Assembly: GCA_947629985.1 (NCBI GenBank)
Contig: CANRFV010000010.1
Location: 1 to 47,239 of the forward strand
Direction: 5' to 3'
Length of the DNA: 47,239 nucleotides
Source: an uncultured Clostridia bacterium
GTDB lineage: Bacteria > Bacillota > Clostridia > Christensenellales > CAG-314
The notes below the pieces were generated by a model that saw only the letters and a list, made by a program, of their open reading frames with translations, was not told the DNA's origin and made no database searches. Positions 1-47,239 of this stretch are shown here, one piece after another. The position numbers and the translations under genes were made by a program. Numbering within the stretch: position 1 is the first letter of the stretch; each line of letters begins with the position of its first letter.

Positions 1-107
1 GCTGCGCCGGAGGTGGGAACGGGAAGTTTCCCTTGATTATCTGATGAGTGAAAAGTTTGTCCAGCTTGCCGAGCCGAAGGCGACCGCCAACGAGCCGTAG
101 GCGAGTT

Positions 108-130
108 ATTACGAATCAATTGCCTGCCGA
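108..130. repeat. partial copy of the tRNA-Thr anticodon arm
   Basis: Sixteen bases at 108-123 are identical to 213-228 inside the tRNA-Thr gene, covering its anticodon stem and loop, and similarity continues loosely to about 130. The copy lies about 50 bases beyond the tRNA 3' end, past its terminator. It could be a tRNA remnant or an attachment-site scar. No integrase is present in the window. The rest of 1-143 holds no gene that I can support. Confidence 0.35.
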
Positions 131-143
131 CGTTACCGCCATA

Positions 144-172
144 CAAAAAAGCGTCCCCTTCGGAAACGCTTT
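144..172 (-). terminator. terminator of tRNA-Thr
   Basis: On the minus strand a hairpin with AAGCGT/ACGCTT arms and a GC-rich inner stem is followed by a run of six T. It starts a few bases beyond the encoded CCA end of the tRNA, so it fits a Rho-independent terminator. Confidence 0.75.
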
Positions 173-175
173 GAT

Positions 176-251
176 TGGTGCTGGCGAAGGGAATCGAACC
201 CCCGACCTATTGATTACGAATCAATTGCTCTACCGACTGAGCCACGCCAGC
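176..251 (-). tRNA. tRNA-Thr (anticodon CGU)
   Basis: The minus strand folds into a full cloverleaf. The acceptor arms are GCTGGCG/CGCCAGC, the D arm carries GGCTCAGTCGGTAGAGC, and the anticodon stem is ATTGA/TCAAT around the loop TTCGTAA. The T loop is TTCGATT. The anticodon CGU reads the threonine codon ACG. The CCA end is encoded at 176-178. Confidence 0.96.
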
Positions 252-460
252 AAAAATATTTTGTTGCGCGCAAGCAATGCTCCCGCAACGTTTGCTTACA
301 AAGTATATCAAACAATCGCGCAAAAGTCAAAGATAATGGCAAAGTTTTTGCAATAAATTTACGCAAAACGTCTTGCCGAGCGTCAAAACCATTGTTTGTA
401 TGCATAACATTTGCGGCAATAAGCATACTAACGGTACAACTAACAAGGAGGGAAAGCAAT

Positions 461-739
461 TTGAAAAAGACTTTCAATGTTTTTTCGGTTATTGCGTTGA
501 TTCTTACGATAGTAGGCGCGCTTAACTGGCTGTCGATTGGTATTTTCGGCTTCAACTGTGTGGCTTGGATAACATTCGGCATGACCTGGCTCGAAAGACT
601 TTTGTACATCTTGGTAGGCATTTCCGGTGTGTATATGATAGTTTGGCTGTGCGTTTCGCGCTTTAATATGGTCGAACACGACACCGATTACAGAGATTAC
701 AAGTATTCCGAACACCGAACCGTAAACAACAATAATTAG
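461..739 (+). CDS. DUF378 family small membrane protein
   Basis: This is a protein of about 92 residues with two strongly hydrophobic helices (roughly residues 5-27 and 43-64) and a polar, charged tail ending in a run of Asn. The VGALNWL sequence in helix 1 and the helix-loop-helix layout are typical of DUF378 (COG2155), a family of inner-membrane proteins without a known function. I chose the TTG start at 461 because an ideal AAGGAGGG ribosome site lies 8 bases upstream; an open frame extends to 392 but has no such site. It stands alone, between the tRNA gene and its own terminator at 770-808. Confidence 0.85.
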   Translation: MKKTFNVFSVIALILTIVGALNWLSIGIFGFNCVAWITFGMTWLERLLYILVGISGVYMIVWLCVSRFNMVEHDTDYRDYKYSEHRTVNNNN

Positions 740-769
740 TTGTGCGCAGACAATTTGTTCTGCATTCGA

Positions 770-808
770 CAGCCGACGTTTTGCGTAACGTCGGCTGCCG
801 TTTTTTTT
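770..808 (+). terminator. Rho-independent terminator after the DUF378 gene
   Basis: An 11-bp perfect stem (CAGCCGACGTT / AACGTCGGCTG) with a six-base loop is followed, after CCG, by eight T. The stretch 809-1004 between this and the next promoter shows no gene. Confidence 0.92.
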
Positions 809-1004
809 GCAACATAATCCGCAATGCCGTGCCTTACGTCGCAAACAACTTGCCCGTTGCGCGTATTAACATATGTTCACGCATCTCTACGTATATCGAT
901 TTTTACGCGCAAACTCCGCCGTAGCCAAACTTCGCCGCGCGTACGTTTTGCCGCGGCAAGTTGGGTCGTCGACAATTATTTTTTACACAAATTATGTTAA
1001 ATAA

Positions 1005-1033
1005 TTGACATATTTTGCGCCAAATATTATATT
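1005..1033 (+). promoter_or_regulatory. promoter of the YitT pair
   Basis: TTGACA at 1005-1010 and TATATT at 1028-1033 are separated by 17 bases. Transcription would start near 1040, which rules out an upstream TTG codon at 1015 as the start of the first YitT gene. Confidence 0.7.
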
Positions 1034-1086
1034 TATTTTGTGTTAAAAAGTCTTGTTTTTCGGGCTGTTACGCAAGAGGTAGAGTT

Positions 1087-2010
1087 TTGGTCAAATTGAA
1101 CGCAAAAAGCGTATTAAAACGCGTCGTCGAGTTTGTGTGGGTTACCGTGGCAGGTATTCTCAACGGCTTTTCGCTGTATTCGTTTATTAACCCGTCGCAC
1201 CTTATCGCGGGCGGTTTCAGCGGGTTGTCATCGGCGTTGACGTATGTTTTTAATTTGTTTATAACGTCGGTTTCCTACGAGCAATTGATGTCGGTAGTGT
1301 ATTTTGTGCTTAATATACCGTTGCTTATATGTTCGGTAATATTTTTGCGCGGCGATTTTACGGTAAAAACCATTTGGGCTACGTTGGTATGTACGGGCAC
1401 GTTGGCTGTTTTGCCTGCATTTCCCCAATTGCAGTTTACGGAATCGCGCCTTATTGCGGTAATCTTCGGAGGAATACTTATCGGGGCGTCGATGTACATT
1501 GCTTCGCAAAACAACGGCAGTAACGGCGGCACCGAAATAATTGCGCGCATAGTGTCCAAATACCACCCCGAAATCGACTTGTCCAAGGTGATATTTTGCG
1601 CTAATTTTGCAATAACGCTTACGGGCAGCGCCATAGTAATCGCAATTGTGGGCGAAACGCTTGCAATAGTAATATATTCGATAGTTTACATAGTAATCGG
1701 CTCGTCGGTGATGGGCATGCTCAAACGCGGCTTCAATCATCCGCAAAAATATCTTATCGTAACGCGTTACGGCGACCAAATGTCGCAGGCAATAACCGAC
1801 CGTTTTAAGCGCGGCTGTTCGCATCTTGGTGTGGCGCCCGCTCCCGAACACCCCGACCGTCAGATAGTAATGGTAGTTGTGCAGTACAGGCAAACCCACG
1901 AACTTAAAAAGTTGATAAAAGCCGTCGACAGCGAAGCGTTTACCTTTGTAAAAGACGTTTACGACGTATTCAGCCGTCCCACCTTCAACAGGAGTTACAA
2001 AACAAAATGA
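1087..2010 (+). CDS. YitT family membrane protein (first of pair)
   Basis: This is a YitT (DUF161 plus C-terminal DUF2179) integral membrane protein of about 307 residues. The N-terminal two thirds hold five to six hydrophobic helices, with family motifs such as GGFSG after helix 1 and NNGSNGGTEII in the middle. The last ~90 residues form the soluble, ferredoxin-fold-like DUF2179 domain (YLIVTRYGDQM onward), thought to face the cytoplasm. Transport substrate and role are unknown for the family. I place the start at TTG 1087 because AAGAGGT lies at 1074-1080 and the predicted transcript begins near 1040. The stop overlaps the next start by four bases (ATGA), so the two paralogues are translationally coupled. 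Confidence 0.85.
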   Translation: MVKLNAKSVLKRVVEFVWVTVAGILNGFSLYSFINPSHLIAGGFSGLSSALTYVFNLFITSVSYEQLMSVVYFVLNIPLLICSVIFLRGDFTVKTIWATLVCTGTLAVLPAFPQLQFTESRLIAVIFGGILIGASMYIASQNNGSNGGTEIIARIVSKYHPEIDLSKVIFCANFAITLTGSAIVIAIVGETLAIVIYSIVYIVIGSSVMGMLKRGFNHPQKYLIVTRYGDQMSQAITDRFKRGCSHLGVAPAPEHPDRQIVMVVVQYRQTHELKKLIKAVDSEAFTFVKDVYDVFSRPTFNRSYKTK

Positions 2011-2990
2011 CAAAAACCCGTTTTTGGTACAATTTCAAGCAGATTTTGCTTATTGTTGCGGCAAGTCTCGCAACCGCGGTAGCTGTGGAAATATTTTTGT
2101 TGCCTGCCGACAGCCTTGTGGGCGGCGCGTTGAGCGTAGCGTCCATTCTCGACATACTTCTCGGCAAATCCGATCCTGTCAAGTGGTATTTTTCGGCGGG
2201 ATTGTGGCAACTTGCAATCAACGTGCCCATATTGGTTTATTGCTTTGTAAATTATCGCAAACGTTTTGCGTTAAAAACGATGTTTTATGTGCTGTTTCTT
2301 GCCGTATTTTTGCTTGTTTTGCGCATATTTAACGTTGCCGACGTGGTAAAAGACGTAATGTCGTCTGCGGAGACAGGCTTCGACAAAGTGTTGTATGTAA
2401 TAATAGGCGGCGCGTTGCACGGCGTATCCTTGCCGATAATGCTGTCGGTAAGTGCGTCTACGGGCGGCAGCGACATAGTAGGGCTTATCGTTCAGCGCCA
2501 TTCCAGGCGCAGCAGCAGCGACGCAATGCGTTGGATATTCCTTACCAACATAATAGTGCTTACGGCGGCGTCGGTCGTTTACTATTTTGTTTCGGGCAAA
2601 AACGGCAACGAAGCGGTAAATATGTTTGTGTATTCCGTTGCGGCAATGTTTACCTGCGAAATAGTGCAGGAAACAATTTTCAAGGGTTTTTCGTCTGCGT
2701 TGGAGTTGGAAGTAACCACCGACAAGCCCGAAGAAATGGCAAACGCGTTGAAAGACGGGCTTAAACACGGCGTAACCAACGTCAAAGTGGTGGGCGGTTA
2801 TTCGCACGCGGAAAAAACGCTTATTTTGTGCGTAATACACAAGGGGCAACTTACCAAAGCGCGCCGGATAATCAACCACATAGACCCAAGCGCCTTTGCC
2901 TATGTCGAAAACGTCCGCGAAGTGTTGGGCAAAGGTTTTGCCAACAAGGAAAACGATCTGGAAAACGACAGCGACGCGTCGGAAAAATAG
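2007..2990 (+). CDS. YitT family membrane protein (second of pair)
   Basis: This second YitT paralogue has 327 residues with the same plan: a hydrophobic N-terminal part with the motif SASTGGSDIVG, and a C-terminal DUF2179 domain ending in a DLENDSDASEK-like acidic tail. It is read from an ATGA overlap with the upstream gene. The coupled, diverged pair suggests two different subunits of one membrane complex rather than simple redundancy, but that is inference. The bidirectional terminator at 3007-3053 closes the operon. Confidence 0.87.
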   Translation: MTKTRFWYNFKQILLIVAASLATAVAVEIFLLPADSLVGGALSVASILDILLGKSDPVKWYFSAGLWQLAINVPILVYCFVNYRKRFALKTMFYVLFLAVFLLVLRIFNVADVVKDVMSSAETGFDKVLYVIIGGALHGVSLPIMLSVSASTGGSDIVGLIVQRHSRRSSSDAMRWIFLTNIIVLTAASVVYYFVSGKNGNEAVNMFVYSVAAMFTCEIVQETIFKGFSSALELEVTTDKPEEMANALKDGLKHGVTNVKVVGGYSHAEKTLILCVIHKGQLTKARRIINHIDPSAFAYVENVREVLGKGFANKENDLENDSDASEK

Positions 2991-3006
2991 CGCCGTTACG
3001 CAATTA

Positions 3007-3053
3007 CAAAAAAAAGGACTGCGCCCGTCAAGGGGCGACAGTCCTGTTTTTTT
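3007..3053. terminator. bidirectional terminator between convergent genes
   Basis: The stem AGGACTG(C)GCCC / GGGGCGACAGTCCT (arms within 3015-3045) has eight A on its left side and seven T on its right. It can stop both the YitT operon from the left and the small Gly/Cys-rich gene from the right. Confidence 0.85.
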
Positions 3054-3085
3054 CTTTTGTTATGTACAAGAAGATCGGTTGACGG

Positions 3086-3340
3086 TTATTTGCAGCAGTC
3101 CGAGCCGATTTTTATTCCGCCGCAGCACACAAGCAGCGCCAGCATGAGAATAAGGCAGGTGGGATTGACGTTAAGATTAAAGTTCTTCATCTTACCGCCG
3201 CAGCAACACAAAAACAAAACAATCAACAGCACCCAACTGCAATTGCAGCCGCCCGTAATGCCGCCGAGTCCGCCGCCGCAGCCGCCGTTGTAGTTGCCTT
3301 CGCCGCCGCAACCGCCGTCGTTAAACATTCCGTTGAACAT
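3086..3340 (-). CDS. small Gly/Cys-rich membrane protein
   Basis: This 84-residue protein begins with a glycine-, asparagine- and cysteine-rich stretch of ~33 residues (repeats of NGGCGGG type). A hydrophobic helix follows that contains a CCCGG cluster, then a short polar link, and then a second hydrophobic helix that again ends in CCGG. A strong GGAGG site six bases before the ATG and a terminator just downstream say the gene is real. The layout recalls the short Gly-rich single-helix proteins of Bacillota spores (YjcZ type), but this one has two helices and about ten cysteines. I do not recognise a family; the cysteine pairs could bind a metal or form disulphides. Confidence 0.6.
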   Translation of the reverse strand: MFNGMFNDGGCGGEGNYNGGCGGGLGGITGGCNCSWVLLIVLFLCCCGGKMKNFNLNVNPTCLILMLALLVCCGGIKIGSDCCK

Positions 3341-3519
3341 ATTTTACCTCCATTTCGCCGATATTTCGGTTTTCGTATTTGACCGGTTAAAGTCTGTTTT
3401 ACAATATGGTTTTTTCGCAAAAAGTGTTACCGCGCCTTTACTTGCGTTCAGCCGCAGCCCATTGCTTAGTCAAGCGCAACTGCTTGCACACCGTTTGCGC
3501 ACGCGCTACGCAAACGTAA

Positions 3520-3548
3520 TTGACATTTATTGCCGTTTGGGTTAATAT
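3520..3548 (+). promoter_or_regulatory. promoter of the MATE gene (leaderless)
   Basis: TTGACA at 3520-3525 and TAATAT at 3543-3548 are separated by 17 bases. The expected transcription start (about 3555) is only some five bases before the ATG at 3560, so no ribosome binding site would be on the transcript. The 180 bases between the small minus-strand gene and this promoter contain no gene. Confidence 0.75.
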
Positions 3549-3559
3549 AAAAAGGCTGT

Positions 3560-4921
3560 ATGAACATAAAGTTATCCGACAATTTTACATATTCGCGTTT
3601 GTTGCGATTTGTATCCGCGCCGATTTTTATGATGATCTTTACGTCGATCTATTCGGTAGTGGACGGCTTTTTCGTGTCCAATTTCGCGGGGAAGGATCCG
3701 TTTGTGGCGGTAAATCTCATTTTTCCCGTAATAATGGTGTTGGGCGCGTTCGGCTTTATGTTCGGTGCGGGCGGCACGGCAATAGTGTCCAAAACCTTGG
3801 GCGAAGGCAACTCCAAACGCGCCAACGAAATATTTACTTTGGTAGTGGCGGCAACCTTTGTTTTGGGCGTTGTGTTGGCTGTGGGATTTGTATTTTTGAT
3901 GCGCCCGATAGCCGTGCTTATCGGCGGCAAAGGCGACGTGTTGGAATATGCCGTTACATATTCGCAAATTCTTATGTGTTCCGCGCCGTTTTTTATGTTG
4001 CAAAACTTGTTTCAAAGTTTTTTCATCACGGCGGAAAAGCCCAAACTCGGCTTTGCGTTTACTGTGGCAAGCGGCGTTACCAATATGGTGTTCGACGCGC
4101 TGTTTGTTGCCGTGTTAAAGTGGGGCATAGTTGGCGCGGCAGCGGCAACCGCATTGTCGCAGGCTGTGGGCGGCGTGGCTCCCGTAATATATTTTGCCCG
4201 TCCCAACACAAGTTTGTTGCGTTTTGTAAAAACAAAGTGGTACGGCAAGGAACTGTTCAATTCGTGCTACAACGGCGCGTCCGAACTGCTGGGCAACATT
4301 GCAATGTCGTTGGTAAGCATACTGTACAATTGGCAACTGATGCGCTTGTCCGGCAACGACGGCGTTGCGGCGTACGGCGTGGTAATGTACGTATCGTTTG
4401 TGTTTGTGGCTATTTTTATAGGGTACTGCCTGGGCGTGGCTCCCGTAATAGGCTACAATTTCGGCGCGCGTAATAAGCGTGAATTGCAAAATATTTTCAC
4501 AAAATCCATTGTAGTGCTTGCCGTTACGGGCGTGGCGATGTTCGGGCTGTGCATGGCGCTTGCCGACGTTGTGGCAATGGTGTTCGTGCGCGATTACGGC
4601 GCTGAAGTGATATATCTTACAACGCGCAGTTTGCGGCTGTATGCGATAAGTTTTTTGTTTTGCGGGTTTAATATGTTCTGTTCGTCGATGTTTACCGCGC
4701 TTAACAACGGGCTTATTTCGGCAATTGTGTCATTCGGGCGCACGCTGGTATTTCAATTGCTGTGTATATTCGTATTGCCGCTGTTTTGGAATTTGGACGG
4801 AATTTGGTTGGCCACTGCGGTTGCGGAATTTTTGTCTCTGGTACTAAGCGTAATTATGTTTGCCGCAAACAACAGGCGTTACGGTTACGTGCGCGTCAAA
4901 TCGCTTTCCGATACAAACTGA
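3560..4921 (+). CDS. MATE family efflux transporter
   Basis: This 453-residue multidrug and toxic compound extrusion protein has twelve predicted helices in two six-helix halves. The N-terminal signature runs FVSAPIFMMIFTSIYSVVDG, followed by GAGGTAIVSKTLGEG, which is typical of the NorM/DinF-like group. Such pumps export cationic drugs or metabolites using Na+ or H+ gradients; the substrate here cannot be told. Full family length and the conserved N terminus fix the ATG at 3560, even though no ribosome site precedes it (see the promoter entry). The next gene has its own promoter overlapping the stop codon. Confidence 0.92.
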   Translation: MNIKLSDNFTYSRLLRFVSAPIFMMIFTSIYSVVDGFFVSNFAGKDPFVAVNLIFPVIMVLGAFGFMFGAGGTAIVSKTLGEGNSKRANEIFTLVVAATFVLGVVLAVGFVFLMRPIAVLIGGKGDVLEYAVTYSQILMCSAPFFMLQNLFQSFFITAEKPKLGFAFTVASGVTNMVFDALFVAVLKWGIVGAAAATALSQAVGGVAPVIYFARPNTSLLRFVKTKWYGKELFNSCYNGASELLGNIAMSLVSILYNWQLMRLSGNDGVAAYGVVMYVSFVFVAIFIGYCLGVAPVIGYNFGARNKRELQNIFTKSIVVLAVTGVAMFGLCMALADVVAMVFVRDYGAEVIYLTTRSLRLYAISFLFCGFNMFCSSMFTALNNGLISAIVSFGRTLVFQLLCIFVLPLFWNLDGIWLATAVAEFLSLVLSVIMFAANNRRYGYVRVKSLSDTN

Positions 4922-4925
4922 ACTG

Positions 4926-4954
4926 TTGCATTGCGCGGATTTTTGCGTTATAAT
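4926..4954 (+). promoter_or_regulatory. promoter of the glycosylase gene (leaderless)
   Basis: TTGCAT at 4926-4931 and a perfect TATAAT at 4949-4954 are 17 bases apart. The ATG of the gene sits at 4961, exactly where transcription is expected to begin, so the transcript should start at or next to its initiation codon. Confidence 0.75.
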
Positions 4955-4960
4955 ACCGTT

Positions 4961-5437
4961 ATGAAATTTTACGGTTTTTCGCCGGTGTACGACGGCAACT
5001 GTACGGCGCTTGTTTTGGGCAGTTTCCCAAGCGTCAAGTCGCGTAGCGCGCAGTTTTATTACGGCAATCAACGCAACCGATTTTGGTCTACGCTGGCTGC
5101 GGCGTTTTGCAGTACCGTGCCTGCAACCGTGCGGGACAAGACCGAATTATGCCTGTGTAACGGCATTGCGCTGTGGGATATCGTGGCAAGTTGCTTAATT
5201 GACGGCTCAAAGGACAGCAGTATTACCGATTACACATTGGTAAATATAGACGAAGTGGCACGCAACTGCAATTTGCGCGCGATATTGTGTAACGGCGTTA
5301 CGGCGTACAACCTTACGCTGTCGGCGTATAACGGCGAGTTGCCCGTGTTGAAACTGCCGTCCACAAGTCCCGCAAACGTGCGGTTCGACGACAAACTGTG
5401 GATAGATGCTTTGCGCAAGTATGCGCGTCCGCACTGA
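4961..5437 (+). CDS. DNA-deoxyinosine (hypoxanthine) glycosylase, UDG superfamily
   Basis: This 158-residue enzyme belongs to the uracil-DNA-glycosylase superfamily, hypoxanthine-DNA glycosylase branch. It excises deaminated adenine (hypoxanthine) and sometimes uracil from DNA to start base-excision repair. Seen in sequence: the motif LVLGSFPSVKSR near residue 20, YYGNQRNRFW at about 36-45 holding the catalytic-site Asn, NGIALWDI near 72, and the DNA-intercalating loop LPSTSPANV near 136. The length is normal. I start at ATG 4961 because the family begins just before GFSP and the promoter leaves no room for an upstream codon. Confidence 0.88.
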   Translation: MKFYGFSPVYDGNCTALVLGSFPSVKSRSAQFYYGNQRNRFWSTLAAAFCSTVPATVRDKTELCLCNGIALWDIVASCLIDGSKDSSITDYTLVNIDEVARNCNLRAILCNGVTAYNLTLSAYNGELPVLKLPSTSPANVRFDDKLWIDALRKYARPH

Positions 5438-5543
5438 ACAGGGCGTCCGTACCCGTACAAAAAACACTCGCAAGCAAGGCGTTTGCGCAAGTACGCGTGC
5501 TTGCACCCGATACGACCGCAGCAAATGCGGCAAGGAGAAAAAT

Positions 5544-6137
5544 ATGGAAGAATTAAACTCTGCCAAAATCGAATTTATCGAAATTTACAACAAATACATC
5601 ACGCGCGAAGGCAGCCGTCAACTGTTGGAATATCTTGAAAACAGCGACTTCTTTACCGCGCCCGCTTCCGCCAAATTCCACCTTGCGGAAAGCGGCGGTT
5701 TGTGCCGACATTCCGTCAACGTGTACCGTCGTTTGCTCGATTGCGTTCGGCGCGAATACGGCGAAAACTACTCGGCTGTCGTCTCCGACGAAACGATAGC
5801 GATATGCGGTTTGTTGCACGACGTGTGCAAAGTAAATTATTACGTCGTAGATTACCGCAACGTCAAAGAAGGCGGCGACTGGGTGCGCCGTCCCTATTAC
5901 AAAGTGGAAGAGAAGTTTCCCTACGGGCACGGCGAAAAATCGGTGTTTATAGTTTCGCAGTTTGTCAAACTTACCGCCGAAGAAGCCATGGCGATCAATT
6001 GGCATATGGGCGGTTTCGACGAGCGCGTAAAGGGCGGCAGTTTTGCGCTGTCCGAAGCCTATGCAAAGTACAAATTGGCATTGCTTATGCACGTTGCGGA
6101 CATTTCGGCGACTTATCTCGACGAAGAGCGCGGCTGA
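5544..6137 (+). CDS. HD domain hydrolase
   Basis: This is a 197-residue phosphohydrolase of the HD superfamily. His56 (in GLCRHSVNV) and the His92-Asp93 pair (in GLLHDVCKV) are the expected metal ligands, with further His residues downstream (GHGEKS, WHMGGFD). The family resembles the single-domain HD proteins related to the catalytic part of YhaM-type nucleases, but the substrate is unknown. CAAGGAG lies seven bases before the ATG. It is followed 19 bases later by peptidase T, probably on the same transcript. The 106 bases upstream show no gene. Confidence 0.85.
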   Translation: MEELNSAKIEFIEIYNKYITREGSRQLLEYLENSDFFTAPASAKFHLAESGGLCRHSVNVYRRLLDCVRREYGENYSAVVSDETIAICGLLHDVCKVNYYVVDYRNVKEGGDWVRRPYYKVEEKFPYGHGEKSVFIVSQFVKLTAEEAMAINWHMGGFDERVKGGSFALSEAYAKYKLALLMHVADISATYLDEERG

Positions 6138-6156
6138 CAGGCGATAAAGGAGAATT

Positions 6157-7377
6157 ATGGAACAACTTTTACAACGTTTTTTACAGTATGTCGCTATCGA
6201 TACCGAATCGGTACCCGATACCGACAAGTATCCCAGCAGCGACAAGCAAAAAGATTTACTCGATTTGTTGTGCGCGCAACTGCGGCAGATGGGCATAGCG
6301 GCGCAAACCGACCCAAAATACGGCTACGTGTACGCAACGATACCCGCCAACACCGATAGCAAGTACAAATTGGGCTTTATCGCGCACGTAGACACATCCT
6401 CCGCCGTCAGCGGCAGCAACGTGCGTCCCATTGTTACGCGCAATTACAACGGAGCGGACATTCCCCTTGCCCAAGGCAGAGTGTTGTCTCCGTCGGAATA
6501 TCCGTCGCTATTAAACCACATAGGCAAGACGATAATTTGTTCGGACGGCACAACGTTGTTGGGCGCGGACGACAAAGCGGGCGTTGCTGTAATTATGCAA
6601 ATGGCGCAATATCTTGCGGAAAATCCGCAAGTGCAGCACGGCACGGTGCAGATCGCTTTTACCCCCGACGAAGAAGTGGGGCGCGGTACGGACTTTTTCG
6701 ACGTGGCGCGATTCGGCGCGGACGGCGCGTACACGGTGGACGGCGGCGCTTTGGGCGAGTTGGAATACGAAAATTTCAACGCGGCTTCGGCAAAGGTAAC
6801 GGTTACGGGTAAGTCGGTACACCCCGGCTCTGCCAAGAACGTAATGGTAAACGCCGCGCTTGTGGTAATGGAGTTGCAAAATATGCTGCCCGTCGAGCAA
6901 AATCCGCGCTATACCCAAGGGTACGAGGGATTTTATCATCTGGACAGTTTGCAAAGCACATGCGACAGCGCAACCGCTTACTACATAATACGCGATCACG
7001 ACCGCGCCAAATTCGAAGATAAAAAGCGTCTTTTTGCGCAAGCGGTGCAATATCTCAACTTAAAGTACGGGCAAGGCACGGTAAATGCGGAAATAACCGA
7101 CAGTTATTACAATATGAAAGAGAAAATTCTGCCGCATATCCACCTTGTAAACAACGCCGTCGAAGCGATGAAACGCGCGGGCGTAACGGCACAAATTTGT
7201 CCCATTCGCGGCGGCACCGACGGCGCGCGTCTCAGTTACGAAGGTTTGCCCTGCCCCAATCTGTTTACGGGTGGCTACAATTTCCACGGCAGATACGAAT
7301 ATATACCGCTGGAAGATATGCACAAGGCGTATCTTACCTTGCTCAATCTGGTGGATATTTACAAGGACGTGCAATAG
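6157..7377 (+). CDS. pepT: peptidase T (tripeptide aminopeptidase)
   Basis: PepT is a cytoplasmic M20B metallopeptidase that removes the N-terminal residue from tripeptides. At 406 residues it has the standard length. The two-zinc site is visible as His77-x-Asp79 (AHVDTS), Asp138/Asp139 in GADDKAG, Glu172/Glu173 in TPDEEVGRG, and Asp195 in the VDGG motif; the dimerisation lid domain occupies about residues 210-325. The C-terminal motif GGTDGARLS followed by FTGGYNFHG supplies the last His. The ribosome site AAAGGAG precedes the ATG. Confidence 0.95.
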   Translation: MEQLLQRFLQYVAIDTESVPDTDKYPSSDKQKDLLDLLCAQLRQMGIAAQTDPKYGYVYATIPANTDSKYKLGFIAHVDTSSAVSGSNVRPIVTRNYNGADIPLAQGRVLSPSEYPSLLNHIGKTIICSDGTTLLGADDKAGVAVIMQMAQYLAENPQVQHGTVQIAFTPDEEVGRGTDFFDVARFGADGAYTVDGGALGELEYENFNAASAKVTVTGKSVHPGSAKNVMVNAALVVMELQNMLPVEQNPRYTQGYEGFYHLDSLQSTCDSATAYYIIRDHDRAKFEDKKRLFAQAVQYLNLKYGQGTVNAEITDSYYNMKEKILPHIHLVNNAVEAMKRAGVTAQICPIRGGTDGARLSYEGLPCPNLFTGGYNFHGRYEYIPLEDMHKAYLTLLNLVDIYKDVQ

Positions 7378-7502
7378 CGTTTTACCGTATTTTTGCGTAA
7401 TGTTTTTGCAAATAGCGTACAAAGTTTACCTTATATTTATTTTATTGGGGTAACATACTAATACTAAATGAAAAAATTTTACGGAAAGACACCAAAGCGA
7501 AA

Positions 7503-8717
7503 ATGAATACTACTCAACAAAATTCCACAAACAAGCCGCGCGTGCTTGTAACTTACATCGAATCGGGTTTCGGACATATTATGTCCGCGCAGGCCATTGC
7601 GGACGGCTTAAAGGCAAAGTATGCCGACAAGTTGGAAATCGTCGAATCCGAAATTATGCGCGACGACAACGATCCGCAACTTATCAAATTCGAGCGTTTT
7701 TTGACTAATCAAACCAAAGCCACCAACAAATTGTGGCATTACGGCGATTTGATCTTCGGCGTGATGAATCTCGGCAGACAGCCCTTTATGAACCTTGTTC
7801 ATCGCGTGTTTTTCAAACGCTCGGTGGCAAGTTTGGTCGAAGCGTTCCGCAAGCGCGCGCCGGATATAATTATTTCCACCCATTATTTTGTAACCTACGC
7901 CGCAATGGAGTACAAGCGCAGGTACGGCAGCGAACACGACGTAACCGTGGTGTGTTACGATCCCGACAACAACGTACACGTCTGGTGGGACAAGCGCAGC
8001 GATTTGTTTATTACCAACAACAGCCTTGCTAGCGAAGAAGCGATCGACAAGCGCAAGTTCGATCCCACCCATGTTGCGCAGGTGTATTTTACCGTGCGCA
8101 AGCGTATTCGCGAGTTTGATTTGACACAAGCGCAATGCCGTCAAAAGTACAACATAGACCCAAACAAGTTTTGCATAATGATAGCCGACGGCGGTTATGC
8201 GGGCGGCAAAGGCAAAAAGTTTTGCAAATATATCGTCAAACATGCCAAACAGCCCCTTACCGTGCTGTTTTTGGCGGGAACCAACCAAAAGGCGTTTGAC
8301 AAATTTACTCAACTTGCCGCCAAGTTGCACAACGGTGTAACGCTTGTTCCGCTCAAATTTTCCCAAGATATTTACGAACTGTACGCCGCGTCCGACTTGT
8401 TGGTAACCAAGGCGGGGCCAAACACGCTGTTGGACAGCCTGTTTGTTGGCACTCCGGTAATGGTGGACCATTGTCCGCACCCCATCGAGCGCGCCACGCG
8501 CAAATTGTTTGTCGATCATTACGGTTGCGGAGTAAGCGCGTTTACTCCGCGCAAGGCGTCCAAACTGATCAACAAGTATGCCGCCGACCCGAGTTTACTG
8601 CAACCCTATCGGGACAACATTGCCCGCCATATAGACAAAACCTTAGACGGCGGCGAGCAAATCGCCGACCTGGTATACAGCAAGGTACAAAGTAAAATTG
8701 AAGCACAAAATCACTAA
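7503..8717 (+). CDS. MGDG-synthase-type glycosyltransferase (GT28, diacylglycerol glycosyltransferase-like)
   Basis: This is a 404-residue GT-B enzyme. The N-terminal half carries the MGDG-synthase signature (ESGFGHIMSAQAIADGL, then ISTHYFVTYAAMEY). The C-terminal half carries the nucleotide-sugar site (IADGGYAGGKGKK, then SDLLVTKAGPNTLLDSLFVGTPVM). Family members such as UgtP move glucose from UDP-glucose to diacylglycerol and build membrane glycolipids. It has no signal peptide and should sit on the inner membrane face. The acyltransferase gene overlaps its end by 20 bases, which supports a role in lipid synthesis. The start has only a weak ribosome site (CCAAAG). I see no convincing promoter in 7378-7502. 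Confidence 0.88.
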   Translation: MNTTQQNSTNKPRVLVTYIESGFGHIMSAQAIADGLKAKYADKLEIVESEIMRDDNDPQLIKFERFLTNQTKATNKLWHYGDLIFGVMNLGRQPFMNLVHRVFFKRSVASLVEAFRKRAPDIIISTHYFVTYAAMEYKRRYGSEHDVTVVCYDPDNNVHVWWDKRSDLFITNNSLASEEAIDKRKFDPTHVAQVYFTVRKRIREFDLTQAQCRQKYNIDPNKFCIMIADGGYAGGKGKKFCKYIVKHAKQPLTVLFLAGTNQKAFDKFTQLAAKLHNGVTLVPLKFSQDIYELYAASDLLVTKAGPNTLLDSLFVGTPVMVDHCPHPIERATRKLFVDHYGCGVSAFTPRKASKLINKYAADPSLLQPYRDNIARHIDKTLDGGEQIADLVYSKVQSKIEAQNH

Positions 8718-9501
8718 AAAACAACAACGTCTCGATACTATCGCCCGCTTGGAGCGCGAAGGACGGTTCGATGTCGATTACCTGCCCAAAAGCGATAATT
8801 TTATCCTGCCCGATTCCGACTTCAAGTTTGTTCGCACCAACATTTTTTACCGTATGGCTTGCATTTTTTGCCGCACGGTAACCTTTTTGTTCGGTCCGAT
8901 ACTTTGTTGGCTTGCGTACGGGCTTAAAATACGCGGCAAGCGCAACATCAAGGGCGTAAAAGGCGCAATTTGCGTATGCAACCACGTTTCGATATTGGAC
9001 ACGTTGTTTGTCAAGCAAGCCGTGGGGCATTATCGCAGTTACCATACGGGCGATCCGCACAACAATCGCAAGGGCTTGGGCGGATACATTTTGCGCCGCG
9101 CGGGATTTTTGTCGCTGGGCGGCAGTTTCGGCGCGCAAAAGAATTTCGCTCAAACGCTGGAATACCTGTTCAAACGCGGCGCGATAGTCAACTTTTACCC
9201 CGAAGAAGCGCTGTGGCAGGGCTACGAAAAGCCTCGTCCGCTTAAAATCGGCGCGTTTAAGTATGCCGCGCGGTTCAACGTTCCCGTAATTCCGCTGTTT
9301 GTAACTTACGAAGGTAAGCGCAGGCGCACGGTAGTCAACATTATGCCGCCCGTTTACCCCGACGCCGATTTGAACCTACGGGACAACGCGCGCAAGATGT
9401 GCGACGAGTGTTCCGAAATGTGGCGCGGCGTGTACGAGCGCGTTTACGGCAAACCCCTGCAATACGATTGCGCCGCAAACGACGCGATTCAACAACAATA
9501 A
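8698..9501 (+). CDS. 1-acyl-sn-glycerol-3-phosphate acyltransferase (PlsC-like)
   Basis: This 267-residue lysophospholipid acyltransferase has a hydrophobic segment at about residues 52-75 and the catalytic NHVSILD box (NHxxxxD) near 95-101. The block FYPEEALW replaces the common FPEGTR motif, and a PVIPLFV strand follows. It should acylate lysophosphatidate or another lysolipid on the membrane. It starts at TTG 8698, overlapping the glycosyltransferase stop by 20 bases, with AAGGT upstream. The FPEGTR box is clearly altered (YPEEALW), as in a subset of Bacillota paralogues, so the exact acceptor is uncertain. The last ~16 codons are partly duplicated just after the stop. Confidence 0.85.
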   Translation: MKHKITKKQQRLDTIARLEREGRFDVDYLPKSDNFILPDSDFKFVRTNIFYRMACIFCRTVTFLFGPILCWLAYGLKIRGKRNIKGVKGAICVCNHVSILDTLFVKQAVGHYRSYHTGDPHNNRKGLGGYILRRAGFLSLGGSFGAQKNFAQTLEYLFKRGAIVNFYPEEALWQGYEKPRPLKIGAFKYAARFNVPVIPLFVTYEGKRRRTVVNIMPPVYPDADLNLRDNARKMCDECSEMWRGVYERVYGKPLQYDCAANDAIQQQ

Positions 9502-9570
9502 AACAAAAGTCGTCAACTCTATGGGCACAACCTGCGACAGCGGTGCGCCGCAAGCGACGAAATTCAACAA
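9448..9570 (+). repeat. decayed tandem duplication at the acyltransferase 3' end
   Basis: Bases 9469-9495 (end of the coding region) match 9544-9570 at 24 of 27 positions, and weaker similarity extends about 20 bases to the left of each copy. The period is 75 bases, a multiple of three. The second copy lies beyond the stop codon and is presumably non-coding. Confidence 0.6.
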
Positions 9571-9574
9571 TGGC

Positions 9575-9607
9575 AAAAAGCAACAGTCGATTACTGTTGC
9601 CTTTTTT
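9575..9607. terminator. bidirectional terminator between plsC-like and GH3 genes
   Basis: A perfect 8-bp stem GCAACAGT/ACTGTTGC (9580-9587 and 9593-9600) has T6 on the right and A5 on the left, so it serves both convergent transcripts. A second perfect hairpin without a T run, TTGCCGCC/GGCGGCAA, follows at 9609-9629. Nothing else is evident up to the GH3 stop at 9707. Confidence 0.85.
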
Positions 9608-9706
9608 ATTGCCGCCGCGTTGGCGGCAAAGGGGGTAATTATCTGTTTTTCTTAGCCCGTTGCGTATTTTTCGGCAGTTTGGGGCGCAATTTGCAATCGA
9701 ACAGCG

Positions 9707-11665
9707 TCAACAGCGGGGCAAACGCACGGTTACGCACAGCGGAGTGTCTTGTGAGTTTGTGCCGATGTACACTTCGTATTCGCCGCCTTCCACAAGCCAA
9801 CGTCCTTCGCAAACGGAGTAGTAGGCAAAGTTTTTGAGCGGTAGCGTAACGGTAACGCGCTTGGTGCTTCCGCACGGAACGTCCACACGTTCGAAGCCCG
9901 CCAATTCCATAAAGGGACGGAACACTCTCGGGTTGACTTCGCGTACGTACAGTTGCGCTATCTCGGTGCCGTCCGCGCGCCCTGTATTGGATATGTCGAA
10001 ACTCACTTCAACGCCCTTGTCGGTAACCGCGGCTTGCGCGTCGGAGTATCGGTAACTTGTGTAACTCAACCCGTAACCAAAGGGAAACAGCGGTTTGGCA
10101 ACGGGTTCTGTCGGCAGATTTTTGTGCGCCGCCGTCGTGTGATAGCGGTAGCCCACAAGCAGTCCGTCGCTGTATACGCTTACCGTGCTGTCCATATAGC
10201 AGCGGTGCGCGGGGTAGTCGAATTCCGTCGCGGGGAACGTTTCGGTAAGTTTTCCGCTCGGGTTTACTTTTCCGCACAGCACGTCGGCAACGGCAAGGTT
10301 GCCCTGTTCGCCGGGATACCCCGCCCACACAACAGCCGCAACGTCGTTTATCCAGCCCGACATATCTATGGGCGCGCCGCAATACAGTACCACAACGGTG
10401 TTGGGATTTTTACGCGCGGTCTCCTTTATTTGGCGCACCTGCGGCGGAGTAAGTTGCATAGTGTTGCGGTCAAAGCCTTCGCAGTCGTGCATACCCATAC
10501 ACAAAACGGCGGCGTCCTTGCCGTAGGCGTCCTCTATCTGATGCAGCGGCGCTTCGGACACGCCGTATTCCCACAAGTCGCGGTAGGTTATTTTGCCGTC
10601 GGGCATAGCGTTGCCAAGCGCCGTAAGCAAACCTAACGGGGTGTTTAAGGGCGGAACGGCAGACGATCCGCCGCCAGCAAAATAACTTTCGGGGTATCCG
10701 CCCACGCTTACGTTTGCATTGGGGGATAGCGGCAACACGCCGTTGTTTTTAAGCAGTACAATGCCTTGTTCTTCGATTTTACGTGCAAGGTTCATTCGCT
10801 CTTCGATCGACATCGTTACCTTGCGTTGTTTGCTTTCTGCGCGGCACTTTTCCGCAAAGTCGTCAACGCGTTGCGCGCTTTCGTTCAGGGCGTCGCGATC
10901 CAGGTCGCCGTTGTCGTACGCTTGTTCAAGGCGTTGTTCGCACTTTTCCGCGTAGGGCATTATCAGATCCAGCCCCGCGTTTACCGAAGCCGCCGCGTCC
11001 GTAACCGCGCCCCAATCGGACATTATCAGCCCGTTGCCGAAGCCCAGATCTTTGCGCAGCAACGTAAACAATTTGCGGTTTTGCGCCGCTCGCACGCCGT
11101 TTACCACGTTGTAGGAACACATCACCGCCCACGGTTGGGCTTCGAGCGCTATTTCAAATGCGCGCGTGTATATTTCGCGCAGGGTACGCTCGTCCACTTC
11201 GGCGCTAAGCCACATACGGCTGAACTCGGCGTTGTTACAGCAAAAGTGTTTGAGCGTTGCGCCGACGTGATTGTCTTGCAACCCCTTTACGTACATTTTG
11301 CCCATTCGTCCCGCAAGCAGCGGGTCTTCGGATACGTACTCGAAGTTACGTCCGCAGTGGGGGCTGCGTTTGATGTTAAGTCCGGGCGCAAGCAGTACGT
11401 CCACTCCGCGTTCGGCGGCGTCGCTTGCAAGCGCCTCGCCCAACTTGTAGGCAAGTTGTTCGTTCCAACTGTGCGACAGTATCTGCATGGATGGGTACGC
11501 CACCGACGGTTCGTCCTTAAATACCCCGTCGATCATTTTGGGCGTGCGCAGTCCTATCGGGCCGTCGGATACTTTTGCGGCATAGGCTTGCCCGTCAAAG
11601 TCCTCCGTGTGCCAGCAGTCTTTGCCCATTACGAGTTTCAGTTTTTGTTTGTCGGTATATTCCAT
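9707..11665 (-). CDS. glycoside hydrolase family 3 beta-glucosidase, cytoplasmic
   Basis: This 652-residue GH3 enzyme has no signal peptide. Residues ~1-270 form the TIM-barrel part, with KHF at 139-141 and the nucleophile Asp217 in LIMSDWGAV. The alpha/beta sandwich follows (about 300-500, containing CMGMHDCEGFDR), then a C-terminal fibronectin-like domain (about 560-645). It should release glucose from beta-linked oligosaccharides inside the cell. The ATG at 11665 is chosen for its GGGGAGG site; it lies 15 bases after the LacI stop, so the two genes form one operon. A GH3 glucosidase next to GH94 and LacI is also the arrangement of the Listeria sophoro-oligosaccharide locus, which suggests but does not prove the same substrate. 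Confidence 0.92.
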   Translation of the reverse strand: MEYTDKQKLKLVMGKDCWHTEDFDGQAYAAKVSDGPIGLRTPKMIDGVFKDEPSVAYPSMQILSHSWNEQLAYKLGEALASDAAERGVDVLLAPGLNIKRSPHCGRNFEYVSEDPLLAGRMGKMYVKGLQDNHVGATLKHFCCNNAEFSRMWLSAEVDERTLREIYTRAFEIALEAQPWAVMCSYNVVNGVRAAQNRKLFTLLRKDLGFGNGLIMSDWGAVTDAAASVNAGLDLIMPYAEKCEQRLEQAYDNGDLDRDALNESAQRVDDFAEKCRAESKQRKVTMSIEERMNLARKIEEQGIVLLKNNGVLPLSPNANVSVGGYPESYFAGGGSSAVPPLNTPLGLLTALGNAMPDGKITYRDLWEYGVSEAPLHQIEDAYGKDAAVLCMGMHDCEGFDRNTMQLTPPQVRQIKETARKNPNTVVVLYCGAPIDMSGWINDVAAVVWAGYPGEQGNLAVADVLCGKVNPSGKLTETFPATEFDYPAHRCYMDSTVSVYSDGLLVGYRYHTTAAHKNLPTEPVAKPLFPFGYGLSYTSYRYSDAQAAVTDKGVEVSFDISNTGRADGTEIAQLYVREVNPRVFRPFMELAGFERVDVPCGSTKRVTVTLPLKNFAYYSVCEGRWLVEGGEYEVYIGTNSQDTPLCVTVRLPRC

Positions 11666-11680
11666 AGCAATCCTCCCCAA

Positions 11681-12616
11681 TCAATAATACTCTATAACGT
11701 CCACCGGAATTTTTATGTTGGATTCGGTGGCAACGTGATCGAACAGTTGCAACATCGAGTATGCCGCAATGGCTCCCCAATGTTTGCGCTCCGCCTTGGC
11801 GGTTATATAGCGAAAGTGATTCATCGGGTTAAGTCCGTCAAATCCGGCAAGCAACACCTGTTCTTGCAGATTGCGCGCCACAAGTTCCGAGTGTATACCC
11901 ATTGCTGTCTCGTCGTTGGCGCACACGATTGCGTCGGGCAAACTCGGACGTTCCAGCAAAAAGCGCGATACGTTTACGCCGCCGTCGAATGTAAAGTCGC
12001 TTTGCAACACAATTGTGTTTTTGCGTTGAAGGTTGTTGTCTTCAAGCGCCTTGCAAAAGCCGTCGTACCGCTCTTTGCTTTCAAAGGACGTTTTCGGCCC
12101 GCCCACAAAGGCAAAAGTGCGCGCGCCGTGCCGCACCAAAGCGTCGGTAACCGAATAGCACCCGTTAAAGTTGTCCAATTTAACGTTTACCACTCCGTCA
12201 AATGTCATTTCGCGGTCCATTACCACAACGGGGATACGTCTGGACGCAATTTCTTCGACGGCAGCGGTGCTCACACCGGAATTCAACAAAAACAACCCGT
12301 CCATCCACTTGACGTTGGTAATGTTTGTACCCACGTAAATCAGCAGTTCGCAGTTGCTTACGTTAAGCACGCTTTTTATTGCGCTTATTATTTCGGGATA
12401 GATCAGTCCGCTGATGGAGTTGATGCACAGCACCGCTTGGCGCAGATAACTGTGGTTATGTTTGCGCCCCGATTTGCCGGAGTAGCCGAGTTCCTGCGCC
12501 GCTTGAAGCACGTGGTAACGTGTTTCTTCGGGGATACGCGGATCGTTGTTTAACGCATAACTTACCGTGGATACCGCCACATTGGCTTTGGCGGCAATAT
12601 CTTTTAGTGTTACCAT
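11681..12616 (-). CDS. LacI family transcriptional regulator
   Basis: This 311-residue regulator carries an N-terminal LacI helix-turn-helix (VTLKDIAAKANVAVSTVSYAL, recognition helix near residues 16-24) and hinge, followed by a periplasmic-binding-protein-like effector domain with typical landmarks (VVMDRE, FVGG, DAIVCANDETAMGI, LAGFDG). It most likely senses an imported sugar and represses both its own GH3-containing operon and the divergent GH94 operon across the shared 232-bp intergenic region. The start has an AGGGGG ribosome site and its own consensus promoter. The effector is not predictable from the sequence alone. Confidence 0.93.
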   Translation of the reverse strand: MVTLKDIAAKANVAVSTVSYALNNDPRIPEETRYHVLQAAQELGYSGKSGRKHNHSYLRQAVLCINSISGLIYPEIISAIKSVLNVSNCELLIYVGTNITNVKWMDGLFLLNSGVSTAAVEEIASRRIPVVVMDREMTFDGVVNVKLDNFNGCYSVTDALVRHGARTFAFVGGPKTSFESKERYDGFCKALEDNNLQRKNTIVLQSDFTFDGGVNVSRFLLERPSLPDAIVCANDETAMGIHSELVARNLQEQVLLAGFDGLNPMNHFRYITAKAERKHWGAIAAYSMLQLFDHVATESNIKIPVDVIEYY

Positions 12617-12640
12617 CTGTTTTCCCCCTGTTTTTTATCA

Positions 12641-12669
12641 ATTTTACCACTTATCTGTAACATTGTCAA
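12641..12669 (-). promoter_or_regulatory. promoter of the lacI-GH3 operon
   Basis: Read on the minus strand, TTGACA (12664-12669) and TAAAAT (12641-12646) are separated by exactly 17 bases. The start codon at 12616 follows about 25 bases later. Confidence 0.8.
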
Positions 12670-12730
12670 TAATTCAATTAAACATCGAAAATTTCAATAA
12701 AATTTCAACATATTAAACGGCACAACCGTC

Positions 12731-12758
12731 TTGACAACCGTTTTTCAGGTGTTACACT
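12731..12758 (+). promoter_or_regulatory. promoter of the GH94-ABC operon with candidate operators
   Basis: TTGACA (12731-12736) and TACACT (12753-12758) are 16 bases apart. Possible regulator sites nearby: ACAACCGT occurs twice in direct orientation around the -35 box; TCGAA (12781-12785) and TTCGA (12792-12796) form an inverted repeat just after the expected start; GTGA-ATAC-TCAC lies at 12819-12830. AT-rich repeats of ATTTCAA lie at 12690-12709. None can be assigned to the LacI protein with certainty. Confidence 0.65.
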
Positions 12759-12848
12759 AAAATTGATAGATTATAAAAAGTCGAATTATGTTTCGATTAA
12801 GTGAATTTATTGAAATTTGTGAATACTCACAAGTGGGGAGAATAGTTA

Positions 12849-15203
12849 ATGTTAGATAACAAGTATGGCAAGTTCAGTCCCGACGGCAAGGAATTTGTCA
12901 TTATCAATCCGTATACGCCCCGACCCTGGATCAACGTCATCAGCAACGGAGATTACTCTTTTATGGTGTCGCAGACGGGCGGCGGATTTTCATTCAGGGG
13001 CAACGCCGAGCAAAACCGCATTACGCGGCTGTATCAGGATATAGTAAAAGACAATTGGGGAAAATATTTTTACGTAAGAGATAAACAAAACGGCGCATAT
13101 TGGAGCGCTGCGCTCAATCCAGTGCAGGGCGGCTACGACAGTTACACCGTGCGGCACGGCTTGGGCTACAGTGTGTTTACCCGCGTGCAAAACGGCGTCG
13201 AAACCGAACTGACGGTGTTTGTTCGCAAGGACAAACCGATGGAATACGCCCTGTTGCAGGTCAAAAACCTTACCGACAGCCCCCGCGCGTTGGATATCAC
13301 CGCGTATTTCGAATGGGCGCTGGGCATTGCATACGACACTCATCGAGAGTTTCAACGTCTTTTTTACGACGTCAATTACGACGACGAACTCAACGCAATA
13401 GTTGCAAACAAGTGCTTGTGGGGCTTTGCGGACAGCAAGGGCCGCTACAACAACGACGATTACCCCTATACCGCGTTTTTTGCCTGCTCGGATCGGGTCG
13501 GCAGTTACGACTGCGACAAGGAAAGTTTTGTGGGAATGTATCGCAACGAACAATCTCCTTTGGCAATGGATCAGGAGCACCTTGCAGGCAATCACGGCAG
13601 GTTTTGCGATCCCGTTGCCGCGCTGTGCGTAGACGTAAATCTCGAACCAAACGGTACCAAGACGGTTTGTTTCGGTTTGGGACTTGCCGCCAAGGCAGGC
13701 GAGGACTACCGCGCGTTGGCTAAGGACGTGCAAGTCGAGTTTGCCCTTAACCAACTTGAAATCGTCAAAAAATATTGGACCGATCTGTGCGAGATAGAAC
13801 AAGCGCACACGCCCGATCCTGCGTTCGACGTGATGACCAACTATTGGTGCAAGTATCAGGCGCTGTCCTGCCGTATGTGGGCAAAAGCGGCATATTACCA
13901 AATAAGCGGCGGTATCGGCTTCCGCGATCAGTTGCAGGACAGTCTCATCGGGTTGGAAAGCGACCCGTCCATTACGGAAAATCAAATTTTGTTGCACGCT
14001 ACCAAGCAGTTTAAGCAAGGCGACGTGCTGCATTGGTGGCTTACCGTCAACGGCGCAGGACCCCGCACAAACTGTTCGGACGACTTTTTGTGGTTGCCCT
14101 TTGCCGCGCTCGCCTATATGGAAGAAGTGGGCACGCGCGACATTCTCGACAAACAAGCGGGCTGGCTGGACGGCGGCTCTGCCACTATATACGACCACTG
14201 CAAAGCGGCGATAAATCACAGTTTCGATATGTTCGGCAAGCGCGGCGTGCCGCTGATGGGCGCGCACGATTGGAACGACGGACTTTCCGCCGTGGGACAC
14301 GGCATGAAAGGCGAAAGTTTTTGGGTGGCGGAATTTTTGTACTATATAATAAAACGCTTCGAACCTGTTGCGCGTCAACGCGGCGACGGCGAGTTTGCCG
14401 ACAAGTTGAGCCAACGCGCCGAGTCTCTCAAACAAGCGTTCAACACTTACGGTTGGGACGGCGAGTGGTTTTTGCAAGCCACAAACGATCTCGGCGACAA
14501 GTTGGGCAGCCGCAAAAACAAAGAAGGCAAATTGTTTCTCAATCCGCAGGTGTGGGCTGTAATTTCGGATATCACCGACGACAAGCGCAAACGTTCGGCA
14601 ATGAAAGCGGTGCAAGATCACCTGCTTAAAGAACACGGCTCCTTGCTGCTTACGCCCGAATATTGCTCGCCCAACAGCGAAGTGGGGTATATCACGCGGT
14701 ATGCGCCCGGCTTGCGCGAAAACGGCGGCGTATACACCCACGCTGCCACCTGGACGGTATGGGCTGCGGCATTGATGCACGACCCCGAAATGGCATACAA
14801 GGCGTACAGCGCAATTTGTCCGCCCAACAGGGGCAAGGATATCGACGGTTTCAAGTCGGAACCCTACGTATTGCCCGGCAACACCGACGGACCCATCAGT
14901 CCGCACTTCGGCAAAGGCGGTTGGAGTTGGTATTCGGGTTCGGCGCAATGGCTGCACCGTGTTGCAGTAAACAGTATTTTGGGCGTGCGCGCAACCTACG
15001 ACGGCTTGGTCGTAGAGCCTTGCATACCCGCAAGTTGGAATGGTTATACCTATCGCAGACTATTCCGCAACGCTATCTATAATATAACCGTTAAGCGTAG
15101 CGGCCGCAAAAAACTTTGCGTAGACGGCAAAGATTTGGGCACAAAGTCGCTCATTCCCGTGTTTGAGAGTGGCGAGCACGCCGTAACGGTGGAAATTGAA
15201 TAA
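12849..15203 (+). CDS. GH94 beta-glucoside phosphorylase
   Basis: This 784-residue cytoplasmic enzyme of glycoside hydrolase family 94 splits a beta-linked oligosaccharide with phosphate to give alpha-glucose 1-phosphate. The N-terminal beta-sandwich (about 1-270) is followed by the (alpha/alpha)6 barrel with GIGFRDQLQD near 358, a QILLHATKQF / WWLT block, and the general-acid motif DWND at 474-477. A GESFWVAEF block follows. The length is near cellobiose phosphorylase (~810) and well short of the ~1100 residues of 1,2-beta-oligoglucan phosphorylases, yet DNWGKYFYVRD at residues 64-74 resembles the NdvB/SOGP side. The linkage is therefore open. GGGGAGA precedes the ATG; the gene heads the rightward operon. 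Confidence 0.92.
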   Translation: MLDNKYGKFSPDGKEFVIINPYTPRPWINVISNGDYSFMVSQTGGGFSFRGNAEQNRITRLYQDIVKDNWGKYFYVRDKQNGAYWSAALNPVQGGYDSYTVRHGLGYSVFTRVQNGVETELTVFVRKDKPMEYALLQVKNLTDSPRALDITAYFEWALGIAYDTHREFQRLFYDVNYDDELNAIVANKCLWGFADSKGRYNNDDYPYTAFFACSDRVGSYDCDKESFVGMYRNEQSPLAMDQEHLAGNHGRFCDPVAALCVDVNLEPNGTKTVCFGLGLAAKAGEDYRALAKDVQVEFALNQLEIVKKYWTDLCEIEQAHTPDPAFDVMTNYWCKYQALSCRMWAKAAYYQISGGIGFRDQLQDSLIGLESDPSITENQILLHATKQFKQGDVLHWWLTVNGAGPRTNCSDDFLWLPFAALAYMEEVGTRDILDKQAGWLDGGSATIYDHCKAAINHSFDMFGKRGVPLMGAHDWNDGLSAVGHGMKGESFWVAEFLYYIIKRFEPVARQRGDGEFADKLSQRAESLKQAFNTYGWDGEWFLQATNDLGDKLGSRKNKEGKLFLNPQVWAVISDITDDKRKRSAMKAVQDHLLKEHGSLLLTPEYCSPNSEVGYITRYAPGLRENGGVYTHAATWTVWAAALMHDPEMAYKAYSAICPPNRGKDIDGFKSEPYVLPGNTDGPISPHFGKGGWSWYSGSAQWLHRVAVNSILGVRATYDGLVVEPCIPASWNGYTYRRLFRNAIYNITVKRSGRKKLCVDGKDLGTKSLIPVFESGEHAVTVEIE

Positions 15204-15231
15204 CAAAATTCAACAAAATAGGAGAACAGCA

Positions 15232-16614
15232 ATGAAAAAGACAGCAATTTTGTTAGCATTGGTTATCGTACTTGCGGCTACTGTGGCAATTTTTGCCGCC
15301 TGTCAGGAAAAGTACGACCTTGTTTACGCCAATTGGAACTTTGGCACCGACGCCGAGCCCACCGTCGAAAGAGAGATGGTCAAGGCGTTTGAAGAAGCCA
15401 ACGGCGTAAAAATCAAACTATTGTCTTTCCCCACGGGATATGACGACGGCATCATCGGCTCCATTGCCAGAGACGAAGCCCCCGATGTATTTATGACGAG
15501 CAACATTCCCTTTGTACTCAGCAATCAATACGGTATGGATATTACCGAAATGGTTGCAAACGACCCCGATTGGAACAGTATCCCCGAAATTTTGAAAAAG
15601 GACGTAGTATTTAAGGGTGGCACATACTTTATTCCCTTCCAGATGCACATGTTGGGATTGTTCGTCAATGTAGACCTGCTCAAAGACGAAGGCATCAAAC
15701 TTCCGCAGGACGACAACTACACCTACGAGTGGTTCAAAAACGCTGTTACTCAAATAACTCAACACGGAAACAACATCGGTCTCAACAAGGAAGAAACCGT
15801 ATTTGAGTGGTATCCCGCAGCCGCAAATAAAAATCTCGGCTACTTTACCTGGGACGGCGAAAAGTACAACCTTAATACCGACGAATTTAAGCAAGGTATG
15901 GCGGAGACCAAGTATTTCCGCGACAATCACCTGACTTTCGGCGGAATGACGGACGCTATGAAGGCCAAGTTCGCAGGTTACAAAGACGACGTCGACGCCT
16001 GGAACCAAGGCAAGATCGCTTTCCGATGGGAGCAAACCTCCGCAGTTCCCGATATGGTCAAGAAATCCGGCTTCCAAGATATTCGTTTTATCGGTATACC
16101 CGGTTTGTCCGGCGAAGATGCGCGTAATCTCAACTTCCCCACGCTGGTACCCGACTATGTGTCCATTTACAAGGGCACGTCCAATCCCGAACTTGCCTAC
16201 AAGTTTGCCAAGTGGATGAGTTTCGATCCCGAAGGCATAGCCAAGCGTATCGAACTTGCCAAAACAGGCGACACGGCAAACACCCTGCCCATGACCACGG
16301 ACGCAAGCATTGTGGAAAAGTTTTGCGACGTTTACCCCATCGACGGTATAGAAACGATGTACGCCAGACTTGCTTCCGCCGTGTTCGAACCCGTCAAGAC
16401 GGTTCCCGGTTATACGGATTCGCGCTGGCTTGCGCAAACTGGACTTCAAAACGTAACCGTGGCAGGCGAATTGATTACGAGAGCCAAGATGGAAGACTAT
16501 CTCAACGCCTGCTGGAACGGCGACCAGTCCTATCCCGCCCACGCGGAAGACTGCGACAGAGTTGCCAACCAGCAAATGCAAAATACTCTCAACGGATACA
16601 AAGACAAATATTAA
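15232..16614 (+). CDS. ABC transporter sugar-binding lipoprotein (family 1)
   Basis: This 460-residue extracellular solute-binding protein has a lipoprotein signal whose lipobox FAAC places the lipidated Cys at residue 24. The mature part has the family 1 (MalE/UgpB-like) fold: early ANWNFGTDAEPTVEREM, a DVFMTSN strand near residue 87, and a long C-terminal helical part. It should deliver oligosaccharides to one of the two permease pairs downstream. The ATG at 15232 has GGAGA seven bases upstream; an in-frame ATG 12 codons earlier lacks a site. It lies 28 bases after GH94. A strong stem-loop follows at 16624-16655. Confidence 0.93.
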   Translation: MKKTAILLALVIVLAATVAIFAACQEKYDLVYANWNFGTDAEPTVEREMVKAFEEANGVKIKLLSFPTGYDDGIIGSIARDEAPDVFMTSNIPFVLSNQYGMDITEMVANDPDWNSIPEILKKDVVFKGGTYFIPFQMHMLGLFVNVDLLKDEGIKLPQDDNYTYEWFKNAVTQITQHGNNIGLNKEETVFEWYPAAANKNLGYFTWDGEKYNLNTDEFKQGMAETKYFRDNHLTFGGMTDAMKAKFAGYKDDVDAWNQGKIAFRWEQTSAVPDMVKKSGFQDIRFIGIPGLSGEDARNLNFPTLVPDYVSIYKGTSNPELAYKFAKWMSFDPEGIAKRIELAKTGDTANTLPMTTDASIVEKFCDVYPIDGIETMYARLASAVFEPVKTVPGYTDSRWLAQTGLQNVTVAGELITRAKMEDYLNACWNGDQSYPAHAEDCDRVANQQMQNTLNGYKDKY

Positions 16615-16623
16615 AATAAACAA

Positions 16624-16655
16624 ACCGATAGGGTCGCGCTCGCGGTCCTATCGGT
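16624..16655 (+). promoter_or_regulatory. intercistronic stem-loop after the first binding protein
   Basis: A perfect 9-bp stem ACCGATAGG/CCTATCGGT encloses a GC-rich loop that can itself pair. No T run follows, so it is unlikely to be a full terminator. Its position right after a binding-protein gene fits an RNA-stabilising or processing element that raises expression of that cistron, as known for several sugar ABC operons. Confidence 0.6.
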
Positions 16656-16708
16656 ATGTGTAACTAATCCTGCTTTTTGACTCAGAAAAATAAAAAAAGG
16701 AACAGACT

Positions 16709-19627
16709 ATGAAAAAAACATTAGTCGTGATACTCGCCGTTGTAATGACAGTTGCCGCCGTTTTGCTTGCGGCATGCAAGGGTGCTGTGTACGATTTTTC
16801 CGTTGCGAGCGACAACTTCGAACAAGTTGAACAGTCGGCAACGGACCAGCAGGTGCATGCGAGTTTTGTCAGCACAACGGGCGGCACGCAGGTAACCGAA
16901 CCGGAAGATCTGCACGGTTACGATCACGAAGCGGTAAAATTGCAAGAAGGCGACGTTGTGGAATACAAGGTCTCGCTTGCCACTGCGGACAAGTTGGCTA
17001 TATATGCCGATTGGTATATCATTCACAACGGTCTGTCGGATAGCGAAGTGATGATCGAAATCAACGATAATGTCGTCTCCGCACGGTCAAGTCTCAAAGC
17101 GCTTTGGCGCAACGAAAGAGAAGACTTTGCCACCGACAGTTTCGGCAACGAAATCGTACCGCAACAGCAAAAAATCGACAGTTGGGTAAAGGTTTCGCCC
17201 CTTTACGAATTTGACGCGCTTACGGCAATAGCGCCCGTGTACCCCTTTGAACAGGGCGACAACGTCTTGCGCTTTACCGTAATGGCTTCGGGCGAATTTT
17301 TGCTTGGCGATATCGTCGTTCGTGCGGAAAAATTACCCGATACCTACGAGCAATACGCAGGCGGTCATTCGGACGCGGAAGGCAGCGGCAACTGCACGAT
17401 AGAAGCGGAACACGTTTACAGCAAAAACAGCACGTCTGTCGTGCCGGCATACGCCGCGGACGTAAACGTATCGCCCTACGAAACTTTTACGTCGCCCCTT
17501 AACACAATGACGGGGCTTGCTTCGCCCAACCAGACGTTGACCTACGAGGTAAAAGTCGAACAGGACGGTTTGTACAACATTGCGTTTAATTACAGCAACG
17601 AAAACGCCAACCGCGTTACCTTTGCGCGCATAGATATCGACGGCAAAACGCCTTTCAGAGAACTGTTGCGTTATCCTTTCGTCAACGGCGACAAGTACGA
17701 ATACGAAACGCTTTCCGATCGCAAAACGGGCGAACCTTTCGGCATTTATCTTACCAAGGGCACCCATTATCTGTCCGTCAAGATTGACGGCAGCATGACG
17801 GCAAGCCACCTTGACGAATTGGGCAAGACCATTACCGATCTTAACGGAATATATCTCGACCTCAAAAAGATTGCCGGTACCATTCAGGACAAAAACCGCG
17901 AGTGGGTACCGGATAGGGACTATCCCGGAGTGGTGGACAGGTTAAATGAGATTTCCGAGCAGTTGACGGATCTCGGCGCGGTACTCAAACAAATCAACGG
18001 CGACGAAAATATCAACTACCAGGCAATTATTTCCATAGAAGCGGCAAAAAACGCCATCGACGGTTTGCTTGAAAAACCGCAATACATTGCCAACAACTAC
18101 GCTCAATTAAGCGAAGGCAGCGGATCTATCGTGCAGACGCTTGCAAACGCCCGCACCGACGTGGAAAACACGCCGTTAAACCTTGACAAAATAGTAGTAT
18201 TTCCCAAGGACGGCGATATGGGCGTAACTACGCACGGCGGATTTTACGGATTTTGGGAAGGCGTACGGAAGTTCTTCAAGAGTTTCGTAACCGATTATTC
18301 GATAACCAGCAGCGACGAAGACACCATCGAAGTGTGGGTCGCTCGCGGACGTCAGTACGTTGACCTTATGCAACAACTTATCGACGCAAGCGACTTTACG
18401 GCGCGCACGGGTTACAAGGTACGGTTTTCCATTCTTGCCGACGAAGGCAAGTTGATACTTTCCAACGCCGCCAACATTGCGCCCAATGCCGTAATGGGCA
18501 TATCCAATTGGCTGCCCTACGAAATGGGCATCAGAGACTTGACCGTGGACCTTACTCAATTTGCGGACTACGGCGAAGTTATCAGTCGGTTCAGTAGCGG
18601 CGCGCTGATTTCCCTTATTGCCGACGGCAGGGGGCTTGCTCTGCCAGAAACTCAGGACTTTTACGTAATGTACTACCGCAAGGACGTACTGCGCAGTCTG
18701 GGTATCTACAATGGAGATCCGAGCGATCTGCCGCAAACTTGGGAAGACGTAAAGCGCATCTTGCCCGAATTGCAACGCGCGGGACTTAACTTTTACATTC
18801 CTCTTTCGAGTTCCACGTCCAGCAAGTCCATTATGACTACGGCGCCATTCATTTACCAATACGGCGGCAACCTGTTCAGCGATGACGCAATGAGTACGAC
18901 CATCGCCGAAGAAAACAGTCTGAACGCCATCAAATTGATGACCGAACTGTACACTTTGTACGGTTTGCCGCAGCAAATCAGCAACTTCTTCGACAACTTC
19001 CGCACGGGTAGCCTGCCGATAGGCGTGTCCACGTTCGATACCTATTTGCGTTTGAGCATGGCTGCGCCGGAAATTGCCGGTCAGTGGGGCATTGCGCTCT
19101 CGCCCGGCGTTATGAATGACAACGGCGAAATAGAACGTTGGCAAACGGGCAGCGCCACGGCAATGACGTTGATGAAGTGCGGCAACGACCAAAAGGACGC
19201 CGCGGGCTGGGAGTTGCTTAAATGGTGGTCAAGCGCGGAGATCCAAACCGAGTTTATGAACCGCCTGACTATGCTTTACGGCAAGGCTTACATTTGGAAC
19301 AGCGCCAATCTCGAAGCATTCAACAATTCCGTTGCGTTTACAAGCGCGGACAAAAAGATAATTGCCGAGCAGTGGCAGTGGATGAGAGAAATTCCCAAAG
19401 TTCCCGGTTGGTATATGTTGGAACGCGAACTGAGTAACGCTTGGAACAACATCGTCATCAACGGACAAAACACTCGTTCGGCGGTAGAAGACGCCGTTAC
19501 CAAGATAGACAAGGAACTTGTGCGCAAGTTGGAAGAATTCGGCTATGTTCAGGACGGCAAACTTGTAAAACAATACAAAATTACCACACTGCAAGATATC
19601 GAGGCGCTCAAACGCCAAGGCAACTAA
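16709..19627 (+). CDS. giant sugar-binding lipoprotein with CBM-like domains
   Basis: This 972-residue lipoprotein has its lipidated Cys at residue 23 in the LAAC box. Residues ~30-207 form a beta-rich domain (VEYKVSLATADKLAIYADW, then NVLRFTVMASGEFLLGDI). Residues ~228-362 resemble a CBM6/35-type module (IEAEHVYSKN, DGLYNIAFNY, LTKGTHYLSV). About 370-505 is helical, probably coiled coil. From about 538 to the end lies a family 1 solute-binding domain (TIEVWVARGRQYVDLMQQL, QDFYVMYYRKDVL, WELLKWWSS). Ordinary family members have ~420 residues, so this one is more than doubled. It precedes the first permease pair by 13 bases and is probably its receptor. Domain borders are by eye. Confidence 0.88.
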   Translation: MKKTLVVILAVVMTVAAVLLAACKGAVYDFSVASDNFEQVEQSATDQQVHASFVSTTGGTQVTEPEDLHGYDHEAVKLQEGDVVEYKVSLATADKLAIYADWYIIHNGLSDSEVMIEINDNVVSARSSLKALWRNEREDFATDSFGNEIVPQQQKIDSWVKVSPLYEFDALTAIAPVYPFEQGDNVLRFTVMASGEFLLGDIVVRAEKLPDTYEQYAGGHSDAEGSGNCTIEAEHVYSKNSTSVVPAYAADVNVSPYETFTSPLNTMTGLASPNQTLTYEVKVEQDGLYNIAFNYSNENANRVTFARIDIDGKTPFRELLRYPFVNGDKYEYETLSDRKTGEPFGIYLTKGTHYLSVKIDGSMTASHLDELGKTITDLNGIYLDLKKIAGTIQDKNREWVPDRDYPGVVDRLNEISEQLTDLGAVLKQINGDENINYQAIISIEAAKNAIDGLLEKPQYIANNYAQLSEGSGSIVQTLANARTDVENTPLNLDKIVVFPKDGDMGVTTHGGFYGFWEGVRKFFKSFVTDYSITSSDEDTIEVWVARGRQYVDLMQQLIDASDFTARTGYKVRFSILADEGKLILSNAANIAPNAVMGISNWLPYEMGIRDLTVDLTQFADYGEVISRFSSGALISLIADGRGLALPETQDFYVMYYRKDVLRSLGIYNGDPSDLPQTWEDVKRILPELQRAGLNFYIPLSSSTSSKSIMTTAPFIYQYGGNLFSDDAMSTTIAEENSLNAIKLMTELYTLYGLPQQISNFFDNFRTGSLPIGVSTFDTYLRLSMAAPEIAGQWGIALSPGVMNDNGEIERWQTGSATAMTLMKCGNDQKDAAGWELLKWWSSAEIQTEFMNRLTMLYGKAYIWNSANLEAFNNSVAFTSADKKIIAEQWQWMREIPKVPGWYMLERELSNAWNNIVINGQNTRSAVEDAVTKIDKELVRKLEEFGYVQDGKLVKQYKITTLQDIEALKRQGN

Positions 19628-19640
19628 GGGAGAATAATAT

Positions 19641-20606
19641 ATGGCAGAAGCAGTAAAACGTAAATCCAAACGCGAAGATCTACCCTCCCGCAGGGAACTC
19701 AAAACCAAGAGTAAAATAGGCGGCAAGCGCAGCGGTTTTACAACGGCGTTGCTTATTGCGCCCTATATCCTTTCCTTTGTGGTGTTCATCGTGTTGCCCG
19801 TTGTAATCGCAATAGGCTTGTCCTTTACCGATTTCAACAGTATCAACTCGCCGCATTTTGTGGGCTTTGCCAACTACATTCGTTTGCTTACGTCCGATCA
19901 GGAATTTATGCAAAAGGTTTTGCCCAACACTATCAAGTTTGCATTGATAGCAGGCCCCACGGGATATTTGCTTTCTTTCCTGTTGGCGTGGATGTTGGCG
20001 CAGATACCCAAGTTGCCGCGTACCATATTGGCATTGCTCATCTATTCGCCGTCGCTTACCGCGGGCGTTGCAATGCAAGTGGTGTGGACGACGATATTCT
20101 CGGGCGACCCCAATGGCTATCTCAACGCGATTTTGCTCAAATGGGGCGTAATTTCCGAAGCGGTGCAGTGGTTGCAAAGCGAGCAATACTTAATGCCCAT
20201 TATGATCATCGTTACGGTTTGGTCCAGCATGGGCGTAGGATTTTTGGCAATGCTTTCGGGTATTTTGAACATCGACCCGGAACTTTACGAAGCCGCCTAT
20301 ATGGACGGTATGAAGAATCGTTTTCAGGAAATATGGTATGTTACATTGCCTTCGATGAAACCGCAACTGTTGTTCGGCGCGGTAATGGCGGTGGTAAACA
20401 CATTCCAGGCGGGCGCAATAGGCGTGCAACTGTCGGGGTCCAACCCAACGCCCAACTATGCCGGTCAGTTGATGGTCAACCACATCGAAGACTACGGTTA
20501 CATTCGCTACGAAATGGGCTATGCCGCGGCAATCAGCGTTGTGCTGTTGTTGCTGATATATTTGCTCAGCAAAATAATCCGTGCAATTTTGACGGAAAAA
20601 GACTGA
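19641..20606 (+). CDS. sugar ABC transporter permease, MalF type (pair 1)
   Basis: This 321-residue inner-membrane permease has a basic N-terminal tail (~30 residues, [20 protein letters not shown]) and six predicted helices. The cytoplasmic EAA loop, [20 protein letters not shown], contacts the ATPase. It belongs to the MalF/UgpA group and pairs with the next gene. AAGGGAG precedes the start. It immediately follows the giant binding protein, so those three genes probably form one importer, with the ATPase supplied by the gene at 30966. Confidence 0.93.
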
Positions 20607-20620
20607 TAGGGAGGTAACAA

Positions 20621-21493
20621 ATGGCTTCATTTCAAGGTAAAAAGATAAACCCAAAACATTTTCATATCAGTCAGTTAAAGTTCTATATAATTTTGCTGCC
20701 GTTTGCCGTGTTTATGGTGTTGCCCATCATTTACATCTTTACTACGGCATTCAAACCGGCAGACGAACTGTTCAAGTTCCCGCCCAGCTTTTTTGTAAAA
20801 AATCCCACATGGGACAACTACAAAGCGCTGTTCGAACTGATGGCGGGCACATCGGTGCCGGCGTCGAGATATTTGTTCAACTCGATAGTGGTAACAGTGC
20901 TTACGGTCATCATCAGCATATTGCTTGCGGTTTCCGCCGGCTATGTGCTGTCCAAAAAGAACTTTAAGGGACGCAATATGCTGTTTGAAATAAACACGCT
21001 GGCGCTGATGTTTGTGCCCATAGCCGTGTCCATTCCCCGCTTTATCATCACGGTAAAGTTGGGCTTGGTAGACAGGTTTGTGGCAAACATTTTGCCGATA
21101 ATAGCCATGCCTATCGGTGTGTTTTTGTTAAAGCAATTTGTGGACCAGATCCCCGATCCGCTTATCGAAGCCGCCAAGATGGACGGCGCGGGCGAGTGGA
21201 CGATATTGTTCAAGGTCATTATTCCCATGGTGCGTCCGGCGTTGGCAACCGTGGCAATACTGTCCTTCCAGTCGGCATGGGGCAACGTAGAGGCTTCCAC
21301 ACTGTATATCAACAACGAAAGTCTCAAAACATTTGCCTATTACATTACGACATTTTCTTCGGGCGGCAGTTCTACCATCACGCAAGGTATAACCGCTGCC
21401 AGCGCGCTGATAATGTTCTTGCCCAATCTTATCATATTTATTTGTATGCAGAGCAAGGTTATGGACACAATGGCGCATTCCGGTATCAAATAA
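20621..21493 (+). CDS. sugar ABC transporter permease, MalG type (pair 1)
   Basis: This 290-residue MalG/UgpE-type permease has six helices. The EAA loop is IEAAKMDGAGEWTILFKVII near residues 187-206. It is spaced 14 bases after its MalF-type partner, with GGGAGGT as ribosome site. Length and topology are normal. The next gene is not an ATPase but the NHL-Yip1 protein, an arrangement I recall from other Clostridia and Paenibacillus loci. Confidence 0.93.
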   Translation: MASFQGKKINPKHFHISQLKFYIILLPFAVFMVLPIIYIFTTAFKPADELFKFPPSFFVKNPTWDNYKALFELMAGTSVPASRYLFNSIVVTVLTVIISILLAVSAGYVLSKKNFKGRNMLFEINTLALMFVPIAVSIPRFIITVKLGLVDRFVANILPIIAMPIGVFLLKQFVDQIPDPLIEAAKMDGAGEWTILFKVIIPMVRPALATVAILSFQSAWGNVEASTLYINNESLKTFAYYITTFSSGGSSTITQGITAASALIMFLPNLIIFICMQSKVMDTMAHSGIK

Positions 21494-21535
21494 GGCAACA
21501 AAAATTTTCTACAAACGAGTTACGGAGGTTTCCTC

Positions 21536-23581
21536 GTGAAACGTTGGTGTTTGGTATTATCAATACTTCTTTTAGCGGCTACGGCGGTATTCTGTTTTCC
21601 CGCTGCCGCATTCGCCGTGCCTTATCCCACCGAGACGGTCGGCCCCGAGGGCAGCATTGTACCCACTCAAACGGCGTACACCCCTACGGACAAAATTCTC
21701 ATTCCTAATCTTCAGGACGGCGAAAACCCCGCAAAGGAGTCCGTTCCCCAAGATATGGCCATCGATGAGAACGCAGGCAAGATCTATGTGGCGGATTCGG
21801 GCACGCAGCGCATTGCGGTGCTGGATTTCAGCGGCAATTTAATAGAGACCATCGGCGAAGGCACACTCAGAGAGCCTACCGGCGTGGCTTTGGACGAAAC
21901 AAGCGTCTATGTCGCAGACGTCGGCAACGACTTGATTTATATCTATTCCAAGTCCGACTTGACGGCAGAGCCTACGGTCATCGGTCGTCCCGACAATCCG
22001 CTTGTGGGCGACACTACTAAATTCGAACCCGGCAAATTGACTGTGGACAGCCGCGGTAATCTGTATGTTGTTTGCGGATCGAATTCCGGTCTTATGCAAC
22101 TCAACACAAAGGGCGAGTTTATCGGCTATGTCGGCGCAAACGAAACTCAGGCAACGTTCAAGTCGTTGTTGCAGGATTTGTTCTTTTCCGAAGAGCAAAA
22201 AAACACGTTTTTGTCAGCGCCCGCTTCGCCTTCGAACATTGCGATCAACTCTCGCGGACTGATCTACACTGTAACGGCTAACGCGTCGCAAAACGCCGTC
22301 AAAAAACTCAACACTTTGGGTAACGCCATTATGTCTCCGGCTGTCAACTATGCGCAGACGGTGGCGGTGGCGATCGACGAAGCCGAAAACATCTATTCGG
22401 TTACCAGCGATGGCTACATAGCGGTATTCGACAGTTACGGCGATCTGCTGTTCCGCTTCGGCGGCACGGACGCCGACCAGCGCTTGGGCAGTTTGCGCTT
22501 GCCCGTGGCTATAGGGCTGTTGAAAGACGGAACCATCATCGCCCTTGACCAATCCTACAAAATGGCGGTCAGGTACGAGCGCACGGAGTTTGCCGCCAAG
22601 GTATTCGAAGCCGTCGGCTACTACAAGGACGGTTTGTATCTCGAAGGCGAACGCCTGTGGAAGGAAATTTTGCAACTCAACAGCAGTTTCATAGTATCCT
22701 ACAAGGCTTTGGCGCGCGCCAGCATGAAGCGCGGCGACTATCAAACGGCTCTGCGCCAGTTCAAATTGGCGGAGGACAAGGAAGGCTATTCTGAAGCGTA
22801 TTGGGAGATCCGCAACGAGTGGCTGCAAAATAACGTCGGTTGGATAGTGGGCGTAATTTTAGCCATAGTGGTCGTTGTGGTGGTACTCAAAATTATAGAC
22901 AAAAAGAAGCCCAAACTGCTTGCTCCCGTCAAGCAGAAGATAGGCAAGTTTACCGGCACCAAACCCGTAAGGGAAATGCTCTTTATCAAAAATTACTTCA
23001 AGTCGGCGCCCGACGCGGTATATCAAACAAAATACCACGCCGCAACAAGCGTGTGGTCGGCGGCGATATGGTACGTGTGGTTTGTGGTGTTGCAGTTACT
23101 TAACGTGGTGGTTACGGGATATCTGTTCAACAGCAGCAGCGTCTACAACAGCAACGGTCTGCAAATAGTGCTTACGTCTACCGCAGTGCTGTTTGCATTG
23201 GTACTGTGCAACTACTTTGTCAGCACGGTTACCGACGGCGAAGGAAAACTTAAACACTGCTTTATTTCCTTCATATACGCATTGGCGCCCTATTTGCTGT
23301 TTGCTCTGCCTACGTTCATCATCAGCCGGTTTTTGACCTACAACGAAAGCATCATCTACCAGTTGCTTATGATCATAATGTACGGTTGGAGCGCCGTGTG
23401 CATATTCCGCACGATAATGGAACTTCACGATTACACATTCTGGCAAGCGGTAAAGAACATCATTCTTACCCTGTTTGCCTTCGCAATGGCGATTTTGTTC
23501 ATCATTGTGCTGCGCATGTTGGTAACTCAATTCTTCGGTTACTTTGCGTCCTTGTTCAGGGAGATATTCCATCATGTTTAA
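21536..23581 (+). CDS. secreted NHL-repeat / TPR / Yip1 membrane protein
   Basis: This 681-residue protein starts with a signal peptide (cleavage after AAAFA, near residue 27). Residues ~60-345 hold NHL/six-bladed propeller repeats (DMAIDENAGKIYVADSGTQR, then GKLTVDSRGNLYVV, VAVAIDEAENIYSV). A short TPR-like helical pair follows (YYKDGLYLEGERLWKEIL, then RGDYQTALRQF, ~360-425), a transmembrane helix at ~437-458, and a Yip1-type domain of about five helices to the end. The propeller and TPR should face outside. It starts at GTG 21536 behind GGAGG, and its end overlaps the next gene by eight bases. The function is unknown; position between two permease pairs suggests a transporter accessory or glycan sensor. 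Confidence 0.85.
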   Translation: MKRWCLVLSILLLAATAVFCFPAAAFAVPYPTETVGPEGSIVPTQTAYTPTDKILIPNLQDGENPAKESVPQDMAIDENAGKIYVADSGTQRIAVLDFSGNLIETIGEGTLREPTGVALDETSVYVADVGNDLIYIYSKSDLTAEPTVIGRPDNPLVGDTTKFEPGKLTVDSRGNLYVVCGSNSGLMQLNTKGEFIGYVGANETQATFKSLLQDLFFSEEQKNTFLSAPASPSNIAINSRGLIYTVTANASQNAVKKLNTLGNAIMSPAVNYAQTVAVAIDEAENIYSVTSDGYIAVFDSYGDLLFRFGGTDADQRLGSLRLPVAIGLLKDGTIIALDQSYKMAVRYERTEFAAKVFEAVGYYKDGLYLEGERLWKEILQLNSSFIVSYKALARASMKRGDYQTALRQFKLAEDKEGYSEAYWEIRNEWLQNNVGWIVGVILAIVVVVVVLKIIDKKKPKLLAPVKQKIGKFTGTKPVREMLFIKNYFKSAPDAVYQTKYHAATSVWSAAIWYVWFVVLQLLNVVVTGYLFNSSSVYNSNGLQIVLTSTAVLFALVLCNYFVSTVTDGEGKLKHCFISFIYALAPYLLFALPTFIISRFLTYNESIIYQLLMIIMYGWSAVCIFRTIMELHDYTFWQAVKNIILTLFAFAMAILFIIVLRMLVTQFFGYFASLFREIFHHV

Positions 23582-25772
23582 GAAAAAAGCGATTTTAATG
23601 TTGCTTGGTATTGCGGTGGTGTGCGCCGTGTTGTGCGGAGTGGCATTTGCCGAAAACGGCTCCACGTCCGAACAGCCCGACGACGGTTCGACCGTAACGG
23701 GAATGTACGTCAAACAGATCGGCGACACGACCCTTACCGTAAACAAGCAAAATCTCAATCTCACTATTCAAAAGGGCGGCAGAACCTGGTATAGCGGCAA
23801 CCGTCATACCGACGAAACGGGGCAAATCGACGACGGTCTTAACGACCGTTTGGGCAAGAGAGTAAGCGACGGCGTGTATATAACCTACCGCAATCTCAAA
23901 ACTTCCAACGATACCCAGCGCGCCATTACCGACATTACCGACGAGCCCGTCAGTTCGTTTACCGAGCGCGACGACGGTTTCGACGCCAAGATCCGTCTCA
24001 GATCCATCGGCATCGGCTTTACCGTCAGGGTGCGTTTCGACGGCACAAAACTTACGGTAACGGTGCCCGGCGACTCCATCAGCGAAACGTCCGATACCAC
24101 CAAATTGGCGCAGTTGTCGCTTTACCCCTATTTCGACAGCAGTTACGGTCGCGTGCCCGGCTACATCTTTATACCCGACGGCAGCGGCGCGCTTATCGAT
24201 CTCAACAAAGCGGCAAATGCCACACAAGGGTTCTCGCAACGCATCTACGGTGAAGATTTCGGTATGACTACGCCCACGTCGCGCGCCAACGAACCGCGTC
24301 GCAACACTATGCCGGTAGTTGCCACTATGTACAATGACGGCGGCACAACGGCAGTGGTAACAAGCGGCGCCGAGTACGCCCGCGTCAACGCGTCTGTCAG
24401 CGGTATAGGTAACTTCCCCTACAACAGCACGGGGTTCGACTTTATTTACCGCGAAGGTTTTGTTCACTACTACGAAAGCAGCGGCACCGAAGGCGCAAAC
24501 TACGCCGATTTCCAAACCGATCTCAACAGTTTTGACGCACAGGTAACCTACACTTTGATGGAACTGAAAGACGGCGAGGACCAAGTAAACATTGTGGACG
24601 TTGCCGACGTTTACCGCGATTATGTAGACATCAACAAAACGCAAATTGACAACGTCGGGTTGCGCTTGCAATTTTTAATGGCTGAAAACAAGCCCAGCAT
24701 GTTCGGCAGAGAGACGGTGCATATGTCCACTCCCGACTTTGTATGGTCTGTGGCGCAAGACGTCAATTCCTACTGCCACGGCTTGACGGTATCTCTTACG
24801 GGCTATCAGCGCAAAGGTCTCGGCGGAGCCGCTCCGTCGGTGTTCCCAATGGCAAACAAGGCGGCATACCGCAATTTGTGCGAAGAACTTGCCACTTTGG
24901 ACGTGCCGATGAACTTTGCCGTGGACTATGTTCGCATTCACAACAGGGCAAGCGTTTCCAATTCCGACTTGCTTCAAAATATTTCCGAGCAGTTTGTCGT
25001 GCTTAACGACACGCGCGCAGGTTCAAGCGCCACGTTCCGCCTGCTCAAACCTTCGTATTCCGAACGTTCTTTGGCAAGCGACCTGTCCAAACTCAACTTC
25101 GACGCCGGGCTGGAACTTACCAACTTCGGTTCTATGCTGTTTTCGGGTTACAAGCAGGAAAGTTTTACTCGCAGCGACCTTATCGAGCGTAACGTCAACG
25201 CTATACGTAACGCCGACAGGTACTTTGCTCTGTCCAATCCCAACAGTTATATGTTCGGCGTTATGGACAGTTACGTAGACGCCCCGTTGGAAAATTCGGC
25301 ATACCTTATCGAATCCGAAAGCGTGCCCTTCCTGCAAATCGTACTCGGCGGCTACGTTCCCCTGTACTCCCAAGCGCTCAATCTCGATTACACGGGCATA
25401 GATCTGATTCTCCGTCTTATCGATTGCGACGTGTACCCCTCGTTCATTCTTACCGAGCAGGACGCGATCGAACTGTACGGCACGGATAGCCAAAGCATAT
25501 TTACCTCGTCGTTCGATGTGTGGAAGTACACCGTGCGCAACACTTACATTCAGGTAAACAGCGTACTCAAAGAAGTCGTCGGTCAGCAAATAGTGCGCCG
25601 CGACAAGTTGGACAACAACGTGTATGTCAACACCTATTCCAACGGTACGCGCATAGTAGTCAACTACGGCAACAAAGATTATTCGTTCGCGGGAACGGAA
25701 GTAAAAGCGCAAAGGGCAATCGCCGTCCGTCAAGACGGAACGATTGTGGAAATGCAAGTCAACGAAGGCTAA
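23574..25772 (+). CDS. secreted DUF5696-like protein
   Basis: This 732-residue protein has a signal peptide (MFKKKAIL..., cleavage near AFA|EN at ~26). The N-terminal third looks like a beta-sandwich (repeated short strands up to ~residue 280, with GYIFIPDGSGALI). The middle (about 365-620) has alternating strands and helices with FAVDYVRI, FDAGLELTNFGSMLF and YMFGVMDSYVDAP, compatible with a TIM-barrel like those of glycoside hydrolases. The end is beta-rich again. I recognise it as resembling DUF5696 proteins, from memory and without a search. The ATG at 23574 lies inside the previous gene's last codons behind GGGAG, so the two are translationally coupled. Confidence 0.75.
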   Translation: MFKKKAILMLLGIAVVCAVLCGVAFAENGSTSEQPDDGSTVTGMYVKQIGDTTLTVNKQNLNLTIQKGGRTWYSGNRHTDETGQIDDGLNDRLGKRVSDGVYITYRNLKTSNDTQRAITDITDEPVSSFTERDDGFDAKIRLRSIGIGFTVRVRFDGTKLTVTVPGDSISETSDTTKLAQLSLYPYFDSSYGRVPGYIFIPDGSGALIDLNKAANATQGFSQRIYGEDFGMTTPTSRANEPRRNTMPVVATMYNDGGTTAVVTSGAEYARVNASVSGIGNFPYNSTGFDFIYREGFVHYYESSGTEGANYADFQTDLNSFDAQVTYTLMELKDGEDQVNIVDVADVYRDYVDINKTQIDNVGLRLQFLMAENKPSMFGRETVHMSTPDFVWSVAQDVNSYCHGLTVSLTGYQRKGLGGAAPSVFPMANKAAYRNLCEELATLDVPMNFAVDYVRIHNRASVSNSDLLQNISEQFVVLNDTRAGSSATFRLLKPSYSERSLASDLSKLNFDAGLELTNFGSMLFSGYKQESFTRSDLIERNVNAIRNADRYFALSNPNSYMFGVMDSYVDAPLENSAYLIESESVPFLQIVLGGYVPLYSQALNLDYTGIDLILRLIDCDVYPSFILTEQDAIELYGTDSQSIFTSSFDVWKYTVRNTYIQVNSVLKEVVGQQIVRRDKLDNNVYVNTYSNGTRIVVNYGNKDYSFAGTEVKAQRAIAVRQDGTIVEMQVNEG

Positions 25773-25802
25773 AAAAATAATTTACGGGCTTAGGATCTCA
25801 TT

Positions 25803-26690
25803 ATGAAAAAGAACAAAAAACCCAAAATTCAATATTCTCGTTCGGAAGTGTTGTCGGGATATGCGTTTTGCGCCGTGTGGCTGGTAGGCTTTATGGTATT
25901 TACGCTGTATCCGATTATTCAAACTCTCATTTTCAGTTTTAGCAACGTTAGCGTGCAAACGGGTCATATCGAAACGGAAAGCGTGGGTTTTAGCAACTAC
26001 GTGTACGCTCTTTCGCAGGACGCAACCTTCCAGCAGGGCTTAAAGGACTACGCCATCAAATTGGTGCTGTATGTCCCCGTCATCACGGTTGTATCGCTTA
26101 TATTGGCAATGTTGCTCAACAGCAAACTCAAGGGCACGGGATTTTTCCGCACGGTATTCTTTTTGCCGGTTATCATCACCAGCGGACCGGTTATGAGCAT
26201 ATTCATCGAAGAAGGCGTTGCGTCCTTCCCCGGCGTGGACAAACTAATCGACTTCGAGTCGTTGGCAGCCACCGTACCCGCATTTTTGGTAGACGCGTTG
26301 CAGTTTCTTACCAGCGAATTCATAATGATTTTGTGGTTCAGCGGCATTCAGATATTGGTGTTTATGACAGGCTTGCAAAAGATGGACAAAAATATGTACG
26401 AGGCGGCGCAGATCGACGGCGCGTCCAAGTGGGAGATGTTCTGGAAGTTGACCCTTCCCGCGCTAAACCCGACAATAGTGCTTAACGTGGTGTTCACGGT
26501 GGTAATGCAGTCGGTGTTCTCACTCAACCCCGTCATCACGCAGATAACCGACCTTATGAACAAAACGGGTACAGGCGCAGGCTACGGATATTCGTCCGCA
26601 TTGGCATGGATCTACTTCATAGTAATGGCGGCGCTGTTGGGGCTTTCCGTACTCGTGTTCAAAAAGCATGAAAGGAGGGTAAAGAGATGA
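25803..26690 (+). CDS. sugar ABC transporter permease, MalF type (pair 2)
   Basis: This 295-residue permease is short and basic at its N terminus (MKKNKKPKIQYSRSEV). It has six helices and the EAA loop YEAAQIDGASKWEMFWKLTL near residues 200-219. An extra segment at ~135-175 (EEGVASFPGVDKLIDFES and onward) enlarges the loop before helix 4. It overlaps the next gene by four bases (ATGA), so the two halves of this pair are coupled. The ribosome site is weak (TTAGGAT). It is clearly distinct from the first MalF-type protein and so belongs to a second importer. Confidence 0.92.
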   Translation: MKKNKKPKIQYSRSEVLSGYAFCAVWLVGFMVFTLYPIIQTLIFSFSNVSVQTGHIETESVGFSNYVYALSQDATFQQGLKDYAIKLVLYVPVITVVSLILAMLLNSKLKGTGFFRTVFFLPVIITSGPVMSIFIEEGVASFPGVDKLIDFESLAATVPAFLVDALQFLTSEFIMILWFSGIQILVFMTGLQKMDKNMYEAAQIDGASKWEMFWKLTLPALNPTIVLNVVFTVVMQSVFSLNPVITQITDLMNKTGTGAGYGYSSALAWIYFIVMAALLGLSVLVFKKHERRVKR

Positions 26691-28216
26691 GTAAACGCAA
26701 AAATACCCATTCCGACCCCACAGACGAAATCAACGCCGTAACTTCGGCGCAATCCGCGGAACAACCCGCCGACGCAGTAGTCGAAACGACGGCGACCGAA
26801 CAGCCGCAGCAAACGGCAGACGCGCCCGCCGAAAGCACCGACGTCGAAGAAAAGGAAAGTTTCGGCACTCGCTTCAAAAATTTCTTTGCCGCGTTGGGGC
26901 GCAAGATCCGCAACTACTTTGTCAATCTCGGCAGACGAATAAAAAACTTTTGGGTCAACGCTTGGCGCAAGACGGTAAGGTTTTTCAAAAACATCGGAAT
27001 TTTCTTCCGTATGATATGGTCGTTGCTTGTCGAAGTCAAACTCAAACTTGACAACAAGCGTGCCGCCCGCCGTGCAAAGCGTGCCGCGTCGCAAGGCGCA
27101 GACGCCCAAGTTCAGGCGGAAACCGAACAGTCGCCGTCCGACGGAACGGACGCAACTTCGCAAACAGTTACCGCGGTAGCGGACGAACTTCCCGAAAGCG
27201 AAGCCGACCAAGCCGTCTTCAAGGATTCCGAAGTCGACCAAGCCCCCGAAATCGACGAAGTCGTCGCTATGCGCAGTCGCTTTGCGTACTTTTTCCGCAA
27301 GCGCACCAAGGACGAGTGGAAGTCGGTATTGCTCGGCAACAACGAAAAGAAGGGCGTTTTGCAACTGATCGTCTGTTACGCGTTGCTTATTTTGTTCGGC
27401 TTTGTGTACATTTACCCAATGCTGTATATGCTCGCCTACTCGTTGATGGGCGAAAGCGACGTAGTCAACCCCTTGGTTACCTATTGGCCCACCGAGTGGC
27501 AATGGTCCAACTACAGTCAGGCGTCGCAGACGTTGCATTTCTTCCGCGCGTTGCTCGAAACGGCATACATTTCGGTATTGCCCGCCATCTTCCAAACGGT
27601 GGCATGCTGTCTTACGGCATACGGTTTGGCTCGTTTCCGCTTCCCGGGCAAAAAGTTGATTTTCGGTCTGATAATCCTTACCTTTATCATTCCGCCGCAA
27701 CTTACAATGATGCCCCAATTGATAATATTTACCAATCTCAAATTTGCGGGCAACGTACTCAGTTTTATGGTACCTGCCGCAGTGGGACAGGGTATCAAAT
27801 CCGCCGTGTTCATTCTTATCTTCTACCAATTCTTCAAGGGTATACCCGACAGCGTGGTGGAAGCGGCAAAGATCGACGGCGCAAACTCATTCAAGATATT
27901 TACCAACATCGGTATACCCGCCGCCGTTCCGGCAATATTGCTCAGTTTTTTGCTGTCGGTGGTGTGGTACTACAACGAGACGGTGCTTACCAACGTTTAC
28001 CTTGGCACCAGCGTAACTACGTTACCCACAGCCTTGGCTAACTTCAAGCAGAGTTTTTCGCAGATGTTCCCCGACGCCACAACGGGCAAATCCGTCAACG
28101 AAGCGGTGTATATGGCGGGGACTCTCTTGAACGTGTTGCCGCTGATCATAATGTACTTCTTTACGCAAAGGTACTTTGTGGACGGCATTGACAAAGCCGG
28201 TATCACCGGAGAATAA
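26687..28216 (+). CDS. MalG-type permease with a long N-terminal extension (pair 2)
   Basis: This 509-residue protein is an ordinary MalG-type permease from about residue 223 (first helix LQLIVCYALLILFGFVYIYP, EAA loop VEAAKIDGANSFKIFTNIGI) preceded by ~220 extra residues. The extension has three parts: acidic and rich in Ala, Glu, Gln, Thr (1-57); strongly basic and amphipathic with repeated FxxxLGRxIxN-like turns (58-135); and acidic again (136-193). Normal members have ~280 residues. GGAGG precedes the ATG, and codons 1-220 stay open in frame with no other good start, so the extension is probably real. It should lie on the cytoplasmic side and may bind the membrane surface or the ATPase. 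Confidence 0.88.
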   Translation: MSKRKNTHSDPTDEINAVTSAQSAEQPADAVVETTATEQPQQTADAPAESTDVEEKESFGTRFKNFFAALGRKIRNYFVNLGRRIKNFWVNAWRKTVRFFKNIGIFFRMIWSLLVEVKLKLDNKRAARRAKRAASQGADAQVQAETEQSPSDGTDATSQTVTAVADELPESEADQAVFKDSEVDQAPEIDEVVAMRSRFAYFFRKRTKDEWKSVLLGNNEKKGVLQLIVCYALLILFGFVYIYPMLYMLAYSLMGESDVVNPLVTYWPTEWQWSNYSQASQTLHFFRALLETAYISVLPAIFQTVACCLTAYGLARFRFPGKKLIFGLIILTFIIPPQLTMMPQLIIFTNLKFAGNVLSFMVPAAVGQGIKSAVFILIFYQFFKGIPDSVVEAAKIDGANSFKIFTNIGIPAAVPAILLSFLLSVVWYYNETVLTNVYLGTSVTTLPTALANFKQSFSQMFPDATTGKSVNEAVYMAGTLLNVLPLIIMYFFTQRYFVDGIDKAGITGE

Positions 28217-28241
28217 TTCCACCCCGATATTTGAGGTATAT

Positions 28242-29594
28242 ATGAAGAAATTTTTGCTTACAACCTGTTCGGTAGTGCTTGTACTGTGCTTAACATTGTG
28301 CTTTGTCGCTTGCGGCGAGCCCGGCAGAGAACAACTGCTCAACAAGTACGCCGACGCGATAGAACAGGAAATGCGCGGCAGTTTCGACTTCTTTTGGAAC
28401 GAAGCGCAAACCGAAGAACCCGCAGGTTACGGTCTCATTGCCGACAGAGCGGGCATAACCAAAAATTCCGCCGCGTCAATAGCGTCTGTCGGTTTCGGTC
28501 TTGCAGCCTACGTAGTGGGCGCCGAAAAGGGTTACGTAACCGCAGCCGAGGCGGAAGAGCGTTCTGTCGGCACATTGCGCACGCTGTTGCGTTTGCAGCA
28601 GGAGGGCGAAGGCACGTCCACGCGTAGCGGATTTTTCGCTCACTTTCTCAATATGCGCAGCGGTTATCCCGCGCCCGGTACGGAAATTTCTTCCATCGAT
28701 ACAGCCATTGCCCTTTGCGGCGCGCTTGCCGCAGGCGAGTATTTCGGCGGCGAAGCGGAAACGCTTGCCAAACAAATTTACTCCAACGTCAATTGGCAGG
28801 CAATGCGTATGACGCGCGGCGGCAAGCAATACATCGCAATGACATTCAGCGGCAACACGCCTACCGGTCCGTGGGATTACTACGCCGAGCAACTTATGAT
28901 ATACGTTTTGGGCGCGGGCAGCCCCAATGCGGAATATCGTTTGGACGACAGGGAGTATTACGACTTTACCCGTCAGCAAGGTCGTTACGGCAATCACAAC
29001 TTTATTTACAGTTGGTTCGGCAGCATATTTACTTACCAATTCAGCCACGCTTTCATCGATTTCCGCGGCATAGTGGACAAAAACGGCACAAATTGGTGGG
29101 ATAACTCGGTCGAAGCGTCTCTTGCCGCATACGAGTATTGTCGCGACAACTCCGCGCAGTACAAAACCTTCCGCAAGGGCGGTTGGGGGCTTACGGCATG
29201 CGACGGCGTAGACGGTTACTGCGGCTATATCGGCGCCGAACCGCGCGGCTGGTCGGCAGCCAACGCTCCCGATAACGAAAGCATACCCTACAAACTCAAC
29301 CGTGCCACAATTGCGCCGTGCGGTGCGCTGGGCAGCGTGGTGTTCACGCCGCAACAGTCCTTAAAGGCTCTTCAATACTATCAAACGGTCAAGTATCTCA
29401 ACGGCGATTACGGGCTGTACGACAGTTACAATCTGGACAAGGACTTTTACTGTATGGACTACATCGGCATAGACAAGGGCATTACTCTTGTTATGCTGTA
29501 CAACTACGAGTGCGACGGCATCTGGAATCTTCTCAACAACAACCAATACCTGCAAAACGGTCTTAACGTTTTGGGATTTAGCAAGGCACAGTAA
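28242..29594 (+). CDS. PF10091 / GH144-like glucanase, surface lipoprotein
   Basis: This 450-residue lipoprotein has a lipobox (CFVAC, Cys at ~24). The mature part belongs to the PF10091 family ('glycoamylase', COG5368), an (alpha/alpha)6 barrel. Landmarks in order are SSIDTAIALCGALAAGEYF, WDYYAEQLMIYVLG, FTYQFSHAFIDFRG, GWGLTACDGVDGY, APCGALGSVVFTP, GLYDSYN and YIGIDKGITLVML. Family GH144, built on such proteins, contains endo-beta-1,2-glucanase and sophorohydrolase. Acting outside the cell it could cut long glucans for the binding proteins. TGAGGT precedes the ATG at 28242. The chemistry is inferred from family knowledge. Confidence 0.86.
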   Translation: MKKFLLTTCSVVLVLCLTLCFVACGEPGREQLLNKYADAIEQEMRGSFDFFWNEAQTEEPAGYGLIADRAGITKNSAASIASVGFGLAAYVVGAEKGYVTAAEAEERSVGTLRTLLRLQQEGEGTSTRSGFFAHFLNMRSGYPAPGTEISSIDTAIALCGALAAGEYFGGEAETLAKQIYSNVNWQAMRMTRGGKQYIAMTFSGNTPTGPWDYYAEQLMIYVLGAGSPNAEYRLDDREYYDFTRQQGRYGNHNFIYSWFGSIFTYQFSHAFIDFRGIVDKNGTNWWDNSVEASLAAYEYCRDNSAQYKTFRKGGWGLTACDGVDGYCGYIGAEPRGWSAANAPDNESIPYKLNRATIAPCGALGSVVFTPQQSLKALQYYQTVKYLNGDYGLYDSYNLDKDFYCMDYIGIDKGITLVMLYNYECDGIWNLLNNNQYLQNGLNVLGFSKAQ

Positions 29595-29608
29595 CACAAC
29601 AAGACTAT

Positions 29609-30856
29609 ATGACATTCGAAGATATATACGCACAGCGCATTGCCGAAATGGGCGTGCGCAAGCGCAAGTATATGAAACTTTCCGCGCGGGATACTCCCGT
29701 CATCGAGGAAATGCGCGCTTGTTTCGGGTTTTTCTACGACAACTTTTACCGTCATGGCCAATTCGGGCTTATGCCGGACAGTCTGCCCGATATCAAGCAC
29801 AAAAGTTCAATCGCTTCCACGGGCTTTATGCTTGCGGCAATGGCGGTGGGGGCAGACTTCGGTTGGATAGAACCGTCCGAAGCCAAGAGCATTTGCGACG
29901 CCACGCTCAACACGCTCTCCAATATCGAGCGCGACCACGGGTTTTTCTACCACTTTTACGACCCGGTAACTGGCAAGCGGTACAACAAGTGCGAGTTGTC
30001 CACAATAGATACGGGCTTGCTGCTTTGCGGTGCGCTTACGGCGGGCAACTATTTCGGCTCCAACACCATCAAGATGGCGCGTAAACTTGCCGCCCAAGCC
30101 GATTGGGAGTATTTTTACGATCCCGACCGCAAGTTGTTTCATATGGCGCGCTACGACAACGGCATGCAAGCCTGGTGGGATTACTACGCCGAGCAACTTG
30201 TGCTATACGTGTTGGCGGCAGCCAACGACGCGCCCTTTGCTCGCCAAGCCTACGAAAGTTTCGGGCGTCTGCACGGCAAATCCGCCGACGGCACCGACTT
30301 TGTGTACGCATGGTTCGGCACGTTGTTCACCTACCAATTCAGCCACGCGTTTGTCGATTTTCAGGGCAAGCGAGACGGTTTCGGCTTCGATTGGTTTACC
30401 AATTCCGTAACGGCAACCGTCAACGACAGGTTGTTTTGCGCGTCGCAGCCTTACCTTTATCCGAATGGAATATGGGGGCTTACAAGTTGCGCTGTTCCCG
30501 GCGGCTACAAGGGGCACATCGGTTCGTCGCCCAGCGGCAACGACAACACGGAAAACCTTTCCGAAGGCACCGTGGCTCCGTGTGCGGCGCTCGGCAGTAT
30601 CGTTTTTACTCCCGACGACGTATTTACCGTCTTGGACGAATTTCGCCGCTGCAAGGATCTTACGGGTCCCTACGGTTTGTACGACAGTTTCAACCCCACG
30701 CAGGGCTGGGTGGCAAAGCGGTACATCGGCATCGACAAGGGCATTACGTTGCTTATGTGCGCCAACTATTACAAGCGCACTGTATGGAAGAGTTTCAGTT
30801 CCTTATCCGAAATACGCCGCGGTCTCAAAAATCTCGGCTTTACCGACGCTTACTGA
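29609..30856 (+). CDS. PF10091 / GH144-like protein, cytoplasmic
   Basis: This 415-residue paralogue of the preceding gene has no signal peptide. All blocks of the family are kept: STIDTGLLLCGALTAGNYF, WDYYAEQLVLYVLA, FTYQFSHAFVDFQG, GIWGLTSCAVPGGY, GTVAPCAALGSIVFTP, GLYDSFNP and YIGIDKGITLLM. The two proteins therefore form an outside/inside pair. The cytoplasmic one probably trims imported oligosaccharides for GH94 and GH3. The DGVDGY of the lipoprotein is replaced by AVPGGY, so substrate contact may differ. The start has no clear ribosome site; it lies 14 bases after the upstream stop and may rely on coupling. Confidence 0.85.
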   Translation: MTFEDIYAQRIAEMGVRKRKYMKLSARDTPVIEEMRACFGFFYDNFYRHGQFGLMPDSLPDIKHKSSIASTGFMLAAMAVGADFGWIEPSEAKSICDATLNTLSNIERDHGFFYHFYDPVTGKRYNKCELSTIDTGLLLCGALTAGNYFGSNTIKMARKLAAQADWEYFYDPDRKLFHMARYDNGMQAWWDYYAEQLVLYVLAAANDAPFARQAYESFGRLHGKSADGTDFVYAWFGTLFTYQFSHAFVDFQGKRDGFGFDWFTNSVTATVNDRLFCASQPYLYPNGIWGLTSCAVPGGYKGHIGSSPSGNDNTENLSEGTVAPCAALGSIVFTPDDVFTVLDEFRRCKDLTGPYGLYDSFNPTQGWVAKRYIGIDKGITLLMCANYYKRTVWKSFSSLSEIRRGLKNLGFTDAY

Positions 30857-30881
30857 AACTGTCCGCACACATCTAAAATAA

Positions 30882-30945
30882 CCGCTTCGGCGGAAAATAT
30901 ATAACACAACACAACTCAATATGAAAAACTTGACGTAAACGTCAA
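30882..30945 (+). promoter_or_regulatory. two inverted repeats before the ATPase gene
   Basis: CCGC-TTCG-GCGG at 30882-30893 is a perfect stem with a UUCG tetraloop. TTGACG-TAAA-CGTCAA at 30930-30945 is a perfect 6-bp palindrome lying nine bases before the AAGGAG site of the ATPase gene. The second could be an operator or a hairpin controlling translation. No clear -35/-10 pair was found. Confidence 0.4.
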
Positions 30946-30965
30946 TTGGCATTAAGGAGAAGCAA

Positions 30966-32099
30966 ATGGCAAACATATCACTCAAAAACATTGCAAAAGT
31001 GTACCCCGGCGGAGTCCGTGCGGTTCACGACTTCAATCTCGAAATCCACGACAAGGAATTCGTGGTATTCGTCGGTCCTTCGGGTTGCGGCAAGTCCACA
31101 ACTCTGCGTATGATCGCCGGCTTGGAAGAGATCAGCGAGGGCGACCTTTACATTGACGACAGACGCGTCAACAATGTGGAGCCCAAGGATAGAGACATAG
31201 CGATGGTGTTCCAAAACTACGCTCTGTACCCCTATATGACCGTGTTCGAAAATATGTCCTTCGGCTTGCGCCTGCGCAAAGTCCCCAAAAAGGAAATCGA
31301 ACAAAAGGTAAAAGCCGCCGCCAAGATACTCGGTTTGGAAGATTATCTCGACCGCAAACCGAAAAACCTTTCAGGCGGACAGCGCCAACGTGTGGCGCTC
31401 GGTCGTGCAATAGTGCGCGATCCCAAAGTGTTCTTGTTGGACGAGCCTCTTTCCAATTTGGACGCAAAAATGCGTACCCAAATGAGGACGGAGATCATCA
31501 AGTTGCACAATCAATTGCAAGCCACCTTCATTTACGTTACCCACGACCAAACCGAAGCGATGACAATGGGTACTCGCATAGTGGTAATGAAGGACGGTCT
31601 CATTCAGCAGGTAGACACGCCCGACAATTTGTACACCTACCCCGCAAACAAGTTTGTGGCAGGCTTTATCGGCACGCCGCAAATGAACTTTTTGGACGTA
31701 ACCTTCGAAGAAAAGGAAACCGACTCCGGCAAAAAACTCTTTGCCGTGTTGGGACGTAACCGTCTCGAAATCCACCCCGAAACAGTCAAACGCATTACGG
31801 TAGACGAAGTAAACAAACGTCAGTTTGTATTGGGCGTTCGTCCCGAAGACGTGCATTTCGGCGCAGAAGCCGCCGAAAAATACGCCACGGGCGCAATCAA
31901 AGCCACCGTCAACGTTACGGAAAAACTCGGCAACGAAACGCTCATTTACTGTTCGATCGACGGCACCGACGCGGAAATCGTCGTGCGCGGCGGTTCGCGT
32001 TGCCAAGTGGATAGCGAAGACAAAATCACTGTTTACGTCGATACGCAACACATTCAGTTGTTCGATTACGACACCGAACTCACTCTGCTCAAACGCTGA
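30966..32099 (+). CDS. sugar ABC transporter ATP-binding protein (MsmX/UgpC type)
   Basis: This 377-residue ATPase has a complete nucleotide-binding domain: Walker [10 protein letters not shown] near residues 37-45, the Q loop in [14 protein letters not shown], signature [14 protein letters not shown], Walker B VFLLDEP, and the switch His in THDQTEA. The C-terminal ~140 residues form the OB-fold/TOBE regulatory part. MsmX-type ATPases energise several sugar importers, which explains a single ATPase for two permease pairs here. AAGGAG precedes the ATG at 30966. Confidence 0.95.
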
Positions 32100-32143
32100 T
32101 GTAAATTTGCGCCGCATTGGGCAAACTATATTCAGGTAACGTA

Positions 32144-32162
32144 TTTCGGTCAACCACCGAAA
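32144..32162 (+). other. stem-loop between the ATPase and lipoprotein genes
   Basis: A perfect 7-bp stem TTTCGGT/ACCGAAA with loop CAACC is not followed by a T run. It may trim or stabilise the message ahead of the last gene of the operon. Confidence 0.4.
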
Positions 32163-32203
32163 CGGTTATATATAAAAAAATTCAAAACAAGGAGAAGAAA
32201 AAA

Positions 32204-34576
32204 ATGAAAGCAAGAAAAATCGTATTGGCTTTGCTGCTGGTAGTTTTGATCGTTTCTTCCGCTTTACTTGTTGTAGCGTGCAACCAAACATTACGCATCG
32301 ATCTTACAACCGCAAGCGAATGGTCAAATTTCGACACAGGCATCTACACGATCTCAAATGACAGCGCAGGCAAACTCGTAATGAGTTACGACAAGACTGA
32401 TACGTATCAGTTGGTCAAGAGAACGATGGTGGAAAAGAAAGAAGATCTCGACAAGGTACAAACTCTTGTAATCAAGATTTCTGCCGACACCGAAGCCGAA
32501 GAGCCTATTCTCACTCTCAAATTCGAGGGTGGTACGGAAACTCCGGAAATCACTTTCCTTATCTCTTCCACGGAAAAGACTTACGAATGGGATGTAAGCG
32601 ATCTCGGAGTGAGTTCGCAAGCCCGTCTGCTACTGTTTGCGGACGCAGGTTACACCGATGTCAAGGGTACCATCACCATCAGCGAGTTCTACTTTACAAG
32701 TGAACCCGTCAACGAAGAGAACAAGATCGTCGCTTATCAGGAACCCGCAGGCAATCCGCCCACAACGGTAGAATGGAGCGAAATAACGGCGGAAGACCCC
32801 GCAGTCGACGCAGGTTGGTACGATGCCGGACGCGGCGTGTACAAACCCACCAAGAACAGCGACGGAACCTTTACCGTTTCCGCACAAAAGGGCAAGCACG
32901 AACGTTATCGTTACGAAGGTCTGTGGACTTACATTTACGGCGCAAACGACGTAATGCAGGGCTTCAAATCCTTCAAACTTACCGTAAAGGGTGCCAAGGG
33001 CACAGCCTTCGGAGTAAAACCCTTTGACGCTATCGAAGAAAAAGGTATTCTCGACGAAGATGACGTAGAACAAACAATTTGGGTAGATATTACAAGTTAC
33101 TTCGGCGGCGACGCCGAACGCAACTTTGCCAAGACCACCGACGCAACCGACGCCAAGGGCGAAAACAAGATCGGTATCTTCTGGCAGACAGGCGTATTGG
33201 GCGTATCGGGCGAATTTACCATTGTCAGTGCGGAATTCTCCACCGAAGCGGCTCCCATCAAACACAATGTAAAGGAAATTACCGCCACCGATACCAAAGC
33301 CGATGCAGGTTGGTACGATCACGGCGACGGCGCTTACACAATTACCCCCAACTCCGACGGCAGTTACAAAGTGGCGTACGACAAGGGTTCTTTCGGTTGG
33401 GCTTTTTTGGAAACATATGTAAAGGGTGCCGCTCTTAAAGATATGACGTCTCTCACAGTCAAGGTTAAGGGCGAAAGCGGTCTCAGACTGTTGGTAAAAC
33501 CCTACGACAAAAAAGACTGCTGGATCGATCTTGACGGAACCGAGCAAACTCAAACATTCGACATCTCGGGTATAACGGGCGTAGACTATTCTGCAAAGGA
33601 ACTTCCCATTAACGTATTCCTTGCTCCCGATACAAATGATATCACGGGCGAATTTACAATTTACAGCGTTGAATTCGGCACCGACAAGCCGGCAGAACCC
33701 GACAATCCCGAAAGCGGTTCTTATCCCGCCGATTTGCTTGTCAATTTCAATTCCGGTTGGACAGATGCCGACGGTGGACACTGGACAATTCCCGAACAAC
33801 CTACCGATGGTTACTATGCACTTTCTCACATTGCAGGTAACGGTTGGGCCGCTGTTACTACAACCGCCAATATCGAAGGCGCTGCTATGAACTATGTTCT
33901 TTGGGAAGTAAAGGGCACAGCAGGTACAGTCGGTATTCTCAGTGTTGAATTTGCCGATGGCGTCAAAGCCGAAGCGCATTTCGAAGGCAACCCCGGAGAT
34001 TTCGGTAAATTTACAGGTGAGTGGCAAACGGTAGCCGTTGCTCTTGACAAACCGAGAACGGGCAATGTAACCGTACGTATTTTCGGCGGTTTCAATGATG
34101 GCGATCCCGCCGGTGAAATTCAAGTCAGAAAGGCTCAATTTATGTATGTTGCCGACAAGGTAAGCGCCGACGATCTTGACGTTAACGGCTGCTGGCTCAA
34201 CGCAGTAAAGGACAGCACGCGTAACGACATCAAATACGCCGATGGCAAAACTACCGTTTCCTATTCGGCTCCCGGTTGGGATTCGATTTTGGCATGGGTA
34301 GACCTTGGCGAAGGCGGTTACAGCAAACTTACGATCACATTCAAGGGTCTTGCAGGCCACACCGGAATCTTCAAGTTCGGCAAAGAAATTCATTTTGAAG
34401 GTAACGGCGTCGAAGGCGATAACGGCACGTTTACAGGCGAAGAGCAAACCATCGAATTTGACGTATCGGGATTGAGCGGAGTTGTTGAATTCCGTATCTT
34501 CCTTGATATGAATGCGAACGAAGCCAACGCTCAGGGCGGTTCTGTGGAAATCACAAAGGCTGTTTTCTCCAAATAA
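32204..34576 (+). CDS. surface lipoprotein of five CBM-like beta-sandwich modules
   Basis: This 790-residue lipoprotein has its lipidated Cys at residue 26 (LVVAC). The mature protein is a chain of five related beta-rich modules at about 30-165, 190-347, 355-492, 508-650 and 655-790. Modules 2 and 3 are closest: each opens with AGWYD, then GxGxYxxxxNSDGxxxV, and closes with GEFTIxSxEF. Modules 4 and 5 open with W-containing variants (NSGWTDADGG, NGCWLNA) and end in xxxxxKAxF. The jelly-roll-like pattern with conserved Trp/Tyr suggests glycan binding at the cell surface. I do not recognise a named CBM family. The ATG at 32204 follows AAGGAG. It closes the operon. Confidence 0.82.
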   Translation: MKARKIVLALLLVVLIVSSALLVVACNQTLRIDLTTASEWSNFDTGIYTISNDSAGKLVMSYDKTDTYQLVKRTMVEKKEDLDKVQTLVIKISADTEAEEPILTLKFEGGTETPEITFLISSTEKTYEWDVSDLGVSSQARLLLFADAGYTDVKGTITISEFYFTSEPVNEENKIVAYQEPAGNPPTTVEWSEITAEDPAVDAGWYDAGRGVYKPTKNSDGTFTVSAQKGKHERYRYEGLWTYIYGANDVMQGFKSFKLTVKGAKGTAFGVKPFDAIEEKGILDEDDVEQTIWVDITSYFGGDAERNFAKTTDATDAKGENKIGIFWQTGVLGVSGEFTIVSAEFSTEAAPIKHNVKEITATDTKADAGWYDHGDGAYTITPNSDGSYKVAYDKGSFGWAFLETYVKGAALKDMTSLTVKVKGESGLRLLVKPYDKKDCWIDLDGTEQTQTFDISGITGVDYSAKELPINVFLAPDTNDITGEFTIYSVEFGTDKPAEPDNPESGSYPADLLVNFNSGWTDADGGHWTIPEQPTDGYYALSHIAGNGWAAVTTTANIEGAAMNYVLWEVKGTAGTVGILSVEFADGVKAEAHFEGNPGDFGKFTGEWQTVAVALDKPRTGNVTVRIFGGFNDGDPAGEIQVRKAQFMYVADKVSADDLDVNGCWLNAVKDSTRNDIKYADGKTTVSYSAPGWDSILAWVDLGEGGYSKLTITFKGLAGHTGIFKFGKEIHFEGNGVEGDNGTFTGEEQTIEFDVSGLSGVVEFRIFLDMNANEANAQGGSVEITKAVFSK

Positions 34577-34646
34577 TTCGTAGTACAAGGCATAGCCTTT
34601 GAACAAAACTTAACATACCTTTGCTTCTCAATATGCAAGGTACAGT

Positions 34647-34682
34647 AGGACAGGACGGTTTTGCCGCCCTGTCCTTTTTTTT
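34647..34682 (+). terminator. terminator of the glucan operon
   Basis: A 12-bp stem AGGACAGGACGG / CCGCCCTGTCCT (one A-C mismatch) is followed by eight T. It lies 70 bases past the last lipoprotein gene and closes the ~22-kb rightward transcription unit. Confidence 0.93.
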
Positions 34683-34721
34683 CGCCTTTTTGCGTTTTTT
34701 TGCAAAAACGTTAGCAAGGTA

Positions 34722-34749
34722 TTGACATTTTTTCGGGGGGGGGTATAAT
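34722..34749 (+). promoter_or_regulatory. promoter with a nine-G tract in its spacer
   Basis: Perfect TTGACA (34722-34727) and TATAAT (34744-34749) boxes are 16 bases apart. The nine bases next to the -10 box (34735-34743) are all G. Such homopolymers change length by replication slippage, so promoter strength could vary between cells, with ten G giving the ideal 17-base spacer. Confidence 0.85.
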
Positions 34750-34780
34750 AGAAGTAACTATACTTAGGAGGTACAGATAT

Positions 34781-35116
34781 ATGAAGTATTGCAGTCATTG
34801 CGGCAAAGAAATAGCCGACGAAGCGGTAATTTGCCCCGGTTGCGGTTGCGAAGTTTCTTCCAAACAGACTTCGTCCGCACAAGATCACAGCGTATTGTTT
34901 ACCGTAATCAAAGTGTTTATGGTAATTGCGTGCATTGCAATGGGTTGGACGTTGATCCCCTTGGCGTGGTTGATCCCTATGACGATTTCCGTATTCAGAA
35001 GATTGGACGCGCGTCAACCCATCGGAGTGGGCTTTAAGGTTTGCGTATTGCTGTTTTGCAGTTTGATAGCCGGCATTATGTTGCTTTGCGTAGACACCGA
35101 AACATACCGCAAGTAA
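34781..35116 (+). CDS. zinc-ribbon membrane protein
   Basis: This 111-residue protein begins with a zinc ribbon: CSHCGKE (residues 4-7) and CPGCGCE (~20-23) give four Cys ligands. After a short linker come two hydrophobic stretches, ~42-70 (with GWTLIPLAWLIPMTI) and ~88-106. Zinc-ribbon plus membrane-helix proteins of this size are common in Clostridia and have no fixed function. The gene stands alone between its own promoter with a poly-G spacer and the terminator hairpin within the first intergenic repeat. AGGAGGT lies nine bases before the ATG. Confidence 0.85.
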   Translation: MKYCSHCGKEIADEAVICPGCGCEVSSKQTSSAQDHSVLFTVIKVFMVIACIAMGWTLIPLAWLIPMTISVFRRLDARQPIGVGFKVCVLLFCSLIAGIMLLCVDTETYRK

Positions 35117-35183
35117 TTGCCGCCCGCCGATTGCTTTCGTGCAGCACAACTAAGGGCAGTTTTATGCTACGGCTTGATTTACT

Positions 35184-35366
35184 ATAACCGTGTGCGGCGC
35201 AAGCAAGCCAATATTGCGTCCACCCGCCGCTTTACAGGCACAAAACCGTTCCGGCATTGCGCAAATATCGCTCATTCGGCAACGTTTTGCCTGTAAAAAC
35301 GTTTTTCGGCAATAATAACACGCACAAAAAACAGCGAGAAACAATTTCTCGCTGTTTTTTGCGTCT
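35184..35366. repeat. dispersed intergenic repeat, copy 1
   Basis: This ~183-bp stretch is homologous to 39846-40040. The right ~105 bases are nearly identical between the copies (GCGCAAATATCGCTCATTC, then CAACGTTTTGCCTGTAAAAA, then TTTTTCGGCAATAATAA, then the hairpin). The left part is diverged but alignable (ACCGTGT...GCGGC, ATTGCG...CCGCCG). It ends in a strong 12-bp hairpin. It looks non-coding: open frames on its minus strand are not kept in phase between the copies. The rest of 35117-35503 holds no gene. Confidence 0.8.
35323..35362. terminator. bidirectional terminator hairpin in repeat copy 1
   Basis: AACAGCGAGAAA (35330-35341), loop CAA, TTTCTCGCTGTT (35345-35356), flanked by A on the left and T on the right. 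It ends the zinc-ribbon transcript. Confidence 0.85.
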
Positions 35367-35503
35367 TATTTCGTTCCAAAGCAAACATAGTATTTAATTT
35401 TTCCCACGCCCAACCTTTAGGGCTTTTTTTTGTCGCCGCCGAAAATCGGTTAATTTTTTTGCCGCCGTCGCAAAAAAAACGGCAAAATTATTCCGCAAAA
35501 CGC

Positions 35504-35544
35504 TTGACAGAAATTCTAAATCAAATTATTATTAAAATACGAAA
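35504..35544 (+). promoter_or_regulatory. promoter of the MarR cassette with candidate operator
   Basis: TTGACA (35504-35509) and TATTAT (35527-35532) are 17 bases apart. Just downstream, CGAAA (35540-35544) and TTTCG (35551-35555) form an inverted repeat over the expected transcription start, a likely position for autorepression by the MarR protein. Confidence 0.7.
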
Positions 35545-35566
35545 TCGAATTTTCGAGAGTGTATTT

Positions 35567-35995
35567 ATGAACGAACGCACATTTTTTTACCAACTCGGCA
35601 AACTTGTATATCAAATCGACGGTGTGTACGAAACGTACGGAAAAAACTGCCGTGTAAGTTCTCCCAACCTGTTGTGGATACTGTACGCGCTTAATGACGG
35701 CGAACGCCACAGTCAAAAGCAGATCTGCGACGATTGGGCAATACCGCGCAGCACGGCAAATACAATAATCAAAGATTTGCAAAGCAAGCGTTATATCACG
35801 CTCTCCCAAATAAAGGGTGAGCGGCGCGAGTTGCTTGTATCTTTGACCCCGAGCGGCAAGCAATACGCGGACGGGATTTTGTCCGATCTTTACCGCAGGG
35901 AAAGGGAGATATATTCGCAACTCGATTCTCCCGACGAAATTCTTGCCGTATTGCGGCAATTGGCGGCAAAAATGCAAACGGTTGCGGCAAAGTAA
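35567..35995 (+). CDS. MarR family transcriptional regulator
   Basis: This 142-residue winged-helix regulator has a helical dimerisation N terminus (FFYQLGKLVYQIDGVY), then a winged helix with ICDDWAIPRSTANTIIKDLQSK as recognition region and RYITLSQIKGERRELLVSLTPSGKQYA as the beta wing; a C-terminal helix closes the dimer. Members typically sense phenolic or oxidising compounds and repress adjacent genes. It is the first gene of a rightward set of redox/aromatic-type genes. The ATG at 35567 fits the promoter above; no strong ribosome site is visible (GAGAGTG). Confidence 0.9.
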   Translation: MNERTFFYQLGKLVYQIDGVYETYGKNCRVSSPNLLWILYALNDGERHSQKQICDDWAIPRSTANTIIKDLQSKRYITLSQIKGERRELLVSLTPSGKQYADGILSDLYRREREIYSQLDSPDEILAVLRQLAAKMQTVAAK

Positions 35996-36112
35996 CGCTG
36001 CGCCTGTTTGCGCGCAAGCAAGCGGTGCATTTTGCGCGTCGTTTTGTTTGCGGCAATGGCGGCACGTAACTTATCTGCCGCAAAATATCAACAACAATAC
36101 AAGGAGCAATAT

Positions 36113-36562
36113 ATGAAAAAGATCGCGCAGGACGCAGGCAGAAAGGCGCTGGGCACATTTGCCCCCGACTTTGCTCACTACAACGACGACATACTTTTCG
36201 GCGAAAATTGGAACAATACCGATATCGACCTCAAAACACGGTGTATCATCACGGTGGTAGCGCTTATGTCGTCGGGCATTACGGACAGTTCTCTCAAATA
36301 TCATTTGCAAAACGCTCAACAAGCGGGCGTTACGCAAAAGGAAATCGCCGCAATTATTACGCACGCGGGCTTTTATGTAGGTTGGCCCAAGGCGTGGGCG
36401 GTATTCAACATGGCAAAGGACGTTTGGGCGGGCGAAACCGCGCAAACGGCTATGGAAGCGCACGCCAATCAAATGGTGTTTCCCATCGGCGCGCCCAACA
36501 ACGGTTTCAAGCAGTATTTCAGCGGACAAAGTTACCTTGCGCCGTCTCGCAACAGCAGGTAG
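36113..36562 (+). CDS. carboxymuconolactone decarboxylase-like domain (5' part of a broken CMD-cupin gene)
   Basis: This 149-codon frame encodes a CMD family helical domain (LKTRCIITVVALMSSG, YHLQNAQQAGVTQKEIAAIITHAGFYVGWPKAW). It lacks the AhpD CxxC pair, as is usual for the gamma-CMD-like group. The related full-length proteins I recall continue directly into a cupin. Here the frame runs into a stop at 36560-36562 right after YLAPS, while the cupin continues in the -1 frame from 36544. One lost base near 36544 would explain this. AAGGAG lies before the ATG at 36113. The domain might still fold alone. Confidence 0.8.
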   Translation: MKKIAQDAGRKALGTFAPDFAHYNDDILFGENWNNTDIDLKTRCIITVVALMSSGITDSSLKYHLQNAQQAGVTQKEIAAIITHAGFYVGWPKAWAVFNMAKDVWAGETAQTAMEAHANQMVFPIGAPNNGFKQYFSGQSYLAPSRNSR

Positions 36563-36864
36563 GCATTTTCAACGTAACGTTCGAGCCGGGTTGCCGCAAT
36601 AATTGGCACATTCATCACGCCGACAAGGGCGGCGGACAGATACTGATAGCGCTTGCAGGCCGCGGTTATTATCGGCAATGGGGCAAGCCTGCCGTCGAAA
36701 TGCGTCCCGGCGACGTTGTAAACATTCCCGCCGGCGTAAAGCATTGGCACGGCGCGGCAAAAGACAGTTGGTTTTCGCACCTTGCGGTAGAAGTGCCCGG
36801 CGACAACAGTTCCAACGAGTGGTTGGAACCCGTTTCGGACGAAGAATACAACAAACTTTCGTAA
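36544..36864 (+). pseudogene. cupin domain (3' part of the broken CMD-cupin gene)
   Basis: In the -1 frame relative to the CMD part, ~106 codons encode a complete cupin: VGIFNVTFEPGCRNNW, metal ligands His-x-His in [19 protein letters not shown], then [20 protein letters not shown] with the third His, and SFSHLAVEV-like strand. No good start codon or ribosome site lies near, so it is not an independent gene. Rejoining the frames gives APVSQQQVGIF across the junction and a protein of ~250 residues, the normal size of CMD-cupin fusions. Confidence 0.75.
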
Positions 36865-36876
36865 GCGAGGCGCAAT

Positions 36877-37170
36877 ATGGCATTGACGATCAACATTTAT
36901 TATACGGGCACAAACGGCAGCGCGCGCAAATTTGCGCAAGAAATGCAATCGAGCGGACTTGTGGACAAAATTCGCTCCGAAAAGGGCAATTTGCGCTACG
37001 AATACTTTTTGCCGACGGACGACCCCGAAACGGTACTGCTTATCGACGTTTGGCAAGACGAACAAGCGCTTGATTTCCACCACAAAAGCCCGATGATGAA
37101 AGAGATTGCCGCACTCCGCGACAAATATCATCTAAAAATGAAAGTGTACAAATACAGCCAACTAAACTGA
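36877..37170 (+). CDS. antibiotic biosynthesis monooxygenase (ABM) domain protein
   Basis: This 97-residue protein has the ferredoxin-like dimeric alpha-beta fold of the ABM family (YgiN/HmoB-like). Seen: a first strand LTINIYYTG, helix [42 protein letters not shown], and the family motif [12 protein letters not shown] with the usual helix-3 His. Such enzymes oxidise quinols or aromatics without added cofactor, or bind haem. It lies 12 bases after the cupin, with GCGAGG upstream of the ATG. Confidence 0.88.
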
Positions 37171-37308
37171 CGTAAGCAAGCGGCAAAAAGGTGCAAACGC
37201 AACGGCGTAGATTGCCAACTTCAACTTGGCATTGTCGTGCGATTGCGCTTTGCAAGCGGAGCACCGCCAAGCCGCCGTTACGTCTTGGCAAACGCCGAAA
37301 GGTTATAT

Positions 37309-38250
37309 ATGACAATAGATTTTCATTCGCACGTAATTACTTCTCAATACAAGTGCGGGCTTGTATCTGCGGCGATCGACCCCCTTGTCGCCGACGGATT
37401 TGCCTTGCCCGATTGGAGCGCGCAAGCGCATATTGAATTTATGCTGCAAGCGGGTATAGATCACAGCATTTTGTCCACGCCCACGCCGCACATTTGGTGC
37501 AACGATCCGCCGCTTACGGCGCAAATTCACCGACAGGTCAACTTGTCCGTTGCGGACGTTTGCGCACAATATCCCGACAAATTTTCTTTTGTCGCGTCCG
37601 TGCCGTTGCCGTATACGGATGCCGCTATCGACGAATACCGTTACGCCACGCAACAACTCGGCGCGGCAGGCGTCAAACTTACCACGAATGTCGGCGGAAT
37701 ATATTTGGGCGACCCGTCGTTGGACGATTTTATGGCGGAACTTGACAAAGACAGCGCTCTTGTTATCATTCATCCGCAAAGAGCGCCGCAGTACCCCGAT
37801 ACGCCTGTTACGGGCACGGTTGCCGCCATCTTCGAGTATCCCGCCGATACAACGCGGGCGGTTCTCAATATGATCGCTCACAAAATTATGACGAGATTTC
37901 CCCACATTCGGTTTGTCGTTCCGCACACGGGCTCGTTTTTGCCTTATATGTTGCAAAGGTTTATTGGCGTTTCGGGCATTCTCGCCTCAATGGGCATGAT
38001 GGAGCAGGTGGACGTACAAAAAGAGTTCCAAAACCTGTATTTCGACATCGCGGGCGACCCCGAACCCGTCGCGCTCGATATGTTGCTAATGGTGGCAAGT
38101 ACGGACAAAATAGTGTACGGAAGCGATTTTCCCCACTCTCCCGCAAAAGTTATTCTCTCCAAGAAAAAACACTTGGACGACAACGTAAAATACGCCCGAC
38201 TTCTCGGCAAAATTTACGGAACAAACGCAACAAACTGTATCGGAAAATAA
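37309..38250 (+). CDS. amidohydrolase family protein (ACMSD-like)
   Basis: This 313-residue metal-dependent hydrolase or decarboxylase belongs to the amidohydrolase_2 group (ACMSD, gamma-resorcylate decarboxylase). Expected ligands are visible: the N-terminal HxH pair in IDFHSHVI, the barrel-strand His in LVIIHPQR (~150), FVVPHTG (~208), and the Asp in IVYGSDFPHSP (~280). Members decarboxylate or hydrolyse aromatic acids. The ATG at 37309 follows GAAAGG. In 37171-37308 there is only a short TGCCAA/TTGGCA hairpin. Confidence 0.9.
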   Translation: MTIDFHSHVITSQYKCGLVSAAIDPLVADGFALPDWSAQAHIEFMLQAGIDHSILSTPTPHIWCNDPPLTAQIHRQVNLSVADVCAQYPDKFSFVASVPLPYTDAAIDEYRYATQQLGAAGVKLTTNVGGIYLGDPSLDDFMAELDKDSALVIIHPQRAPQYPDTPVTGTVAAIFEYPADTTRAVLNMIAHKIMTRFPHIRFVVPHTGSFLPYMLQRFIGVSGILASMGMMEQVDVQKEFQNLYFDIAGDPEPVALDMLLMVASTDKIVYGSDFPHSPAKVILSKKKHLDDNVKYARLLGKIYGTNATNCIGK

Positions 38251-38276
38251 ATGTAAAATCGTAAAGGAGCAAATAA

Positions 38277-39848
38277 ATGAATAAAAAGTTTTCTATTATT
38301 TTAACGGCTATCATGCTGTGCGTATGTTTTGCTCTTGCCGCTTGCACCAAACCTAACGGCACCCAACAGGGCGGTAGCGACGTTAACGACGAGCAAAATG
38401 ACGATATATATTTTACCGTAACTTTCGACAGCCGCGGCGGAAGCGCTGTCGGCAGTCAGCAAGTGCTTGCGGGCAATCCCGTCGCCGCACCCGATTCGCC
38501 TACGCAAAACGGATTTGACTTTGTCGGTTGGTTCCGTTCGGACAGTCAAGACGCCGCTTTGTGGAACTTCCAAACCGACCGCGTAAACCAAGATATCACG
38601 CTATACGCGCATTGGACGGAGCAACAACGGCGGCCTACACCGACCGACACGCTTACGTACCGACTTAACTCGGCTCAAACAGGTTACATCGTTACGGGCG
38701 ACAGCGGACAATCCGCAGTGATAGTAATTCCCGCAACGCACGAAGAACTGCCCGTAGTCGCAATTGCGGACAGTGCGTTTGCCCACTCCAAACACTCGGA
38801 TATTATTTCCGTTATCATTCCCGACAGCGTAACGTCTATCGGCAAAAACGCTTTTTACAATCAGGACGCGCTCGAATCGGTTAATATCGGAGCAGACAGC
38901 GCTCTCGAAAGTATAGACAACAACGCCTTTTTGGGCGATGGTGCGCTCCGATCCGTCTATTTGCCCGCGGGACTTACTTCTCTCGGCAGCGACGTATTCA
39001 AGAACTGCTCCGGACTCGATACCATCACGGTCGCCGACGGCAACGCGCGCTATTCGGGCGACGGCAACAATCTTATCGAAATTGCCACACGCACGCTTAT
39101 TCGCGGCAGTAATAACAGCGTAATCCCCCAAACGGTACGCAAAATCGGCGAGGCGGCGTTCAGCAGAGCGCAACTTACCACGTTGACCATTCCGTCATCG
39201 GTAGTTACTATCGAAAAATTGGCTTTTTACGACAGTGCGATAACCACCATAATTTACGGCGGCACTACCGAAGATTGGAACAACGCCGTGTTGGGCGACA
39301 ACGGCAAAGAAGTGCATTGGAAGTCGAGTGCGCAGCAAATTACCGTAAAATGTTCGGATACTGCCGAAACCAAGCGTATTATAGTAGTGTATTTCTCCGC
39401 CACAGGCAACACCGAAAAAGTGGCAGAATTTATATCCGACTGCGTAGACGGAACGCTTTACGAAATTCAACCGCAAGTACCGTATACCGCCGCGGATCTC
39501 GATTACAACAACAATAATTCCCGCGCAACTACGGAACAGCGCAATCCCGACGCTCGCCCAGTAATCGGCGGCGACAAGGTCAATTTGGAAAATTACGACG
39601 TCGTGTTTATCGGCTACCCCATTTGGTGGGGCAAAGCGCCCAAGATTATTTACACATTTCTCGAAAGTTACGATTTTTCGGGCAAAACGGTAATTCCTTT
39701 CTGCACGTCGGCAAGCAGTCCTTTGGGTACAAGCGCGTCGGAGTTACACGTTTTGGCAAGCGGTGCAACTTGGCTTGACGGCAAGCGCTTTGCAAGTAAC
39801 GCAACACAAAACGACGTTACGTCTTGGCTAAACGGCTTGACGTACTAA
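38277..39848 (+). CDS. surface lipoprotein: InlB-like repeat, LRR_5 and flavodoxin domains
   Basis: This 523-residue lipoprotein has its lipobox at LAAC (Cys23). Residues ~46-112 are an InlB/Listeria-Bacteroides repeat (FTVTFDSRGGSAVGSQ, DFVGWF, LYAHW). Residues ~125-345 are BspA-type leucine-rich repeats (VIIPDSVTSIGKNAFYNQ, VYLPAGLTSLGSDVFKN, LTIPSSVVTIEKLAFYDS). Residues ~362-520 form a flavodoxin: the FMN phosphate loop FSATGNTEKVA, then YDVVFIGYPIWWGKAPKII and TVIPFCTSAS. A flavin protein anchored outside the membrane is unusual. AAAGGAG precedes the ATG; it ends the MarR-led cassette. Confidence 0.92.
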   Translation: MNKKFSIILTAIMLCVCFALAACTKPNGTQQGGSDVNDEQNDDIYFTVTFDSRGGSAVGSQQVLAGNPVAAPDSPTQNGFDFVGWFRSDSQDAALWNFQTDRVNQDITLYAHWTEQQRRPTPTDTLTYRLNSAQTGYIVTGDSGQSAVIVIPATHEELPVVAIADSAFAHSKHSDIISVIIPDSVTSIGKNAFYNQDALESVNIGADSALESIDNNAFLGDGALRSVYLPAGLTSLGSDVFKNCSGLDTITVADGNARYSGDGNNLIEIATRTLIRGSNNSVIPQTVRKIGEAAFSRAQLTTLTIPSSVVTIEKLAFYDSAITTIIYGGTTEDWNNAVLGDNGKEVHWKSSAQQITVKCSDTAETKRIIVVYFSATGNTEKVAEFISDCVDGTLYEIQPQVPYTAADLDYNNNNSRATTEQRNPDARPVIGGDKVNLENYDVVFIGYPIWWGKAPKIIYTFLESYDFSGKTVIPFCTSASSPLGTSASELHVLASGATWLDGKRFASNATQNDVTSWLNGLTY

Positions 39849-40040
39849 CCGTGTTTTGCGGCACAAACCGGCAAGTTATTGCGCCCGCCGCCGAGTTACG
39901 GGTCCAAACGTAACAAAAATTTTCGGCAAAGCGCAAATATCGCTCATTCCACAACGTTTTGCCTGTAAAAAACGTTTTTCGGCAATAATAATACGTGCAA
40001 AAAAAAACAGCGAGAAACAATTTCTCGCTGTTTTGTCTTG
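39846..40040. repeat. dispersed intergenic repeat, copy 2
   Basis: This is the second copy of the element at 35184-35366, in the same orientation. It shares the ~105-bp right part almost exactly, including the terminator hairpin, with one extra A in the AAAAAACG run. The left part is more diverged. The gap 39849-40118 contains this element and otherwise no gene. Confidence 0.8.
39997..40035. terminator. bidirectional terminator hairpin in repeat copy 2
   Basis: AACAGCGAGAAA (40006-40017), loop CAA, TTTCTCGCTGTT (40021-40032). Nine A on the left give the minus-strand T run that would end the aldolase transcript; the plus-strand T run is shorter. Confidence 0.85.
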
Positions 40041-40118
40041 TAAAATATAACATTTCAACGCCTATCGCGCGTAACAATCTTGCTTTCGCCGTTTGCACGG
40101 CTTTACAGAATATGCGTT

Positions 40119-41054
40119 TTACGCCTTGTTTGCGCTGCCGAGTACGTTTACTATTTTGTGTTTTACCATTTCCTTCATCATCGTACGGGCGTCGCCCAGG
40201 TATTGTCTGGGGTCGAAGTGCGACGGAAATTCCGCAAAGTGGCGGCGTATTGCCGCGGTAAACGCCACGCGCAGGTCGCTGTCGATATTTATTTTGCACA
40301 CAGCCATTTTGGCGGCTTTTTGCAGTTCGCTTTCGGGTATGCCTATTGCGTTGGGCATATCTCCGCCGTATTGGTTTACAATGGCAACCTTGTCTTGCGG
40401 CACGCTGCTTGCCCCGTGCAAAACGATCGGAAAACCGGGCAAACGTTTGCCTATTTCTTCAAGAATGTCCAAGCGCAATTTGGGGTCTTGTCCCGGTTTG
40501 AATTTGTACGCGCCGTGGCTTGTGCCTATTGCAATGGCAAGGCTGTCTATTCCCGTGCGGGACGTAAATTCTTCCACTTCGTCGGGGCTGGTAAACAGCG
40601 CGTCCTTGGCGTCTACTTTAACGTCGTCCTCTACGCCTGCAAGTTTGCCGAGTTCGGCTTCCACAACAACGCCGCGACTATGCGCGTATTCCACAACTTG
40701 GCGGGTAAGCGCAATGTTTTCTTCCCAAGGTTTGGACGACGCGTCTATCATAACCGACGTAAAACCGCCGTCTATCGACGCTTTGCAGATTTCGAAATCC
40801 GCACCGTGGTCCAAATGCAGCGCAATGGGGATATCGGTCGTTTCCACGGCGGCTTGCACAAGATGTTTAAGGTATACGGGGTTGGCGTATTTTCTTGCGC
40901 CTGCGGAAACTTGCAGAATAACGGGCGAGCGGCACTCGTTTGCGGCTTCTACAATGGCTTGTACCATTTCCATATCATTTACGTTAAACGCCCCTATGGC
41001 GTATTTGCCCGAATAGGCTTTTGCAAACATTTCTTTGGTTGTTACAAGTGGCAT
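40119..41054 (-). CDS. fba: class II fructose-bisphosphate aldolase
   Basis: This 311-residue zinc-dependent aldolase splits fructose 1,6-bisphosphate in glycolysis. Seen: catalytic Asp and zinc His in IALHLDHGAD (Asp82, His83), the second His in IGTSHGAYKF (~176), the third in VLHGASSVP (~206), and the NIDSDLR phosphate-binding motif. The length is standard. The ATG at 41054 is chosen because GGAGGAATTT lies directly before it and the enzyme family begins with a short N terminus (MPLVTTKEMF); a longer frame to 41093 lacks a site. It is divergent from GAPDH and ends at the repeat-borne terminator. Confidence 0.95.
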   Translation of the reverse strand: MPLVTTKEMFAKAYSGKYAIGAFNVNDMEMVQAIVEAANECRSPVILQVSAGARKYANPVYLKHLVQAAVETTDIPIALHLDHGADFEICKASIDGGFTSVMIDASSKPWEENIALTRQVVEYAHSRGVVVEAELGKLAGVEDDVKVDAKDALFTSPDEVEEFTSRTGIDSLAIAIGTSHGAYKFKPGQDPKLRLDILEEIGKRLPGFPIVLHGASSVPQDKVAIVNQYGGDMPNAIGIPESELQKAAKMAVCKINIDSDLRVAFTAAIRRHFAEFPSHFDPRQYLGDARTMMKEMVKHKIVNVLGSANKA

Positions 41055-41128
41055 AAATTCCTCCGATTTATAGATAGATTTTATACATGGCAAAACGGAA
41101 TTTTATAAGCAAATTTTATTGCTTTTTG

Positions 41129-41157
41129 TTGTCAAACCTGTTGCCTTATGCTATAAT
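41129..41157 (+). promoter_or_regulatory. promoter of GAPDH
   Basis: TTGTCA (41129-41134) and TATAAT (41152-41157) are 17 bases apart. The leader of ~80 bases up to the ATG at 41243 is AT-rich and ends in GGAGG. Confidence 0.8.
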
Positions 41158-41242
41158 AACAAATGTATTGTATCACAATGCTTGTTTTTAGTAAAGAAGT
41201 ATTTGTTACGCTTAACGAAATTTTTTTGGAGGTAAACTCACA

Positions 41243-42310
41243 ATGGCAAAAAGTAATGTAAAAGTTGCAATTAACGGATTCGGACGTATCGGTCGTCTTG
41301 CTTTCAGACAGATGTTCGGCGCGGAAGGCTACGAGATCGTTGCAATAAACGACCTTACCAGCCCCAAGATGTTGGCACATCTGCTCAAATACGACACCGC
41401 TCAGGGCAATTACGCTGCAATGGGGCACGTAATTACAAGCGAAGAGCCCGTTCTTGCGGAAGACGGCAAAACAGTTGTAACCCCCGGCTCCATTACGGTA
41501 GACGGACAACAAATTACCATCTACGCCGAACCCAAAGCAATCAACCTGCCCTGGAAACAACTCGGAGTAGACGTAGTGCTGGAATGCACGGGCTTTTATT
41601 GCTCTAAGGAAAAGAGTCAGGCTCACATCGACGCAGGCGCCAAGAAAGTTATCATTTCCGCACCCGCAGGCAAGGATCTGCCCACCGTTGTATTCGGCGT
41701 AAACGAGCATATTCTCAAACCCACCGATACCATCATTTCCGCGGCAAGTTGCACAACAAACTGCCTTGCTCCCATGGCAAAAGCGCTTAACGATTACGCT
41801 CCCATCAAGAGCGGCATTATGACAACCGTACACGCTTACACGGGCGACCAAATGGTTTTGGACGGACCGCACCGCAAGGGCGATCTGCGCAGAGCGCGCG
41901 CGGCGGCTCAAAACATCGTTCCCAACACGACGGGCGCAGCCAAGGCTATCGGGCTTGTCATTCCCGAATTGGACAAAAAACTCATCGGTTCCGCACAGCG
42001 CGTTCCCACCTGCACGGGCAGCACAACGATTTTGGTTGCGGTTGTCAGCGGTAAGGACATCACTGCGGAAGGCATCAACGCCTATATGAAGAGCGTAGCC
42101 AGCGAAACATACGGCTACAACGAAGATATGATCGTAAGCAGCGACGTTATCGGTATGCGTTACGGCAGTCTGTTCGACGCAACGCAAACGATGGTTGCCA
42201 AGATCGACGACAACACCTATCAAGTACAGGTTGTTGCTTGGTACGACAACGAAAACAGTTACACGACCCAGATGGTTCGCACGATCAAATACTTTGCCGA
42301 ACTTAAATAA
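41243..42310 (+). CDS. gap: glyceraldehyde-3-phosphate dehydrogenase, type I
   Basis: This 355-residue glycolytic dehydrogenase oxidises glyceraldehyde 3-phosphate to 1,3-bisphosphoglycerate. The NAD site is [14 protein letters not shown] at residues 10-23, the catalytic Cys170 sits in [12 protein letters not shown], and the activating His197 in TVHAYTGDQ. The C-terminal motif [10 protein letters not shown] is intact. It is longer than the usual ~335 residues, with small insertions in the first half (for example near residues 60-85). GGAGG lies before the ATG. It is divergently arranged with the aldolase gene and closed by the terminator at 42333-42364. Confidence 0.96.
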
Positions 42311-42332
42311 TAGTAAATAACACTGTTTGCAC

Positions 42333-42364
42333 AAGCCGACGCGTCTGCGTCGGCTTTGTTTTTT
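42333..42364 (+). terminator. terminator of GAPDH
   Basis: A perfect 10-bp stem AAGCCGACGC/GCGTCGGCTT with loop GTCT is followed by TGTTTTTT. The ~275 bases from here to the S20 terminator (42365-42639) are AT-rich and show no gene; the only structure seen is GTTATG/CATAAC at about 42498-42520. Confidence 0.93.
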
Positions 42365-42639
42365 GTCGTTGAATTATATTTTCAAGCGCAACACCCGAAA
42401 AAAAGAAGTTCGCAAAATCTGCGGTATATATTTTAGTTGGATATTAAATAACACACAACGTAACTACATAATATCGGCAACTTACCATAGGATAGCGTGT
42501 TATGCGAAAATTTCACATAACGGCAAATCTTTCGTGCAAATCTCCGTTTGTTGGGCGAAAACGTTAGTGCAGTCGGCAGAGAGATCGATATAACAAGTCC
42601 CTTATTAAACGTAACCCGTCATATTCCAATACAATGCAC

Positions 42640-42673
42640 AAAAAAATCCCGCGCCGATAGCGGTGCGGGATTT
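42640..42673 (-). terminator. terminator of the S20 gene
   Basis: On the minus strand an 8-bp stem AATCCCGC/GCGGGATT with an inner CCG/CGG pair runs into a T run of seven bases, 12 bases after the S20 stop codon. Confidence 0.88.
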
Positions 42674-42685
42674 GCAATTGTTAAA

Positions 42686-43258
42686 TTATTTAATTTCGTC
42701 CGTAACTTCTTCGGCAGCGGGTGCTTCGGCAACAGGCGCTTCGGCAGCGGGAGCCTTTTTAACAGTGCGCTTTTGGGGGGCGGGTTTTTCTTCCGAAGCG
42801 GCGGCAGCGGCTTTTGCGGCGGGCTTTTTAGCGGGCGCTTTTTTCGTTGCGGGAGCCTTTGCGGCTTCCTTTGCTTTTTTGGCTTCGTTTCTTTGAGCCT
42901 TTATCGCTTCGGCTTCTTCCGCTTTTTTGGCTGCTGCGGCTTTTTGTTCTGCCTGTTTCAACGTTTTTGCGTCCACTTTAACTACCACAACGCCTCTTTC
43001 AAGTTGCGAAAGGGCTTTTGCGATTTGCGCCTTTTTGCGGTTGGCGGCGTTTTTGTGGATAACGTTTTTAACGGCGGCATTGTCGATTTTGGAACTTGCA
43101 ATCGGCAGCAACGCTTTTGCCGCTTCCACGTCGCCGTTGGATATAGCCGCATTAAATTTTTTAACTGCGGTTTGCATTTGCGAACGCGTCATTTGATTTT
43201 GAAGTCTTTTTGTTGCAGATACTGAAACTCTTTTTTCTGCGGATTTAATATTAGGCAT
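42686..43258 (-). CDS. rpsT: 30S ribosomal protein S20 with a long C-terminal extension
   Basis: Residues 1-88 are a normal S20 (MPNIKSAEKRVSVSATKRLQ at the start, then the three-helix 16S-binding core ending near LSQLERG). Standard S20 ends here. This one continues for ~102 residues: a charged helix (VDAKTLKQAEQKAAAAKKAE), then Ala/Lys/Pro-rich, histone-H1-like repeats (KKAPAKKPAAKAAA) and an acidic end (PAAEEVTDEIK). AAGGAG precedes the ATG. Stop codon and terminator directly follow, so the extension is in the gene, not a fusion by read-through. Confidence 0.95.
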   Translation of the reverse strand: MPNIKSAEKRVSVSATKRLQNQMTRSQMQTAVKKFNAAISNGDVEAAKALLPIASSKIDNAAVKNVIHKNAANRKKAQIAKALSQLERGVVVVKVDAKTLKQAEQKAAAAKKAEEAEAIKAQRNEAKKAKEAAKAPATKKAPAKKPAAKAAAAASEEKPAPQKRTVKKAPAAEAPVAEAPAAEEVTDEIK

Positions 43259-43304
43259 TGATATCTCCTTGTGTCATATTACCACTTATAATTTTTGCCT
43301 ATAT

Positions 43305-43333
43305 ATCTTAGCATACTTTGAGTATTTGCGCAA
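43305..43333 (-). promoter_or_regulatory. promoter of the S20 gene
   Basis: On the minus strand TTGCGC (43328-43333) and TAAGAT (43305-43310) are 17 bases apart, with the ATG about 45 bases further. I found no clear promoter for the divergent racemase-like gene in 43334-43552. Confidence 0.6.
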
Positions 43334-43552
43334 CAGTTTTGCGGTTATTATTGCAAACTTTTCTACACAAAAACATATTATTTGCACATTTTGCAGGGTC
43401 TTTTGCCGTAAAATACTGTGTGCGCAACGCAATCGTGCGCGTACTGCCAATGGGTATGCGTACTCTTTACGCAATTGCGCATACTACCAACAAAACCAAG
43501 CGCGCGCTTTTATGGGCGTAGCGGCATTGTTGCGCGGGAGGACAAATACTCA

Positions 43553-44242
43553 ATGTTGACAATAGGCATAGTAGACGACGGAGTGGGCTTTTATCCTACT
43601 CTAAACAAACTCAAACAGGTAGTTTCGGCAAACTTTGTGTGTTTGTTGGTAAACGACAATTTTCCGTTGGGCAACGCCACGTCGCACCAATTGTACGCGG
43701 CGGGCAGCAACGCGATAAACAAGTTGACCGATATGGATTGCGACGCCGTCGTACTGTCGTCCGTAGCGTTGTCGGCGCGGTGTTTCAAGCCTATGTCGCA
43801 AACTTCCGCGGTTTCGCTGTTCGGGTGCGACGCTCCCGTAATACACGCGTCCACGTATACCGCGTCCAACGTGTTGGTGGTGGGCGATCAGTACGTTGTG
43901 CGCGCGCAAAGTTTGCCCAACGTCATAGCGTGCAGTATGCCGGAATTTCCCGCTCTGGCGGAACGCGGCGACGAGCGCGAGTTGGTAAAATACATCGAAC
44001 AGTGCTGCGAGCGGTACAGCGGCTCGTTCGATTGCATTGCGCTTGCCAACAGCAGTATGAATATGTACAAGCACTGTTTTTCGCGGGTTTTTCCCAACGT
44101 GCAGATATTCGACAGCCTTGAAGGAGTTGCGCGCAAAATACGCAAAAAATACAAAAAAGCATCCAAAGAAGAGGGCTCTTACACCGTTATAGATCTGTCG
44201 GGCGAGCAAATAGGCGAAAAATATAATTTTTTTCTGCAATAA
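43553..44242 (+). CDS. glutamate-racemase-like protein lacking both catalytic cysteines
   Basis: This 229-residue protein has the Asp/Glu racemase fold pattern of MurI: IGIVDDGVG at the start (compare IGVFDSGVGG), the NFPLGN block near 36-41 (compare PYG), a VVLSSVALSA strand at 66-75 in place of VVACNTASA, and IALANSSMNMYKHCF in place of LGCTHYPLL. VQIFDSLEGVARKI at the end matches the MurI end. The two cysteines needed for racemisation are thus Ser69 and Asn, so it should not be a racemase. The ATG at 43553 follows GGGAGGAC. It may have a binding or moonlighting role. Confidence 0.75.
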   Translation: MLTIGIVDDGVGFYPTLNKLKQVVSANFVCLLVNDNFPLGNATSHQLYAAGSNAINKLTDMDCDAVVLSSVALSARCFKPMSQTSAVSLFGCDAPVIHASTYTASNVLVVGDQYVVRAQSLPNVIACSMPEFPALAERGDERELVKYIEQCCERYSGSFDCIALANSSMNMYKHCFSRVFPNVQIFDSLEGVARKIRKKYKKASKEEGSYTVIDLSGEQIGEKYNFFLQ

Positions 44243-44256
44243 ATTGTCAAACTCTC

Positions 44257-44285
44257 TTGAAAAATCGCCGTTGTTAGTATATAAT
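44257..44285 (+). promoter_or_regulatory. promoter of the EF-G-like gene
   Basis: TTGAAA (44257-44262) and TATAAT (44280-44285) are 17 bases apart. The leader of ~70 bases ends in CAGGAG before the ATG at 44362. Confidence 0.8.
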
Positions 44286-44361
44286 AAAAAACAGTGGTTT
44301 GTTAAAATGCGCAAATGTGTGCATACAAGACATCAATATAACATCAGGAGTAATTACTAAC

Positions 44362-46407
44362 ATGGCAGTATTTGCGAAAGACATCAGAAACGTTGCCCTT
44401 ATCGGACACAGCGGCGAAGGCAAAACAACCTTGGCGGAAGCGTTGCTGTACAATGCAAAGGCGTTGGACAGGTTTGGCAAAGTGGACGACGGCAACTCTA
44501 CAATGGACTTCGACCCCGAAGAAATAGCGCGTAAAATTTCCATCAGCCTATCGGTTGCAAATTGCACCTACAACGGTGTAAAAATCAACCTTATCGACGT
44601 ACCCGGATATTTCGACTTCGAATGTGAAATGTTGGAAGCGTTATCCGTAGCCGACAGCGCTATCATCGTAACCAGCGCAACGGGCTCTATGTCCGTAGGC
44701 ACGGAAAAGGCGTTGGAATATTGTTTGGAACACAAAATTCCCGCTTTGCTTTTCGTCAACGGTATCGACAAGGAAAACGCCAATTTTCAGGCTACCGTAG
44801 ACGCTGTCAAAGCCAAGTTTAACAAAGTTTCGTCCATTATCGTTCCCGAATATCAAGGCGCGCGCCTTGTGGGATACGTAAACGCGGTAAACGGCAAATA
44901 TTGCGGTTTTGGCGGCGGTTCGGACGCTGTTCCCGCCGCGTTGCAGGCGGAATTTGAAAGTCATCGCGACGCCATGGCGGAAGTTGCCGCCGAAGGCGAC
45001 GACGAACTTATGATGAAATTTCTCGAAGGCGAACAACTTACCGCCGACGAAATTACGCGCGGCTGCGCCTTGGGCATACTCAACAGCGCCACCGTTCCCG
45101 TGTTGGTAGGTTCCGCTATCAACCGTTGGGGTATCGATCAACTGTTGGATACCATCGTCGGTTCGCTGCCCAGCCCTGCCGACCGTCCCACTTTGGACGC
45201 AGCGGGCAAGCCTATCCAACCCGACGCCAATGCGCCCGTTGTTTTGCGCGTATTCAAAACCATCGCCGACCCGTTTGTGGGCAGACTGTCCATATTTAAG
45301 GTAGTCAGCGGCACGTTAAAGAGCGGCATGACTCTCAAAAACGTCAACAGCGCCGCCAACGAAAAGATCAGCACCGTATACTTTATGAAAGGCAAAAAGC
45401 AAGAAACCGCCGAGTGCGCTTGCGCAGGCGATATCGCCGCCTTGGCAAAACTTTCGGCAACTTCCACGGGCGACGTACTGTGCGAAAGCGGCGAAGTAAA
45501 TCTTGCTCCCATTCAATTGCCCCGTCCCGTGTATTCGCGCGCGGTTTATGCCGCCAAGAAGGGCGACGAAGACAAGGTATTCGGCGGACTGTCCAAGTTG
45601 AAGGACGAAGACATCGCCTTTACCGTTACCAAAGACCCCGAAACGGGCGAAATGTTGCTTTCCGGTCTGGGCGATACGCAACTCGACGTCATTTGCAAAA
45701 AACTCAAATCCAAGTTCAACTGCGAAGCGGTATTGCAAGATCCGCGCATTCCCTACCGTGAGACCATTCGCAAGCAGGTAGAAGCGGAAGGCAAGCACAA
45801 AAAGCAATCCGGCGGCGCAGGTCAGTACGGACACTGCAAGGTTCGTTTCGAACCGGGCGCTGCGGACGGCGTATTCGAATTTGTCGACGCGGTAGTGGGC
45901 GGCACCGTACCCCGTCAGTTCATTCCCTCGGTCGAAAAGGGATTGCGTCAAGCCATTCAAAAGGGCGTTCTTACGCAACTGTATCCTATGGTAGACTTAA
46001 AGTGTACGTTGTTCGACGGCTCTTCGCACCCCGTAGACAGCAAGGATATAGCGTTCCAGATGGCGGCTATACTTGCCTACAAGGCAGGCTGCGAAAAGGC
46101 TTCGCCCGTATTGCTCGAACCCATCTACGAACTCAAAATAACCGTTCCCGCCGATTATCTCGGCGACGTAATGGGCGATATGAACAAGCGCCGCGGCAGA
46201 ATAATGGGCACCGAAATGGTCGGCGGCAAGCAACTTGTAACGGCGGAAGCGCCTTTGAGTGAAATTCTCAAATACGCAACCGATCTGCGTTCTATGACGC
46301 AAGGTCGCGGCAAGTACGAAATGTCTTACGTGCGTTACGAGGAAGTTCCCGCGCCCAGCGTACCCAAGATCATCGAAGACGCCAAAAAGATTCTCGAAGA
46401 AGAATAA
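44362..46407 (+). CDS. EF-G-like translation factor GTPase (FusA2 type)
   Basis: This 681-residue protein has all five EF-G domains. G1 is GHSGEGKTT near residues 15-23, G3 is DVPGYFDF (compare DTPGHVDF), and G4 is VNGIDKEN, where the usual Lys of NKxD is Gly. The switch region GNSTMDFDPEEIARKISI is of the FusA2 kind, not canonical FusA. Domain II-V landmarks follow, including KHKKQSGGAGQYGHCKV. The family is known in Clostridia as a second EF-G whose role is unclear (back-translocation or stress). The ATG at 44362 is behind CAGGAG; the frame is open to 44299 but without a site. Confidence 0.9.
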   Translation: MAVFAKDIRNVALIGHSGEGKTTLAEALLYNAKALDRFGKVDDGNSTMDFDPEEIARKISISLSVANCTYNGVKINLIDVPGYFDFECEMLEALSVADSAIIVTSATGSMSVGTEKALEYCLEHKIPALLFVNGIDKENANFQATVDAVKAKFNKVSSIIVPEYQGARLVGYVNAVNGKYCGFGGGSDAVPAALQAEFESHRDAMAEVAAEGDDELMMKFLEGEQLTADEITRGCALGILNSATVPVLVGSAINRWGIDQLLDTIVGSLPSPADRPTLDAAGKPIQPDANAPVVLRVFKTIADPFVGRLSIFKVVSGTLKSGMTLKNVNSAANEKISTVYFMKGKKQETAECACAGDIAALAKLSATSTGDVLCESGEVNLAPIQLPRPVYSRAVYAAKKGDEDKVFGGLSKLKDEDIAFTVTKDPETGEMLLSGLGDTQLDVICKKLKSKFNCEAVLQDPRIPYRETIRKQVEAEGKHKKQSGGAGQYGHCKVRFEPGAADGVFEFVDAVVGGTVPRQFIPSVEKGLRQAIQKGVLTQLYPMVDLKCTLFDGSSHPVDSKDIAFQMAAILAYKAGCEKASPVLLEPIYELKITVPADYLGDVMGDMNKRRGRIMGTEMVGGKQLVTAEAPLSEILKYATDLRSMTQGRGKYEMSYVRYEEVPAPSVPKIIEDAKKILEEE

Positions 46408-46484
46408 TGGCGCTTGTTTGCGCATACGCTTAATGTCGCAAATGTTGGGAATAGAACCGTAATAATTATATTCGTCAACTTTAC

Positions 46485-46520
46485 AGCACCGCAAAAGCCG
46501 TTTTTTGCGGTGCTTTGTTT
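46485..46520 (+). terminator. terminator of the EF-G-like gene
   Basis: A perfect 12-bp stem AGCACCGCAAAA/TTTTGCGGTGCT is followed by TTGTTT. The remaining bases up to 46692 show no gene. Confidence 0.85.
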
Positions 46521-46692
46521 GGCGCAACCGCCCGTCCCCGTCCTCATTGCTCCTTTCGAACGACTCGGCGGCACAAATTCAATACAGATTGTTTAACACA
46601 AACTGCTCTAAAACCAATCGATCAAGTCGGCGTCAAAACAATAAGTTTAATGCGCTGTAATGTTTCGACATTTGCCGACAGCCTTTTATATT

Positions 46693-47061
46693 ATGGAAAC
46701 AAACACGCCTACCGTTCACGCAATGCATTTGGACGTACAGCCCGCCCGCGCCGTTGCAGACGGAACCAAGACCATAGAATTGAGATTGTACGATGCCAAA
46801 CGCCGCAGAATACGCGTTGGCGATATTATCGTATTCCACAGCGACATCGGCAGTATAACTGCGCAAGTGCGCGCTTTGCACGTATTCGATACCTTTGATC
46901 GATTGTACGGGCAACTCGATCTTACCAAATGCGGCTACACGGCAGAGCAACTTGCCGCAGCATCGCCCGACGATATGCTTGCATACTACGATATTCAACA
47001 TCAACGCAAGTGGGGTGTGGTGGGTATCGAAATTCAATTGTTGCAAGTAACCGCAAATTGA
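46693..47061 (+). CDS. ASCH domain protein
   Basis: This ~122-residue ASCH domain (PUA-like fold, thought to bind RNA or modified nucleotides) shows the hallmark HLDVQPARAVADGTKTIELRLYD..., then RRRIRVGDIIVFHS, and a C-terminal WGVVGIEIQLL strand. The start is uncertain: ATG 46693 has no ribosome site, and a TATATT (46687-46692) directly touches it; ATG 46660 and ATG 46723 are alternatives. The family core starts near 46720, so all three are compatible. Confidence 0.8.
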   Translation: METNTPTVHAMHLDVQPARAVADGTKTIELRLYDAKRRRIRVGDIIVFHSDIGSITAQVRALHVFDTFDRLYGQLDLTKCGYTAEQLAAASPDDMLAYYDIQHQRKWGVVGIEIQLLQVTAN

Positions 47062-47103
47062 CTCGTCTTTTGCAAAAAACTTTCGGAAGTTGCAAAAAAA
47101 TGT

Positions 47104-47132
47104 TTGACTTTTTTGCGGCGATGTAGTATAGT
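47104..47132 (+). promoter_or_regulatory. promoter near the right end
   Basis: TTGACT (47104-47109) and TATAGT (47127-47132) are 17 bases apart. It directs transcription out of the window. Confidence 0.75.
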
Positions 47133-47161
47133 AAATAGGCTGTTTGCAAAGGTGCAACGGC

Positions 47162-47221
47162 ATGATGCTTGACAACAGAATAGTAAAAGAATTGAAACAC
47201 AGTCAAAAACCAAGATTTTAG
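47162..47221 (+). CDS. possible 19-codon leader peptide
   Basis: Behind the promoter at 47104 and an AAAGGT site lies a short frame, ATGATG..., of 19 codons (rich in Lys, one His, ending KPRF), then stop. A second ribosome-site-like GAGGAG follows at 47231, two codons before the window ends, as if a main gene starts just outside. It may be a leader peptide or chance. Confidence 0.3.
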   Translation: MMLDNRIVKELKHSQKPRF

Positions 47222-47239
47222 CCGGCGGTTGAGGAGACT

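Follow-up and report, generated by a model that had tools for sequence, protein, structure and literature searches.

A window of 47,239 nucleotides, the whole stretch of DNA analysed, was taken from a contig of an uncultured Clostridia bacterium. Gene content and order were computed directly, and the features of the locus are given below with coordinates, strand and evidence.

9707..11680, minus: GH3 beta-glucosidase-like (Pfam GH3 N, C and Fn3-like domains)
11681..12616, minus: LacI-family repressor (Pfam LacI, Peripla_BP)
12617..12848, no strand: divergent control region with two promoter-like sites (promoter scan)
12849..15203, plus: GH94 (PDB match, tree, motifs)
15196..16614, plus: SBP1, ordinary binding lipoprotein (SBP_bac_8, lipobox FAAC)
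16709..19627, plus: SBP2, 972-aa binding lipoprotein, cassette core gene 1 (SBP domain 561-851)
19641..20606, plus: permease A1 (PermA1), core gene 2 (BPD_transp_1)
20621..21493, plus: permease A2 (PermA2), core gene 3 (BPD_transp_1)
21536..23581, plus: NHL-Yip1, core gene 4 (Pfam NHL over cut-off, Yip1 just under)
23574..25772, plus: DUF5696, exported GH129-like protein, core gene 5 (PF18952)
25803..26690, plus: permease B1 (PermB1), core gene 6 (BPD_transp_1)
26687..28216, plus: permease B2 (PermB2), core gene 7 (BPD_transp_1 at 314-500)
28242..29594, plus: SGL1, predicted GH144-type endo-beta-1,2-glucanase, lipoprotein (PF10091, lipobox FVAC)
29609..30856, plus: SGL2, predicted second GH144-type enzyme (PF10091)
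30966..32099, plus: MsmX/MalK-type ATPase (ABC_tran, OB_MalK, TOBE_2; UgpC subfamily cut-off passed)
32204..34576, plus: modular, fast-evolving lipoprotein (no Pfam match; self-comparison)
34648..34682, plus: rho-independent terminator (RNA fold)

The original prediction had set GH3 and LacI leftward and the remaining genes rightward, and all 15 genes were confirmed in these places with the domains named for them. It had also described short gaps throughout. This holds for most junctions, but not for the 94 bp before SBP2, the 109 bp before the MsmX-type gene and the 104 bp before the last gene. The strong closing terminator was recovered as a hairpin from 34648 with a T8 tail (-22.8 kcal/mol folded with its flanks), and is absent from the list of the consensus scanner. 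Between LacI and GH94, divergent promoter-like sites with TTGACA and an extended -10 were detected. They are only suggestive of real promoters, as the scan gave 20 sites where shuffled sequence averaged 16.6. LacI is divergent to GH94 in relatives as well. The LacI-GH94 intergenic regions of the window and seven relatives were searched for a LacI operator, taken as a 16-bp palindrome centred on CG with no more than one left-half mismatch; none was found. The sole Rfam match in the window was one tRNA, and NCBIfam models matched none of the following: the two PF10091 proteins, SBP2, DUF5696 and the last lipoprotein. The gene set is carried by 8 of the 24 genomes of the same genus that were searched, five of them with the full, ordered set of 15 and three cut by contig ends, and 14 of the 15 genes are kept in the stretch read from one genome of another genus of the family. 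Because of this recurrence, the gene set is beyond chance.

PF10091 is restricted in this genome to the two window genes, which are 38% identical to each other. For both proteins the best PDB match was the GH144 endo-β-1,2-glucanase XcSGL (8xul), with E-values of 1.8e-46 for SGL1 (35% identity) and 1e-41 for SGL2 (38% identity). Behind XcSGL ranked CpSGL, BDI_3064 and three chains named 'putative glucoamylase'; GH189 chains matched weakly, for SGL2. Both proteins match BDI_3064 (5z06), which we take to be the exo-acting GH144 enzyme. The catalytic residues were read directly from alignments, with XcSGL E239 and F286 and the CpSGL E142 position as references (available text of PMC12102758). The general acid Glu, the base candidate acid and the clan Phe are all kept, as E238, D175 and F285 in SGL1 (numbered from the upstream TTG) and as E195, D134 and F240 in SGL2. 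The clan Tyr (XcSGL Y367, CpSGL Y330) corresponds in SGL1 to Y348 by the CpSGL alignment and to an Ala by the XcSGL alignment; its position was left unaligned in SGL2. SGL1 and SGL2 are thus nearest to GH144-type β-1,2-glucanases and are predicted to be such enzymes.

The GH94 protein is a stand-alone chain of 784 aa with its first domain from residue 24, compared with 2799-2818 residues for cyclic β-1,2-glucan synthase (CGS) chains. It carries the motifs GFRDQ, HDWNDG and LRENGGVYTHAA. Its best PDB match was the C-terminal GH94 domain of NdvB/CGS with 470.8 bits, versus 379.3 bits for the best cellobiose phosphorylase. A GH94 phylogeny, proposed as a check in the original prediction, was computed with 28 rows, including hand-picked rows for five CGS domains and five other GH94s, the linkage of the latter five not being assigned. 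Here the window GH94 groups with the five CGS domains and nine stand-alone GH94s on a 100/100 branch, outside of which lie the five other GH94s and one further stand-alone protein. Inside the branch, the order of the CGS, stand-alone and window groups is left unsettled by the tree. A cellobiose-type GH94 was rejected from bit scores and tree together. The linkage, earlier described as not settled, is narrowed to a probable β-1,2 by the same data.

The neighbours of these GH94 genes were also read. A PF10091 gene adjoins GH94 in three of the nine nearest stand-alone cases outside the window lineage (G324, G210, G314), and in one more (G080) it lies about 8 kb away on the same 40-kb contig. At the three GH94s closest to that of the window (G165, G237, G335) no PF10091 gene is adjacent: the one in G165 is about 0.56 Mb away, and none over threshold was found genome-wide in G237 and G335. 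In G379 it is on another contig, and none was found in G285. GH35, the family of a known β-1,2-glucosyltransferase, was observed at three of the six such loci with neighbours scanned (G237, G210, G080), and GH1 at one (G335). In a further genome (G328), genes for GH144 and GH35 follow the whole transport cassette. These recurrent neighbours tie the stand-alone CGS-type GH94 group to a predicted β-1,2-glucan route.

The GH3 protein lacks both a signal peptide and a lipobox. Its best PDB matches were the beta-glucosidases 8j9f and 7ms2 (top 429.8 bits), with only 156.8 bits for Lin1840, which is sophorose-preferring.

Could the locus instead serve a beta-glucan of cello-, laminari- or mixed linkage, with GH94 as a disaccharide phosphorylase and a changed specificity of the PF10091 proteins? 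The length of GH94, equal to that of cellobiose phosphorylases, would fit, as would the general beta-glucosidases nearest to GH3 and the absence of a neighbouring PF10091 gene at the closest GH94s of other genera; moreover, a substrate is not provable from sequence alone. We nevertheless regard this as improbable, given the placement of GH94 with the CGS domains and its repeated co-location with GH144 and/or GH35. A second question concerns the division of labour between the two PF10091 proteins. SGL1 might cut internally outside the cell, with SGL2 as an internal exo-type sophorohydrolase that delivers sophorose to GH3 and leaves only longer chains to GH94. The absence of a signal peptide from SGL2, in contrast to the lipoprotein SGL1, is in line with such a split, and an exo-acting GH144 enzyme exists (available text of PMC12369401). 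The endo enzyme XcSGL is, however, nearest to both proteins, and 5z06 is the weakest among the seven GH144-type PDB matches of either. We therefore consider the split unlikely; it would refine the β-1,2-glucan reading and does not contradict it.

The proteins predicted to act in uptake show the features of a CUT1 importer: a binding lipoprotein, two BPD_transp_1 permeases and an ATPase of the MalK type that carries OB/TOBE domains. SBP1 matched PDB entry 22hh best (E 1.1e-59), for which no paper was found in open-licence PubMed Central. In SBP2 the binding domain at 561-851 follows a long N-terminal extension; its best match, Lin1841 (E 2.3e-11 over 533-943), is tied with another sugar-binding protein, 3uor (2.9e-11). 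PermA1 matched AlgM1 best. PermB2 has an N-terminal extension of about 200 residues, and its membrane stretches begin at 224. The ATPase is probably common to both permease pairs. For the last lipoprotein, five related modules had been proposed. Self-comparison of non-overlapping segments supports their relatedness, with six module pairs above all 200 shuffles (2-3, 4-5, 1-3, 3-4, 3-5 and 1-5, with z of 29.5, 11.7, 9.2, 8.0, 6.2 and 5.1); pairs 1-2, 1-4, 2-4 and 2-5 did not exceed all shuffles.

NHL-Yip1 combines an NHL beta-propeller, helical repeats and a Yip1-like membrane domain. Its AF2 model reached a pLDDT of 81.7 and a pTM of 0.68, and the 50 Foldseek matches listed were for the most part propeller proteins, of the NHL and other types. 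The DUF5696 protein matches PF18952 with 400.4 bits (curated cut-off 25.6), the sole Pfam family listed at E <= 0.01; Pfam GH129 (PF11308) was not matched. A scan of 149 genomes of the phylum, including that of the window, gave no PF11308 match, with the controls likewise silent. Structure comparison of the predicted model revealed a GH129-like fold over the full length. In two profile searches DUF5696 matched GH129 chains in the PDB, with alignments that end before the catalytic part. Across the family, three barrel acids are well kept: two are Asp in 49 and 51 of 57 rows, and one further position is acidic in 56 of 57. In the window protein the first two are replaced by Gly and Ser, and only the third is retained, as Asp617, immediately ahead of the last barrel strand. 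We infer that it holds glycan and is not an enzyme.

The genes from SBP1 through SBP2, PermA1, PermA2, NHL-Yip1, DUF5696 and PermB1 to PermB2 form a cassette of fixed order in Bacillota. One scan confirmed 553 DUF5696 relatives, and 100 loci (80 named, 20 unnamed) were read. DUF5696 was nearly always found with the same partners and with varied glycoside hydrolases alongside. All seven genes of the core, from SBP2 to PermB2, are present in their strict order in 63 of the 80 named loci. NHL-Yip1 lies immediately upstream of DUF5696 in 74 of them and one gene off in four more, and is split into two genes in 39; PermB1 follows DUF5696 immediately in 78. DUF5696 exceeds 400 bits in 37 of 398 genomes of the phylum, and all 37 are within the 38 genomes with NHL-Yip1 above 200 bits. 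PermA1 and PermB1 each fall into a cassette-only clade (100/100 and 100/99, long branches flagged). Because it adjoins GH26, GH38, GH20 or GH5 genes elsewhere, the cassette looks like a general glycan importer, and the odd parts of the original prediction are not specific to glucan. The cassette is the new part of the finding; no literature on it or on DUF5696 was found in open-licence PubMed Central. DUF5696, a family of unknown function, is no lone oddity and belongs almost invariably to a block of transport genes.

Two further alternatives concern how this cassette works. From the predicted model, DUF5696 might be a working alpha-glycosidase that represents a new family related to GH129, as the full-length fold, the profile matches and the three barrel acids well kept over the 57 family rows would suggest. 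We find this doubtful: two of those acids are gone from the window protein, the GH129 nucleophile could not be matched to a residue, and the use of beta-1,2-glucan offers no obvious role for an alpha-glycosidase. Alternatively, the two permease pairs may be independent importers, sorted by chain length within one operon, with NHL-Yip1 and DUF5696 belonging to the second only. In four loci (L107, L115, L139, L159) the half from NHL-Yip1 to PermB occurs without SBP2-PermA labels in at least 9.8 kb read upstream, PermB1 also being missing in L115, and the halves are swapped in L083. The one fixed order of both halves in 63 of 80 loci speaks against independence, and so do the cassette-only clades of both permeases, which, long branches aside, suggest joint function. 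We place two importers somewhat below an even chance. More tentatively, SBP1 to PermB2 may form one composite import machine, a Bacillota counterpart of the Bacteroidota Sus pair. A dead, GH129-fold DUF5696 and the giant SBP2 would catch long chains, the membrane protein NHL-Yip1 would couple these two, and two permease pairs with one ATPase type would act as one unit, the presumed partnership of the pairs included; a swap of companion enzymes (GH144/GH94 here, GH26, GH38 or GH5 elsewhere) would retune the machine to another polysaccharide. Should the block work as a single importer, it would make many loci for glycan use in Paenibacillus, Cohnella and Clostridia interpretable, and the way in which such bacteria take up long glycan fragments would become testable.

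Taken together, we favour, with a probability of about three in four, a LacI-controlled operon that would catch, import and phosphorolyse β-1,2-glucan, a sugar polymer produced by other bacteria. On the outer face SGL1 would cut the polymer into oligosaccharides, to be held by SBP1, SBP2 and possibly also by the modular lipoprotein. Import would proceed through the cassette, powered here by the locally encoded MsmX-type ATPase. Inside the cell, SGL2 would shorten long chains, GH94 would split them with phosphate to glucose 1-phosphate, and GH3 would hydrolyse leftover short β-glucosides. We infer the actual substrate and the direction of each step from the sequences. The original prediction had been a Gram-positive acquisition machine for β-1,2-glucan or another beta-glucan, more elaborate than the Listeria version. 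Acquisition and breakdown of β-1,2-glucan in a Bacillota bacterium is very probable, and there are more parts than in Listeria; the Gram-positive envelope is presumed. The locus would provide a nearly complete predicted route for this bacterial polymer in a Bacillota lineage.

The lin1839-1841 sophoro-oligosaccharide cluster of Listeria innocua likewise holds a GH94, a GH3 and an ABC binding protein (available text of PMC12369401 and PMC8861115), and its Lin1841 is the best, though tied, PDB match of SBP2. The proposed parallel to the Listeria set of GH94, GH3, LacI and ABC genes turned out to be one of function and not of matching parts. SOGP, the long Listeria GH94 type, has 1113 residues and an extra N-terminal domain (available text of PMC5309861), and was not among the 19 PDB sequences matching the window GH94 at E <= 1e-10; the Listeria GH3 is of another branch. 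The same machine is therefore rejected for GH94 and unsupported for GH3. Neither GH144 nor a second importer is mentioned for that cluster in the available text (PMC12369401, PMC8861115). A similar enzyme set was described for the SGL gene cluster of Ignavibacterium album, with a putative GH3 beta-glucosidase in the introduction and no beta-glucosidase homologue in the discussion (available text of PMC8861115). Unlike the window, it has a proposed TonB-dependent transporter and a GH35 transferase, and the same text has no mention of DUF5696 or NHL-Yip1. The stand-alone loci in G210, G080, G314 and G324 share LacI, a GH94 of the same branch and GH144, but in the stretches read they lack NHL-Yip1 and DUF5696, with a single importer where one shows (G210, G080). 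DUF5696 itself resembles GH129 (ZgGH129, NagBb) in fold over the whole model, and differs in about 12% identity, the missing Pfam match and the lost barrel acids. With CUT1 importers using MsmX/MalK-type ATPases and AlgM1-type permeases, the window shares permease domain, binding lipoprotein and ATPase type. What sets it apart is the near-constant association of four elements: a doubled permease pair, a second binding protein of giant size, the NHL-Yip1 membrane protein and a protein of GH129-like fold.

Every gene that the original prediction had named for the locus was found again with open reading frame lists and Pfam. The window comes from a single contig; the source genome comprises 2,368,519 bases in 157 contigs and is 93% complete. 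The genes are arranged as follows.

Rightward: GH94, SBP1, SBP2, permease A1, permease A2, NHL-Yip1, DUF5696, permease B1, permease B2, SGL1, SGL2, MsmX, modular lipoprotein
Leftward: LacI, GH3

The terminator proposed to close the locus was recovered by folding as a hairpin with a T8 tail at 34648, after the last gene. Signal prediction revealed lipoboxes in SBP1, SBP2, SGL1 and the last (modular) protein, and a single N-terminal hydrophobic stretch without lipobox in the DUF5696 protein. With the same prediction, no signal was found in GH94, GH3 or SGL2. A strong hairpin (-24.5 kcal/mol, no T tail) was observed between SBP1 and SBP2 at 16620-16659, which could lead to unequal amounts of upstream and downstream message. 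Permease B2 (26687-28216, +) carries about 200 additional, highly charged residues ahead of its first membrane stretch, and its relative in G032, a genome of another genus, was alignable over just 308 of 509 residues. Within the last lipoprotein gene lies a perfect 16-bp CG-centred palindrome, ACTGATACGTATCAGT (32396-32411); the whole window has two sites of that kind. Outside the locus, we noted a tandem pair of YitT-family membrane protein genes (1015-2990, +), a likely lipid gene pair just ahead of the locus, in which an MGDG-synthase-like glycosyltransferase gene overlaps an acyltransferase gene (7503-9501, +), and a protein (38277-39848, +) with an unusual mix of a Listeria-Bacteroides repeat, BspA-type leucine-rich repeats and a flavodoxin domain.

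The PF10091 proteins SGL1 and SGL2 had been related to β-1,2-glucan, and the comparison with characterised members agrees with this. In the PDB search both were nearest to the GH144 endo-β-1,2-glucanase XcSGL (8xul), with 135/391 and 140/371 identical aligned positions; to each other they are 38% identical. According to the available part of PMC12102758, E239, F286 and Y367 of XcSGL are clan residues, the general acid is at the E239 position and the base candidate at that of CpSGL E142. Alignment to the known enzymes gave E238, F285 and D175 as counterparts in SGL1, and E195, F240 and D134 in SGL2. The tyrosine corresponds to Y348 in SGL1, from the CpSGL alignment only, and was not placed by alignment in SGL2. 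The same part of the source describes six active enzymes, all acting on β-1,2-glucan only, and a clan member from Group 4 without activity. Signal prediction would place SGL1 outside the cell and SGL2 inside.

The linkage of the GH94 had been left unsettled. In the PDB, the GH94 scored highest against the C-terminal domain of cyclic β-1,2-glucan synthase (CGS; 470.8 bits for that domain), followed by cellobiose phosphorylases (379.3 bits); SOGP was absent from the 19 PDB sequences matching at E <= 1e-10. Among 398 genomes of the phylum, the top matches after the window's own were stand-alone proteins of ~775-855 residues from nine genomes, and CGS-type chains ranked after these. In a 28-row tree, the window lineage (8 rows), the nine stand-alones and five CGS domains share one 100/100 branch without resolved internal order; five other GH94s and the stand-alone of G061 fall outside. 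A PF10091 gene adjoins the stand-alone GH94 in three of the nine genomes, and in a fourth it lies on the same contig at a distance of ~8 kb. Against this counts that no PF10091 gene was found beside the three nearest GH94s (G165, G237, G335). G285 had none anywhere in its genome, and the contigs of G285 and G379 (3.2-3.6 kb) are too short to show neighbours. Of six loci with scanned neighbourhoods, three have a GH35 with GLMA-like domain near the GH94 (G237, G210, G080), and G335 has a GH1; the neighbours in G165 are dehydrogenase genes. The GH35 IaSGT, from a cluster of this sort, is a β-1,2-glucosyltransferase (PMC8861115, in part), and a sophorose-preferring GH1 exists (PMC12369401, in part).

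Conservation was followed with the NHL-Yip1 protein as query against 61 genomes (its own, 24 of the same genus, 12 of the same family, 24 of the same order), of which 13 gave matches, one of them weak (G036). Stretches fetched around the matches showed the locus in 8/24 same-genus genomes with identical gene order in all eight. All 15 genes are present in five (G014, G008, G021, G012, G004), and contig ends truncate the locus in G007, G002 and G018. G032 belongs to a different genus of the same family and retains 14 genes (30-76% identity), with no GH3 in the stretch read. Two genomes from other families of the order (G047, G048) have only SBP2-A1-A2-NHL-Yip1-DUF5696-B1-B2, which first indicated that the transport part can be separated from the rest.

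DUF5696 exceeded the cut-off in 39 of the 398 genomes, 37 of them above 400 bits and two just over it. NHL-Yip1, sought in the same genomes with alignment A7, exceeded 200 bits in 38, including all of these 37; in the 38th, G303, the match covers only positions 6-196 and the protein is an open frame of 284 residues, and elsewhere scores drop below 75 bits. In 20 DUF5696 loci read from 18 genomes, NHL-Yip1 always directly precedes DUF5696. By automatic labels, 12 of these loci have the whole core in strict order; L083 has the cassette halves swapped, and in L087 SBP2 is found after DUF5696 too. A scan of an 84,980-species collection gave 561 pattern matches, of which 553 were confirmed as DUF5696 relatives and 80 kept. 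Most come from Paenibacillus, Cohnella and Bacillus-like genera or from Clostridia assemblies; Spirochaetaceae and Halanaerobiaceae contributed one assembly each. All core genes stand in strict order in 63/80 loci. Across the 80, NHL-Yip1 immediately precedes DUF5696 in 74 loci and is one gene off in four, and PermB1 comes right after DUF5696 in 78. NHL and Yip1 form a single gene in 35 loci, two genes in 39 and are arranged otherwise in six. An SBP_bac_8 protein gene, the counterpart of SBP1, precedes SBP2 in 46/51 scanned. In the permease tree, the 14 PermA1 rows and the 14 PermB1 rows fall into one clade each, made up of cassette members only (100/100 and 100/99, long branches flagged) and separate from 11 other permeases.

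The two permease pairs may work as one machine, as the fixed gene order and the joint inheritance argue. Loci with one half only speak against it. Seventeen of the 80 are incomplete, several stopping at contig edges; in L107, L115, L139 and L159, no SBP2-PermA labels were found in at least 9.8 kb read upstream.

Downstream neighbours of the cassette (61 first, 39 second) were counted from the best 25 of 60 and of 63 families. Among the matches listed, the commonest first neighbour is a further ordinary binding protein after PermB2 (15/61, loci L092-L163); some cassettes therefore carry a third binding protein. Leading enzymes among these matches are GH26 (9/61 first, 4/39 second), GH38 (5/61 and 3/39), GH20 (3/61, first) and GH43 (3/39, second), with single genes for GH5, GH9, GH95, GH113 and α-fucosidase. 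GH38 was located in the Paenibacillus loci L114, L119, L125 and L133, and GH5 in L094 of Caldicoprobacter. In G328 these neighbours were noted:

G328, L079, 3625-7261, minus strand: GH144 and GH35 genes after the cassette

A different contig of G328 holds the only GH94 found in this genome, a frame that at 1121 residues has the length of SOGP. There is no fixed link between the cassette and glucan. Since its companion enzymes vary, we infer its substrate at the window locus from the companion genes.

No description of the cassette was found in the open-licence literature searched. The enzyme set of the window locus is of a known kind, because the I. album cluster, in the available part of its description, already unites two GH144 genes, a CGS-type GH94 and an ABC binding protein. 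New are the Bacillota version, including a GH144 without signal, the evidence that neighbouring genes provide for the stand-alone GH94 group and, most importantly, the cassette.
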